From Acytostelium subglobosum LB1 (lineage: Eukaryota > Evosea > Eumycetozoa > Acytosteliales > Acytosteliaceae), in NCBI RefSeq assembly GCF_000787575.1, contig NW_012236501.1, forward strand, positions 95,671 through 159,670: a stretch of DNA of 64,000 nucleotides. The letters are read 5' to 3'. The notes under the pieces are model-generated. The model searched no databases and had not been told where the DNA came from. It saw only the letters and a program-made list of their open reading frames with translations. Within the stretch, counting starts at the first letter, position 1. Each line of letters begins with the position of its first letter. Made by a program: the position numbers and the translations under genes. Below, piece after piece: positions 1-64,000 of this stretch.

Positions 1-3000
1 CGCAACTAGCGTCAGTCACTGCGTCACCTCCCTCCATTGCTAGACATAATTGTCAGCATGGTGAATGTAGCAACAACGGTGGCCAGGGGTTCTTGACCAA
101 GAATGCTCGAGATGCTCATTCATCGCAGACCAAACACCTCTGTACCGACAGAGGAGTTGAGTGCAAGATATGTCGGAAGAAGATGGCCAAACAACAGCGA
201 CAGCAAAGCGCCGCTGCGGCGGCGACCAGCGAGCAAAGCTCCATGTCGAGCGCATTGAGTGATATCACAAGCTTCATCTGTGATCAATACGCCAATGGAA
301 ATAGAGGGGAGCGCGTCAATGACCAACATCGAGACCGTAGGTGAATCCACTGTGAATGAGGTGTCAACCACGTCGACAAGCCATGGCGCTGGAACGACCA
401 GCACGACAACGACCAGGACAACCAGGAGGCCAACAGCCAGGCGCCCAACCACAACCAGGAGCATGGCCAGTACGGCATNGACCAGTAGCAGGCGAGACGA
501 CAATTCTGATGTTGATGATGATGACCAAGATGATCCACCGTCTCCACATACACAGGATCGTCTTGCAGCAATGATTTGGCACATTGCCAAGGTGATTGGT
601 GTATGTCTGTCTGGTGATATCAATGAGACCAGGGATACGCTGCTACGAAAGATAAAGGATATGGTCAATGATGAGAGAGGCATTGAAGGTGTTGAGCCTC
701 TGACAGATGACGTAGCAATCGCTGTGTTTGAATGCATCCAAGAGCCAAACGAGAAGCATAGCCCAGTTGTTCAACTGGCCAAAGTTCTCCACAATGCGTT
801 CGATGGCATTCAGTTGGAGGGCTCAATGTCACGGCATGTCGCCAGACAAGTTGCCCAGTTAATCCATGATGAGCTCCAATCGATTGACCAAAGCATCTGG
901 CTTGCCCACTGGCAGAAGTTGTGCTCCCACATTGGCTGTAGTTCTCGCGTACGCAAGAAGGACTTCAGTCGCCATGTGTGCGTTCCTCATCACACCGACG
1001 AGGATGATACGTTGCCCGACAAGTGTCCTGGGTGTCAGTACTCATTGAAGAAGGAGTACGATACCGAAGTGAGGGCCAACAGAGATGCTGGAACGTTTAG
1101 ACTTGACCAGGTCAATATCGTTGCCCTGGCGTTGATGCGTTACGTCCTAGGCATCACCGACAACAAATGGGAGTATGTCCTAAAGTCTGCAAACTTGAAC
1201 CTGAAGGACTTCTCTCTCCAAAAGATGAAGAGCATATCTAAGGAGCTTGAGGCAAAGATAGATGTGACAATGCTAAAGACCGACTCCATCAATGTTGCTG
1301 GTGCTGTTCCTACACATTTTGCCTACTACGATATCTATCAGCTATTTGAGGATGCAATCAAGGCAGAGGNGCCAGAAGATGAAGATGGTAAGTATCATTA
1401 CTATAGACATGACAGCACAAGTGACTGACCAATACCACCGATCGACATACGTATTCAATAGTGATCACCAANATTGATGTTGATGGTGCCATTATGTTCA
1501 AGGAGGACACTCTTGAGCGCAGCAAGAAGCAAGAGAGTGGCACAATGCAGTTGGTGTACGACTCTAAGAAGACCTCTACCTTGAAGTCTCCATACAATGT
1601 GTATCAATTCCTTGTCGCCANTGGGGAAGAGACATACTCAAACTTGTCAAGTTGGTTCAGCCAGAGCAAGTTCCACGATCATTTGTCTGCGCTAAACAAT
1701 CTAAAGACCTATGTAAGTGACATCGAGAAATAGTATATATATATATATATGTTTATCTACCTGTATGTTTATATGTTATATANNNNNNNNNNNNNNNNNN
1801 NNNNNNNNNNNTGTGTTGATCATCACTCACTCACTCATTCACACTCACTCACTTTTTCACTCTTTTGATGATTATGTAACTAACTTAATAATTTATTTAT
1901 TTAATATTTAGAATTACAAAGACAAGATATACAAACCAATAGTTATATTAGTTGTTGACATGGTTTGTCTTTGTATCTTGGCCGGACTCTATGCTGTTTA
2001 TAAGTCGGTGAGCAACTTTAGATGTGTTTGGTGCATGATCAAGAAGGGTGACATGGCTCGCATCCTTGTGCCAGCGGTCGACCCAGAGGGCGCACGACCA
2101 AGAGTAATCCCTCAACGGAAGCCAACAGGACCGGCGAGGACCAACGGTGGATACAACAACGATCCATTGATCACATGTATCCCAACGAGTCATATGGTAC
2201 CAGATCTTCTCCATGTCCTGGTTGCTGTCGTCAGAACCTTTGTCAAACATCATTTCAAATGGCTTGAGACATGGCTGAACATTGAGGTGGATGGTAACAG
2301 AGTTGGTAAGCGAGTGAAGGATATGCTGTTGGCAGTCATGGCTCGGCTTGGTCCCAAGATACCTCCAAACAGTATGAAGCCAAGTGAGTCCAAACCTACA
2401 TCGCTCGTTGCCCGTTGGGAATCAACCAGAGTGAAGTTCCAGGCTGCCATTGACATCATCCTTCGTCGAAACGATATGTTCAATATTGAAGACCTGTTGA
2501 TTGGAGAGACTGAGGTGCTGAGGATCAAGTACCATGAATACAAAGTGCGTGCCCTTGACACCTGGCACATGCTACATCATTTCTTCTCGACCATGATCGA
2601 TCCTGGAACAGCACCAGCTATACGAACTCAAAACAGACCTGCTGCGCAAGCAACTCCCACTCCTGCTGATCCAACTCCTGCTGCTCCAACTCCTGCTGAT
2701 CCGACTCCAACTCCTGCTGCTCAATCCCTTCCATTATTCGATAGGGGTGTATGGTATTCCCATGCTTACATATTTGCCAAGTTGTCCATCGAGATCTATG
2801 GTCCAAGCATCATCACGTCCTACGTTCATTGCCTCTGCCATCACGTGCCTGAAGCCATATATTTGTTCGGATCGCTTGACCGCCTCATCAACATGGCACC
2901 AGAAGGAAGGCACTACGCCAATAAGTTGGTATTGGAACGCAATGCCAACGGTACCATTTATGGCGTAGCGGAGTTGTGTCAAGTGCAGCTGAAGCGCGGT

Positions 3001-4026
3001 AACGTCATCACGATGGTGTCTTATCAAACAGACCAATACCAGAACCTTCTCAATGGCACCAACTCTCGCAACGTCACCTACAAAGCGAGAATGAACGTGA
3101 GAAATCCAAGTGTGTTCGACAAGTACAGAGCAACACATGGCATGACCACAAGCTCGTCGGACAATTCCCACCATCCATGTCCAAGCGACAATGAGGAGGA
3201 GTACGACGAGGAGTACAATGATGATATGTATGAACATGGACAGGCTGCCCACCAGAGTGATGACGAGGATGGAGGCGACGAGACGGATGATGAGCCACAC
3301 TACGAGTCGTACGGTGGTGGTGGTGGTATGGACAACAGTGATGGCGAGCAAACACCGACCGGTACCATTGAACATGCGCATGTTCCAATGATGGAGGATG
3401 TGCCACAGTTGCAGGACACATTGATGAACACACACTATTACAATGATGGCGACAAAGTCTATGCGATGTCGATTGAGGTAGACGTTGGAACCTGGTGGCC
3501 TGGCACAGTCAAGTCATCTGATTACGATGAGCACAATGAAGTGATGTCGTATGTTGTCAAATTCGATCAAGGAACAGATAGTCAGTTGACTGTACAAGAG
3601 AACGTGTGCATTGCCACTGCCTACACTCAACAAGATGACAGCAGGATCGAAGGAGCCGACGTTCTTGTCTTCATCTATGACAATGGAAAGACTGGGCGAT
3701 TCTACAGAGGAACAGTGGAGAAGTTTAAGCTACAGCGACGCAAGAGGACCTTTGAAGTGTTAATGTTACCTATCGGTAAAGATGGAGTACTTGACAGATT
3801 GATGGATGAGTACAACAACATCCAAGATAGGTTATGTGGTCTGTCACGTTCTGGCATCACATTATCCAACGAAGCTGAGGCCAAGTATAACAATGACCTC
3901 ACAGAGTTGGAAAGACAAATCACAAAGTGCCGCAATAGACAAACACCAAGATATAGAGTTGGCAGAGAGGACACAAGATGGATACATTGGTGCGACAACA
4001 TGACAAACATATTTATAATTCAATAA
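1..4026 (+). CDS. CACTA/Tnp2-like DDE transposase gene, 5' incomplete, at least three exons
   Basis: The frame is open from the window edge to about 344 and then shifts to the frame open from 259. An intron or an indel near 240-300 is unresolved. Supported introns are 1388-1461 and 1713-1911, both GT-AG with the frame kept; the last exon ends at 4026. The N-terminus has a C2H2-like finger (CQHGEC followed by spaced histidines) and ECKICRKK. Later come IDVDGAI, then VVDMVCLCILAGLY and FRCVWC, then HCLCHHVPEAIYLFGSLD and APEGRHY. This order resembles the RNase H-fold catalytic core and inserted CxxC of CACTA/Plavaka-type transposases. A Pro/Thr/Ala spacer, an acidic stretch and a Tudor/SGF29-like segment (WWPGTV) follow. 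The family call rests on motif order only. Three single Ns lie in the exons. I saw no terminal repeats, so it may be a domesticated or stranded gene. Confidence 0.55.
1783..1811. other. Assembly gap (29 Ns) inside intron 2 of the transposase gene
   Basis: A run of 29 Ns follows a (TA)n tract. It lies inside the inferred intron 1713-1911, so it does not affect the coding frame. Confidence 0.95.
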
Positions 4027-4477
4027 ATGTGATGTTGATCGATTAACAATGATAATCATTGTATGATATTGATTGATTAGTATGACATAGAGTTCGAGCA
4101 ATTAAGGGTGAACAATTAGAACACAAGGTGAAATAGTAATGAGAAGGCTTGTATTATGATTATTTGAGTTGGAACGAGTCGAGTTATAATGATCATTCCT
4201 TATGAGAGACAGTTGCACTGTCGATAGCTAAAAATGCTGTTACTGATGCTGTTTCGTCTTTCTTGTGTGCTGATAATCTGTATAGTCTACTTGGTATCAT
4301 ATTATATTTAAATATACATATTATATCTATCAGTAAATGAATAATAATGTTTGAACAAACATGTTGAACCTTGTCAAACACTCATTCATTCACTCAATCA
4401 CTCTCCCACTCACACCCTCACACACACCCACACACACACCGAATCAAAACTTAATGACAAACTTAAGCGGATAATTT
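4027..4477. other. Intergenic region, AT-rich, ending in a CA/CCCACAC tract
   Basis: No convincing gene was seen. The last 100 bp are rich in CACTCA and CACACACC. The N-terminal 110 or so residues expected for the following ankyrin-like gene are not found here on either strand, which supports 5' truncation of that gene. Confidence 0.6.
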
Positions 4478-4990
4478 GTAGTGACCAACATGTCATGCAT
4501 GGCAGAGGATAGCAATAGATTGGTGTTTAGTCTAATAATCAAGACGGGCAGTGTCCTCATGCTCGAGACCTTTATCAATATGACTGGCAATCGACTGCTG
4601 CCCATTGTCACAGTAAGGGAGCTGGTGGAGGCCATGGGCAAAGGGAGCGAGCAGTTTGTACGCCTGATCCTCCAACATGCATCCTCTGTAGAGACCTCCC
4701 CCAGCACATCAATGATGAATATGCCCAACGGTGTGGATGTCAGCATGCTCCGCCTCATCCACGAGGAGTTCAAAATTGGCCACAGGCACAACTTTGTGTG
4801 GAAGGTAGCCTTGAGTAGTTGTATCCGCTGCAACATGATGGAGAGTGTGCAATACATCCTGGAGGATCGCAACCCACCGTTGATCTATCTAAATGGTTGG
4901 GACCGAGCAGAATATATTCAGCTCCTCTGTGACATCTGCACTTTTGGTCACATCGAGCACTTCCAGGCAATGATTTCACAACGCCCCGAG
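4478..4990 (+). pseudogene. Ankyrin-like A/B family gene 1, 5' part, truncated and then split by the Polinton
   Basis: Similarity to the paralogue at 29229 starts abruptly at the TNMS motif and runs through LIIKTGSVLMLETFINMTG and EQFVRLILQ up to SQRPE at the element boundary. The first 110 or so residues, including the F-box-like start and the KGxxLL...ATQYFI block, are missing. Past 4990 the open frame continues 36 codons into the TIR, which is fortuitous. The same gene resumes at 25486 in the matching frame after the target duplication. Function in this family is unknown: the repeats look like degenerate ankyrin repeats of a protein-interaction scaffold. Confidence 0.8.
4985..4990. repeat. 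Left 6-bp target-site duplication CCCGAG
   Basis: CCCGAG directly precedes the first base of the left TIR (4991) and is repeated at 25480-25485 directly after the right TIR. Six base pairs is the duplication length established for Polinton/Maverick integration. Confidence 0.9.
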
Positions 4991-5403
4991 GTGTGTGATT
5001 GCTGCCTCGCGGCAAACTTCCATATCGATTCCGAGCCTGCGGCTCTTCATCTCCATTCCGACTCTTTAGTTTTATACATTTATTTTACTATTAATTAATA
5101 ATAGTTAATTAGTTAATTAAGTTAAGAGATTTTTAAGACTTTAAAAAAATAATATTCCAAAAGAAATACAAACAAAAATCTCTTAACTTAATTAACTCTC
5201 TAACTCTCAAGATTTTCCAAGCGCAAATCCCTATCATCATTCCAGGCGCAAGTGTTCACAATCGTAGAAACAAATACTGGCAGTAGAGCGATAGTTTCAT
5301 CGTCAGAGTTGTGGTGAGTTCATCGTCAATCAGATGGTTGGAAATAAACGAAAGTAATATAAGAATTATTTTGTTTGGTATAGTTAGAAAGAATGCCAAG
5401 AAC
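4991..5403 (+). repeat. Left terminal inverted repeat of the Polinton (about 413 bp)
   Basis: It matches the reverse complement of 25069-25479 with a few substitutions and one short diverged patch near 5220-5250. It starts GTGTGTGATTGCTGCC. The match runs through the start codon and first codons of the helicase gene (ATG at 5393), so the terminal genes at both ends share a 5' leader and presumably a promoter. Confidence 0.92.
5112..5196. repeat. 23-bp perfect inverted repeat (hairpin) inside the left TIR
   Basis: Arms 5112-5134 and 5174-5196 are exact reverse complements, separated by 39 bp. The same structure is kept in the right TIR. It could be a replication or terminal-protein signal, a regulatory hairpin or a fold-back. 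None of these is shown by the sequence. Confidence 0.85.
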
Positions 5404-7285
5404 TCAAGAATTGACAGTTGAGGAGATTGAGAAGAATATCAAAGAACAAAAGGCTTTGCTCAAAAAGGCAAAGGATGAACGATCCAAAATATTATTTGGT
5501 ACCAATCTAGAGCGCTTTGATTTAGATACATTAGGTGCCTTGGTATTCGATTGCAAAAAAGAGACTGATTGGGAGAAGGTCACCAATTACATACGACAAT
5601 ATTTTGTTAAAATAAATGATTCCATCGGAGTAATCATGTATGATCCAAAACCCTCAAAAGGAAGAGGTAATTTTATAACCCTCAGTTGGGAGGATTGTAC
5701 AAAAAACTTTTTTCTCAAGGACCATTCAATTACTATTGGAAAGGTAGTTTATTCAACCAAAGATTGGTTTGTAAATAGGGATACCGAGAGATACCACCAG
5801 GTATTGGATCCGTCTATTCCTTCAATGACATATATTGAGGACAAGAGTAAATATGTAAATTTATTCACAGGGTTTAGATTCAAAGACAGATCCCAATTTG
5901 ATGAAAGAATGAAGGATAAAACATTCAAACAAAAGGTGACACAAGGAAAAGAGTTTATCTGGAAGCACGGCAAAGAGGTTTTGTGTTCAAACCAAGAGGA
6001 TCAATTCAGATTCTTTAAAATGTTGATTGCTGCATTTGTCATTGGTAAAAAAACCCAGGTTATTTTATTCTTAAAGTCCATCCAAGGTGCTGGTAAGAGT
6101 CTATGGCTAAAGATTATTAAATTGGCAATGGGAATTAGATTAATTTTGGAAACAAGCAACCCTGGTATTCTCATGCCCAACGAGTTCAATGACGAATTGA
6201 TTGGGAAGATACTTGGAATATTCGAAGAAATGCCGACCAGTTCAAAGTCTGATTGGGAGAAGCTATCAAACAGTATGAAACATTTTGTAACAGGAGATTC
6301 AATTAGGATCAATGTAAAAGGGAAAACACATTTCTTTATTGATAATTTTTTAAATATTATTATTTGTAGTAACAGGGATGCTATCAAATGTGAAGCAGCA
6401 GACAGGAGAATTTTTATTACTGATGTTTCTAACCATAGAGTTAAAGATTACCCTTATTTCGATCAATTGGGAAAAATATCTGAAGACCTGGACACTATCG
6501 AAGCTTTCTATTGGGAGTGAATGGACATTTATGATCCTGAGTTTGATTTTAGGATTATCCCAGTAAGCAATTATAAAAATGATTTGATTGTGGATAATCT
6601 ATCGGCAGTTTACAAGTTTGTTAAGGAGGCATATTTATTAAAAAATAAGGACTTAAAATTACCTCTTAAACAATTTTATGAAGAGTATGTTGATTACTGT
6701 AACCGACATAAACTAAATGTTCAATCAAAAATCAAAGCCAATGAAAAGTTAAATGAGATTGGAATTTCCATCAAATCTGGTACTGCTAATAAACAAATGT
6801 TCGATTATAAATTGAGTGCCATTAAAGTAATTTTTGAGAAGAATAATTTCATGTCCAAATATGATGAGCCAGATGAAAAAGAGGACGAGAAAATTATTTT
6901 ATTAGAAGGGGAAACTGATGATGAGTTCCAAAAGAAGCTGATGGCCCAAAATAAAAAGATGGCCGAGAAACTAGAAGAACAAGAACTGTTGATTAAACAG
7001 AATAAAATATTGTTAGAGAGACTGGATGTGAAAGATAAAATTATCAATGGCCTTAAGACGGTCATGAAATTTAAATCTGGAATCCCCTTGTGCTACAGCG
7101 GAGAGGAGGAATCTAAACCTATAAAAAGCAAATCAATTAGAAATCGATCCATTCCAATGTTTGGTGATTCAGATGATGAAAGTGATAACGAGCCATCTGA
7201 ATGTATTGAGACCAGCTCAGATGTCAGCTCAGATGATGAAGAGATTATGGATTTTTGCCAGTCCATTGCACATAAATATAAATAA
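5393..7285 (+). CDS. SF3 (D5-like) helicase with an in-frame TGA
   Basis: A superfamily 3 helicase, which would unwind viral DNA during replication. Residues about 155-160 carry a YVNLF element as in D5-type proteins. Walker A is QGAGKS (231-236), Walker B is IFEE (about 277-280) and motif C is IIICSN (322-327). A TGA at 6518-6520 stops the frame after 375 residues. The next codon is ATG and the same frame runs another 254 codons, through the expected C-terminal lid, a coiled coil (EKLEEQELLIKQNK) and an acidic Ser/Asp tail. The two parts therefore look like one gene of about 630 residues whose TGA probably replaces a Trp codon. An assembly error, real inactivation, or reinitiation at 6521 are all possible. 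The start codon lies in the TIR. No archaeo-eukaryotic primase motif was seen. Confidence 0.85.
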
Positions 7286-7606
7286 CAACAATTAATTAAT
7301 TGTAATTATTTATGTACCTTCTTTGGAGCTGGTTTCCTTTTCTCATTAGCCAAAACATTCCATCTCTTTGCCTTTGGATCATCCTTTGGTGGTACATCAT
7401 CTTTTTTTTTCTAGATACAAGGGTCATAGAACCCAGGCCATATTGTCGAGTGTTTTATTTTTGAGAGTGTTAAGGATTGGAAGTTGTTTTTGTGCTATCG
7501 AATTATTTAGTGCTTTCGATTGNATTGNGTGTTTTTGTTGNTNAGGATCATTTGGACTCCAACTTGAGGTCTAGTTCGGGTCAGGGAAGCTTGACTTTTC
7601 AAAGTA
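7286..7606 (-). pseudogene. Degraded 3' end of a minus-strand gene, possibly the packaging ATPase
   Basis: Read on the minus strand, 7410 to about 7309 gives a short basic C-terminal tail ending KPAPKKVHK and a stop. Upstream, other frames give short pieces such as WPGFYDP, broken by stops, a 9-T homopolymer and four ambiguous bases. The stretch ends at the TA where Tc1 copy 1 inserted. A gene running leftward from the other Tc1 site (the ATPase start at 13201) could once have ended here, but the middle is missing. The assignment is inference. Confidence 0.3.
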
Positions 7607-9203
7607 CAGTACGTTTCATAAGTTATGGCCACCCCCTGAGCAAACAGATAGGTGATTGATATCTCTTCAATATTAAGAGATACCAAATGATATCTTATCT
7701 CTCTAAATAATAGACTCAATTATCTACTAATCTTGATTGAATTACTTATTGCTAGTTATATTTATTTACAAATAATTGAATGAGAGTGTTGAAATGATAA
7801 GTAGTGAACATGGCCATTATTTATGCAACGAAAATTGATCGAAGGTATCGGAACGATGAACTAGAATAATGACAAAGGAGGTTGTCAATATTTGGTCCAC
7901 CATCCATTCGCTGTTATAATGTCCTCCATTCGTTGTGGCAAGGAGGCGTATAGGTTCTCAACAATGCTGTCATCCATTAGCTCCCATTGTTCATTGGCAA
8001 GGTCGGAAAGGACCACTCCAGGGTTCTTTGCCAGCTCTCTCTTGACTCTCTTCTTCAAGATCGCCCAAAGATTCTCTATAATGTTGATGTCTGGTGAATA
8101 TGGGGGAATGAATAGGGTGGGTATCCTCTTCCTTCTCCAGTGGCTGGTGACATTTGTTGCTCTATGAATTGGACAGTTGTCCATCGCCAGTGTAAAGTCT
8201 GGGAGTTGGCCATGATAATATCGGATGGATCGAGAGTATGCATCATCAAGAATCTCCGTGTATTGAGTGTTTTCTAAATTGCCTTCAATCTCAGAGAGAT
8301 ATCCGACACCAGCACTCGTGACACATCCCCAGAAATTGACCTTGGTTCCGGGAAGTCTCCTGATGCCATGAACTCGACTGAATGTGTTGTTATCTTGTCT
8401 AGCCCACTCGTGTTGACGGTAGTTCTTGATGTTGGACTCAATTGTGGTCTCATCACAGAATACTATCTGTTCCCATTGTTCCGCTGTCCAGTCTCGATGA
8501 GCCATAGCGAACTGGAGCCTTTGATCTGCGTTTACTTGCTTTAGATCGTTCTTCCTGCTTAAACTGCGATAGGTGAGACCTTCCTTTGCAGCGATACGAG
8601 ATATTTGAGCCGTTGATATCTCTGTATCGTATCTCAGTTCAAGTTTGGCTTTCAACTCGTCCAAAGTGATGACCTCCTTCCTGACCAAAGCTTTGATGAT
8701 CCTCCTTCTAAGTCTTCTTGAAAACTTTGAAGGGCGTCCCGATTTGAGACGGTCCTTGAAGTCTCCTCGCTCGCTGTGTCGTTGAATAGTCCTGCTCACA
8801 GTTGATCGGGAAATATTGTACATCTTTGATATTAATTTCTTTGAATATCCTCTCCTTCTGGCTCTCACGATTTTAGCTCTCTCTTCTTCTGTTAATGACA
8901 TGATTAATTGTAATGTACATAAATAATATTCTATCTCTTCCAACAAAGTGTTTGATGTTTGAACTCATTCATTCTTTACTATTGCATAAATAATGGACAT
9001 GTTCATTACTTTAACAAAAATATCGTTTGAATGATAAAGATATATTAATTCCATTTTTGGAAAAATATTCATAAATGGAAATTTTTGAGCAAAAGTGGAC
9101 TACTATATTTGGAAGTGAATAAGAATCTTGAACCATATTTGTAGGAGATATCAAACTCGTACCTGTTTGAACAGGGGGTGGCCATAACTTATGAAACATA
9201 CTG
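7607..9203 (-). mobile_element. Tc1-family transposon, copy 1 (1,597 bp), flanked by TA
   Basis: The ends are CAGTACGTTTCATAAGTTAT at the left and the inverted form with one change (CAGTATG) at the right, each next to a TA duplication (7605-7606, 9204-9205). The inverted repeats extend about 32 bp into GGCCACCCCCTG. It carries one intact transposase and is the same length as copy 2 at 11472-13068, in the opposite orientation. Confidence 0.95.
7885..8901 (-). CDS. Tc1-type DD34E transposase (copy 1)
   Basis: Cuts and pastes the surrounding Tc1 element at TA sites. An N-terminal helix-turn-helix pair (KLISKMYNISRSTVSRTIQ, then the ITLDELKAKL region) precedes the RNase H-fold catalytic triad: D in FCDETTIES, D in AMDNCPIHR and E in IIENLWAIL. 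There are 34 residues between the second Asp and the Glu, the spacing of the Tc1 family. The start is placed at MSLTEEER (8901), giving 338 residues, because the 15 codons upstream look like 5' leader. The product is identical to that of copy 2, so the element moved recently. Confidence 0.95.
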   Translation of the reverse strand: MSLTEEERAKIVRARRRGYSKKLISKMYNISRSTVSRTIQRHSERGDFKDRLKSGRPSKFSRRLRRRIIKALVRKEVITLDELKAKLELRYDTEISTAQISRIAAKEGLTYRSLSRKNDLKQVNADQRLQFAMAHRDWTAEQWEQIVFCDETTIESNIKNYRQHEWARQDNNTFSRVHGIRRLPGTKVNFWGCVTSAGVGYLSEIEGNLENTQYTEILDDAYSRSIRYYHGQLPDFTLAMDNCPIHRATNVTSHWRRKRIPTLFIPPYSPDINIIENLWAILKKRVKRELAKNPGVVLSDLANEQWELMDDSIVENLYASLPQRMEDIITANGWWTKY

Positions 9204-9221
9204 TACCAAATAATATATAGA

Positions 9222-9596
9222 ATGTACGCAGTACCAGTTTCTCATCGAAGAGCAGCGCTGATTGATGCTTATCAAGGTGGACATCATCAAAGATACACAA
9301 GTTTGGGAGGTCAACCATCACCATTTGGCCATCATCCTGGAATGCATGGAGATGGATTCTTTGATTGGATTAAGAAGGCCCATAATGCTATTAAAGAACA
9401 CAAATTTATTAGTAGAGCAGCAAAAGCATTAGATGTTGCAGGGGTTCCTTTTGCAGGTACCGTTGGCACTGCTGCTGAAGCAATGGGTTATGGAAAACCT
9501 AGACGTAGAAGACAAACAGGAGGTACCTCATATGGAATTGATGGAGGACGTAAAAGAAAGGCCAAAACAGGAGGAAAGAGGAAGAGTAAGAAATAG
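9222..9596 (+). CDS. Small basic virion/core-like protein, possible adenovirus pVI/pX analogue
   Basis: 124 residues. A Gly/His-rich start is followed by an amphipathic segment (residues 46-70, beginning FFDWIKKAHNAIKEH), a small-residue stretch, an RRRR cluster (94-97) and a Lys/Arg-rich tail. Two short strings fit the known adenain cleavage patterns (M/I/L)xGx-G and (M/I/L)xGG-x: MHGDG (41-45), just before the amphipathic helix, and IDGGR (107-111), just before a 15-residue basic tail. That layout is like adenovirus pVI. The resemblance is inferred; no homology search was possible. The gene lies 17 bp right of Tc1 copy 1, which may have cut off its upstream promoter, though ATATATAGA remains right before the ATG. 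Confidence 0.6.
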   Translation: MYAVPVSHRRAALIDAYQGGHHQRYTSLGGQPSPFGHHPGMHGDGFFDWIKKAHNAIKEHKFISRAAKALDVAGVPFAGTVGTAAEAMGYGKPRRRRQTGGTSYGIDGGRKRKAKTGGKRKSKK

Positions 9597-9615
9597 ATAA
9601 ATTAGCCCAATGGGC

Positions 9616-10473
9616 TTAATTATCTAACAAATAAGAAACTGTTGTTGGGAGGACTACAATCACTTGATCATTTGTTTTAATCGATGAACCATCCTGTGCC
9701 GTGATAAAAAAGGATCCATAAAGTGTGAACATCCTTGCAGGAATTGGAACATTTATTTGATAGAATCCTGGCATTGTAGCATTTCCCCAGAGTTTAAAAG
9801 GGACAAAAGAAGCAGATCTAATAAAATCATTTGATGTTGTAGTTGGAAATGTTACTTCAGAGAATGTAAAAGTTACAAGGTTACCAATTCTTTGGACAAT
9901 AGCACTACCTTCTGCAAGTACGTCTCCATATCCCCATTGGAAATAAAATTTATCAAACTCATAATTAATTAAAGGTAATGATCCCAAACCAAGAACAATT
10001 CCATCTTTAAAAGTTTTGGTTCCATTTATTATTTGATCAGTCTCTGAAATAATAATATTTGCATGTGGAGAATGAGTAGGAAGATTTATTATTGATTGAT
10101 TGTCTGTCTGGACATTGAGAGTGATTTGGTCCTCAACTCCAAACAATACTCCTCATAGTTGACTACGAGAGGATCGTCATAAGGTTGACGTATCTTGACG
10201 CGGTACTAAAATTAGAGCTATGAAGATACCCTTGGAANGGAAAGTAGTTGGTGATAATAAGGCATTATGTTCCCGATNTGGCAATNGAAGTCGAATATTT
10301 GGTGTAACAGATAAATGACCTAAATAATCAAGATTTTGACGATGAGGAGTATTGACTCCAAATGTTATTTGATTGGTGTTTGATTCGATATTGAGCTGAT
10401 CAGTTATGATGAGGCTATCAACGGTTGTAATATCAGGGGACTCAAAATCATTAAACAAATCGATGTATTCCAT
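9616..10473 (-). pseudogene. Fibre-like virion protein gene, apparently frame-broken
   Basis: Two reading frames follow each other on the minus strand: 10473-10177 (start MEYIDLFNDF) and 10146-9616 (176 residues, no ATG at its start). Both have beta-rich, Asn/Thr-rich sequence typical of fibre shafts and heads, including TDQIINGTKTFKDGI, a motif common in viral and phage fibre proteins. The second lacks its own start and the first ends in a short out-of-frame stretch with three ambiguous bases near 10238-10287. They probably form one gene broken by indels or assembly errors. The likely role is host attachment. Confidence 0.5.
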
Positions 10474-11458
10474 ATATATGAGTGACGAGTATTATAAAAC
10501 TTTTGGATTGAAGCCTGTGAACAAGGATTACTTGGACAAGCAAGAGTTGTACAAATTGTATTTACAGCCAAAGAAAGACAAGGGATTGAACTTGCCACAC
10601 TATCAAGTGTTTGAAACAGGATTGAAACAACAAGCTGATTTATTATTCCTACCGGATGATGATGGATACAAATATGCTTTGGTAGTTGTTGATCTTGGAA
10701 ATCGATTGACTGATGCCGAGCCATTGAAGAATAAAACAAGTGCAGGAGTGAAGTATGCTTTTGATACCATTTATAAAAGAGGTATTTTGGTGATGCCCAA
10801 ACAGATACAGGTGGATCCAGGTAGTGAATTCAAAGGTGAGACCAAAAAAATGTTTGAAGACAACGGAATATTTGTTAGGTTTGGTGTTCCAGGCAGGCAT
10901 AGGATGCAAGCAATGGTGGAGGCAAGGAACAAGACTCTTGGAACTGTTTTGATGAAGAGAATGACTGCTCAGGAAATGTTGACAGGGGAGACGAGTAAGC
11001 ATTGGGTTGAGGACTTGCCAAAGGTTATAAAGGCAATGAATGAGAGGTTCAAGGTTGATCCAAAGAAAAAGAAACCATTATCTGAATGGGTAACTTGCAG
11101 TGGTGACTCTTGTCATGTGTTGGATGAAGGGACCAAGGTTCGGGTCAAGTTGGAAGAGCCAATTGATTATGCAACCAGAAAGAAGGTGTATGGCAATTTT
11201 AGATCAGGTGATATCAAATGGAATCCTGAAATTAGAACAATTGAAAGGTTATTGTTATTGCCAGGTTATCCACCACTTTACAAGATACAGGGAAGTAAAA
11301 TATATTACACCAAGAATCAATTGCAAGTGGTCCACAAGGATGAGGAGAAACCGCCATTGAGTGTTGTAAGAGGTAAGGATATTGTCGATGTGGATGAGCC
11401 CAAAGAGGTGATTGAATTTGATAGTGATGATGTACCACGACCTTGGCATCGTCGGTAA
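10463..11458 (+). CDS. Retrovirus-type (rve) integrase
   Basis: Inserts the Polinton into host DNA. From the ATG at 10463 the catalytic residues are D59 (in QADLLFLPDD), D118 (in QVDPGSEF) and E153 (in MVEARNK), with 34 residues between the last two. The C-terminal half, with HVLDEGTKVRVKLEEP, fits the SH3/chromo-like end of Polinton integrases. No N-terminal HHCC zinc module is present, so the protein (331 residues, or 326 from the ATG at 10478) may be N-terminally short. Its start region overlaps or abuts the divergent fibre gene start: CATATATATG contains both ATGs. Tc1 copy 2 begins 14 bp after the stop. Confidence 0.9.
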   Translation: MYSIYMSDEYYKTFGLKPVNKDYLDKQELYKLYLQPKKDKGLNLPHYQVFETGLKQQADLLFLPDDDGYKYALVVVDLGNRLTDAEPLKNKTSAGVKYAFDTIYKRGILVMPKQIQVDPGSEFKGETKKMFEDNGIFVRFGVPGRHRMQAMVEARNKTLGTVLMKRMTAQEMLTGETSKHWVEDLPKVIKAMNERFKVDPKKKKPLSEWVTCSGDSCHVLDEGTKVRVKLEEPIDYATRKKVYGNFRSGDIKWNPEIRTIERLLLLPGYPPLYKIQGSKIYYTKNQLQVVHKDEEKPPLSVVRGKDIVDVDEPKEVIEFDSDDVPRPWHRR

Positions 11459-11471
11459 ACTGCAGCACTTA

Positions 11472-13068
11472 CAGTATGTTTCATAAGTTATGGCCACCCC
11501 CTGTTCAAACAGGTACGAGTTTGATATCTCCTACAAATATGGTTCAAGATTCTTATTCACTTCCAAATATAGTAGTCCACTTTTGCTCAAAAATTTCCAT
11601 TTATGAATATTTTTCCAAAAATGGAATTAATATATCTTTATCATTCAAACGATATTTTTGTTAAAGTAATGAACATGTCCATTATTTATGCAATAGTAAA
11701 GAATGAATGAGTTCAAACATCAAACACTTTGTTGGAAGAGATAGAATATTATTTATGTACATTACAATTAATCATGTCATTAACAGAAGAAGAGAGAGCT
11801 AAAATCGTGAGAGCCAGAAGGAGAGGATATTCAAAGAAATTAATATCAAAGATGTACAATATTTCCCGATCAACTGTGAGCAGGACTATTCAACGACACA
11901 GCGAGCGAGGAGACTTCAAGGACCGTCTCAAATCGGGACGCCCTTCAAAGTTTTCAAGAAGACTTAGAAGGAGGATCATCAAAGCTTTGGTCAGGAAGGA
12001 GGTCATCACTTTGGACGAGTTGAAAGCCAAACTTGAACTGAGATACGATACAGAGATATCAACGGCTCAAATATCTCGTATCGCTGCAAAGGAAGGTCTC
12101 ACCTATCGCAGTTTAAGCAGGAAGAACGATCTAAAGCAAGTAAACGCAGATCAAAGGCTCCAGTTCGCTATGGCTCATCGAGACTGGACAGCGGAACAAT
12201 GGGAACAGATAGTATTCTGTGATGAGACCACAATTGAGTCCAACATCAAGAACTACCGTCAACACGAGTGGGCTAGACAAGATAACAACACATTCAGTCG
12301 AGTTCATGGCATCAGGAGACTTCCCGGAACCAAGGTCAATTTCTGGGGATGTGTCACGAGTGCTGGTGTCGGATATCTCTCTGAGATTGAAGGCAATTTA
12401 GAAAACACTCAATACACGGAGATTCTTGATGATGCATACTCTCGATCCATCCGATATTATCATGGCCAACTCCCAGACTTTACACTGGCGATGGACAACT
12501 GTCCAATTCATAGAGCAACAAATGTCACCAGCCACTGGAGAAGGAAGAGGATACCCACCCTATTCATTCCCCCATATTCACCAGACATCAACATTATAGA
12601 GAATCTTTGGGCGATCTTGAAGAAGAGAGTCAAGAGAGAGCTGGCAAAGAACCCTGGAGTGGTCCTTTCCGACCTTGCCAATGAACAATGGGAGCTAATG
12701 GATGACAGCATTGTTGAGAACCTATACGCCTCCTTGCCACAACGAATGGAGGACATTATAACAGCGAATGGATGGTGGACCAAATATTGACAACCTCCTT
12801 TGTCATTATTCTAGTTCATCGTTCCGATACCTTCGATCAATTTTCGTTGCATAAATAATGGCCATGTTCACTACTTATCATTTCAACACTCTCATTCAAT
12901 TATTTGTAAATAAATATAACTAGCAATAAGTAATTCAATCAAGATTAGTAGATAATTGAGTCTATTATTTAGAGAGATAAGATATCATTTGGTATCTCTT
13001 AATATTGAAGAGATATCAATCACCTATCTGTTTGCTCAGGGGGTGGCCATAACTTATGAAACGTACTG
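11472..13068 (+). mobile_element. Tc1-family transposon, copy 2 (1,597 bp), flanked by TA
   Basis: Same ends, length and transposase as copy 1 but in the opposite orientation, with TA duplications at 11470-11471 and 13069-13070. The insertion lies inside a minus-strand gene that reads ...ILICAAKN up to the junction. Two near-identical inverted copies flank 9204-11471, which carries the pVI-like, fibre and integrase genes. Confidence 0.95.
11774..12790 (+). CDS. Tc1-type DD34E transposase (copy 2)
   Basis: 338 residues from MSLTEEER, identical in translation to the copy at 7885-8901, with the same helix-turn-helix region and D, D, E residues. Intact. The identity implies very recent duplication, or assembly of two alleles or copies. 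Confidence 0.95.
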   Translation: MSLTEEERAKIVRARRRGYSKKLISKMYNISRSTVSRTIQRHSERGDFKDRLKSGRPSKFSRRLRRRIIKALVRKEVITLDELKAKLELRYDTEISTAQISRIAAKEGLTYRSLSRKNDLKQVNADQRLQFAMAHRDWTAEQWEQIVFCDETTIESNIKNYRQHEWARQDNNTFSRVHGIRRLPGTKVNFWGCVTSAGVGYLSEIEGNLENTQYTEILDDAYSRSIRYYHGQLPDFTLAMDNCPIHRATNVTSHWRRKRIPTLFIPPYSPDINIIENLWAILKKRVKRELAKNPGVVLSDLANEQWELMDDSIVENLYASLPQRMEDIITANGWWTKY

Positions 13069-13201
13069 TATTCTTGGCTGCGCAGATCAAAATGTTGGCA
13101 TTGACTTGATTGAACAACTTGTAGCCCTTAATTTTCTTTGGTTGTTTTGGTAGTTTGATTGGCTCTACCTGAACATTATTTATTGTTTGTAGCTTGATCA
13201 T
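13069..13201 (-). pseudogene. 5' fragment of a probable FtsK/HerA-type packaging ATPase, cut by Tc1 copy 2
   Basis: Starts at ATG 13201 behind CAAATATAG and gives about 44 codons, ending KGYKLFNQVNANILICAAKN at the Tc1 junction. The pattern of a short start, GYxLF, then a hydrophobic strand and AxKN is how Polinton and virophage packaging ATPases enter the P-loop. The expected GKS/T is not found after the junction on either flank. A three-base read-through to the left flank of copy 1 would give TLKS, not a proper P-loop. This would be the element's only candidate for the genome-packaging motor, so the call matters but rests on little sequence. Confidence 0.4.
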
Positions 13202-13256
13202 CTATATTTGTACGGTGGATATTTTCCACCTTAGGGATAGATAGTGCTAGCTCTTT

Positions 13257-13652
13257 CTATCCGTACTTGACAAACTCAATTGCACAAGTGATAGGTACAT
13301 TTGTTTCCACTCTATTACCATCTTGATTAACACATTCGAAATAATACGATCCTTGGATGAACTTCTCGCTCTTGTTTATGTACTTATAATTTGGTGCAAG
13401 GAAATTAACTTGCTCGGTACTACAGAATAATATATTATCAGGTATCAAATTTGTTCTAATTACAGCAATTTCATTTCCAGGTGCATTGAATAAACATGAG
13501 TATGACTTTAATATTATTAGATCTGGGACGAAATCAATATTGATGGATTTCCAAACTTTGCCATCACCTTGATTAGGAGGATCACCTCCAGTTCCAGGTA
13601 AAATTGCATTAATAAACACTGTCTTGACACTCATTGCTTTTGTGTATCCCAT
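13257..13652 (-). CDS. Hypothetical beta-rich virion-associated protein
   Basis: 131 residues, no recognised family. It is rich in beta-forming residues and lies directly downstream of the major capsid gene on the same strand, with only 36 bp between, so a structural or spike role is plausible. The start is supported by ATATATAA directly before the ATG. Confidence 0.7.
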   Translation of the reverse strand: MGYTKAMSVKTVFINAILPGTGGDPPNQGDGKVWKSINIDFVPDLIILKSYSCLFNAPGNEIAVIRTNLIPDNILFCSTEQVNFLAPNYKYINKSEKFIQGSYYFECVNQDGNRVETNVPITCAIEFVKYG

Positions 13653-13688
13653 TTATATATTGTTTAATCAAGAGATTAATAAATATAT

Positions 13689-15080
13689 TTACATCAGGAA
13701 TGGATCCCCAACTGCAGGAATGACCAACTTACGTTTACAAACAACTGTTGATTGATGAGTCAATGCTCGTGCTTGTGATAGGAAGGCAACAAAATCCCAT
13801 TTCTGTTCACCAAGGTTTAGATCGATACCAGTAATTGAGTTGTCTTTGTTAAAGTTTGATGTTCCATCACCAAACTCTTCGATCCAACACCAATTCCTTT
13901 TATTTATTTGTGGATTGAGTATTGTTGAATCCTTGAGAATCCATCTCAGAGCCATGTAATCATCATTCTGTTGCAAGTAATAATCATATTGCATCAATCT
14001 GTTATTGTTAATCATCGTGTAGAAATGATCCAAGAGTGTTTCACGCCAGTTGTTGTTGTAAATTGCTGTATTGGTTGTTGAATCAGTTCTGAATACACTG
14101 TGATAGATCCTCTCCAATGTCAAACCAGCTTGCCTGCTCACTCTTAATGTAATTGTTTGATTAGGTCCTGTAAGTGCTGATTGATAAGTGAAGCAGTATG
14201 GTATCATCAACGAGAATCCATCTGGGCTAAATATCTTGGTCTGGAGTTCATTAACAATTGCCAAGTTCTTCTCAACAGCCAAATAAATCGCCATATCTGT
14301 AACATTGAATGATGCTGGAGCTGGAAGTGCTACTGGATTGGTTGTTGGATTTGGACTTGGATTAGGTTGGATTGATGGTGATGGATCTGGAAGTGCTGCA
14401 GGTGGATCAGCTGCAAAGGCAATGTTTGATAGTTCAGACCATACGAACCTGATCAATAGTGTTTGATTCATCATTATGTCCTTGTCAACACAGAGAATTG
14501 ATTCATAGAGTTGATTGAATGGAATGGTAACAACAACATTGGCCGCATCTCCGGCTGAAATAAAGTATCTTGCTTCTGTATCTGGCACAACTCCTTCTTG
14601 TCCAATACTGTTTGGATTGTATCTTAAATCTCCACGATAAGCAATTGGTGTTTGTGATGAAACACAAGGGATCATGTATTGATCATCAGTTCCGTTGTAA
14701 CTCGCAAAAGTGTTCTCTGTCTCGACCAATGGTTTGTTTCTCATAGTCACCATCTTGGAGTGCAAATGGAAGTTGGTATGATCCATCAGATACAATCCAC
14801 CTCTTGTAAATACCTGGATCTGTCGGAAGAATGGACAAAAGTCAGCAAACATCATCGTGTTCTTATTAGGTACTGCAGGTAGATTGAATGTGAACCTAAA
14901 GTATGACCTCGCAAAGTTGTATGCTTTGGATGGTGGTATCTCAAAGACACTGTCATTTCCACCAGCGTAAACTGATGTTGATGTTGTTCCTGATTGAGGG
15001 AACAACCTCGTGAATTCATACTCAGGTTCGGCAACAAGTAAAGGTGTGTAATCTAATTCCTTTGAAACGACGTTCTCCAT
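13689..15080 (-). CDS. Double-jelly-roll major capsid protein
   Basis: 463 residues. Forms the hexon-like trimers of the icosahedral shell. Features expected of Polinton capsid proteins are an N-terminal VFEIPPSKAYNFARSYFRF strand region, FFRQIQVFTRGG, and in the second barrel IYHSVFRTD, LQQNDDYMALRWILKDS and NKRNWCWIEEFG. A Pro/Asn/Ser-rich low-complexity insert at about 228-254 probably marks an exposed loop between barrels. The gene is intact. It is followed by a small beta protein and preceded 41 bp upstream by the penton-like gene, all on the minus strand. TATAATATAG lies directly before the ATG. The assignment is by overall pattern and context, without a search. Confidence 0.85.
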   Translation of the reverse strand: MENVVSKELDYTPLLVAEPEYEFTRLFPQSGTTSTSVYAGGNDSVFEIPPSKAYNFARSYFRFTFNLPAVPNKNTMMFADFCPFFRQIQVFTRGGLYLMDHTNFHLHSKMVTMRNKPLVETENTFASYNGTDDQYMIPCVSSQTPIAYRGDLRYNPNSIGQEGVVPDTEARYFISAGDAANVVVTIPFNQLYESILCVDKDIMMNQTLLIRFVWSELSNIAFAADPPAALPDPSPSIQPNPSPNPTTNPVALPAPASFNVTDMAIYLAVEKNLAIVNELQTKIFSPDGFSLMIPYCFTYQSALTGPNQTITLRVSRQAGLTLERIYHSVFRTDSTTNTAIYNNNWRETLLDHFYTMINNNRLMQYDYYLQQNDDYMALRWILKDSTILNPQINKRNWCWIEEFGDGTSNFNKDNSITGIDLNLGEQKWDFVAFLSQARALTHQSTVVCKRKLVIPAVGDPFLM

Positions 15081-15121
15081 CTATATTATATATTGTAGTG
15101 ATCGATAATATTTGCGTCCTA

Positions 15122-15955
15122 TTAGATCTCCTCTCCTACTTGAATGCTCTCATGATCCTTGACCAGCAAGATCTCAATGTATCCGCGAATGAGCTGAAAG
15201 ATATCGTTGTGCTTATACAGAATGATCGTCAAGTTCAAGTCGACACCATTGAGAAAGATCTCAACTCCATCCTTGTCTGTTAAATAAATGTAGAACGTCT
15301 TCTTGGTCTTTGAGACTAGCTGTTTTGAATATGCTTCGAGGTTATGGTTAGTCCAATTGACGTAGGCAAAGTCAGGCGTTCCAGCAGTACATACCTCTTG
15401 GAGGACATCATCTGATCCATTGCTGCACAAGTCTGAATGAATGTAAAGGATGTTCTCAATCTGCAAGTCGATCACGTTGGTGCTCGTCAATTGTCCATTT
15501 TCAAAGTTGTTGATACTGTCTTGATTGAAACCTAGATGATGGAACAGGTCAGCATCATTGAATATTAATGCTACCTGAATCTTATCGCTTGAACAAATGA
15601 ACGTATATTTACCTGTGTTTGGTTGTTTAGATGTTGGCCATGTGATTGAATATGTTAATTGATTGGGTGATTGTTGTATTAACTGTGTCTGTATTGTGTC
15701 TTGAAGTGATAACCTTGAATAGTTCCCAACAGGTATTGTTATTACAACCTCTTGATCATTCTCTCTAAGTGTGAATGTGTTTCTATTCCTTGGGACTGTG
15801 TAGAATGACTTGGGAATGCAAGCTTGTAACACAGCAACACGATCAAAATCATCATGTTCATAACACTCTATGTTGTATCTAAAATTAGAGATCGTGCCTG
15901 ACAATCTGTTCAGCGAATTGACATAAAAGATCCTCTTGTGGGTGATCAGACTCAT
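15122..15955 (-). CDS. Penton-like single-jelly-roll minor capsid protein
   Basis: 277 residues from MSLITHKRIFYVNSLNRL (15955); a longer frame to 15997 would overlap the divergent gene start. The start, with YVNS followed by SNFRYNI and later AVLQACIPKSFYTV and FTLRENDQEVVITIPVGNYS, matches minor capsid proteins of Polintons and virophages, which fill the vertices. Its position next to the major capsid gene is also typical. Confidence 0.8.
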   Translation of the reverse strand: MSLITHKRIFYVNSLNRLSGTISNFRYNIECYEHDDFDRVAVLQACIPKSFYTVPRNRNTFTLRENDQEVVITIPVGNYSRLSLQDTIQTQLIQQSPNQLTYSITWPTSKQPNTGKYTFICSSDKIQVALIFNDADLFHHLGFNQDSINNFENGQLTSTNVIDLQIENILYIHSDLCSNGSDDVLQEVCTAGTPDFAYVNWTNHNLEAYSKQLVSKTKKTFYIYLTDKDGVEIFLNGVDLNLTIILYKHNDIFQLIRGYIEILLVKDHESIQVGEEI

Positions 15956-15988
15956 TTGATTTAATATTATTACAATTATATAATAACA

Positions 15989-16414
15989 ATGCCACAAATA
16001 AAGAGAGGTTACGCAGGATCAGCAGCCAACTTGGCAAAGTGGAGAGAAGAACAGAAAGCATTGAAAGAGAGTGCTTATGTGTTGTATGACTCTGATGATG
16101 ATGGAGATAATGGTGATGGTGATCAACAACCACCAGCTACAGTTGAACAACCAAAGACAATTGTCGAATCAGTGAAGCCCAAACCAGTACGAGCAACCAA
16201 ACCTCGTGTCAACAAGACAGATCTGATGGACAAGAAACTTGATGAGTTGATGGAGAAGATAAACAACTGGGAAACCACTCAAAAGAAGCCAGCCAAGGAG
16301 GCAGAGCCACTCGTCGTTCAAACTGCTGTCCCAGTTGCTCCAATCGCACAACAAATCGTACGTCCACCTCTGCGATCAGACATACTCAAACACAGACTAC
16401 TGACTAAATTCTAA
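15989..16414 (+). CDS. Small acidic/basic hypothetical virion-type protein
   Basis: 141 residues starting MPQIKRGYAGSAANLAKW, with a central Asp/Gly-rich stretch, a Pro/Lys-rich linker and a short coiled coil (LMDKKLDELMEKINNWE). No family recognised. It is divergent from the penton-like gene across 33 bp containing TATATAATAAC, so both may share that promoter, and it lies 18 bp before the protease gene on the same strand. Confidence 0.7.
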   Translation: MPQIKRGYAGSAANLAKWREEQKALKESAYVLYDSDDDGDNGDGDQQPPATVEQPKTIVESVKPKPVRATKPRVNKTDLMDKKLDELMEKINNWETTQKKPAKEAEPLVVQTAVPVAPIAQQIVRPPLRSDILKHRLLTKF

Positions 16415-16432
16415 CGATCATATATATGTATA

Positions 16433-18601
16433 ATGGTTAGACATGACGTCCATTTAGAGATCAGCGAGAGCACCAAGGGCAAGAAGCTCAGAGTAAAGAT
16501 AAAGAAGATTAGACCAGCGCGATTGCGACGCGACAAGAATGGCCGATATATCATAAGTAAGAAGGGGAGAGTTTACATCAAGTCTCGCAAGTCAGACTTG
16601 AAGTTGATCAAGAAGCTGATTGCAAAGGCATCCAATGCCAAATCCATACTGACACCATCAACTTCATCACACATGACACCAACAGAAGGAGCATACATTA
16701 GATCAATACAGGACGCCAACTTTAGAGAAGCGCTGATCAAGAATGCGAGAGACTTGGAACAACAGACCAGGGCCAAGGTCGATGCGATCGTCAAGGAACA
16801 TGAGCGACCAGCGTCAGCACTGCCAGCACCAGAACAACTATTACTCGATGCAGCAATACCAGCAGCAGCGCACGAGATTGGTGAGCATGGTATCAATGAA
16901 GGTGACCGCGTTGTCCATGTGTTCCAGGATGTGACACCACCTCAATCAGATGATGAAGAAGAGAGCGATTATGAACAACCCGGCAGCTTTGACAGACTCT
17001 TCGAGAGACAGAACGCAACTCATGGATTGCTCGAGCAGACTCATGCCAACCTCCTCGACATCAAGCAATCACTAAACAAGCGATTCCAACAAGATATTGA
17101 GAAGCTCGAAATCGAAGCGGCTGTAGAGCAGAAGAGGCATGAGTTGGAAATGGCAAGACAAGCAGCTCAACGTGAACGCGATCAGAATAACATGATGGCC
17201 AAACTCGACAAGCTACTAGCGGAGAGGAAGACAATCAACAAACAAGAGTCACCTGACACAGCCAAGCTAGAATATATCGATGAACAGATTGAACTCATAG
17301 GACGCCAACTAGATAATGTTGATGTCAAGAGAATGCTGGATGAGGCTGTTAGTGAACAACGATTGGAGCGCGAGTTGGAGAGAGCAGAGAGAGAGAAACA
17401 AAAGACTGTTGAGAACATGAAAGCACTAGAGGTCATGGCAGCGGCTGCGGCGCCGAAACAGAAACAACCCAAGCCTTCACTACTCAAGAAGCCATTGCCC
17501 AGCACGTTACCCAAGGCTGTTCCACCAGCGAGACCATCGCCGGTGTTAGCTCCCGAAGTAACACTTCGTGATGTTCCAAAGGTAAAGACAGAGCCAGAGG
17601 CAACATCACCATACAGCACTCCTCCACAAACCTCAACTACTACCACAACAACGACAACAACTAACAAGAGATTATCCATCCCAGCATCCAGTATCAAGGC
17701 AATCAAGGACGTACCCAAGGAGCTGACTCCAAAGGTGGAACCAATCATACAGAGATACATGGATGGAGACGCGACCTTGACCAACCCAACAACACTCTAC
17801 TATCAGCTGGGCAAGGAGTTGAGGACAGCAACAATCAGCCAAGATGAGAGACGGGATCTGCAGAGACAATTAAAAGATGATGCGATACAGGCGAAGCGAA
17901 TACAGGACATGAAATCAATGCAACAAGTATCAGCATCAGTCGCACCTGAAGTGTTGGATCTTATCAAACAGTACTGGGCTGGTGACATTGGATCGAAACA
18001 GTTTGGTACACTATTAAAGAAGGAGCTCAAGTATGAGAAGAACAAGGTCATGTTGTTNGATGCTATTGTTAATGAAGCCAACGATATGAGAAAGGGCAGC
18101 GGTAAGGTTGAGGATGGTGGACTGTATGATTACGAGATTGAGAAGTTGATGATGCCGTACACCAAGTATGGGTTTGAAGGAGTGATCGCGTCTGATCAAT
18201 TGGATGAGCTGAAACCAAAGCAGCGAATGTCATTTATTATGAACTTGGACAACAGCCATCAGCCTGGCAGTCACTGGGTCGCATGTAACATTGATGCAAA
18301 GGGTGACAAGGCGATCGAGTACTACGACTCGTTTGGTGATGATCCGAGCTCCGATTTTATGAAGAGGATGAAGCAGTTGGTTGGAGAGATCGACCCAGAT
18401 GTATATTTAAAGTTCAAAGTTAATAGAGTGATCGATCAAGCAACCAATAGCGACAACTGCGGCTTCCACGCCATGAAGTTCTTGTTGAATCGNTATCGAG
18501 GTGTTCCATTCAAGGAGGCGAGTGGATACAGTGATGTGAGGAAGGAGGAAGGGAAGGCGAGAGAGATGAAGGAGAAATACAAGAAGTTTGGNTATTTATG
18601 A
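16433..18601 (+). CDS. Adenain-type cysteine protease fused to a long coiled-coil protein
   Basis: 722 residues. The C-terminal 140 or so residues carry the Ulp1/adenain fold signature: His614 in GSHWVACNI, Asp632 in YYDSFG, Gln669 seven residues before Cys676 in SDNCGFHA. This enzyme class processes capsid precursors. Upstream is unusual: a basic start (about 1-70), an acidic patch (EEESDYEQ), a long Glu/Arg/Lys coiled coil (about 205-340), a Pro/Ala and polyThr linker, and helical repeats. Typical Polinton proteases are only 200-300 residues, so the front half is probably a second, scaffold-like or core protein in the same polypeptide. Three Ns near 18058, 18493 and 18592 give undefined residues but no frame break. 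Confidence 0.85.
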   Translation: MVRHDVHLEISESTKGKKLRVKIKKIRPARLRRDKNGRYIISKKGRVYIKSRKSDLKLIKKLIAKASNAKSILTPSTSSHMTPTEGAYIRSIQDANFREALIKNARDLEQQTRAKVDAIVKEHERPASALPAPEQLLLDAAIPAAAHEIGEHGINEGDRVVHVFQDVTPPQSDDEEESDYEQPGSFDRLFERQNATHGLLEQTHANLLDIKQSLNKRFQQDIEKLEIEAAVEQKRHELEMARQAAQRERDQNNMMAKLDKLLAERKTINKQESPDTAKLEYIDEQIELIGRQLDNVDVKRMLDEAVSEQRLERELERAEREKQKTVENMKALEVMAAAAAPKQKQPKPSLLKKPLPSTLPKAVPPARPSPVLAPEVTLRDVPKVKTEPEATSPYSTPPQTSTTTTTTTTTNKRLSIPASSIKAIKDVPKELTPKVEPIIQRYMDGDATLTNPTTLYYQLGKELRTATISQDERRDLQRQLKDDAIQAKRIQDMKSMQQVSASVAPEVLDLIKQYWAGDIGSKQFGTLLKKELKYEKNKVMLXDAIVNEANDMRKGSGKVEDGGLYDYEIEKLMMPYTKYGFEGVIASDQLDELKPKQRMSFIMNLDNSHQPGSHWVACNIDAKGDKAIEYYDSFGDDPSSDFMKRMKQLVGEIDPDVYLKFKVNRVIDQATNSDNCGFHAMKFLLNXYRGVPFKEASGYSDVRKEEGKAREMKEKYKKFXYL

Positions 18602-18637
18602 TCATNAGGATAGTTTATTAACTACTGTGATGAATGA

Positions 18638-19261
18638 TTACTGGGTTGTGTCCATCCCACCTAAAGCTCTCTTCTTCTCATTTATCTTTTCTGCCTGCTT
18701 CTTGTTATTTTCCTCTTGCACGATCAACTTATCGTACTCTACCTGTTGCTTTTTGTAAGCATCTTCTTTGGTCCATTGCTCGGTCGCGATTGACTTAGCG
18801 AACTTTACAAGAAGATTATAGGATTGCTCCTGGATTGTCTTATATAATTGTTGTGCGCCAGTATCCAGGCTCTCAAGATTTTTGATGATTGTTGACGGAG
18901 AACGACGGTATGTTGTGAGCGACGCCTTGTGATTTTTTAGCTCTTGCATGCCAATAATGTGCTCCATCAACATCTCCTTCAGAGCCCCGCATTTCATCTG
19001 GAGTTCTGCAACGCTTGTGACCTCGTTGTTGAGTTTTCCGCCCTTGAGAAGGAGGTCATCCAAAGGTGCCATTGATGGACGGTTGTAGTTGACAAGGGGT
19101 GGGGCTGGTATATTATTGTGGTGAAGTTTCAACCTTAATTGAAAGATTTCCTCCTGGTATGTTTGCTCTAGTGTTGAGAATAATTCTCCGTGTTTGTACC
19201 TCCTGCTTCTGGCGATGGGTGTCCTTTTCGAGTAATCTATTACTGGGTCGTTATCTATCAT
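18638..19261 (-). CDS. Hypothetical helical/coiled-coil protein
   Basis: 207 residues, unrecognised. Long helical segments with a charged C-terminus (VEYDKLIVQEENNKKQAEKI). It is convergent with the protease gene, the stops lying 36 bp apart. No TATA-like motif sits at its ATG, unlike the virion-type genes. Confidence 0.65.
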   Translation of the reverse strand: MIDNDPVIDYSKRTPIARSRRYKHGELFSTLEQTYQEEIFQLRLKLHHNNIPAPPLVNYNRPSMAPLDDLLLKGGKLNNEVTSVAELQMKCGALKEMLMEHIIGMQELKNHKASLTTYRRSPSTIIKNLESLDTGAQQLYKTIQEQSYNLLVKFAKSIATEQWTKEDAYKKQQVEYDKLIVQEENNKKQAEKINEKKRALGGMDTTQ

Positions 19262-20087
19262 AGTTTTAAAGAATTGAGATTATTGTTGTAGTTGAGATTG
19301 TTCTTGGATAATATCATATAAATGTGTTGGCCACACCTTTACCACTTTTGATTGAACAGTTCACCCATCAACAACGTAATATGTATATGATCAAACAGTG
19401 GTGTTGTTGATTAATCGTTTGCACAACTATGACTTTGATGATTGATAGAACACTGCATCCGTCAACAACACAATCGGGGTATGATCAACAGTGATGCTGG
19501 ACATAGATGGTTCTCACAACCACCACTTTGATCTTCCATTACTCTCTTCTCGCTCAGCACTTACCGTGGTGACAATCAGATTACGTCACCAATTACCTCC
19601 ATTTGTGCTAGGACGGATAGGATGTTGTTGTTATAATTACTTCGGTTGAACAACTACCACTTTGGTGAATGATAGAACACCACATCCATCAACAACATAA
19701 TCAATACATGATCGAACAGTGATGCTGTTGATTAATCGTTCGCACAACTACCACTTTGAAGATTGGTCATCGACACGTTCAGTGAATGATTAAAATGTGA
19801 TCTTGTATTTTGTCTCTTCGTTTTGTCTCATGTGTGAGCATTGTCGACATATGTTGAACACCTCCTTTTCAAGTCAGTCGACAGAAACATTATTTACAAA
19901 TAACTCCATAAATATGATAGATGGAAACCTAAACTCATCGATTGTCTTTATAACATAAATGATTATGACAGAAGAAAATGCGATATCACAGACACAGAAC
20001 AAACAGCATGACAAACGATCACTATAAAAGGTGATCATTTTGATCACAATCAACATCACAACAATCATCTTCTCAATAATCAACATA
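19262..20087. repeat. Noncoding region with degenerate tandem repeats of about 110 bp
   Basis: Blocks such as GTTGATTAATCGTT(T/C)GCAC (19408, 19730) and TGATAGAACAC...CATCC(A/G)TCAACAAC (about 19440, 19668), with CCACTTTG and GATC(A)AACAGTG, recur with changes between 19350 and 19780. No coding potential seen. ACTATAAAAGG at about 20023 is a TATA-like element ahead of the spliced gene at 20088. Confidence 0.6.
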
Positions 20088-21073
20088 ATGTCTTCTACTT
20101 CTTTTCCCAATGGAGAGACCATCTCTCGCTTCATCAATTCAGTGCAGCACTGTTGTGATGAAATCACCAAACCTGACTCCCTCTTTGTTGCTGACTCCAA
20201 TTCCAACAAGGCCTTCTACTTAAGTCTCCTGAACCGCTGGCTCGCAAAGTTCTCCAAGCTGGTTCCCGCTGACGGCTATTGTAAGTGTTGTCCATGATGC
20301 TATCAATGTTGTGGATGTCTCTAACCTATCATTCCCATAGTTGAGGCAGATGCAGATGGTGCCGATGTTGTTGACTTGGAAGTCTATGTCCCTCCAACCC
20401 TTGTGAGGGCCAGGATCGAAACGGCCAAGATGGAGAGGAACAGGGCGGAGAGTGAGGTTGTGATCAACAACGCCTTCTTTGACTCAGTTGGCATGAAGAA
20501 GGTACCTGGCGTGGTATGTATCAAACCGACGATTCTTACTAAATATTACTAACATATCATTAGTGCTCCGGTTGCAATGAGGACTTTGGTCAAAACCCAA
20601 GGAAGAAGACTGAGTATCCTGGTGAGGACTTTCGTTTCCACAAGGCTTGCTACAAGGCTGCTAAGAAGGAAGCTCTGGACAGACATCTAACTAGCTTGGA
20701 GATGGCAGGGGAGATTGCAAAGGAGATGGCAAAAGAGATGGCCAATCGTCAACAACGAAGATCCAAGATTGCCAAAGTCATGGTCGATGAGGATGACAAG
20801 GGTGGACCCTCCAATATTGCCAAGATTGTCAGGGCCAAGCCTGTCGATGTCGAGGACGAGCCACCCGCCAAGCCCATCAAGATGGGTAGGGTCGTTGAGG
20901 AGCTTCCAGCCAAACCAGCCAAGGCCAAAGTAGTTGAGGAGGAGCCTCCAGCCAAACCTTCCAAGCCAGCCAAGGCCAAGGTCGTTGAGGAGGAGCCTGC
21001 CAAGGTTACCAAGACCAAGCACCAAGAGCCTCCTGCCTCTCCACCAGCATCCAAGGGCAAAGGCAAGAAGTAG
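20088..21073 (+). CDS. Spliced orphan gene: zinc-binding CxxC...HxxC protein with repetitive PAKP tail
   Basis: Three exons, 20088-20280, 20341-20513 and 20564-21073, give 291 residues with the frame kept across introns 20281-20340 (60 bp) and 20514-20563 (50 bp), both with canonical ends. The middle holds CSGCNED ... FRFHKAC, a CxxC...HxxC arrangement like treble-clef fingers. The C-terminal 100 or so residues alternate Lys and Glu in KPAKAKVVEEEPPAKP repeats, like histone H1-type tails. Function is unknown: DNA binding or genome condensation is a guess. Spliceosomal introns in a virus-like element suggest a captured host gene and nuclear expression. Confidence 0.7.
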
Positions 21074-21107
21074 TTGTCCATTCCGCTGTCTCCAGCCAAG
21101 TAGTGTT

Positions 21108-21108
<1 letters not shown>

Positions 21109-21164
<56 letters not shown>
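21109..21164. repeat. (TCAA)n microsatellite
   Basis: About 14 tandem copies of TCAA between the convergent spliced gene and zinc-finger gene. The same tetranucleotide dominates many host introns in this window. Confidence 0.95.
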
Positions 21165-21168
<4 letters not shown>

Positions 21169-21172
<4 letters not shown>

Positions 21173-21360
21173 CCAATGTCGTAGTGCATCCCCCTCTTGT
21201 GTTGCCTCATCATATGCCGCGAGATCAACTTGCCACAGTACGCGCATGGTATCCTCTCTGTGTTGTAGGCCTTGATCTCCTCCTTGAACTCCTCGTAGTA
21301 CTGTTGCATGTAAGACTTGTTGGTTTTGCCACTCCTGTCTATTGTAGTCTGTACGTCCAT
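21169..21360 (-). CDS. Small C2H2-like zinc-finger protein
   Basis: 63 residues from ATG 21360: MDVQTTIDRS..., a helical YYEEFKEEIK segment, then PCAYCGKLISRHMMRQH followed by HYDIG, a CxxC...H...H finger. It resembles the terminal protein at 24867-25079 in architecture (helix, then a finger with an Arg/His-rich helix), so the two may be paralogues. Probably a DNA- or RNA-binding regulator; this is inferred from the finger alone. Confidence 0.6.
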
Positions 21361-21421
21361 ATTGATGGAAGTAGAGATTATAAAGCAAGTGGGATTATTC
21401 CTAGTATTACCCTGGTAATCT

Positions 21422-21940
21422 TTAATCACTGTCACTGTCTGATGTGTCCTCATCATCATCATTATCGTCGGAGTCGTCATCATCTTCGTCTATTTGCATT
21501 TGTGCCTGTTCCTCCTCTTGTAGTGCCAATGCCTGATCTACTGTCAACTCGGGATAGATGGAGTTCGTTGTCTCCAACCTGAGTACATGTACCTCTCTGG
21601 CGCAGTAGGGGATCCACCTTGTGTTCTCATGGTCTCGGAGTGCCAACGCATCGGCAATACATTGAATCCTAGTACATTGTCTAAAATAGACTGACTTCTG
21701 CATTCGTGCATATCCCATTGCTGTCAATTGGGGTCGTATTCGTTGAATAAAGTACCAGGCACGAGCGTTCCTATGACCAGCAGTGTTGAACTTGTCAGGA
21801 TGGTTTGGTGGCAATCTGTTTGCTGGAGTTCCTTGTCCAGGTGGGGACATATAGCCGGTGAACTCATCCAGACGAGGACAACCAATATCGAATGATATAC
21901 AATGAGTCAGTAACTCTGGGGCAGGGTGTTGATGAGCCAT
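21422..21940 (-). CDS. Hypothetical protein with acidic C-terminal tail
   Basis: 172 residues, no recognised family. The N-terminal 130 residues look globular (LNHP-type prolines, HRNARAWYFIQRIRPQL). The last 30 are almost all Asp, Glu and Ser. Such tails are common in DNA mimic, chaperone-like or scaffolding proteins. It shares its strand with the zinc-finger gene 61 bp downstream. Confidence 0.65.
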   Translation of the reverse strand: MAHQHPAPELLTHCISFDIGCPRLDEFTGYMSPPGQGTPANRLPPNHPDKFNTAGHRNARAWYFIQRIRPQLTAMGYARMQKSVYFRQCTRIQCIADALALRDHENTRWIPYCAREVHVLRLETTNSIYPELTVDQALALQEEEQAQMQIDEDDDDSDDNDDDEDTSDSDSD

Positions 21941-22126
21941 TCTCTTGATGGTGAATGAAGAGTGACAGATGAACTACTGGTGTGCAAGTTCAATGATCTT
22001 TAGTGTGTGCTTGGAGATTCAAATTAATAAAATTAAATGAGATTGACCGGTGAATTAAATTCCTTTGTCACACCCCAAACTTCATTCATCCTTCCACTGA
22101 ATTATAACACCAACAAATACACATCA

Positions 22127-22486
22127 ATGAGTTCACAAGACAAAGTACCAAGGAAAGTCTTCTCCTCGAAAGAGACGATTCTTGGTAGAGCGCGAACGAA
22201 GTACATGGATGCAATCGTCAAACTGGCCAAGGAATGTAAACAAGCTGACACTGAGTTGGAGAGTCTCTGCAACAAGGAGAAGAAGAACCCAATCGCACTG
22301 ACAGTGAATGCTCACAGAGGAATGATCCGTTTGGACAATCGAACACCAGCAGAGATACAGGCTGTCAGTACCGCGAACAAACTCAAAGAACTGCTCTCTA
22401 TGTCAGTAAAGGTCCAAAAGCGCTATGCTAAACATGGCGTCTCATTGATGGATATTCGAGAATGGTACTACCCCCACCTGGGATGA
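22127..22486 (+). CDS. Small hypothetical protein
   Basis: 119 residues from MSSQDKVPRKVFSS (22127). A longer in-frame start at 22037 is less likely because that stretch reads like leader sequence. Helical and basic, with no known motif. It lies between divergent gene 21940 and convergent polymerase gene 22554. Confidence 0.6.
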   Translation: MSSQDKVPRKVFSSKETILGRARTKYMDAIVKLAKECKQADTELESLCNKEKKNPIALTVNAHRGMIRLDNRTPAEIQAVSTANKLKELLSMSVKVQKRYAKHGVSLMDIREWYYPHLG

Positions 22487-22553
22487 GTATACTCCCGACA
22501 TTCAAGTGCCCTCAACAACTCGCGATATATATATTCTACTAAAGAGCAGGTGT

Positions 22554-24422
22554 CTACCAACAACTATTGTATTTAAACTCTCCAACAGTCTTGCGCATGT
22601 TAGTGACAATGGCATCGGGACAGAAGCCCTCATATTTGAGATCACCGCACTCCTCGCCAATCTTGGGATAATCAAGTGATTGCTTGCTTGTCTTCTCGGT
22701 CCAGGGCTTGGTCGAGACGAATCCATCAGTGTGCACACGTTTGATGTTGTCAATGTCGTCCTTTATTATCGTTCCAATCATCTTGCGACCACGAGAGATG
22801 ATGAATGGCATGATGCGAGCGAATGGCGTGACGTACATCTTGTCGCTGGAGCCAAGCTTGATATTGACATTACCATTGCTCGCTGCTGTGACACTCAAGA
22901 TCGTGTCGCAATCGCGAACATTGCATTCGAACGATCGGTGTGTCATCTTACCATTCTTGGTCTCCATCACTGTTGGCTCGGTGTTGACCACGACGTGCTT
23001 CTTGCGCGTTGTCTTCTTTGCCAGTGCTCCCCAGAGACGTTGATAAAGCTGCTTGCAGAGCCCTTCTAATCTAGATTTGGGTTCGCATGCGGCTTTCCAT
23101 CCAAGGACCTGATTGATATATTCGCCAAACATGATCGAACCGGTGACCCTGCCAGTGGGATAGAGGAGAGCGTTGTTCTCGCTGTCATCGATCAAATTGA
23201 ATGTCAGTCCTAGCTCCTGCGCGAAAGTGAGGTTGTAGTGAGTGTAGTAGTTGTGATAGTTGAGTTGGAACGCTCGATGAGAGCCATTGATGGTCGCCCT
23301 ATAAATACCAAATGGGATGCATTTCACAAGCTCGGCATCAGTGAGTCGTTGGAACTTGCCTTTCTTGGTGGGCACGGCGAAGGTGCTGCTCTTCATGATT
23401 GCTGCATACATCGCCGAAACGTCATACTTGTACAACGGTCCTTCGTATGGTTCTGAGTATTGAAATGCTTTGCTCGACGCCTTGGCGATCCATTGCGCTT
23501 CATCGAGCTCGAGATGATCTGCTTCAACTGTTTGATTGTATTTGTAGAATAGGTCGAGGGCTGCGTTGTTAATATTGTGTCCTGTGAAATACATGTCGAT
23601 GGCGCCGTTGGTATGTGCCTTGAGAGCATCTGCATCACTTACGAATTGATCGAGGGTCTGTTGCAGTGTCTGGTGGGGAGGGCTCCTGATGAATTGAGTC
23701 TTTGATCGATAATTATTTCTGTCCTCGTCGTAGAACTGTGATAGTGGCATCATGATTTGATCGACTCCATCCCAGAGCTCTGCCATGTCGCCCTTGAGTT
23801 TGAATGAGACTGGTTTGATGTAAACGTCTTTGTTGTGCTCGCCCTTGTAAATAATACGACATGGCAAGCGCGATGCTTTGATTAGAGAGTAATGGCCGTT
23901 GGTCAGTTTGAGATTGATCGATCTCACATGTGTCGCGGTTGAGTCGTATGAATACTCACCATTGACTTGAATGCGTATTCCAAGCTTGTCCTCGAGACGT
24001 GGGATCAACCTGTAGTGGACGGGATCATAGTCATCCAGGCCGAGAAACTTCTTGAGACGATATGGCTTACCGAAATGATCGATCAGTTCCTTTGGATATA
24101 CCTCCTTGATGCAATCGTAGAGGCAGTGGTTGCGATTGTCGGTGCAACCGCCTCGTGGGTTTAGACTGTGAATGAATATGGAGAACTGGTTGAATATTGC
24201 AGGGTCTTCAATTATGTCAGACTCACCTGGCGCAGTTACCTTTGATCCATCATACAGATTGATCGGTTGACCTACTTTTGTGAATGTGCCTGATCGCTCT
24301 TGACCGTCTGCGTATTTGAGAACAACCTCTATCTCTGCATTGACACCACGATGTCTGAACATATTGTTGCTGTATTGTTGTGATATTCTCTGAGAGAACA
24401 TCTGCTCTTGTGTATCTGCCAT
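22554..24422 (-). CDS. Family B DNA polymerase with N-terminal OTU-like domain
   Basis: 622 residues from MADTQEQ (24422). Replicates the element. Palm motif A is YKYDVSAMYAAIM (D334), motif B is in KQLYQRLWGAL (457-467), and motif C is HTDGF (564-568), where the usual DTD is HTD; the second Asp, the main metal ligand, is kept. No 3'-5' exonuclease motifs are evident. Residues about 90-180 instead show NRNHCLYDCI (C100) and, after a domain of about 80 residues, NGHYSL (H177), the Cys and His pattern of OTU/papain-like folds. The protein is far shorter than typical Polinton polymerases of around 1,000 residues. It could be C-terminally shortened or a divergent class. Confidence 0.8.
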   Translation of the reverse strand: MADTQEQMFSQRISQQYSNNMFRHRGVNAEIEVVLKYADGQERSGTFTKVGQPINLYDGSKVTAPGESDIIEDPAIFNQFSIFIHSLNPRGGCTDNRNHCLYDCIKEVYPKELIDHFGKPYRLKKFLGLDDYDPVHYRLIPRLEDKLGIRIQVNGEYSYDSTATHVRSINLKLTNGHYSLIKASRLPCRIIYKGEHNKDVYIKPVSFKLKGDMAELWDGVDQIMMPLSQFYDEDRNNYRSKTQFIRSPPHQTLQQTLDQFVSDADALKAHTNGAIDMYFTGHNINNAALDLFYKYNQTVEADHLELDEAQWIAKASSKAFQYSEPYEGPLYKYDVSAMYAAIMKSSTFAVPTKKGKFQRLTDAELVKCIPFGIYRATINGSHRAFQLNYHNYYTHYNLTFAQELGLTFNLIDDSENNALLYPTGRVTGSIMFGEYINQVLGWKAACEPKSRLEGLCKQLYQRLWGALAKKTTRKKHVVVNTEPTVMETKNGKMTHRSFECNVRDCDTILSVTAASNGNVNIKLGSSDKMYVTPFARIMPFIISRGRKMIGTIIKDDIDNIKRVHTDGFVSTKPWTEKTSKQSLDYPKIGEECGDLKYEGFCPDAIVTNMRKTVGEFKYNSCW

Positions 24423-24534
24423 TGTAATTGATTTGATCAAAGTTGGCGATCCTGTTCAGTCTTCTAGTACCTTGCGAGTGTGTTCTTGTCATTCTATAAT
24501 TATATTTAGAAAAATATATTTATATTACTTTCAA

Positions 24535-24834
24535 TTATGTCTTTGTCTTCTTTGATCTACCTGTTCGTTTCTTTGCCATTTGGAAGTTGTCAAGGGGAAT
24601 TTTGACATTTACGCAAAATTTATTATAGATCTGAAGTTCACCCTTTATGTATTTCTGGACTTCATCCAATTGTTCAACAGTTGACTTCTTGATGGTTACC
24701 GATGCTTTTAAATCAAGCTTAATGAGAGCATTAATGTATTCCTTGGTAGTGCTCTCTACATCATCATCAGTAAAAATTCCCTTGTGAGTAAATTTGGTCT
24801 CTCCAAAGTTAACGTGTTTGATTGATCGAGTCAT
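24535..24834 (-). CDS. Small hypothetical protein with basic C-terminus
   Basis: 99 residues starting MTRSIKHVNFGETKF and ending in a Lys/Arg/Thr cluster (KKRTGRSKKTKT). The ATG is preceded by TTTATAA. No family recognised. It lies between the polymerase and the terminal zinc-finger gene on the same strand. Confidence 0.65.
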   Translation of the reverse strand: MTRSIKHVNFGETKFTHKGIFTDDDVESTTKEYINALIKLDLKASVTIKKSTVEQLDEVQKYIKGELQIYNKFCVNVKIPLDNFQMAKKRTGRSKKTKT

Positions 24835-24866
24835 TTATAAATTAACTCAAGAAATTAATTTATATG

Positions 24867-25079
24867 TTAATCGTTTATTTTAGCCATCAATTGTTTGTGG
24901 ATATATCCCTTCCTATGGGTATTAATATTGTTTCGGCATAACTCAAAGCCACACTCGCATTGAACCTTCTCTCTTAGATAGGCCTTGTGGCGCTCTCTAA
25001 ACTCTGGATTTGATTGATAATACTCTTTGAATGTCATCTTGACCTTTGGAGTTTCATTTTCGTTGTTTGTTCTTGCCAT
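24867..25079 (-). CDS. Terminal zinc-finger protein whose start lies in the right TIR
   Basis: 70 residues. The helical YYQSNPEFRERHKAYLRE is followed by CECGFELCRNNINTHRKGYIH, a C2H2-like finger of the kind frequent in large DNA viruses and Polintons. The TIR match covers its whole leader, the ATG and the first few codons, so it shares its promoter with the helicase gene at the other end. The two proteins diverge at once after MxRT. Confidence 0.75.
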   Translation of the reverse strand: MARTNNENETPKVKMTFKEYYQSNPEFRERHKAYLREKVQCECGFELCRNNINTHRKGYIHKQLMAKIND

Positions 25080-25479
25080 TCTTTCTAACTATACCAAACA
25101 AAATAATTCTTATATTACTTTCGTTTATTTCCAACCATCTGATTGACGATGAACTCACCACAACTCTGACGATGAAACTATCACTCTACTGCCAGTATTT
25201 GTTTCTACGATTGTGAACACTTGCGCCTTGAAGATGATTTGAATTGCGATTGGAAAATCTTGAGAGTTAGAGAGTTAATTAAGTTAAGAGATTTTTGATT
25301 GTATTTCTTTTGGAATATTATTTTTTTAAAGTCTTAAAAATCTCTTAACTTAATTAACTAATTAACTATTATTAATTAATAGTAAAATAAATATATAAAA
25401 TTAAAGAGTCGGAATGGAGATGAAGAGCCGCAGGCTCGGAATCGATATGGAAGTTTGCCGCGAGGCAGCAATCACACAC
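25069..25479 (-). repeat. Right terminal inverted repeat of the Polinton (about 411 bp)
   Basis: Reverse complement of 4991-5403 with few differences: two near the outer end, one short diverged patch around 25220-25245 that is 2 bp shorter, and single substitutions. It ends GGCAGCAATCACACAC, followed by the CCCGAG duplication. Confidence 0.92.
25274..25358. repeat. 23-bp perfect inverted repeat inside the right TIR
   Basis: Arms 25274-25296 and 25336-25358 are exact reverse complements, separated by 39 bp, the counterpart of the hairpin in the left TIR. Confidence 0.85.
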
Positions 25480-25485
25480 CCCGAG
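25480..25485. repeat. Right 6-bp target-site duplication CCCGAG
   Basis: Follows the right TIR directly and matches 4985-4990. Removing the element plus one copy leaves the host ankyrin-like frame continuous (Pro-Glu followed by Thr-Glu-Trp). Confidence 0.9.
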
Positions 25486-28400
25486 ACAGAGTGGTTTTGG
25501 AAGGAGAGTGCCTATCAGTTTGTCCATTATGTGGTGGAGAACGGACATGCTCAATTCCTCAGATATCTTGTACAGCATCACACCGATAAGATTATGCTTA
25601 CCCAAAGGACGCTACACACTGCACTGGTCAGCGGACATCTCAATGTGGTCAATGTTATTTTGGACGAGTTGACCGATATCCCAGCCCAAGAAGTACTTGT
25701 ACACGATATCAACAGTAGATTGTCAACAGATGATGGGTTGCTCGCACGTCTTGCCAAACATCCCAAAGTCACTTTTATTTCCCATCATCTTTCCAACAAG
25801 AACAAGGACACTGTCAATCTCCCATTACCAAAGAATCGATCACTCCATAGCAAGTTACACTTGGCCATTCGCAACGATGATCTACACATTGCCAAGATGG
25901 TGCTCGATCATTGTAGCATCAATCAATTGGAGCTTGACATTGACATTGACGCATGGTGCAGGTTTATGTCAAAAGAGATGGGCTTGCTCATTGCAAACTC
26001 GAACAAGGGTCCGTTGCTTCTAACTCGAAACCAGCTCACTTGCCTCATCGAGTCCATTGGTCAATCAGATAGTCAAGTTACCGAAGAGATGGTGACACAG
26101 TTCATCATCCACAACATGATCAACACTTCAACGGAAGAGATAAACTCTCAGTGCCTAGAGATGGCCGCTGGAGTATCACACTCTTTGCTCACACTGGTTG
26201 TGGACACTTTTCATCCTACCTTGACCGAATACCCTGATGGCTGCTTGTCGCGGGCGATCAAGCGAGGATGTCTGGAGAACATCATCTTTCTCACCAAAAA
26301 TATTTATCAAGGTTCTGACACGATTGGTCGACAGGCCCAATCTATGGAGACTGGCCCACTCGAATATGTAAAGGCAGTATACACCAATCTGCCTGTAAAT
26401 GCTAAGCGTTTTCGGGTTGGTATGGAGGCTGCGATTGCCAACTCAAACGACGCAGTGTTTGAGTACATGTTTAACAACCGATCAACAGAGTTTGAGAGTG
26501 ACAATCTTGGACTCACTGCTATTTCTGCAATTCGTTTGGACAAACCCAGAGTCCTACAGTTGCTGGTGAAACATATGAAATGGGAGATACACCTCAGTGA
26601 TATTTTGATGGCGGCAGCGTACAATTCAGTGAGAGTATTAGAGTATCTCATTGTTACCAACACAGCCAACATGATCACCATTGCAAATCGACTACGCACT
26701 TTCAAGGAAGCAATCAACAATGGATATAAATTTGGAAATATACATATCATTCGATTGTGCAGTTCAATCATCAAAGACATCACTTTGAACAAGAAGAGGT
26801 AAGTGATGACAAATCAAACAAACAAACAAACAATCAATCAAACAATCACTGACCCAATCTATCAATCACACAGGAAACATCCAGAGGATGAGTCACAACC
26901 AGGGGAGCCAAACAAAAGGGAGGAGGCACCATCATCATCATCAAGGATGACATTGGCATTCCACATGGTGTTCAGAGACAGACGATTGGGCCGCATCATC
27001 ATGAAAATGATTGGTGATATCTCCAGGACGTCGGATGTCAAGAGCATCAGTGGTAGAGCACTACTGGAGATTGATACATTGGATGAATACATCAAGTATG
27101 GCGCAACTGAATGGTTCATCAAGGCCTACAGCGCAGTCTCCAACTTATATCCATTCAACAATCATTTGCTTGAGACTGCCATCACCTATGCACGATCAAA
27201 AATAGTCGATGTACTATTCAACAACACCAACATGCACATTAATGATAGTGGCAGCAATATTTTATCTACTTTGTTACCCAACCTTATCAAGGAATCTCAA
27301 CACTCATATCCTGATGGCTGGGACCATTCATGGGATGCACTAAAGTCAATAACCAATCAACCCAGGATCAAGATGTATAAGAATTGCAGACTTCTGAATG
27401 ATGTCTGGCATCCTGGATTCCTACGCAAGCTACTGGACCTCATGGATGGAGTTGATCAAAGTAACACGGACCATTCATATATATGCAGTGAATATGTTGC
27501 CAAGAAGCATCCCAATGCATATGAGCTGATCAAGGTGTACAGAGAATATGGACTCCTCTCGATGGATCAGTTGAACTACATCCTCAGGCAATCCGTCTTG
27601 AGCAATCATACACAGTTGATCAACTACCTCATCGATGTCACCGATCAAACGGTGAGTCCCTCTAATGTATTGTGTCGACGAAAACATCAAGCTCCTCGAC
27701 TGGATACTTGACCGACCAGAAATCAGGAGCGTGGATATGCTTCAAACAGTCTATCAAGCTTTCAACAATGCAGTGGAGAGAGGACAGCTACACACGGTGA
27801 GGAGAATCTACGAGTTTATATCCGTGCACCATGACAATGAATTTGATCTGTGCCTGTTCAAATCTATCGAACATCCATTGAGAGATGGTCATTTGGAGTT
27901 GGCACTCTTCATCCTTGACCTATCATATGTCGAGAAGGGCGAAGGAGAGATATGCGTTCGAGAGATCCATCAATCGATACTGTCAGTTGGCTTGTTGGAG
28001 AAGGTCATGTCACACACAGAGTTGGAGTGCACTTTCGATTATGTGTTGGCCAACGCGATACTCACTGGCAAGAAGGATGTGATCAACATGATGGAGAACA
28101 ACAGGACTGGTGTGTTCAAGAACAACTATCAATATGCACTTGGTGCCGCAGCCACTGTTGGTGATGTGGTCAGTGCCACAATGATCATGGACAAGCACAA
28201 TCATCATTGTTTACCAATCAAGTACTTGAGCAATGATGGACTACTTGATAAGAGTAGAGAAGATAGTGATAGTGACAATGATGATGATAACAATGAAGGT
28301 TTCATTGATGATTGGTCAAATATTCATCCAGATGTCGCTCATGTAATCGTTCAAAAGATTGGAATTGACTACTCAAGCCAACTCTGCAACATCATTAAGT

Positions 28401-29128
28401 CTCATACCAATCAACAGTTTGTTCGTGCAGCTGTCCTATTGTGGCTTCCAAATCGCGATAGCCTTAATAACATGACGCTGTTGGAGTGTGCCGCCAATCA
28501 ATCATTTCAAACATTCAAGTTGGTTCATGAACTACTCGGCAACATTAGATTGACTCCTTATGAAGCCTTTTCGATCATCAAAGTATTGGGGAGCAAAACC
28601 AATGTTGAGACCATCAGGTACATTGTAGACCTTGCACAAGCCTCAAGATCAGAGATATCAGATCGTTTCTCTTCCCTCAAATATGGTTTAGAGGAGATCA
28701 TCAACCAAGATCCAGAGGTATTCGCCCTGCTGTTTGACTGTGGCGCATTTCCTGAGCCAGAATCACACAATAGCGTGCTCAATTTGATTGACACGGCCTG
28801 TGCCACAGGAAACATGGACATGATTAGATGTATTGAACAAAGATACAACAACAACAACGACTTTACAAAGCGTAACTATCTGTTTGTTCCATCATTCTTC
28901 TCAATGGTTCTAGCAGCTAGAGGTAATCATCACCATGTTCTCAACTATCTCTTCTGCGATGAACAATCATCATACAGCCAAGTGATGATCAAACATCCCA
29001 CTCACTTCATTCGAGTTCTCAAGAGAGTCCAACACGAAGCATTCACCAAAGGAAACATGAAAGTGATCCGAATGACTGCTAAACGAATCAATCAACTCCT
29101 ATCCAATTCAAGAATATCCATCAAATAA
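25486..29128 (+). pseudogene. Ankyrin-like A/B family gene 1, 3' part (rest of A half plus B half)
   Basis: Continues the gene split at 4990: TEWFWKESAYQF, NGHAQFLRYLVQHH and LNVVNVILDEL align with the paralogue at 29229. The open frame upstream of 25486 is TIR sequence. The A half ends at 26798. A 75-bp intron (26799-26873, rich in CAAA and CAAT) joins the B half, which starts KHPEDESQ and carries SSRMTLAFHMVFRDRRLG. Near 27650 the B frame breaks: homology to the paralogue moves from the frame ending at 27711 to the one open from 27665 (DENIKLLDWILD). With the missing 5' end, the Polinton and the frameshift, this copy is very likely dead. Confidence 0.8.
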
Positions 29129-29134
29129 ATAGAA

Positions 29135-29190
29135 CCCTACCCTTGCCCTTGCCCTTGCCCTTGCCCTCGCCTTAACCCTATAACCCTTAC
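29135..29190. repeat. Telomere-like CCCTTG/CCCTTA tract
   Basis: Several copies of CCCTTG followed by CGCCTTAACCCTATAACCCTTAC, between the stop of gene 1 (29128) and the start of gene 2 (29229). Related tracts lie at 33723-33786 and about 41440-41475. Confidence 0.85.
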
Positions 29191-29228
29191 ACAGAATCGT
29201 TTTGATACATTTCAATCAATCATCCACA

Positions 29229-32200
29229 ATGATGTCAACAAATAACAACAACAATAACAAGTCAATCATAATACATTCTGTATTGATTGACTCTAAACTA
29301 TGTACAAAGATACTCAATCATGTTAGTTTGATACATTTAGCTACTCAGAGATCAGCGATCAAAGGCAGAGTGTTGCTCAACAATGGCGATCTCATCCAGA
29401 TGTTAAAACACAACGCAACTCAATACTTTATAGAGCATTACAACAGAGTATCAATGAACTATCCAGTCAACGACGTATTGTTGTTGTCCTCTATCCAATA
29501 CAATAATGAAGTTGCATTCAAACATCTCATCAACAACACCAACATGTCATTGAGTCCAGTTGATGAGGACCAAAATCATCATCCATATATCTTTGGTCTA
29601 ATCATCAGAACAGGCAGTATCCCAATGCTCGAGGCATTCATTCAGATGACTGGACATCGCACACTACCTAATATCTCTGAGTTGGCTTTGCTCGAGGCTA
29701 TGGACAAAGGGGATGAACAGTTTGTCCGTCTGATCCTTCAATATACATCCTCAGTGGACATCGAGGAGTTTGATCCCCAGTACGACGTCGGAAAGGTAGA
29801 AGCAGATATGACCCGACCCGGCATCAGTGTCAACGTGCTCCGTGTCATTCACGAGGAGTACAACATCGATCACAAGTACATACAGGTGTGGAAGCAGGCT
29901 TTGAGATATTCAGTTAACCACAACATTGTGGAGAGTGTCCGCTACATCATTGAGCACGAGTCATTACGCAATGTGGTTGGAGGCACTTCCAAAATGCTCG
30001 TGTCTTGCTGCGAGTTGGGTCACCTCGAGTCACTCCAAACAATCATGGCACATATGCCGGTGCCAAAGAAGTTCTGGTCATATGGAAACCCAGCCAAGCT
30101 TGCTGCCGAGAATGGCCATGCAAACATCCTGCGATACTTGGCACAACATCACCTCGACGAAGTCAATATTAATAATGAATTGCTCAGTACTGCGCTTCTC
30201 AACGGACATCTCAATGTGGCCAATGTCATCTTGGACGAGTTGACCAATATCCCAATACAAGAGATCTCAGTCCTTGGTATCAATTGGCGACTGATCTCTG
30301 ATCAACTCATCAATCGCCTGGCGAAACATCCTCGAGTCAATTTAGCCCATCAATCAGAATATCAGCCCGAGGCAAAGATGTCAGACTATGATTCAACACA
30401 GCACAGGTTCAGCTGGGCCATTCGCAACAATGATCTTCCGACTGCCAATGCGGTGATTGATCATTGCCGTCGCAATGAATTCAAGCTTGACAGTGACATT
30501 AGCTTTTGGTGCAAGTACATGTCACTGGAGATGGGCATGCTCATTGCTTCTTTGAGCAGTGATCTGTTCTACAAACTGAGACACGAGGAACTAGCTCGCA
30601 TCATTGAGTCGATCGGCAAACCAGATAGCTGTCTGACTGAGCAGGTGGTGGATAAGCTTATTGCCAACAAGATGGTCCAGATGGAGTCAAACGATGAAGA
30701 GGAATCCTCTCGTATCCTTGATTTGGCTGCTGGTGTGTCCCTCTCATTGATGAAGCTCGTTAAGAGGTCATTGGAAACACCAAGATACAATGCAGGCTGT
30801 TTGTTACAAGCGATCAAACAAGGATGCAATGATAGCATTATTTACCTCGCAAAGGCAAAGGGCGTCAATCAAGGTCTCAACATCGTTCAAGACATCCTTA
30901 AGGGAATCGAGACATGCTCACTGGAGACAGCCAAAGCAATCATTACCCACTATCCTCTGAGTATTACAAAGTGCATCACATCATCGGTGTCCAACCCCAA
31001 CCTTGCCGTGTTTGAATACCTGCTTGACTACAAATCAACCAACCATACAAGTCAACATCTTAAGGAGTTTGTCATACGGGCGATGCACAGGGACAAACCA
31101 CAAATACTACGATTGTTAATGGAGAAGAAGGAGGTGGAGATATGTCTTGAGCATATCGAGGAAGCAGCCAAACATAACTCATTCAACATGTTGGAGTACC
31201 TACTTGTGACATGGACTGCATCACCATTCAGTGCCAACAGAATGACACCATCACATCGATTACGCACTGTGAACACAGCACTCAACCATGGATATATCAA
31301 TGGATTCACAAGAGTCATTCATCTGTGCACCTCAATCATCAACGAGATAAATTCAAACAAGAAGAGGTATGTTATTGGAATATGGTCGTTTGATCGATTG
31401 ATCACAATCACTCACCCACTCACTCAATCAATCAATCAAACAGAAAGCAACCAGATGATCATTCACAATCAGAGGAGGAGTTCAACAAGATGGAGGTCAC
31501 GACACCATCATCATCACGGATGACATTGGCATTCCACATGGTGTTCAGAGACAGACGACTGGGCATGATCATCATGGGAATGATTAGTGAAATCTCCAAG
31601 ACGGTGGGTATCAAAGATCAATGGCGCATCAGTGGTAGAGCACTGCTGGAGATTGATACTTTGAAAGAGTACATAAAGTTTGGCGCAACTGAATGGTTCA
31701 TCAAGTCGTTCAACTCAATCTCCAGCATATATCCATTCAACACTCGATTACTTATGAGTGCAATCACACACGCACAATCATCAATCCTCAATGTCCTCCT
31801 CAACAACACCAACATGACAATGATTGATTACAAGGACAACACTCGATCCCTGCTCAGTACCCTCATCAGTACAGCACAACACTCACATCCTGCTAGTTGG
31901 GACCAATCATTTGACACACTCAGGTCAATCACATGTCGACAAAAGATCCCGCTCGTGGCGGACAACCTTCTAACTTTGATATCGAATCCTGCATTCCTCC
32001 TCAAGCTTCTCAGCTCCATCCAACTAATTGGCCACTCTATACGATCTTGTCCTCAATATGTAGATATGAAGGATCCTAATGCATTGGAGTTGACCAAGAT
32101 ATTCAGAGACCATGGTCTCTTGAATCATCACCAGCTGAGTATAGTACTCCAGAAAGCCGTCTTGCACAACAACACTCAGTTGATCGAATATCTCATCGAT

Positions 32201-33721
32201 ATCGAAGGACGGTATTCAGATGGTCTACTCGGTTATTGTGGCGATCACAACTTGAAGTTACTCGACTGGGTACTTGACAACCTAAGGACCAGGACTGAGG
32301 ATGTACTTAATGGATACTACGACGTTGTGGAGAGAGGGCAATTACAAACGGCGAAGAGGATCTACGAGTTCACGGCCAAGCATATCGTTGAGGAAATCGA
32401 CAAGATGGGTCTTTACAAAACTGCCGATGATCCATTGAGAGATGGTCATTTGGAGTTGGCATGCTACATCCTTGGACTACCATACGTAGAGAGGAGCGAA
32501 GAAGATAGAGAGGATGATGAGTTTTGTATACGGGAGGTCCATCAATCGATACTGTCAGTTGACTTGTTGGAGAAGGTCATGGCGCACCCAGAGTTGAGAT
32601 GCACATTCGATTACGTGTTGGCAAGCGCGATACTCACTGGCAAGAAGGATGTGATCGACATGATGATGGCCAACAAGACAGGTGTGTTCCAGAACAACTA
32701 TCATTATGCACTTGGTGCCGCTGCCACCGTTGGTAATGTGGACATTGCAACAATCATCATAGACAAGCACTATCATCATTGTTTCCCAATCCAGTACTTG
32801 AACAAAGATGGAAAGTTTGATAATTACGACAAGAACAGCGATGGTGATCGATACAGCAACGATGACACCAAAGAATCTATCAACAATTGGTCAAGAATAC
32901 ATCCTGATGTTGCTCAAGTGATCGTTCAACAGTTTGGAACATATAGGTTGCCTGTCAGCTATGATCGCCTGAAGCTTATCATTGGATCGCTTGGTGTCAA
33001 GAACAGTCAGACCACTCAAGAGTTTGTTCGTGCTGCTGTCAAAGGTTGGCTTGCCAATCGCCAAGAGAACAACTACAAAGATAACGTGGAGTTGTTGAAG
33101 TATGCCGCTCAGCAATCATTCCAAACATTCGAGATGGTGGACCAAGAACTGGAGCATGAACTATCTGCCAAAGGCGTGTGTGCAGTAATCAGAATATTCG
33201 AATCCAAGAACGATGTTGAGGCCATCCAGTACGTACTAGACTATGCCAATGATGAAAGAGGTAGGATGTTGGATATATTCCCATACATCAGAGATGATCC
33301 AAATTGGCTCAAGAGTCCAGATGTCCTGGCCATTCTGTTGGAGTATGATGCGATACCCGAGAATCGTTCACAGTCTACCATGGTTAAATTGATGGACGTT
33401 GCATGTGAGAATGGGCGTTTGGACATGATACAATATATCGACCAACGATTCAACAACAACAACATAATGGAGAAGAAAAGATATCTAATCGTCCCCTCTG
33501 TATACTCAATGATTGTGGCGGCAGGACTTAATCATCACCAGGTACTCAACTATCTCTTCTGTGATGAACATTCATCATATTGCAAAGTGATGATCAAACA
33601 TCCAACTCACTTCATTCGAGTTCTCAAGAGAGTTCAATATCAAGCATTCATCAGAGGAAACATGAAAGTGATCCGAATGACTGCTGAGCGTATCAATCAT
33701 CTCCTAAACATTACAATCTAA
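29229..33721 (+). CDS. Ankyrin-like A/B fusion protein, gene 2 (intact)
   Basis: Two exons, 29229-31366 and 31444-33721, give 1,471 residues. The A half starts with an F-box-like segment (VLIDSKLCTKILNHV), then GRVLLNNGDL, ATQYFIEHYNRV and NNTNMSL, followed by degenerate ankyrin-like repeats (ENGHANILRYLAQHH, NGHLNVANVILDEL). The B half repeats the scheme: FHMVFRDRRLGMIIMGMI, ISGRALLE, ATEWFIKSFNSISSIYPFN, NNTNMTM, then more repeats. The intron (77 bp, CAATCAATC-rich) sits between KK and RKQPDDH at the junction of the halves, with the frame kept. This is the only complete plus-strand copy without an obvious break. The function is unknown; ankyrin-type scaffolds bind other proteins. Probably cytosolic, with no signal peptide or membrane segment. 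Confidence 0.8.
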
Positions 33722-33722
33722 T

Positions 33723-33786
33723 AAAACCCTTACCCTACCCTTACCCTACCCTTACCCTACCCTTACCCTTGTCCTAACCCTAACCA
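33723..33786. repeat. Telomere-like CCCTTACCCTA tract between convergent genes
   Basis: About six CCCTTAC/CCCTAC units ending CCTAACCCTAACC, located between the stop of the ankyrin-like gene 2 and the stop of the minus-strand TPR gene. On the minus strand it reads as TTAGGG-like repeats. It could be an interstitial telomeric repeat or simply 3'-flank low complexity. Confidence 0.85.
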
Positions 33787-33807
33787 ATAATGTAGCGAGG
33801 AATATAT

Positions 33808-36800
33808 TTATTGTGCAGCTTGTACAGGCTTTGCTATTTGAAGTAGCTCCAGTTGGACTGTTTGGAAAAGGTCTTTCATCTCATCGGACATTTGAGGAGT
33901 GGCTTCGATGGAGCACTCAGCATATCCATGTATGGCGAACATCAATCGATATACATTGCTTAAATAGTAGTGAGTTATTGTTGGTGGTGCAGTTGACTTT
34001 GCCAATTCCACAAGGACAGGCGCAATAATATCGATCCATTGCTTGGACCTAGCCATGGCTTGTTCGCACGTCTCCATTACTTCAAAATTCTGTTTGTCGA
34101 ATGGAATATTCACCTGTTGCGACTTCAAATAGGCATCAATCTCGCCCTTTGTGTCTAACTTGTGTATCCTTTCGACTCTTTCAATGCCCAGGAATCTAGC
34201 GATTGTCAAAAAGTAGATGACAAGCTCCGCCTTGCCTTGCTGTCGGAACATCTCCTCCTTTGCCGGCTGACCAAGAGCAAACACATCCTGGTAGACGTCA
34301 ATGGCCTCCCTGAACCTGCTTAGCCAAGTCAGAATGACAAACTCGGGATGCTTGAATGGCTGGCGCTCAGCAGCCGTGGTGTACACCTTGTAGATGTCCT
34401 GGTAGAGGTAGTCCAACGCCTCTTGGAATATGGGCGGCCTGCGCCAGTTCCACATTGAGAGCAATTTCCTGTGCATGATGAATAGTGAAGTGTTCTTGTG
34501 GCACGTACTGGCTAGGAAGCTGGGCAACGTGATCATGTCGTCGTACCGTTTGAGATTGTGTAGCAGAGTCACAATCAGTCCCGCTGCGACTGACCTCAGT
34601 TCATTGACAATCTTGTCAAAGTCGTCTTCGCCTTGGAGAGCCGGCCTGGCAAAAGACATTGCGCTGCGTAGGTGGCGGATGGCATCCGTAGAGCGCTCTG
34701 GCACTGTCGAGTAGACCTTGCCCAGGAAAGTGTGTACCATCACGACAAGATAGTAGACGTTCACTTGGGCGAACTTGTTCTCGGACATCAATGACTTCAA
34801 TGCAATGGCATTGGACTCGTTAACAAAGTCCAGTGTGATCAGGTACTCGGGTTGTTTCGTTGTGTTGGGGGTACCCTCCGGTTGTATACCGAGTGTACCT
34901 TGTGCGCCAGACTTGATTGAGAGATCGACCTCTTTGAGCGCGATGTGGATGTTGGTGATGAGATCGTAGGCCTGTTTGATTGGCATCGATGGGTTCTGGC
35001 TATTATTGCTCACAAACTCCTTTAGATCATCCAACAGATTCTTTATCTCTATGCTGAAGATTGCTTCCTGGATCATACGATTATGCACTGATGTTGATGC
35101 TGGAGACTCAAATCCGAGATCGTATATTGATTGATAGACCTCTTGTGCTCTCTTTCGATCACCGCGCAGTTCAATACATTGAGCCAAAGTGATACGTGCG
35201 TGAACAGAGTCGGGGTAGGCGGGCAGCACTCTGGTGGTGATGTGTTGCTCGGCTTCATCGAGCATGTTTGTTCCACGATAGACGATCGCCAGTGAATGAA
35301 GTGCCTCCTTGTGTGTAGGGTTGGTTGCCAACAATGTCAGCAATATATCGATGGACTGCTCGTTATGGTTCTGACTGACAATGATACATGCCAGCAGTAC
35401 CTGGCCATACTCCCTCTCAGCCATATCCCTGTAGCGATCCAACTTGAGTGCCCTGTCCACAAAGTCCATGATATCTTTGTTGACTCTTCGGTGTGTGATT
35501 GTAATCAAGTATGCATGAACGAGGTAACCAATGCTGTACTCTGGGTTCGCATCGATCGCCTGCTTGGTCATCTTCAAACCAGACTCTGGAGTGAACTCAT
35601 CGTCCCACCGCAAATAAGAGGTGAGCGTATTCAAGATATTGTCAATCGATGGCTGATGCCCTAGGGTGTCCCATTTCACCTTGGCAAATGGTGCCCAATG
35701 ATCGAAGCGCTGCGCCAATGGATTGAACTTCTGATCGAGTAGACAGATGACCAGTGAGTTGTGGACCGACACGAAGGGGAATGGTGGAGCCTTTTGGTCA
35801 TAGGGCACGGCGGTCGCCTTTCTCAGCAGGTCATACATGTATCGTACGTCAGCCAACGCGGACGATTGATTGACGGCAGTGTAGGCATCCAGTTGGACGA
35901 GCATCCATTCGCATCTCTGATTGACCATCTTTGCGTCACCGATGGGATCCGCACTCATTGGTGCCTGTCGCAAGATTTTGTTGGAGTGTCCACCAGGCAG
36001 CCATTCGACAAACTTCACAAAGTCCTTGTGATACAACTCGCCTGATTGCTTAATCATCAGTTTGATCAAAATTATATAGTTCAATACGAATAGAACATTC
36101 ATGATATCAAAGTGTGACGTCCCCTTTTCAAGGTTCTCAAGGTATGCTCTGGCGTCATCAATTGTCATTGTCTCCATTGTGGCCACCAACTTGCCAAGTC
36201 TTGCCTTTGTAAATATTGGATCATCTTTCTAAATATCATGTCAATGTTTGATTGATTGATTGATTGTATGTGAGTGATTGAGTGATGGGAGTGATGGAGT
36301 GGCCACTCAAACATACCAACTTGTCAAACAATGTCTCATTTGATTCAATGTCTGAGATGAGGTCGTGCAACTCCTTGGAGCCGTGAGGGAATTTGTCGAG
36401 AAGGAGGGTTCGGAGTTGGACGCCAAAGTCACCCTCTGGGTTGATATGCATCAGGTCGAGCATTCTCTGTATACAGGTGTCTGGTGACAATATTTCATGG
36501 AGCATTATACGTCGAAGCAACGTCTGGTACAATATTTTGCTGTATTCACTCTGATCGTACTCCTCCATATTGGGATATGCATCCAGTATGATGTCATAGA
36601 TGTCGGCGAGTAGCTGTGGTGTCTGCACATTCCTCTTCTCTAGATCATTGCTCAGACTGACGCACAGTGGCAAAGGGTCCCAGTCCTGATGGCGTTCCAT
36701 GGCCGCCCTGATCGTCTCGATGCCCAGGGGTATGTTGCTGTCGTTGGTGAGATACAGGTCGATCAGGAAGTGGTAGTAGTGTATAGGTTGGTTTGGCTCG

Positions 36801-37558
36801 ATGGCAAAGACTGACTCGAGTAGCTTGGTGGCCGCATCGTTCTGGCCCAGCATGCTGAGCGACTTGGCGATGCTGACCTGGACGTGCTGCAGGATGTCCT
36901 TGAACTTGGGGTCGTTGTCCGACTCTTGCGCAAACAACATGACGTAGGTGCGACAGTTGGTGAATGAGCTCAGGGCCTTGTCGGGCTGGCCCATCATGAG
37001 ATAGGCGTGGCCCTGAACATTGTATGATTCAATGTGTGATGGCACCATTTGAATGATGCGTTGAGTGATTGACACAATCTCATCATACTGCTCGGCATGA
37101 GATGCCAACTCTGCCTGTTGTATCAATGACTCTAATTTCTCCATCTGTTGTTGTGTGAGTTGTACGTTGAGTGGATTGCCACCGCTAACACCGCTGCCAC
37201 CATTGTTCCCTCCTCCTCCTATACCTCCAAAGTATCTTTTGGCTGTTGTTGTAGTAATACGTGTATTGTTTGAGCCAAATAGTACAGTAGTGGAGGATGA
37301 TATGTTGTTGTTGTTGTTGTTGAGTTTGTTATTGCGACTCAATGATGATGCTGTTATGGATGTTGTTGAATGTGGAGTAGGAGGTGATAAATTGAAGAAT
37401 CTACGTAGGCTGTCATGTGATGATGAATGTGATAATGCTGCTGTCGATGATGTCGATGATGTTGTTGTACAACCATGTATCAGCAGACTTGAGTGATGCT
37501 GTGATTGAGAGTGAAGCTGTCTCAAAGACTGTTTAAAAAGACTGATCAATCTATTCAT
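33808..37558 (-). CDS. Large TPR-repeat protein with mitochondrial-type N-terminus
   Basis: Two exons, 37558-36317 and 36228-33808, joined across an 88-bp intron (36229-36316) in phase 0, give 1,220 residues. The N-terminus (MNRLISLFKQSLRQLHSQS, later RRFF and KRYFGG) is basic and free of acidic residues, as in mitochondrial presequences. Ser/Thr/Asn tracts follow, then TPR units (SYNVQGHAYLMMGQPDKALSSF; EALHSLAIVYRGTNMLDEAEQHI; ARITLAQCIELRGDRKRAQEVYQS) across most of the length. TPRs form superhelical scaffolds for protein binding. I do not recognise a specific orthologue. The start at 37558 is preferred over an in-frame ATG 17 codons upstream, where the sequence is CAAT-rich leader. Confidence 0.75.
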
Positions 37559-38121
37559 TGTTTGTTTGTTTGATTGATTGATCGAATGATGTGTTAACTC
37601 TCTATTCAACCATCACCCCTTAAGTAAGTTGTCTATAATACAATGATCATAAACAATGTTAATAACTTAACTGTTGTTGTAAAGGTCATCATGACGTCGT
37701 AGTTCACAAAACAGAAATTAATTATATAAAAATATCTACTTGTGTGTGATTGTGAGGTCTAGGGTTGTCTGGAAGTCTCATCATAATAAATAAATTAATA
37801 TTAAACATAATAATAATAATAATAATTTTAATATATAATTTATTGTTTAATTGAAAGGAAATCAATTGATTTGTTCAAACAAAGACAACAAAATATTATC
37901 TTTTATTGGGATTAAATGAAATTTCAAATTCAAATTTAAATATCAGGTGACCGTTTGAAAAAGATGGCGCGCAACAGTGTGTTTTTGTTGGGGTGATTGT
38001 GTCTTTCCAAATAATCATGTGACTGTCTGTATCTGTCTCTCAGTTAATAATTACATCCTTATAACACATTACAAGTAATAATAATAATAATAAACTATTA
38101 TAACTTTACCAAAATAATAAA
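37559..38121. promoter_or_regulatory. Shared head-to-head intergenic region
   Basis: About 560 bp between the divergent TPR and coiled-coil genes. AT-rich with (AAT)n runs at about 37805-37825 and 38075-38095. No distinct promoter element can be assigned, but it must hold the control regions of both genes. Confidence 0.5.
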
Positions 38122-39596
38122 ATGAGATTAGCTAAAGTTGATAATGTCAACAACATCACTCAACTAAAGTATGTGGACAATGATGACATGATGACACTCA
38201 TTCATTCATACAATACTAACAATTTATTGTTTGTACATAATATATTATTAGGAAGCCATTGGTTTCATCATCGATGACTGCTTCAAAGTCTGCGACAACA
38301 ACAACACAATCATCAACAGCTGTCAACAACAACAACAAGGTGCCAAAGAAGCCATCACCAATCAAGAATGCTGTTCGCAAGTCTACATCAAACAACAACA
38401 ACATAGATACAACAACAATATTCTTTAAGGATATTGAGTCTCTAAAGAAGGATGGCAATGCTCAGAAGGGCAAGGAGGTCAAATCCCTCGCCTCCTACTA
38501 CGAGAACCTCAACTCATCCTCAAACAAGATCGCCATCGCTAAGAAGAAGTCAATCATCCCCACCACCAAACCAACAACCACTACAACCTCAACAACAACC
38601 ACGACCAAGTCCACTGCCACTGTTGTGCCAACAGCAACAACAAAGAAGATTGAGACGACTCAGCCAACACAAGTACAAACACAAACACAGAGGCCAGCAA
38701 CTCCACAACCTCCCTCAAGATTGAACGAGAGCTCGGGAGTGCCAGAGGTCATAGAGGTGATGCGCGAGACTGTGGACATCTACCGCAACAAGATCGTGGA
38801 GCTGGAGAAGCGCTTGGAGGCTGAGGCCGCCGCCACGAGATCACTCAAGCAGGAGATGTTGTTGATGAATGAGCAGCACACGTACGAGGTGGAGCGCCTG
38901 CACCACGCCGTCGACATCAAGGACGACGAGATGGCCAAGCTGCGCGAGCAGATGGAGACCAACAACTACTCGATGCTGGACGTCGACCAGCTGACCGAGA
39001 ACCTCGACGAGAAGAACGAGCGCACCCAGGAGCTGGAGCAAGAGCTGCTCGAGGCCGACGAGCTGTGCTACGAGCTGCGCAGGGAGAAGCAGAACAACCT
39101 CGAACTGATTGGTCAGTACAGAACTGAGTTGCTCGACTGCCAGACCCTGGTGGCCTACTACCAAGACGAGCTCGGAAAGAAGTCCGCCGAGAACAACGAG
39201 CTGCATCGCAAGACCCAGCAACAAGCCGAGGAGATCAAGGCCTACAAGCACAAGATTCAATCATTCCTCGAGTTGCTCGAGACTCAACAAGACCTTAAGC
39301 AGCAGCAGCAACAAGTGCAGCAAGTACAACAGGCCAAGACACCATCAAAGAAGGAGAACAGCTCAACACTGTCCAACAAGGTACATACACCAGTGTCTGC
39401 CACCAAGAAGAAGAAGTCAGCGTCATCATCGACATCTTTGTCTTCGTCCCAGCTCATTGGCAGCGGCTCCGTCAACAGCAGTTTGTCCTCATCAATGTCC
39501 GAGAGAAGTATTCACGTGTTCAAGTCTCCAATGTCAAGGGCCAAGACACCAAAGAAGGTGATCAGCTCACCAAGATCCATGGTTGACTACATCTAA
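38122..39596 (+). CDS. Coiled-coil protein with Ser/Thr-rich ends
   Basis: A short first exon 38122-38168 (MRLAKVDNVNNITQL) is spliced across 38169-38251 to 38252-39596, giving 463 residues in frame. The middle (about residues 165-360) is a continuous coiled coil rich in Glu, Lys and Leu (VIEVMRETVDIYRNKIVELEKRLEAE... up to QSFLELLETQQ). It has Thr/Ser/Pro-rich low complexity on both sides and a basic SP-rich end (FKSPMSRAKTPKK), a pattern common in phosphorylated cytoskeletal or centrosomal proteins. No specific family recognised. GC content rises sharply across the coiled coil. Confidence 0.75.
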
Positions 39597-39773
39597 GGAC
39601 GTGTCGGCTGCCTTATGTATTATCCATCAAGTTAGGATTGGAAGGGAATATATAGTCTGTATTCTCAATCAATCATCCACGACCATCCATTCATTCAATC
39701 AATCAATCATTCAATCAATATGTATAACTTATTAAACAGATGTCTGTCCATCCAAGTCCATCCAACGTCCATT

Positions 39774-41367
39774 CTATTCTTTATGATCACCTTCGAGCAT
39801 CGCACTTGTGAACTTGATGATGTTGTTTGATTCGTCGATCTCCTCTGTCTCTCCAAGCTATAGTAGTCGCGGAACAAGAATGTTAATGAATGATAGAATG
39901 AATGCTCTTCCACTTCACTTACTCTCTGTCCATTGACGCCCTCGGCGTATAGATAGTGTTTCTCGAGGTCTGGATGAATGAAGCCGGCCAGCTCTCTGAC
40001 TTGTGTACCACGGGACACGAGCATGCAGTCTCGCAGGACAGAGCCGCCAGCTTTGTCACAAGACAGGGACTTGAGGTTCTTGACAGGGTACACGGGGAGG
40101 AAGCGCTTGAGCTCCACGGCAGTCTTGATCGCTTCTTGTATGCCTGTTGAACCATAACGGAATAGGACGAGGTCTCGCAGCTTGTCCAGACGAGACAGCA
40201 GCTTCTCGTCACATTGCTTGAGATTGGTGTTGGTGTCGTTTGTGGCAAAGTTGTCGTCGCCCTCACGATACTCGATGTAGCTCTGTGTGCGCATCTTGCG
40301 CAAGAAGATCTCGGCCAGAGCACTGGTTGGCACCATCTTCATGTCTGGATACTTCATGCATATCTTGTTGATGTTGGCGTCTGACGTTGACACGTCCACC
40401 TTGTTCAACACCAACACCATTGGGAATCTGACCTCCAAGAATGCGTCGACCAACTGATGAACAGTCTCCTGATCCCATGTATCCAGTTCAATAGGCTCAC
40501 GTGCGCCCATCTTTGCCAGCGACTCTTGAACAAGCCTCAGTCTAGTACCATATCCACTCAACTTCTTATGTAATATTGTTTCAGCGAGTGACTCTACATG
40601 ATTGATTGATTGATTGAGCGATTGAGTGAGTGAGCGAGTGAGCGAGTGTGATTGATCGCATTGACATACTTGTAGTCTTTTGCTTCCTGACAATGTTGGT
40701 CCATCTCTTCCAAAGGTTGTTGTAGATCCATGAGTGTATCTCATCTTTGAGCCATTGTACATCGTTGATTGGGTCGTAGCCTGTGGTCTCCTCACCCTTC
40801 TCATTGGTGTTGCCTGATACGTCGACAACATGTAGTAGTACATGTGCATGTCTGAGGTCGTCGAGGAATTGATTGCCTAGACCCTTGCCCTCAGATGCAC
40901 CCGGTACCAGACCAGCCACGTCCAACATCTTTACAGGTATATATCTTGTTCCGTTCTGACAACGACCATAACGAGGCTGACACAGATTAGTCTTTTCATA
41001 CTTTAGACAAGGACACTGTGTAGGATAGTACGTCACTCCATAGTTTGGCTCAATCGTTGTGAATGGGTAGTTGCCTGAGTTTGATTGATTGATTGATTGA
41101 TTGATTGATCGTTCAAGTGAGTCAGTCAAGAGTGGTCCATCATCTGTCGCAGTTCTTTCAGATGTGTTGTTGTTCATGTCATACCAACTTTAGCATTTGA
41201 GTCTGTAGCTGCATTAAGGAATGAACTCTGTTGTATATGAGGGAGGGAGTGAGTGAAACAGTCAAACACCGTGTTGAACAAGATCATCATCATATGTGCA
41301 CACCTAGATTACGAACCTTTCCTGCCGATGGTTTACCAACACAACCTATAACAAGCTCGGTGCTCAT
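39774..41367 (-). CDS. YchF/Obg-like GTPase (YGR210C-type), five exons
   Basis: Exons 41367-41317, 41227-41185, 41074-40670, 40593-39923 and 39857-39774 give 417 residues, and every junction keeps frame. The G1 loop is GKPSAGK, interrupted by intron 1, continuing SSFLNAAT. G3 is DVAGLVPGASEGKG and G4 is NKVD. The insert CPCLKYEKTNLCQPRYGRC and YPFTTIEPNYGVTYY are as in the fungal/archaeal-type YGR210C subgroup. The C-terminal part ends in a TGS-like domain (VNGQRLGETEEIDESNN). Members are translation-associated nucleotide hydrolases that bind ribosomes. Introns 3 and 2 contain (GATT)n on the plus strand. Confidence 0.85.
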
Positions 41368-41780
41368 CTTATCTCTTTACTTTGTAGCGAAATGACTTGG
41401 AATTGTCAAAAGTCTTCTCTTTTTTCAAACCAAGACGGTGAGGGCAAGGGTAGGGTAGGGTAAGGGTAAGGGGGTTCGGATTGAGTTACCCGAAGAGTCA
41501 TCTGATCTTTGCATCGATCGCTACAACAAAATGATCACTCAACCAAACATAACATATGAATAGCATCATGTAACCATGATCTCCATAAATGTCTGAAACT
41601 CAACTTATTCAACAAACAAAGTTTGGTAAACTTCAATGTAGTAGTCAATGATTTGTAACCTGATGCTGCTATGTTGTAGCCGATCAAACATGTTGTATCT
41701 ATATATATATATATATATATATATAATGATATCATAGTTACTTCAAAGTATAATCAATATATACAGATACTACTACATCA
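41368..41780. other. Divergent intergenic region with telomere-like and TA repeats
   Basis: Between the GTPase gene and the secreted-protein gene. It contains a GGGTAGGGTAAGGGTAAGGG tract (about 41446-41471) and a (TA)n tract (about 41698-41724). No gene seen. It probably carries promoters for both neighbours. Confidence 0.6.
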
Positions 41781-43049
41781 ATGAATAATAACATTATAAT
41801 TTTGGCACTTCTTGTAGCTCTACTGTCTACAAGTAGCACAACAGAAGCAGCAGAGACACTCTACGGACTTCTCACCAAAGATGTGGTTGGTCAATTCAAC
41901 TTTACTGAATTGATCTATACATTGGATCCTTCAAATGGTACTTACTTATTACTTAATGGATGTAGGGATGTTGTTGCTTACATATATATATACACCTGAA
42001 CCAAAGGACAACAGGTCAACACATTGGTTCAGTTCCCTGAGGCATTGCCTCAGAAGGAAGGTGGTAGATTATGTACAGTTGACAACAAGAACAACATAAT
42101 GTACTCTGTTTACTCTTCCAATGGTGGAGCTGTATCTCCTATTCTTGTAAGTATCAACGACACATAGTATGCATTCATCTCACTCTAACAACAACCAACC
42201 AACCAACAACATATATATTAGAAATCATACATCTATGCTATTGACTTGACAACACGGACTATCATTAGTCATTCTCAAATCAACAATGCTCCATCAAATG
42301 ACTTGTTTGTCGAGTTGGACTTTAACAACAATACTGGCAACTTGAACTGTGTCATCTACAACGACCTGACTGGCCAAGCAATGACTGGTCACCTGACCCT
42401 TGACACCTTGGATATTGTTATCTATGAGGTAAGTAACATCATCATCATCAACAACAAGACACATTCATTTATACTGATCAATCAAACAACAGAAAGTACA
42501 TGTAGGTAAGAATAACATACACTTTGTGGCCGCTGGTTACTATGCACCAGAGAACATCTACATGGTTTACTATCAAGATGACTCAGCAACCAACAAACAA
42601 TATCCAATCAAGATGTATGATGCCACTTCTGGAAAGGTCGTCAGAACTGTGAAGATGGATGGTCGTATGTATCTCCATCAATCAATCATTGGGCATGTCC
42701 AATCACAAACAAACACTAACATACCTCATACGTACGTTTAGTGATAACTACCATGCAGTATATGCCATACTTTGAGGGAGCAATGGTACTTGGACACTCG
42801 GGTGAGATAAGAGTGATGGATGTGGCATCTGGCGCAGTAAAGACATTGGATTGGGCAGACAACAACACATACTATTACAGTAACCAAGCAGTTGGTGAGT
42901 CATCAGTCTACCTGTCAGCTGTGGTCGCCGGTGCCACACCATACTATGCACTGATCACCATTGACGTCACGACCAACCCACCAACCGTCCAACACAACGT
43001 CACCAATGCCAACGCCTTCTACGATCAACTGATCGTATCACTCAACTAA
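41781..43049 (+). CDS. Secreted hypothetical protein, five exons
   Basis: Exons 41781-41937, 42007-42146, 42222-42428, 42493-42664 and 42742-43049 give 327 residues with the frame kept. The start is a clear signal peptide (MNNNIIILALLVALLSTSSTTEA). The rest has repeating beta-strand-like units containing YSVYSSNGG, IYAIDLTT, IKMYDATSGKVVRTV and IRVMDVASGAVKTLD, as in beta-propeller blades, plus many potential N-glycosylation sites. There is no membrane anchor. It is convergent with the beta-helix protein gene, the stops 24 bp apart. The function is unknown; the propeller idea is from repeat appearance only. Confidence 0.7.
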
Positions 43050-43072
43050 AATGGAAGATAGACTAGTCTGGT

Positions 43073-44554
43073 TTATTGCAATGTCTTGTATTGGTTCCTC
43101 TTGTATCTCTTGAAGATATAGATTGATATGCCGACGAGGAGGGCCGCGCCACCGATCGTTCCAATTACGATTCCAGCAATGACACCACCACTCTTTGGAC
43201 AGGTATGATGGAAGTTGCCATGGATTGAGCACGACTCAAATCCATCTGGCTGTTTGCATGCCAACAGTTGAAGACCGTTATGATTGTTGATGTTGTTCAA
43301 AGTGATTGATCCAGTCTCACAAATAATGGCAGCGCCTTCCAATCCATTAACATTGCCAAACACAACGTTGGATAAAGTGCCAGAGGAGTTCAGGAACCTG
43401 ATTTGAGTCAAAGCAGTGTTGTTGTTGATGGTGCAGTTGTTCACCAGGTATTTGGAGTTGAACAACGAGATCAGGGCGGTCTCTTGAGGGTAGTGATACA
43501 TCTCGTTGTTGGTGAATGTTGATCTTGTGATGGACACATTGTTTGAATCGATCAAATTGATCAACACGGTATTGTTGATGTTGTTGATGAACTGGTTGTT
43601 GTCCACGGTAACAACGCCGCCATACATATAGACCCCATTGATTTGGTCAGTGCCAAGTCCAGAGTTACCAATGAACGAGTTGTTGATCAATGAGACGGGT
43701 GCGTTGGGAATGAGTGTGGTGACGTACATCACAAGTTCAGTGATCGTGTTGTCTTGGAATGTGGTGTCGACGACGGTTACATTGTCTGAGATGGCAAATA
43801 AAAGTACACTGGCGGTGTTCATAATGAACTCAAAGTTGTTCATGTAGAGAGTAGAGTTGGCGTTGAACAGGACGTTGTAATATGGAGATGATCCACAATT
43901 GATCATACGTCCACCGTTGATTGTGAGTGTTGGACGTATTTGACCAGTGGGGCAGGCATTTTCATACGGTTGGACATCGACTATAAAGTTGTCGACCTGT
44001 TCCTGACCCACACCAGTGAATGTCACATCATTCAGGTAGATGTTTATATTGTTACTCCAGGAGCTGAAGGCCATTGTTCCATTTGCCAATGTTAGACTGT
44101 TGAGTGTGATAGTGGACTGATTGGTACAGGCCTCCAAATCCCATAGAATAAAGAATACCTCTCCATCGTTATTAGGGTTGGGGTTGCTTAAATTGATGAT
44201 CACTTCTCCTTGGGTGTTGTATGGTGATGGTCCAAATGTAATATTAATGTTGTCGAATAAAAAGTTGCCATTGCCTTCGATGGAGTTATACACTCCGCCA
44301 GCCATTGCAATGTTAAGGGAAGAGGGGGATGATGGTGGTTGGAGAGATTGGTAACTATTGATTGCGGCCGAGATGTTTGGACAGGCATAGTTTGAAGCAT
44401 AGTCAAGGCCACAAATGGCTGAAATGTTGGTTGATGTCAAATCGACATAGAGTGTGATTGTTGTAACATCTTGGCAATTCACAACCACAAAGTAATTGGA
44501 AGTAAAGACAACAATTATAAATAAATATAAAGTTTTTAAATAATGATTATTCAT
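43073..44554 (-). CDS. Type I membrane protein with beta-helix repeats, paralogue 1
   Basis: 493 residues. Signal peptide (about 1-28, YLFIIVVFTSNYFVVVNC), then a long extracellular region of Asn/Thr-rich turns (NNSFIGNS, DNNQFINN, TRSTFTNN, NNCTINNN) typical of right-handed parallel beta-helices. A Cys-containing stalk (CKQPDGFESCSIHGNFH), a transmembrane helix (GVIAGIVIGTIGGAALLVGI) and a short basic tail follow. Single exon. It closely matches the neighbour at 45384-46877. Beta-helix ectodomains often bind carbohydrate or other surface proteins; the exact role is unknown. Confidence 0.8.
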   Translation of the reverse strand: MNNHYLKTLYLFIIVVFTSNYFVVVNCQDVTTITLYVDLTSTNISAICGLDYASNYACPNISAAINSYQSLQPPSSPSSLNIAMAGGVYNSIEGNGNFLFDNINITFGPSPYNTQGEVIINLSNPNPNNDGEVFFILWDLEACTNQSTITLNSLTLANGTMAFSSWSNNINIYLNDVTFTGVGQEQVDNFIVDVQPYENACPTGQIRPTLTINGGRMINCGSSPYYNVLFNANSTLYMNNFEFIMNTASVLLFAISDNVTVVDTTFQDNTITELVMYVTTLIPNAPVSLINNSFIGNSGLGTDQINGVYMYGGVVTVDNNQFINNINNTVLINLIDSNNVSITRSTFTNNEMYHYPQETALISLFNSKYLVNNCTINNNTALTQIRFLNSSGTLSNVVFGNVNGLEGAAIICETGSITLNNINNHNGLQLLACKQPDGFESCSIHGNFHHTCPKSGGVIAGIVIGTIGGAALLVGISIYIFKRYKRNQYKTLQ

Positions 44555-45383
44555 TCTTATTATTATTATTATTATTATTAATTAGTTATTATTAATGTAT
44601 AAATAATGGTCTTTCATATTCTTTTGGATTCTATTTATATTTATTGATTGATTGATTCTATCTTTGTTGTCGTATTTTTTACCCCCACAACCATTCGTCC
44701 TACGTCATCATACAGATACACATACACAAACACCCCATTGATGAGGCCTTAACTACATGAATTGGGTCCACCCACTTTTGTGATTTGATTGGTTCCCTCG
44801 TTTGCACTTTGAAACCCACACCATCTTAACAACACACAATTAGTCAAAAGATACTTTCATTGATCCTTAAGATGACCCATTAGGTCTAATCCCATTGGTG
44901 GTGTTTCAAAATGAAATATCCCATCATTCATAACAGACCAGATATTATTAGTAAAATCTTAAATTGGATTATTGGTGTCGTCGACTGGACCAGGGATATT
45001 GGCAGGTTTCCTTTGTTTAACAATGGGGAGACACTAACATTGATGATGCAAAGTTCAAACATTGTCCAAGAACGAATATGCGTTCAGAGTGGTTTAGAAA
45101 TTGTTGACTTTGTTCCTCACCTTGGAGAGGTTTGCCCATTGTTGGTGTAGAATGTCTTTCCACCATCATTCATTAGAGTGTGGGTGTGGTTGATGGGTCC
45201 TAAAGAATGAAGGAACCAACCCTCTGCTGTTACAGAATGATCAATGTTGGGCTCACAGATACCTGGTTGCATGATTGATTGATTGAGTGTTGACTATTCT
45301 TTGATTTTTGACATTCATTCAAAGAAACTCAGGGAACGACATTCACTCACTCAATTGATTATTACTCTGAAGAGGATTGGAGT
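44555..45383. other. Intergenic region containing a duplicated upstream block
   Basis: Starts with (TTA)n next to the ATG of paralogue 1. The part at about 44690-44830 (ACCCCCACAACCATTCGTCC ... GGGTCCACCCACTTTTGTG ... GATTGGTTCCC) is similar to about 47045-47190 upstream of paralogue 2, so promoter and gene were duplicated together. A 79-codon plus-strand frame at 44911-45150 has no support as a gene. Confidence 0.6.
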
Positions 45384-46877
45384 TTATTGAATTGCCTTGT
45401 ATTGGTTCCTCTTTTTGTACTTCTTGACAAGCAAGATTGTGATTATGATGATTGCCAATAGACCACAGACTGATCCAACAACAATTCCAATGAGCTCACC
45501 TTCCTTCATTGGACAGCTGAGATGGAAGTTACCTTGAATGTTGCACTTTTCAAACATTGATTGATGACATCCAAACAGGTTACGACCGAGATGATTGTCA
45601 ATGTCATTCACAGTTAGTGCATATCCACCTTGACATTCAATGGCCGAGCCCTCAAGTCCGTCGACATTGCCAAACACAACATTGGACAGTGTGCCATGGG
45701 ACCAGATCAGCACCAGTTCAGTAGATGCAGTGTTGTCCTTGAATGTAGTGTTGTCAATCACAAAGGTGGCATCGATTGAGATCAACACGGTCTCGTAGGG
45801 GTCGTTGATCAAAGAGTTGTTGGCGAATGTTGATCCGGTGATGGACAGGTTCCTCGAGTCCACACTGATCAAGAATGAATAGTTGTTGTTGTTGATGAAC
45901 ATAGAGTTGTTGATGGTGAAGTTGCCCGACATGATGTAGACCAATGATAGATATTCATTTCCAAAGGTCCAAACTCCATGGTTGTCAATGAAGGTGCTGT
46001 TGTCCACTGCGATCAAGGATGTGCCATTCAGGGCGCAGATCCACAACAACTGACGAGTTATTGAGTTGTTTTGGAATGTTGATCCCTCAATTGACACATG
46101 ACCAGAGAAGGTACTGATCAAGGTGTTGGCAGTGTTGTTGTAGAATCCATAGTTGGATATGGTGAGTGATGAGGACTCAACATTGATGAGGTCGACGTCT
46201 GAGTTTGGCAATCCAGAGTTGAATATTCCTCCACCTTGGATGGTGAGTGTTGGCAAAGGTTGGCCAAGGTAGCATGGTTTGTATGGTGGTGCGAGGTAGA
46301 TCACATAGTTGAACTGTGATGATGTAACCATGTTGGTGATGGTCACATTGTTGAGGATGATGTTGACGTTGTTGTTCATTGAGTTGATGCCCTTGGTACC
46401 ATTGGTCAATGTGAGATTGTTCAGGGTGATGTTGGTCTGTGGCGTGCACACACTGGCAGACACCATGTAGATGAAGAAGCCATCGCTGTACTTGTTGGTG
46501 GGCGGGTGGTAGAGGTCGATGATCACCTCACCCTGCGTATTGTATGGCGATGGTCCGATGGTCACATTGAGGTAGTTGACATTGAGTCCCGAGTTGCCGT
46601 CCAGACCACAGTACTGTCCACCAGCCAAAGCAATGTTGAGAATAGTGTTGGTCAGTGGTTGATTTGGAAGTGATCGGTAACTGTTGATGGCGGCCGAGAT
46701 GTTGGGGCAGGCAGAGTTGGTATCATAGTCAAAGCCACATAGTGTTGAAATGTTCAAGGATGCCAAATCAACGTAGATTGTAATTGTAGTAATATTTTGG
46801 CCATTCACAACCATAAAGTTGGAATTAAATCCAATAATTAAAATAACAAATAAAGATAATAGATATTGATTATTCAT
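45384..46877 (-). CDS. Type I membrane protein with beta-helix repeats, paralogue 2
   Basis: 497 residues, same layout as paralogue 1: signal peptide (LLSLFVILIIGFNSNFMVVNG), ITIYVDLASLNISTLCG, DYDTNSACPNISAAINSY, the conserved TIGPSPYNTQGEVIIDL, Asn-rich beta-helix turns (DNSTFIDN, NNSMFINNNN, TGSTFANNS), the LSNVVFGNVDGLEGSAI motif, a CNIQGNFH stalk, a transmembrane helix (GIVVGSVCGLLAIIIITILL) and a basic tail. The tandem copy arose by duplication including upstream DNA. Confidence 0.8.
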   Translation of the reverse strand: MNNQYLLSLFVILIIGFNSNFMVVNGQNITTITIYVDLASLNISTLCGFDYDTNSACPNISAAINSYRSLPNQPLTNTILNIALAGGQYCGLDGNSGLNVNYLNVTIGPSPYNTQGEVIIDLYHPPTNKYSDGFFIYMVSASVCTPQTNITLNNLTLTNGTKGINSMNNNVNIILNNVTITNMVTSSQFNYVIYLAPPYKPCYLGQPLPTLTIQGGGIFNSGLPNSDVDLINVESSSLTISNYGFYNNTANTLISTFSGHVSIEGSTFQNNSITRQLLWICALNGTSLIAVDNSTFIDNHGVWTFGNEYLSLVYIMSGNFTINNSMFINNNNYSFLISVDSRNLSITGSTFANNSLINDPYETVLISIDATFVIDNTTFKDNTASTELVLIWSHGTLSNVVFGNVDGLEGSAIECQGGYALTVNDIDNHLGRNLFGCHQSMFEKCNIQGNFHLSCPMKEGELIGIVVGSVCGLLAIIIITILLVKKYKKRNQYKAIQ

Positions 46878-47754
46878 TGTTTGGAAATTATTATAATAAT
46901 TATTATAATTGTAAATATTATTTGTATAATAATAATAGTTTGTGGTAAGGATATGTTCAACGAAGATTCTATTTAAATATTGATTGATTGATCCTGAACT
47001 TTGTGTGCGTGAATGAGTGATTGATCATTGTTATCGTCTTTTTTGCCCTTATCCCCCAATCGACGTCATCCTTCCCCCACACACACACATCACCTCACCT
47101 TACCTCCCCATGATGGAGGCCTCGACGTCATGCTTTGGGTCAACCCAATTGTGGAAGTTAATTGGTTCCCACCATTTTAGGATGCAAATCCCATTCGCCC
47201 ATCCATCTTTATCTTGAAACTTCATTCGCGTGCAAAGATCATATTGTTCTAGATTTTTATAGGTCCATCACTCAATAATATCTTTGCAGGGCAATGGTCT
47301 TACCCTTAACGCGAGTGATCGTGAGTTAATGGGCGTGATCATGTGGGAGCATACCCTTGAATGACATTCGTAACCTACCTGTCTTGTCTGGTTGTCTGAT
47401 TCGTTGACATTCAGAACTTGTTCTAATTGGTTCCAGAGGTGCTCGAATGAAGTGATTAAGTGAGTTGGACAGTTGTTTGATGATCATCATTCACCAATCA
47501 TTGTTGTTGTCTAATACACTCATACACACAAACATCTGTTTGTACATTCATTCTTGGCCTGGTTGTCATCAACTTATGTATCATTGTTGATTGAGATAGT
47601 TAATGTCGCTGCTTCTGATTACTAGACTAGTCTTTCTTTATCAGAGTGAATATATATCAAGTATGTAATACGATTATTATTATTATCTGTATACAGATAC
47701 ACTACATCTTGTTGTTGAACTTGTACAAATAACCAAAATGGTGTGTTTGTCATC
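46878..47754. other. Intergenic region, including the duplicated upstream block of paralogue 2
   Basis: The part at about 47045-47190 matches the block upstream of the other beta-helix gene (CCCCCAATCGACGTCATCC ... GATGGAGGCCTCGACGTCATG ... GGGTCAACCCAATTGTGG ... ATTGGTTCCCA). The rest shows no coding potential. Confidence 0.55.
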
Positions 47755-47756
47755 AA

Positions 47757-47850
47757 TCAAGGGTAGACAACTACTTGATAAAGGTCACTCAATACTTTAT
47801 AGAGGAGTATGATCACATGGGTCACCAACCGAATCAATCACCTCATACTT
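47757..47850 (+). pseudogene. Relic fragment of an ankyrin-like A half
   Basis: Translates as KGRQLLDKG directly followed, after a frame change, by TQYFIEEYDH. These are two blocks that in intact family members are separated by about 10 residues (KGKQLLDKGDL...NATQYFIEEYDRV). A small internal deletion and lack of flanking homology mark it as a remnant beside gene 3. Confidence 0.65.
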
Positions 47851-47959
47851 GGAGTTCTTTCAAATAAAGTTGGTTGTTTGTTTGGCGCCTTAATTCGTGA
47901 TTCAAAGTATTGTTTAGACTAGATCTAGATCTCATAATAGTCAATCAGATATTGACACA

Positions 47960-50900
47960 ATGAATAATAATAAGATAGTTATACATAGAGTGTTAGGGGA
48001 TACAACTTTGTGTCAGTTGATATTCAAACATGTCACGGTTATACATAAGTTGGATGATCACACCAAGTCAGTGGTCAAGGGTAAACAACTACTCATCAAT
48101 GGTGACCTCATTCAATTGTTAAAGTATAATGCAACACAATACTTTATAACATTGTTCAACAAATATTATAATAACAACAACATTAATAATATTAACTTGA
48201 TATCAGACTTGTTAATACAATCATCAATACAATACAACAACAATACAATACTGTGATAGCACTCAACTTGTTAATGAACAACACCAATATGACATTGAAC
48301 TCAACAACAACAAGTAACAATAAGTGTATAGATTATATAATCAAACATGGCAACATTATATTACTTGAATCATACCTTGCGATGACAGCCCACCGACCAA
48401 TAATGTTCATCAATGCACGCCAGCTGCTGACAGCCTGCAATCACGGCAACGTGTCATTCACTCAATTGTTACTCCAATACTCCAGCGTTACAGATTGTGA
48501 TATTGGAGAAGCAAACCAAGAGGCGGAGGAGTGTGCCAGAACCAGTTCCCCTGCCTGTATAAGCCTAGACATGGTCAACATCATCAAGCAGAGTGTTGAG
48601 CGAGACATGCCCAGTAATGATCATTACACACAACACTTGCTGAAAGTGTTGTTAAGACGATCAGTGCAATATAATATGCTCGATAGTATGAAGGTCATCC
48701 TCAAGATTAGTAGCTCAACACTCGATTCAGACGATTCAGACGATTCAGACGATGTCTTGGAGTACTATGGCAGATGGGGTCGCACCGAACTACTCGATGC
48801 ACTATCCAAGTATTTCAATTATCGTCTCTACTCTCGTCTACCACTGGCCGTGCGACAGGCTGCCGTCAATGGACATGGTCACTTTCTCAAGCACGTGCAC
48901 TCACACGAGATGGTGTCCTCGGCCAACAACAGATCATTCTTTTTTGGACACAACCTACTTGGTGATGCATTGGCCAATGGACATACACATCTCATATCGC
49001 TCATACTTGATGAGCTCACCCAGATCACAGTCCAGACGATACCCAGGTGGATGGCCGAGTTGCATGGGATTGGCCCACATCCACAGATGACCAATAGGAA
49101 AGTGGACTTGGACTTGGAATTGGAGCGTCAATGGCTCAGGACCATGCTCATCAGAGCAATCTCAAGCGATGATCTGGTCACTGCCGGCACCGTCCTTGCT
49201 CATTGCAAAGGGTTGACGTTTGACAACGATCACACAATACCTTGGACACGCATGTCTCTGTCGATGGCAACACTCATCTCTGGTCAGAAAAATAAGCCAT
49301 TACAACTGGACGGTAATAGCCTATATCACATGGTCAAGGCCGTTGGTGATAATAGCTGCCCTTTGACTGTGGACGTGGCATGTAATCTTATCAAAAGCTT
49401 GAAGCCCTTCAAAAGGGCCGCAACTATTTCTGATCTCGAATCAAAGGACAATCCACTGGTTGAGGCAGCTGGATTCTCTCTCCCACTCATGGATTTAATC
49501 AACAACACATTCAAGTATCAGTACTTCACTGGGTGTCTGGTCAACGCGCTCCAGCATGACTGTCTTGAGACAATCAATTATACTCGCAGATTTGTCAACA
49601 GTTCATCATCCCAGTATTATCTCGAGGTCGTGGAATGCTTTGCCAAGAGCTCGCTCGAGTCGATCAAACTAGTGTGTGGCATCGAGATAAAGAATGTGGA
49701 ACCTCTATGTATTGCAGCAGTTAGGAACACACAGCAGGTGTTTGATTATATGTACAAGAAGTACTCTTCGCAATTGAGCACCGATTCAATACAGAGTATC
49801 ATTGATGCGGCTTGCCAACATGACAAACTGTACATCCTCAAGAAATTGTGTACAAAGCACAAGATGATGCCTAGCCTCCATGTACTTCAGACATTGGAAC
49901 CCACAGCCCTTCAATCAATCAAGGTATGTAATAGTGAATTGAGGGTGTCGATATGATTGACCAAGTTTTAACATTCAATCAATCAGTACATCATAACACA
50001 CTTGATCCCATCATCCTCACACCGTCAAAGATTGATCAATGAGATATACTCAACAGCATACCGATATGGTCGCACTGGGGTCATGATGATGTGTATCAAT
50101 CTTACCAAGACATGTCCAAGTCCTCTTCCAGCATTGGTGTCATCACACACTCAATCACCAGCAGCAGCGGTTCCAAGCACTAGCCAAACAATGGACGTTG
50201 CGTTCCATCTTGTATTCAGAAACAGGTTGTTGGCCAACAAGGTCTTTCACGATGTAGGTGACATACTCAAGCGTTTGAATGTTGGAGGTGGCATGGTGAT
50301 CAAGGGTGGACAGTTGTTGTCCAACGGATCACTTGTCGAGTACATTCGATTTGGAGCAACCGAGTGGTCCATCAAAGGTTACTCTGAGGTCACAACTGGC
50401 AACCTTCCAACACCCTTTAACAACAAACTAATCAATATGGCAATCAGCAAGTGTGACACTCGTGCACTTGAGTACCTGATCAAGAACAACAATATGATGT
50501 TGAGCAACAATCACACTGATTTGGAGCACATGATACGATCATTGTCTTCCTGCCAATCACCAGTCTGGGAGCAGATGTTGGATCAGTACATCAACTTGTC
50601 GTACGATCAATGTCTGACCATCAATGGCAATCTACTACATCTGATACAGCACCCATCATTCTTGCGCAAGTTGTTCACACGCAATATAATCATTAGGTCC
50701 CCGAGCTTAAATGACTTTCAATCGGTTGCGGGTCAGTGGCTCGCTAGCAATCCATTCATTCTTGATATCATTAAGATGCTACACACATGCCACCAGAGCG
50801 ACCCTATCCTCACATACATGCACTGGGACACCATAATGCGACAAGCCATCACTGTCAACCAGCTCCAGGTTGTTCAATACCTTGCTAGTAACGTCGAATA

Positions 50901-52199
50901 CATCATAGATGAGCTGGCAATAGAAATGGACTTTGAGGCAGAGGCATTGGATTCAACAAAGGGTGAATATCTCTCGCTCTGTGGCGCAGCTGGCCATGAG
51001 GACATGGTTGATTTGGTATTCTCAATCATACCTCCATTCAGTGTTTCAGATAACTTTATATCAATTATCTATGGGACTGAGGCCATAAGAGGTAATCTCA
51101 GTATGGTCAAGCGAGCATATGAACTGATCATCAATCATCCAATGGAAATCGAGTATATTTCCTGTATAGAGTTGGACGACGTTCTAGCTGCAGGACATTT
51201 GGATGTGGCGACTTTCATGTTGGACACACATCCTCGATCTTCTCCTTACTACAACGAGATCGTTGTTACAGATATCCATCAGAGCATCATTTCAATTGGA
51301 TTGATCGAGCGGTTGCTCTCTTGCGAGGACATTACTTGTTCATTCAATAGAGTAATGGCCAGAGCAATCTTGGCAAATCACTGGTGGAGAGTGGATCCCG
51401 AGGTTGGCAAGTTGATCGCTCAGTACATGCACACCAACTCTTTGGATATTGACATTGATGATGTTTGTTGCATTCTCCTTGCCATTGGACTGCCTCAAAG
51501 CAAGGTGACTTTTGCCATGTTTGAAGACTTTGTGAACATGTTAGTGGACGATGATAGCTTACAGGAGGACCGAGAAATCATTGGTGCTACACTCATGAAG
51601 GTGGCTGCAGGCAAATCGATGGAAGCAGTCAGGTGGTGTATGATTTGTTCCAATCAGTGGATTACCCTGACATATGTTATTGGAAAGCAATTAGAGTGGC
51701 ATCCAAGCGTGGAGACGTACAGTCGACAAAGTTCCTAGTTAAAAAGACTTTGTATCGTTTTGACTCGTCGTACCGCATGCGATGGAAAGGACCAATTATG
51801 AATGTGGAGGTACTTGACTATCTTTGCGACCGTGGATATATTGGCACCTTTGAACACGATGGCCAATATCTAATGGAGTTGATGGAGGTGGCCTGCTCAA
51901 AAGGACATGTTGAGACGATGCGATTCCTACAAACGATGATCAATGACGATGAACAGGGATGGATCTGGCATTCTCAAAAGCAATTGGTTCCATCTTTGGA
52001 CAGTATTGACCAGGCAGTCTTGAACAACCATTATAATGTTCTTCATTATCTCTTTGGCGACCCTCAGTCATTGCTCAGGACACATATGGACCCATCACAT
52101 CTTGTTCGTATACTCAAACAACTCAGACTAAAGGCATGGTACAATGGATGCAACCATCATATTATTAAGTTGTGTGACAATGTAATAAAGCAGTACTGA
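47960..52199 (+). CDS. Ankyrin-like A/B fusion protein, gene 3, with two frame breaks
   Basis: The A half starts MNNNKIVIHRVLGDTTLCQLIFKHV at 47960. Near 48240-48253 the homologous frame changes (SIQYNNN to LNLLMNNTNM). The intron 49924-49986 is at a different place from the other copies, inside the last A repeats; the next exon (from 49987, YIITHLIPSS) runs straight from A into B (MDVAFHLVFRNRLLANKV) without a stop or intron. This proves that A and B form one polypeptide. A second break lies near 51620-51650, where homology moves to the frame ending at 52199 (VASKRGDVQSTKFLVKK). Both may be assembly indels or decay. The protein would be about 1,390 residues. Confidence 0.7.
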
Positions 52200-52213
52200 T
52201 ATGACATATATCT

Positions 52214-55200
52214 TTATTTGTTGAACTCTCCCTCCAATTGATTGATTCTGCTTGTGCACCATCTGATGACCTTCATATGACCAAACTTGAATGCCTTGAA
52301 TCGTAGTAGCTTCAGCAACCGAATGATGTGTTGAGGATGCTGTGCCATTGCTCTCCAAACTGATGATTGGCTCTCCTCACCAAACAGGAATGAAATAACC
52401 TGGTAATGATTGTCCATTGCTGCCGATGTTATTGCTCGAAGTGATGGCACGTACTGTGGTATATTGCCTGCCAATGGATTGTTGTACAAATGATCGATAC
52501 TTTGAATCGGTTTTATCTGCCCGCCATTGCATGCCTCGTTCATGAAGCCTAGTATCTGAGATTCCCAATCGGTTTTGGTCTTGCTTATGATACCATTGTC
52601 TAAAAGGACCTTCAGCGACTCAACGTTTGAGGGAATGATCTCATCTCTGTCAACTTTTGGTCGAGTTGTAAGAGGTGCTGCTCTGGCCACATCAATTATG
52701 AATTGGATTGATTGGGCATCACCTCGTTTGGCACATTGAGGGAGGGCTTCGATAAAGTGGGCTCTTTGGATGGGCTTGGTGAAGACACTGTGCACCAGTT
52801 TGATCAATGAGTGTGAATGGTAAGCTGCACACTGGACAATGTTGATCATGTCGGACTTTTTCTTGGCCTGAGGTCTGAATGATATCCATTTGCATATGAT
52901 TGTATGTACAACTTCCTCGGTCATCTTACTCTGAGGATGGGAGACAGATCCAATGATTTGATACATGTGAGATATGCCAATCATTAACTTTCCACCGCGT
53001 TCAATTTGGTTGGCGATCAACATGCCAACAGCAGGGTCAATGCGTGCCCAATTGGGGATACCAAGATTCATTGCTTTGATGAAATCATTGTCGTCTTCAT
53101 CGAAATGGGAGTCGGACAATGCAGGAAGAGCTTTCGGACGCTCTTCATCATCTTCCAACACAATTATAGATACATGCAGAGGGGGCAAGCAATCATGATA
53201 ATGATTGGCCAATATAGTCTTGGCTGTGGCTACGTCACCAATTGATGATGCAGCACCAAGGGCATAGCGATAGTCTGTTTGGAATTGGTCAAAGTTGTGT
53301 TCCAAATAGTTGATGATGTCCTGGTCACGCTTGAGTATGGCACGCGCCATGACATAGCAGAATGAAGTGTTCACACTGGGGCGTAACATCAGACGCTTCA
53401 ACAAGTCAAGAGAGAGGATACTCTCGTTGATGTCCATGATATCCACTTGCTTGCTCACCCTATCATCGCTATCTTCACTATCACTATCATAATAATCATC
53501 GTCCTCATCACTCTCGGGTTCATCTTCAATGGGCAATGCAAGCAAGAAGTTGACGCTATCCATATCTCCAACGAGTAGTGGCTGTGCCATCAAAAATAGT
53601 GGTCGATAAGTTTGATGGAGGACTACACCTTCGCTAGAAGTGATGATCTCATGTATCCTTTTGACCATGCCAATATGTCCATGTTTGAGTGCAGTTTGGA
53701 ATGTTGCCACCAGTGCTATAAGGAGAACCTCGTCCATTTTTGGAGTGCCTCGAATAAACCTCTCAAATGTCTCCATATCTCCATCACTGCCACTTTGATA
53801 GAATAGACTAATTGCTAGCGTTTGAAAGTGGTCATTCTTTGGCTTAAGATTGTTGAGTTTAGTGTGCAGCAATCGATTCATTGGAGAGGATGACAGGTCG
53901 GTGTATCTCTTGAGTTGCGCCATGTCTACTGCTTTAGGGTTGACAATGGTTTGACTGAAGAACACCTTGACAATGTGATCGTTGATCGGCAGCGTGGTGT
54001 CACTGATGTTGAGCATCTTGCTGAGGAGTGCTGGATGTTGGATCTTGGATATGAGCTCCTCATCAATCGGTAACATGCATCGACTGGTGTTTACCATGAG
54101 CAGATCGATGCACTGCTCCCAGCCAGGTCGTTTGCACCGTGCATTCTGCTCGATGAAGGCCTCCAACACAGTCTCATGTGATTGATCATCGTCGGCAAAT
54201 GTCATGTTGGTGTTGGCCAGGAGAGTGTTGAGGATGTCCGACTCTGCATATATGAATGCATACATTGGCAAACGACTGCTCATCGGATAGATATTGGCAA
54301 CAGAGTTGTATCCCTTGAGGAACCAATCATTGGCACCATACTTGATGTAGTCGAGAAGTGTGTCACTCTCAACTAGTTGCTTGCCCTTGATTAGTTTTTC
54401 ATCCTTGACTCCAAGTGTTGTCCTGTATATACTACCAATCATTCTCATGATAATTATCCCAACTCGTCTGTCACAGAATACTTGATGGAATGCCGTTGAC
54501 ATGCGTGATGATGTTGGAGATGGCTCAGCCATGATCACATCTTGATGCAGTGAACTATACCATGTGATTGATTGGATGTTAGTATCTCTATTTATCAATG
54601 TATCAAAGTTTCAAACATACATCTTATCATCAACTTTGATATCTTTGATGATTGAGTTGCACATGTGAATGATCCGTGTGTGTCCCAAGAAGTAGCCAAG
54701 GTTGAGTATTGATTGGAAAGTGCGTAGACGTAGTTTGGGTGCTTGGTTGTTGAATGGTGACTCTAGCCAGGTAAACAAGAGGAACTCCAGTACTTTGTAC
54801 GAGTTGGAAGATGCCGCCAAGTGAATATGTTGAAGACTGAGCTTGATACTTGACTGTTTGATTATTGCAAACACCTCTGGTTTGTCCTTCAAACAAGCGT
54901 CATCCAAGAAACTGTCCAAGTGCTTGCCGAACTTGTTAAAGACATACTCAAACACCTCTATTGTGTTGTCCATTGCATTTACACAATGAGCTTTAGTAAT
55001 GTGATCGTCTATAACACACTCGATCAGAGCTTTTATCGTGGCCAGTGAGCCCGTGGACAAGGTCAACTTGATCAACTCCATGTTGTTGTTAAGGTATCTA
55101 TGTCTTGCAAAGTGGGCGTGGTCACACAGTGATCTGATATTCTCTGCACATCCACAACTGATTGCCGCTGTCAGGTACTGAGGCAGATTACGACCATCGA

Positions 55201-56827
55201 TGCCCACCTTTAGCATCTCTCGCATTGACTTTAGGAATGATGCAGAGTTGACTCCAGCTGCCATTGTCAACAGTGGTGTCTTGAAATCGCGAAGCGACTG
55301 GACATAGTGGGGATCGCACGAGAATATATACATCTTGACAAACTGCAACGCCATTGCCTCGGTTACCTGGCAGCCTGGCCGTCCGATAGCCTTGAGAGTG
55401 TGGTAGATGTCTTTGTGGCTAATGGATAGTGTCTGGTGCGTCTGATTGGCAAAGAGAGTGCACATTGCCTGTGACATTATCGTCCACAATGCTTTGTAGC
55501 CGTTAAAACCATCACTCAACGACTCTAAGGAAACACTTTGTTTTGATTGTTCAAGTGCCAGTCGAGCTGATTGTACGTCGTCTTGTTTGATTGCAGTGAG
55601 CAACTCATTAATGAGTCTACGTCTCTCCTGATTGGCCTGGACCCATGATTGATTGAATGTATAGTTGATGTTTGAATGAGCACCAAGTCGTTGTAACAAT
55701 GTCTCTGATGATGACAGGCTCTCATGGATCTTTTTCTCATAGATACTTTGCATGGGTAGATTGACCAACTCATCATTCAGGAAAAGCTCGACCACGTTGA
55801 CATGGCCATTGATCAATGCATCCATGCATATCGTGCTCTGGTCCGAGATGTAGCCAGCATAGCCTTGATCGTAGATTGATTTGATGAAGTTGGCATGTCC
55901 TCTGGTCACGGCAGGCCCAAGATTGATAATGACTTTGGCCTCATGCCCATCATCCGCTGCCTTCTCCAGATAATGAACCAACACTTTGAGTATCTCAAAG
56001 TGGCCAAAATTGCAGCACTTTTCAATGTAGTCGTCCTGGACCAACTCAATCACTTCATCCATGGGCAGTATTGTTGGGATGTGATCTAGAAGGTACTGTA
56101 CACTCTCCAACATGTTGTTGCGTACACTATGTAGTGTAATCTCCTTCCATATGTATTCCTGTTGTAGTATGTTGTTGTTGATGTTGTTGAGGAGATGGAG
56201 CATGCTGATGTTGACACCGGGCAAAGTCAGATACTTGTCATCATGATCATCATCTTGATCATCGTCATTCTCGATAATGGCATATTGCAATAGCAATTGA
56301 ACAAATTGTTCATTGTTATGATTGATGGCCATGAGTATGTGATCGTGTGTGATTGGAGACAACTTGCAATGGGCGGTAATATCTAGGTAGGTCTGAAGCA
56401 TGTGCACACTGCCATTCCTGATCAAACTAGTGATCATCGAGTTGTACAACTTATCATCCGAGTGCTCTGTCGGTAGTGACATGTTGGTGTTGCGCAGTAG
56501 ATGATCAAACACGCGTACATTGTTGAAGGTGATTGCTTTCTCGAGCAGTATGTCGTTTGGAGGGTACGTCGATGCAACACGATCATACTCCTCGATAAAG
56601 TATTGAGTGGCATTATACCTTAGCATCAGTTTGAGATCACCCCTGTCGAGTAACTGTTTGCCCTTGATCACTGACTTGATCAATGTCGTTGTTGTTGTCG
56701 TTGATGTGTCTTTGCCGCACCTGTCTGACTTGATGATCTTCTGATGAATGATATTAACATGTTTGAATATCAACTGACACAATGATGTGTCTATCAATAC
56801 TTTATGTATAACTATCTTACTATTCAT
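52214..56827 (-). CDS. Ankyrin-like A/B fusion protein, gene 4 (intact)
   Basis: Two exons, 56827-54621 and 54554-52214, across a 66-bp intron (54555-54620) give 1,515 residues in frame. A half: MNSKIVIHKVLIDTSLCQLIFKHV, KGKQLLDRGDL, NATQYFIEEYDRV, LLRNTNMS, then degenerate ankyrin repeats with an Asp-rich loop (NDDDQDDDHDD). B half: SSRMSTAFHQVFCDRRVGIIIMRMIG, KGKQLVESDTL, ANDWFLKGYNSVANIYP, LANTNMTF, repeats with an acidic loop (ESDEDDDYYDSDSEDSDD). The start at 56827 is chosen by alignment with paralogues; upstream in-frame codons are CACTCA repeat-derived. Its stop is 14 bp from the stop of gene 3 on the other strand. Confidence 0.8.
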
Positions 56828-56966
56828 TGTTTGAGTGAGTGAGTGAGAGTGAATGAATGAACGAATGAATGAATGAGGATTGAACATGACTGACAGTCAA
56901 AAATATCTAGATTTTTTTGGGGGGTAACGTTTGGAATGATTCCAATCACTTTTTGTTGTTATATAT

Positions 56967-59900
56967 TTATTTGTTGATTGAACGAAGTTTGAGTTGATTG
57001 ATTCGGTTGGTGATCCATTTGATCAACTTGACATGTCCATCAATGAATGCTGTGTGTCGAAGTTGTATCAGTACTCGGATGACATGAGTTGGATGTTGTG
57101 ACATTGCTCGCCACATTGTTGATGATGATTGATCGCCAAAGAGATAGACGATCACATTGAGATGGTTGGCAATGACAGCATACTCAATTGATTGAAGTGA
57201 TGGAACAAGTCGAATGTCTGTTTGATGTTGGTCGATGAATGTCATCATGTCCACAAGTCCATTGGAGCAAGCATGATCCAACACACCAACAATGATTGGA
57301 TGGTATTGTTGAGTGTTCTGAATGATTCCAGTGTCCATGAGCATGGTCATCACATCAACATCGCTGATCTTGATCGACTTGAGATCAGTCAGTACATTGA
57401 GGTTGAGATTGAGTGGACCATTTCCAGTGGCTGCTGTAGCGTCTTGTGCCACATCAAGAATGAACTTGATTGTTTGAGTGTCACCACGTTGTGCACATTG
57501 AGGTATCGCTCGAGTGAACAACAATCTGTGATTGGCTTCGATGAAGATCGTGTGCATCAACTTGATCAGTGAGTATGAGTGTGATGCTGCATTCTTTAAG
57601 ATGTCGATGATGTCTTGGTCGTTGTTGGTTGTTTCCAGCCAACTCTTGATGAATGCTTGAACAACCTCATAAGTCATCTTGGTCTGTGGACAACAGGTCG
57701 ATTCCATGATATTGCTCAGAGTGTCGATGCCAAATTTGTTAATGTTGCCTGATGCAATGTGTCGTGCCATCACCAGTCCAACCGCAGGTTCAACACACGC
57801 CCATAAGGCTGCTCTATGTCTCGCTCGTTTGATTGGTGAGAACTCATTTCCGTACTCTTCAACATCTTGGAGAGGCATGCAACCACGAGGGTGTCTGGTC
57901 ATGATCATGTCGACGAGGGCAACATCGCCAATCCTTGCTGCCGCCCACAGTGCTTGTCGGTAGTCAGTCTCGAACACTAGATCTTGATTGAGCTCCAAAA
58001 GATCAATGCAGTCCTTGTCGCCATTTAGTATGGCACGTGCCATCACTGATTGAAAGGTGCATCTGATGTTTGGATGTGCCATCAATCGTCGCAGCAGGCC
58101 AATGGAGAGGATTCTCGGGTGAATGTCCACCACTGATGTGTTACGACCATTGTTGGGGTTGTTGTTGTTGGGCAGATCACACAAGAACATTGCCTGATCC
58201 AGGAGACCTTGCTTCAGTTTGTCGTTCAATAAAAAGAGTGGATCAATTATCTCCATTTCGTCTGTAGGGAGATCGTTGGTGATGATTGTGAACAGTCGCT
58301 TGGCAAATTCAAAGTGTCCATAGCGGACCGCTTCAGAAAATGAGTTCATTACTCTGTTTGGTGGTAGCTGGCTGGCAGGAATGTAACGGAGGATATGGTC
58401 GAGGTCTTCCTGAAGACCATGATCGGCACAGCTTAAGAGCATGCACCCAGCAACAATAGGATTGCTGTATATACTCGCACTGAATACTTCTATCATGTCG
58501 AAATCTTCTTTGGTCAACACGTCATCTTTGGATAATTCAGCAATGAACCTTTCCATCTCATCCGTTATCAAACTGAATGCCTCTCTCAATATGTCGTGAT
58601 CCAATGCCAACCAATGTTCAATGTTCTCACTTCCAGTCAATATTTTGATAATACGACTGCCATCTTCGGTTTGAGCAAAGGTCTGATTGTTGACTGCCAG
58701 TGTTGATCGCCCAATGCTCGACTTGACCACACTAATAATACTGTCCCAACCAGCATTCTTGTAGTATGGGCCATTCTGTTTCAAATAGGTCAATAACATG
58801 TCCGGTAGTGATGAGTCGATTGCAAATGTCATGTTGGTGTTGGTCAAAAGAATGTCGAGGATGGGAGCATTGGCGTATATGATAGCGTAACTTATCATTT
58901 GAGAGTTGAATGGATATATGTTGGAGACAGAGTTGAATGACTTGATGAACCATTCATTGGCACCATACTTGATAAAGTCCACCAATATGTCACTGTCCAC
59001 CAGTTGTTTGCCTTTGATCAGTTGACAATCTTTGATTCCAAATGAAGTCCTGTACAAGTCACCAATCATTCTCATGATGATCATGCCCAATCGTTTGTCT
59101 CTGAACACCATGTGGAATGCTGTTGACATTCGTGATGATGATGTTGATGTCGGAATGATCAAGTCCATCTTGTCAAGAGTGAGATGATCATCATCTATCT
59201 CTCCACGCACGTCCAGACATCTCAAATCGGATTGATTGAGTGAGCGAGTTAGTGAAATAGTTCAATTTGATTGATTGAGTGAGTGTGATTTGATGAACCT
59301 ACCTATTCTTGATCGAGCGGATGTCTTTGAAAATTGAGTGACACAGATTGATGATTCGGATGAAACCATGACCATAGGCAATGTTGAGAACAGTGTTGAT
59401 CGTGCGCAGTCGTCGTTCGTTGGTCATGTTGATGATGAATGGTGATGATGGCCATGTCTTGAGAAGGTACTCAATCACTTGATACGAGTTGGAAGTCGCG
59501 GCAATATCGTAATGTTCAAGACTTACAACTCCACCGATCTTTGGATCAACGAGTATCTTGAGCACAAATAGATTGTTCTCCTTACAAGCAATCCACAATG
59601 CCTTGTCCATCATTCCTGGGTCACACACCTTTCTGTCCATCAGTCTGTTGAGCACAAACTCAAACACCTCTGTGGTGTTGTTGATGGCGCACTCCAAGCT
59701 GTTGAATGAAAGTAGGGGGATCTTGGTGGGGCGCTCGGCCAAATGATCAAAGATCGCTCGGACTGTATCCAATGTGCAACTCTTAATCGCTTCGTCCATG
59801 ATGTATTGCTGATAATCATTGTCAAAATCATTATCTGATGGCTGGACGTGCGTGGAGAGATAGATGATGCACTCCACGTTGCCTTTTTTGATGGCGTCCT

Positions 59901-61467
59901 CCAAATAGTCAAACGTGTAGTTGCCTTCACGCGTGACCAGTTGCATTAACTCCAAAGAGTGACCTGCAAGTTTTGAATACTTCTCGAGATCGTGGCCAAA
60001 GTGATTGTTGCTGATGAGTGTCTTGACCAGCTCGACTGTCACCTTGCCTTCTCGGTCATTGAGCTTATTCATCATTTTTTTGAGGGTGCGATCAGTGAGG
60101 GGGAGAGGACGGTGTTTCTGGCTGGCAATCAGCATGCCCATCTCGTGTGTCATCGTATTCAACAAAATCGATTCAACCTCGTCTGTCCACTCGCCTTGTG
60201 CCAAAGGATCACATTCTTTCAGTATGAGTTGAGCAACACTGATATTGTCACACTTGACTGCCTCCAACAGTCTGTTGATGATGTGTGTTGGTGGTCGGTC
60301 CAAAGGATGCTTGACCCGACACTCAACGTTCGGATGATTGGTTACCCGATTGAACACTGACAATGGGACCTTGCTCAAGTCCTTATGATCCACCGTTTGC
60401 ATGGCAAACTTGACATTGGTGTTGTTGGTCATCTCGTCCAGCAACATATCGATCATACCAAGATGTCCTAGATCCATTGCACTCTCCACCATTTTCTTTG
60501 ATGATGCTATGGCGTCGCTGATGAGGTCCAGGTGCTCGTCGATGAGATACTTGACAATGTGAACTTGTCCAGAGTCGATAGCATCACCCAAACATCTTTT
60601 GTTGATTACTTTGTATTCTCCAGTCACATTGGGATGTTGAATGATAACCTTGAGAGTGTCGATATATCCATTGCTGCAACATTTTCGAATGAATCTAGAC
60701 CATCGATTTGATGTTGTAATGTCTGATGGCATATGATTCAAGAGGTATTCAACACTCTCGGCCATATCACAGGATATCGTCTTCTCGACTATTGATAACC
60801 ATGATTCTGAATTGTTCAGCATACGGTGGATGGCAAACTCCTCGTTGAGCAGACGGAGCATGTTGACCTTTATACCTGGCCCTGTCATATCGCACTTGAG
60901 CGACCCAAAAGGAACGATTAAATGTTGAAGTAACAGTCGAGCAAAGTGTTCGTTGTTGTGACTGAGGGCGATCCCTAGATGTCTACCTTTGAGACCTTTG
61001 ATAAAGCCATGTCCAGTCATGTCGAAGAAGGTCTGAAGCATGTACACGTTGCCACTCGTGACAACAGCGGTGATCACGTCAGTGTATATGTCCTTCTCAC
61101 CGTACTTCATCGGTATCGACATGTTCGTATTCTGTAGCAGATGATCAAACACTCGTTGATTGTTGTACTCGATTGAATGTGTGAGCAATGTGTTGTTGGG
61201 AGGGTATGTCGATGCAACTCGATCATACTCCGTGATGAAGTATTGTGTTGCGTTGTATTGTATCATCTGTTTGAGATCGCCCTTATCAATTAACTGTTTG
61301 CCTTTGATCACTAACAGTTTAAACCTAGATGCTTGATTGACATCAATCTGAGAACGATGATGATAATCACTGACTTGTTTGAGTATCAACTGACACAATG
61401 ATGTGTCACTGAACACTCTATGTATAACTTTCTTGTTGTTGTTGTTATTATTATCCATTGCAGTCAT
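56967..61467 (-). CDS. Ankyrin-like A/B fusion protein, gene 5 (intact)
   Basis: Two exons, 61467-59303 and 59220-56967, with an 82-bp CAAT-rich intron (59221-59302) give 1,472 residues in frame. A half: VIHRVFSDTSLCQLILKQVSD, KGKQLIDKGDL, NATQYFITEYDRV, LLQNTNMS. B half: SSRMSTAFHMVFRDKRLGMIIMRMIGDLYRT, KGKQLVDSDIL, ANEWFIKSFNSVSNIYPFN, LLTNTNMTF. The last 450 or so bases, including an exact 342-bp stretch (57076-57417), match gene 6. The role is as for gene 2: an unknown, likely cytosolic scaffold. Confidence 0.8.
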
Positions 61468-61525
61468 AAATAAGTGAACGAATTTGCGAGTTAGAACACT
61501 CTAAAAAGTGATGAAGAAAACAAGT

Positions 61526-64000
61526 TTATTTATGGCCTGCTGGAAGTTCAAGATTGAGTTGATTGATTCGGTTGGTGATCCATGTGATCATCTTGACATG
61601 TCCATCAATGAATGCTGTGTGTCGAAGTTGTATGAGTAATCGGATGACATGAGTTGGATGTTGTGACATTGCTCGCCACATTGTTGATGATGATTGATCG
61701 CCAAAGAGATAGACGATCACATTGAGATGGTTGGCAATGACAGCATACTCAATTGATTGAAGTGATGGAACAAGTCGAATGTCTGTTTGATGTTGGTCGA
61801 TGAATGTCATCATGTCCACAAGTCCATTGGAGCAAGCATGATCCAACACACCAACAATGATTGGATGGTATTGTTGAGTGTTCTGAATGATTCCAGTGTC
61901 CATGAGCATGGTCATCACATCAACATCGCTGATCTTGATCGACTTGAGATCAGTCAGTACATTGAGGTTGAGATTGAGTGGAACGTTTCCTGATGCTTCT
62001 CTGGCGACATCAAGAATGAACTTGATTGATTGAGTGTCACCACGTTGGGCACATTGAGGTATCGCTCGAGTGAACAACAGTCTGTGATTGGCTTCCGTGA
62101 AGATCGTGTGCATCATCTTGATCAGTGAATGTGATTGTGATCCTGCATTCTTTACAATCTTGATGATGTATTTGTCGATGTTTGGTTGTCGTGTGGCCAG
62201 CCAACTCATGACGAATGCTTGAACGACTTCATCCGTCATCTTGGTCTGTGGACGACGTGTCGACGCCATGATGTTGTACATGGACTTGGTGTCAAAGCCG
62301 CCAATGTCTCCTGATGCAATGTGTCGTGCCATCTCCAGTCCAACAGCTGGGTCCACACGTGACCATAAGTCCGTTTGATATCTCGCTTGAGCTATCGGTA
62401 AGTGCCAATCCTCATCATCCAGAGTGCTATCATCGAGGTCAACCTGCTCCAAAGGCATACAATCATCAGGATGATAGATCATGATCATGTTGGCAGTGTC
62501 CACGTCGCCAACCCTTGCCGCTGCCTCCAATGCCTGACAGTAGTCTGTCTCGAATGTTTGATCTTGATTGAGTTCAAGAAAATTAATGCAGTCCTTGTCG
62601 CCATTGAGTATCGCGCGTGCCATCACTGATGCGAAGGTACATCTGATGTTTGGATGCGCCATCAATCGTCGCAGCAGGCCAATGGAGAGGATGCTTGGAT
62701 GTATTTCATCGACAATTGGGTCAGGGAGATTTTTGGGGTTGTTGTTGGGCAGATCATACATGAACAATGCTTGATCCAGATGTCCTTGCCTCAGCATTAC
62801 GCATATTAGTTTTCGTAGATCAAGTCTTCCCCACAGAGGGAGATCGTTGGTGAAGATTGTGAACAGTCGCCTGGCCATGTCAAAGTGTCCATTGAGTGTC
62901 GCCTCAAAATAAGTGATAATGACTTTTTCTGGTGGCAGCTTGCTGGCGGGCATGTGGCTTAGGACTAGGTCGAGATCTGACTGAAGACCACTCTTGCCAC
63001 ACCATATAATCATTGATTCAAATAATTGAGGATCAGTGTTCACATTCGACCAAACCCAATCTAACCAGTGGAAGGCTTTGTCCATGGTGACATCCTTGAT
63101 GTCATTCATGATATAATCCTTTAACTTTGAGAACTTGCTGAAATCAACCCTCTCCCCCTTGGTGCGTCTTACCATCTTCTCCTCACCAGTCAATAGTTTG
63201 ATCTCCTTGTTGATGTTTTGACCAAAGGAAGTGTTGAAGATTACCAGTGTTGATCGACCAATGTTCTCCTTGAGCACGCCAATACAATGGTTCCAACCAG
63301 CAAGGTTGCGCGGACCATTCTTTTTCAAGTAATTCCTCAACATGTCTGGAAGAGATGCGTCGATTGCAAATGTCATGTTGGTGTTGGTCACAAGCTTGTC
63401 GAGGATGTGAGTGTTGGTGTATATGATGGCGTAACTGATCAGTTGAGAGTTGAATGGGTATAGGTTGGCCACAGAGTTGAACGATTTGATGAACCATTCA
63501 TTGGCGCCATACTTGATAAAGTCCACCAATATGTCTCTGTTCACCAGTTGTTTGCCTTTGATCAGTTGACCATCTTTGATTCCAAATGATGTCCTGTACA
63601 AGTCACCAATCATTCTCATGATGATCATCACCAATCGTTCTCTGAACACCATGTGGAATGCTGTTGACATTCGCGATGATGATGTTGATGTTGATGTTGG
63701 AATGATCAAGTCCATCTTGTCAACATTATCCATCTTGTAAACACCTTCCACTTCTAATTGAGTGCGATCATCTAATCCATCATCTGGTTGTTTCCTGTGT
63801 TGATTGAGTTGATATGAGCGTGAATGATTGAATGGGTTAGTGGAATAGATCCTTTAATTGATTGATATAATTAAAGAACATACCTCTTCTTGTTCGAGTT
63901 AATGTCCTTGATGATAGAGTGACACAGGTTGATGATTCGGATGAATCCACGATCATAGGCAATGTTGAGTACAGTGTTGATCGTTCGAAATCGTTGCTCA
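61526..64000 (-). CDS. Ankyrin-like A/B fusion protein, gene 6, 5' part beyond window
   Basis: The end of the A half (from 64000 to 63884) is spliced across 63795-63883 (89 bp, CAATCAAT-rich) to the B half 63794-61526. The splice gives KKR followed by KQPDDGLDD, like gene 2. The B half is intact (SSSRMSTAFHMVFRERLVMIIMRMIGDLYRT, KGKQLVNRDIL, ANEWFIKSFNSVANLYPFN). One codon pair is missing in FRERLVM compared with FRDKRLGM of gene 5. It shares a 342-bp identical tract with gene 5 at its 3' end. Confidence 0.8.

What the first reader, a model, noticed from the sequence alone, without database searches (positions are those of the whole stretch)
4985..25485. A Polinton-type virus caught with exact boundaries inside a host gene
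TIRs of about 412 bp, a 6-bp CCCGAG duplication and a host reading frame that is continuous on removing the element give base-exact ends. Few Polintons in amoebozoans can be delimited this cleanly from one contig. The gene set mixes Polinton hallmarks with an SF3 helicase more usual in Polinton-like viruses and virophages.
Basis: partly seen in the sequence, partly recalled or inferred. Interest (0 to 1): 0.85.

Follow-up and report, generated by a model that had tools for sequence, protein, structure and literature searches.

The report
Broken provirus in social amoeba gene
A 20-kb virus of a known type lies inside a gene of a social amoeba with exact ends, but as assembled it is a broken copy: a jumping gene sits where its DNA-packaging gene was, and its integrase gene is split.

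Summary
The boundaries are right. The element is 4991-25479 (20,489 bp), with TIRs of 413/411 bp (401 of 411 aligned bases identical) and CCCGAG on both sides. Removing it leaves a 610-aa ankyrin-repeat frame that aligns across the junction with 4 of 4 non-self window frames that matched. Contig lengths point to Acytostelium subglobosum LB1. Predicted folds support a double-jelly-roll capsid protein and a phi29-like polymerase; profiles give an rve integrase, a C48 protease and an SF3-type helicase. Such a 'Polinton' was reported in this species in 2021 (PMC7805220). Two identical Tc1/mariner transposons bracket a block that is inverted relative to 3 of 3 related copies with an integrase. One stands where the packaging-ATPase gene, found in 7 of 7 related copies examined, has been lost. 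The other lies in a retroelement-like insertion in the integrase gene. A stop codon splits the helicase. The inversion may be an assembly error; the ATPase loss is independent of orientation. New lead: in 6 of 15 virus gene families the start codon is preceded by ATATA (0 of 26 host frames), reminiscent of promoter motifs in virophage proviruses.

The parts
4985..4990 (.). target-site duplication, left copy (CCCGAG)
25480..25485 (.). target-site duplication, right copy (CCCGAG)
4991..5403 (+). left terminal inverted repeat, 413 bp, begins GTGTGTGATTGC
25069..25479 (-). right terminal inverted repeat, 411 bp
4490..4990 (+). host ankyrin-repeat-type gene, 5' part (upstream part not found)
25486..26802 (+). 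host ankyrin-repeat gene, 3' part (Ank_2 E 1.2e-11)
5393..7285 (+). SF3-type helicase gene (PF19263) split by an in-frame TGA at 6518-6520; the equivalent stretch in the C46 copy is one frame
7306..7401 (-). displaced 3' end of the integrase gene, bounded by one copy of the 13-bp duplication GATGATGTACCAC (7389-7401)
7402..7604 (-). 3' part of a retroelement-like insertion with an oligo(A) end; its 54 bp next to the transposon recur at three other genome places
7607..9203 (-). Tc1/mariner transposon copy 1, intact 338-aa transposase frame (7885-8901, -), TA on both sides
9206..9213 (+). last bases of the packaging-ATPase gene (CCAAATAA), matching the end of the gene in the C46 copy
9222..9596 (+). 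small basic protein gene, conserved in related copies (71-82% over the longer matches)
9619..10491 (-). conserved gene of unknown function in two frames (three N at 10238-10286); conserved in C21, C46 and C55
10406..11438 (+). rve integrase, body, up to the 13-bp duplication at 11426-11438
11439..11469 (+). 5' end of the retroelement-like insertion
11472..13068 (+). Tc1/mariner transposon copy 2, identical to copy 1 (0 mismatches in 1601 bp)
13071..13201 (-). first about 44 codons of the packaging ATPase, ending at the Walker A motif
13257..13652 (-). conserved 131-aa gene beside the MCP (54-78% in related copies), function unknown
13689..15080 (-). major capsid protein, double jelly roll by predicted fold
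15122..15955 (-). candidate minor capsid (penton) protein next to the MCP, inferred from order and conservation (78-94%)
15989..16414 (+). conserved 141-aa gene, function unknown
16433..18601 (+). 722-aa protein with a C-terminal C48/Ulp1-type protease (E 1.4e-9); two X in the frame from N bases
21169..21483 (-). small zinc-finger-like gene (by eye), conserved beside PolB in related copies
22554..24422 (-). protein-primed-type family B polymerase, 622-aa frame with an OTU-like N-terminal region; a possible frame break near its start is only weakly supported (24397-24492, E 1.2)
24870..25079 (-). terminal small zinc-finger-like gene (by eye); its start lies in the right TIR

Best explanation
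An integrated, defective copy of a known family of dictyostelid Polinton-type viruses. Inferred life cycle: a linear double-stranded DNA with terminal inverted repeats was copied by its protein-primed polymerase and inserted by its rve integrase into an ankyrin-repeat gene, duplicating CCCGAG (ends shown, enzyme action inferred). Later a short retroelement-like sequence inserted into the integrase gene with a 13-bp duplication (shown by sequence). A Tc1/mariner transposon then inserted into a TA of that insertion (shown). A second, identical Tc1 copy now occupies the place of the packaging-ATPase gene, of which only the first ~44 codons and last few bases remain (shown). The block between the two inverted Tc1 copies (9204-11471) is inverted relative to related copies, most simply by recombination between the two transposons (inferred), unless the assembly joined it the wrong way round. 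With no ATPase and a split integrase and helicase, the copy should not package or integrate by itself (inferred).
Against: The ATPase is only weakly recognised by profile (Pox_A32 E 2.5e-4, below the cut-off, in C55; not listed for C21; phage terminase profile 7.1e-6 in C21). The capsid, mCP and ATPase roles are by fold, order or motif, not by assay. Ten MCP places and 68 PolB matches in one genome mean that other copies could supply missing functions in trans. The inversion rests on a shotgun assembly with 1.6-kb identical inverted repeats.
Confidence: 0.88

Rival explanations
1. The inverted block is an assembly error: the genome carries tail - Tc1 - small gene - integrase - Tc1 - helicase in the ancestral order, and the assembler flipped the 2.27-kb segment between two identical inverted repeats. 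(This changes only the orientation, not the other lesions.)
For: The two repeats are identical over 1601 bp, longer than a usual Sanger read (recalled). The assembly was built from Sanger plasmid pairs and Illumina contigs (PMC4334915, passages).
Against: The same passage reports plasmid clones of ~3 kb and fosmid ends, which can span a 1.6-kb repeat and fix the orientation. No reads were available here.
Confidence: 0.4
2. The element is a complete, working Polinton virus.
For: MCP, candidate mCP, protease and both TIRs are open frames or intact repeats; purifying selection between copies.
Against: No ATPase, split integrase, stop in the helicase.
Confidence: 0.04
3. It is a capsid-less large transposon; the capsid-like gene has another role.
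For: Many PolB matches in the genome have no MCP match nearby (68 matches against 13).
Against: The MCP is a full double jelly roll by predicted fold under dN/dS 0.095-0.169 in 4 comparisons, and it sits with mCP candidate, protease and, in related copies, an ATPase. At the two PolB-only places of which longer stretches were fetched, C41 showed no capsid-module gene and C53 only the protease, so they look like remnants.
Confidence: 0.04

Closest known systems
Polintons of Acytostelium subglobosum and Heterostelium album with VC20-group MCP (Bellas and Sommaruga 2021, PMC7805220; passages seen)
   Same: Same species; in two of the amoeba entities pPolB and RVE genes lie within 10 kb of the MCP; distant MCP similarity to Singapore grouper iridovirus, which is also among our top fold matches.
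   Different: The passages name no locus, so whether it is this copy is unknown. They do not describe TIRs, duplication, nested transposons or ATPase loss for the amoeba copies; supplements were not available.
Mavirus and endogenous mavirus-like elements (EMALEs) of Cafeteria (PMC8547959, PMC10945749; passages)
   Same: rve-INT, pPolB, primase/helicase, MCP, penton, ATPase, protease; TIRs; target duplications; retrotransposons nested in the provirus; element-specific promoter motifs; replacement of helicase genes.
   Different: Capsid protein not shown to be of virophage type; no giant virus partner known; the nested elements are Tc1/mariner and a short retroelement-like insertion, not Ngaro.
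Canonical Polintons/Mavericks (PMC4642659, PMC4028283; passages)
   Same: pPolB, rve integrase, protease, double-jelly-roll MCP. Long TIRs and 6-bp duplications as the usual Polinton ends are recalled.
   Different: MCP reported as highly diverged from known Polintons (PMC7805220); 622-aa polymerase frame; SF3-type helicase present; termini GTGTGTG.
Tc1/mariner (IS630) DNA transposons
   Same: DDE_3 and Tc3-type HTH domains, IS630 profile E 2.6e-37, TA on both sides; 62-bp ends 89% complementary.
   Different: Nothing unusual; 9 near-identical full-length copies found in this genome, two of them here.

Membership tests
[quoted passage not shown]
Polinton (by gene content) | retroviral-type (rve) integrase | tested here: met
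   PF00665 9.6e-8, just over the cut-off; PFV integrase 5.2e-6. The gene is interrupted in this copy
[quoted passage not shown]
Polinton (by gene content) | minor capsid (penton) protein | tested here: inconclusive
   No significant profile match; adjacent to MCP and conserved 78-94%; fold not predicted
Polinton (by gene content) | FtsK/A32-type packaging ATPase | tested here: not met
   About 44 codons left in this copy; an ATPase-like frame is present in 7 of 7 related copies examined, with weak profile support
Polinton (by gene content) | adenovirus/Ulp1-like cysteine protease | tested here: met
   PF02902 1.4e-9
Polinton (by gene content) | long TIRs and 6-bp target duplication | tested here: met
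   also at C46
Polinton (by capsid phylogeny) | MCP in the animal Polinton clade | not tested
   No reference set at hand; PMC7805220 relates an A. subglobosum MCP to the VC20 group of PLVs
Polinton-like viruses, VC20 group | MCP clusters with VC20 sequences | not tested
   VC20 sequences not available here; statement from PMC7805220 only
Mavirus-like virophage | rve-INT + pPolB + SF3-type helicase set | tested here: met
   that this is the mavirus set is from PMC8547959 and PMC3671162. The label SF3 for the DUF5906/P4-type profile match is recalled
Mavirus-like virophage | virophage-type MCP | tested here: inconclusive
Mavirus-like virophage | depends on a giant virus | not testable with these tools
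   No giant virus of this host at hand; only the promoter-like motif bears on it
Tc1/mariner | DDE transposase, short TIRs, TA duplication | tested here: met

The most novel reading that the evidence does not exclude
The family is a set of endogenous virophage-like viruses of social amoebae, kept silent in the nucleus and read by the transcription machinery of an unknown giant virus. Many of their genes carry a shared initiator, ATATA ending 0-3 bases before the start codon, which the host frames examined lack and which is too close to the start codon for a usual nuclear TATA box. The window copy would then be a decayed member of an inducible antiviral reservoir, as described for mavirus-like elements in Cafeteria.
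Probability: 0.15. Interest if true: 0.75.

Novelty: new member of a known kind. Interest (0 to 1): 0.4.

Why it matters
As a delimited provirus it is one more member of a reported group, now with exact ends, insertion site and a layered history: virus, retroelement-like insertion, two transposons, inversion. It shows how such proviruses are taken apart by ordinary transposons, and it warns that a clean pair of ends does not mean an intact virus. The start-codon motif gives a concrete, checkable handle on how dictyostelid proviruses are expressed and whether a giant virus is involved.

Tried and rejected
Rejected: a complete virus (three clear lesions). Rejected: the stop at 6518-6520 as a natural gene boundary, since helicase and following domain are one frame in C46; the C46 gene is itself frame-broken further upstream. 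Considered and left open: a frame break near the start of PolB. A stretch that resembles by eye the first residues of related polymerases lies in another frame at 24492, but tblastn gives it only E 1.2, while the homology in the main frame reaches back to 24443. ATPase elsewhere in the window: not found by tblastn with two relatives. A Pox_A32 search of the genome also hit nothing in the window, but it missed the relatives' ATPases too, so it proves little.

Led nowhere: two viral-contig scans with the MCP found no relative; PDB sequence searches with the MCP and with PolB gave nothing meaningful; TIRs for C55 and C21 were not found in the stretches fetched; the N-terminal part of the host gene was not found (best E 1.4); the C41 row of the sliding-identity table failed to align and is not used. 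In one search I listed the C46 ATPase as two frames; that came from my placing two neighbouring pieces in the wrong order, each piece alone, shows one consistent open frame.

Motif work, told in full: the motif was chosen after looking at 41 upstream stretches, so counts on those are post hoc. It first looked specific to virion genes; a later check found it before PolB in related loci, so that reading was dropped. For that check 14 PolB loci were given, 9 were recognised by my pattern, 6 of these 9 had the motif at one of 27 candidate ATGs; no Zn-finger locus was recognised. Not met: mCP 0 of 5, protease 0 of 4, integrase 0 of 2 at the listed start (an ATG at 10478 has it), window SF3, PolB and five other window genes 0 of 1 each, MCP missing in 2 of 6, small gene in 1 of 5, o15989 in 1 of 5, and 0 of 5 gene starts at the C8 locus. 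One listed start (o20086) was not an ATG and does not count. Host starts are first ATGs of long frames, not annotated starts.
Full report
WHERE. The search tool places the window at G000:C25:95671-159670 of a 30.7-Mb assembly in 56 contigs. Proteins named Acytostelium subglobosum LB1 lie on contigs of 1,840,102, 845,936 and 1,108,984 bp, which are the lengths of G000 C55, C43 and C47. Another such protein lies on a contig of 1,041,141 bp, close to but not equal to C46 (1,039,331).

ENDS. The element is 4991-25479 (20,489 bp). The TIRs are 413 and 411 bp with 401 identical of 411 aligned bases and two single-base gaps. CCCGAG stands on both sides. With the element and one CCCGAG removed, the host frame is 610 aa long. 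Joining the left flank to random places gave a frame of 400 aa or more in 32 of 400 trials, so an open frame is only mild evidence. Stronger: the four non-self window frames that matched (29184-31520, 54614-56896, 59302-61500, 48196-49953) align with the joined protein over ranges that include the junction, the first at 42% over residues 4-610. The first two alignments were printed around the joint and have no gap there.

RELATED COPIES. In the same genome the MCP has 13 matches at 10 places, window included, 4 of them full-length open frames; the integrase 6 matches at 4 places; PolB 68 matches; the helicase one other place, C46. C46:977786-995816 has its own TIRs (477 of 491), the duplication CCTTTG, and leaves a 361-aa frame in its flanks. 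Between copies dN/dS is 0.045-0.169 in the 12 comparisons made. Identities to C46 differ by gene: mCP 94 and 88% (two pieces), integrase 89%, MCP 69 and 75% (two pieces), PolB 55%, helicase 32-34%. The helicase is closer to a Cavenderia protein (40%). This suggests exchange of genes between lineages (inference).

HOW IT IS BROKEN. (a) Two Tc1/mariner copies, 7607-9203 and 11472-13068, identical and inverted, each with TA on both sides; nine near-identical full-length copies were found in the genome (a lower bound). (b) In C21, C46 and C55 the small gene and the integrase point the same way as MCP, and in C22 the small gene does; in the window the block with these genes is reversed. (c) The integrase of C46 is continuous where the window jumps from 11436 to 7378; that C46 frame has two stops of its own. 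The inserted DNA is flanked by GATGATGTACCAC, found twice in the window (11426, and 7389 on the other strand), has an oligo(A) end, and its 5' end recurs at C52, C39 and C21, continuous across the TA that is split in the window. No reverse transcriptase is in the about 230 bp seen, so 'retroelement-like' rests on ends and duplication. The outer flanks of the two Tc1 copies were thus once the two sides of one insertion. (d) Between the 131-aa gene and the small gene, related copies carry an ATPase-like frame: it matches from codon 1 on in 7 of 7 MCP loci given, in C21, C43 and C55 over its whole length, in C46 over two overlapping loci in one frame, in C22 in two frames, in C26 and C47 only over the first part. 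The window keeps about 44 codons up to Walker A and the last bases CCAAATAA, with TA at both edges, and nothing else of the gene in 64 kb. Two Tc1 insertions in the same direction followed by recombination between them would explain this (inference). (e) TGA at 6518-6520 splits the helicase. (f) A frame break near the start of PolB is possible but weak.

ORDER. TIR difference 10 of 411, Tc1 difference 0 of 1601: the transposons came later than the integration, if TIRs start identical and conversion is ignored.

ASSEMBLY. Orientation of the block is what a wrong join of the repeats could mimic. The assembly used 3-kb plasmid pairs and fosmid ends (PMC4334915), which can resolve a 1.6-kb repeat, but no reads were seen.

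START-CODON MOTIF. ATATA ending 0-3 bases before ATG: 131-aa gene 8 of 8, ATPase 4 of 4, MCP 4 of 6, small gene 4 of 5, o15989 4 of 5; mCP 0 of 5, protease 0 of 4, integrase 0 of 2, and 0 of 1 for each of seven other window genes. Host frames 0 of 26; all ATGs in the element 11 of 839; all ATGs in host DNA 23 of 3307 and in 12 sibling loci 42 of 2161. With the pattern fixed, 6 of the 9 PolB loci recognised (of 14 given) had it, which makes 6 of 15 gene families. Orthologous copies are not independent, and the motif was chosen after the fact. EMALEs carry type-specific motifs taken to point to different giant viruses (PMC8547959; PMC10945749).

PRIOR WORK. The A. subglobosum polymerase is listed in legends of published trees (PMC4642659, PMC4409740). 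A. subglobosum 'Polinton' with VC20-type MCP: PMC7805220. A provirus recombinase gene disrupted by a retrotransposon: PMC4642659. Two searches for Polintons with mariner/Tc1 insertion or inversion showed no such case in the titles and abstracts of the 12 and 8 papers listed; ATPase loss was not searched for, and most subscription papers are not in that library.

CHANGE AFTER CHECKING. The PolB frame break was lowered from a lesion to a possibility, the C46 ATPase corrected to one frame, and 'most gene families' to 6 of 15; the odds of the novel reading were lowered from 0.17 to 0.15 for the last reason.

Noticed in passing
window starts at 13201(-), 13652(-), 15080(-), 9222(+); siblings L004-L010, L012-L027: ATATA directly before the start codon in 6 of 15 virus gene families, absent before 26 host frames; possibly a virus-specific promoter.
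   Followed up: partly
G000:C8:6149-9703 (L052:1165-2472): A 436-aa Pox_A32-type ATPase (7.9e-10) of another type, perhaps from a second kind of virus in this genome.
   Followed up: no
window 22557-22860 (-), PolB residues about 521-616: The last ~90 residues of PolB are about 80% identical to copies whose rest is about 50% identical; possible recombination breakpoint.
   Followed up: partly
window 7607-9203 and genome-wide: At least 9 near-identical full-length Tc1/mariner copies, whereas the table of the genome paper gives 1 under DNA transposons (PMC4334915).
   Followed up: no
window 5393 and 25079: The outermost genes on both sides start inside the TIRs, so they share the same upstream 70 bases and similar first codons.
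   Followed up: no
window 18638-19261 (-), 21425-21940 (-), 22037-22486 (+): Frames without a match in the related copies fetched here; perhaps accessory genes of unknown function.
   Followed up: no
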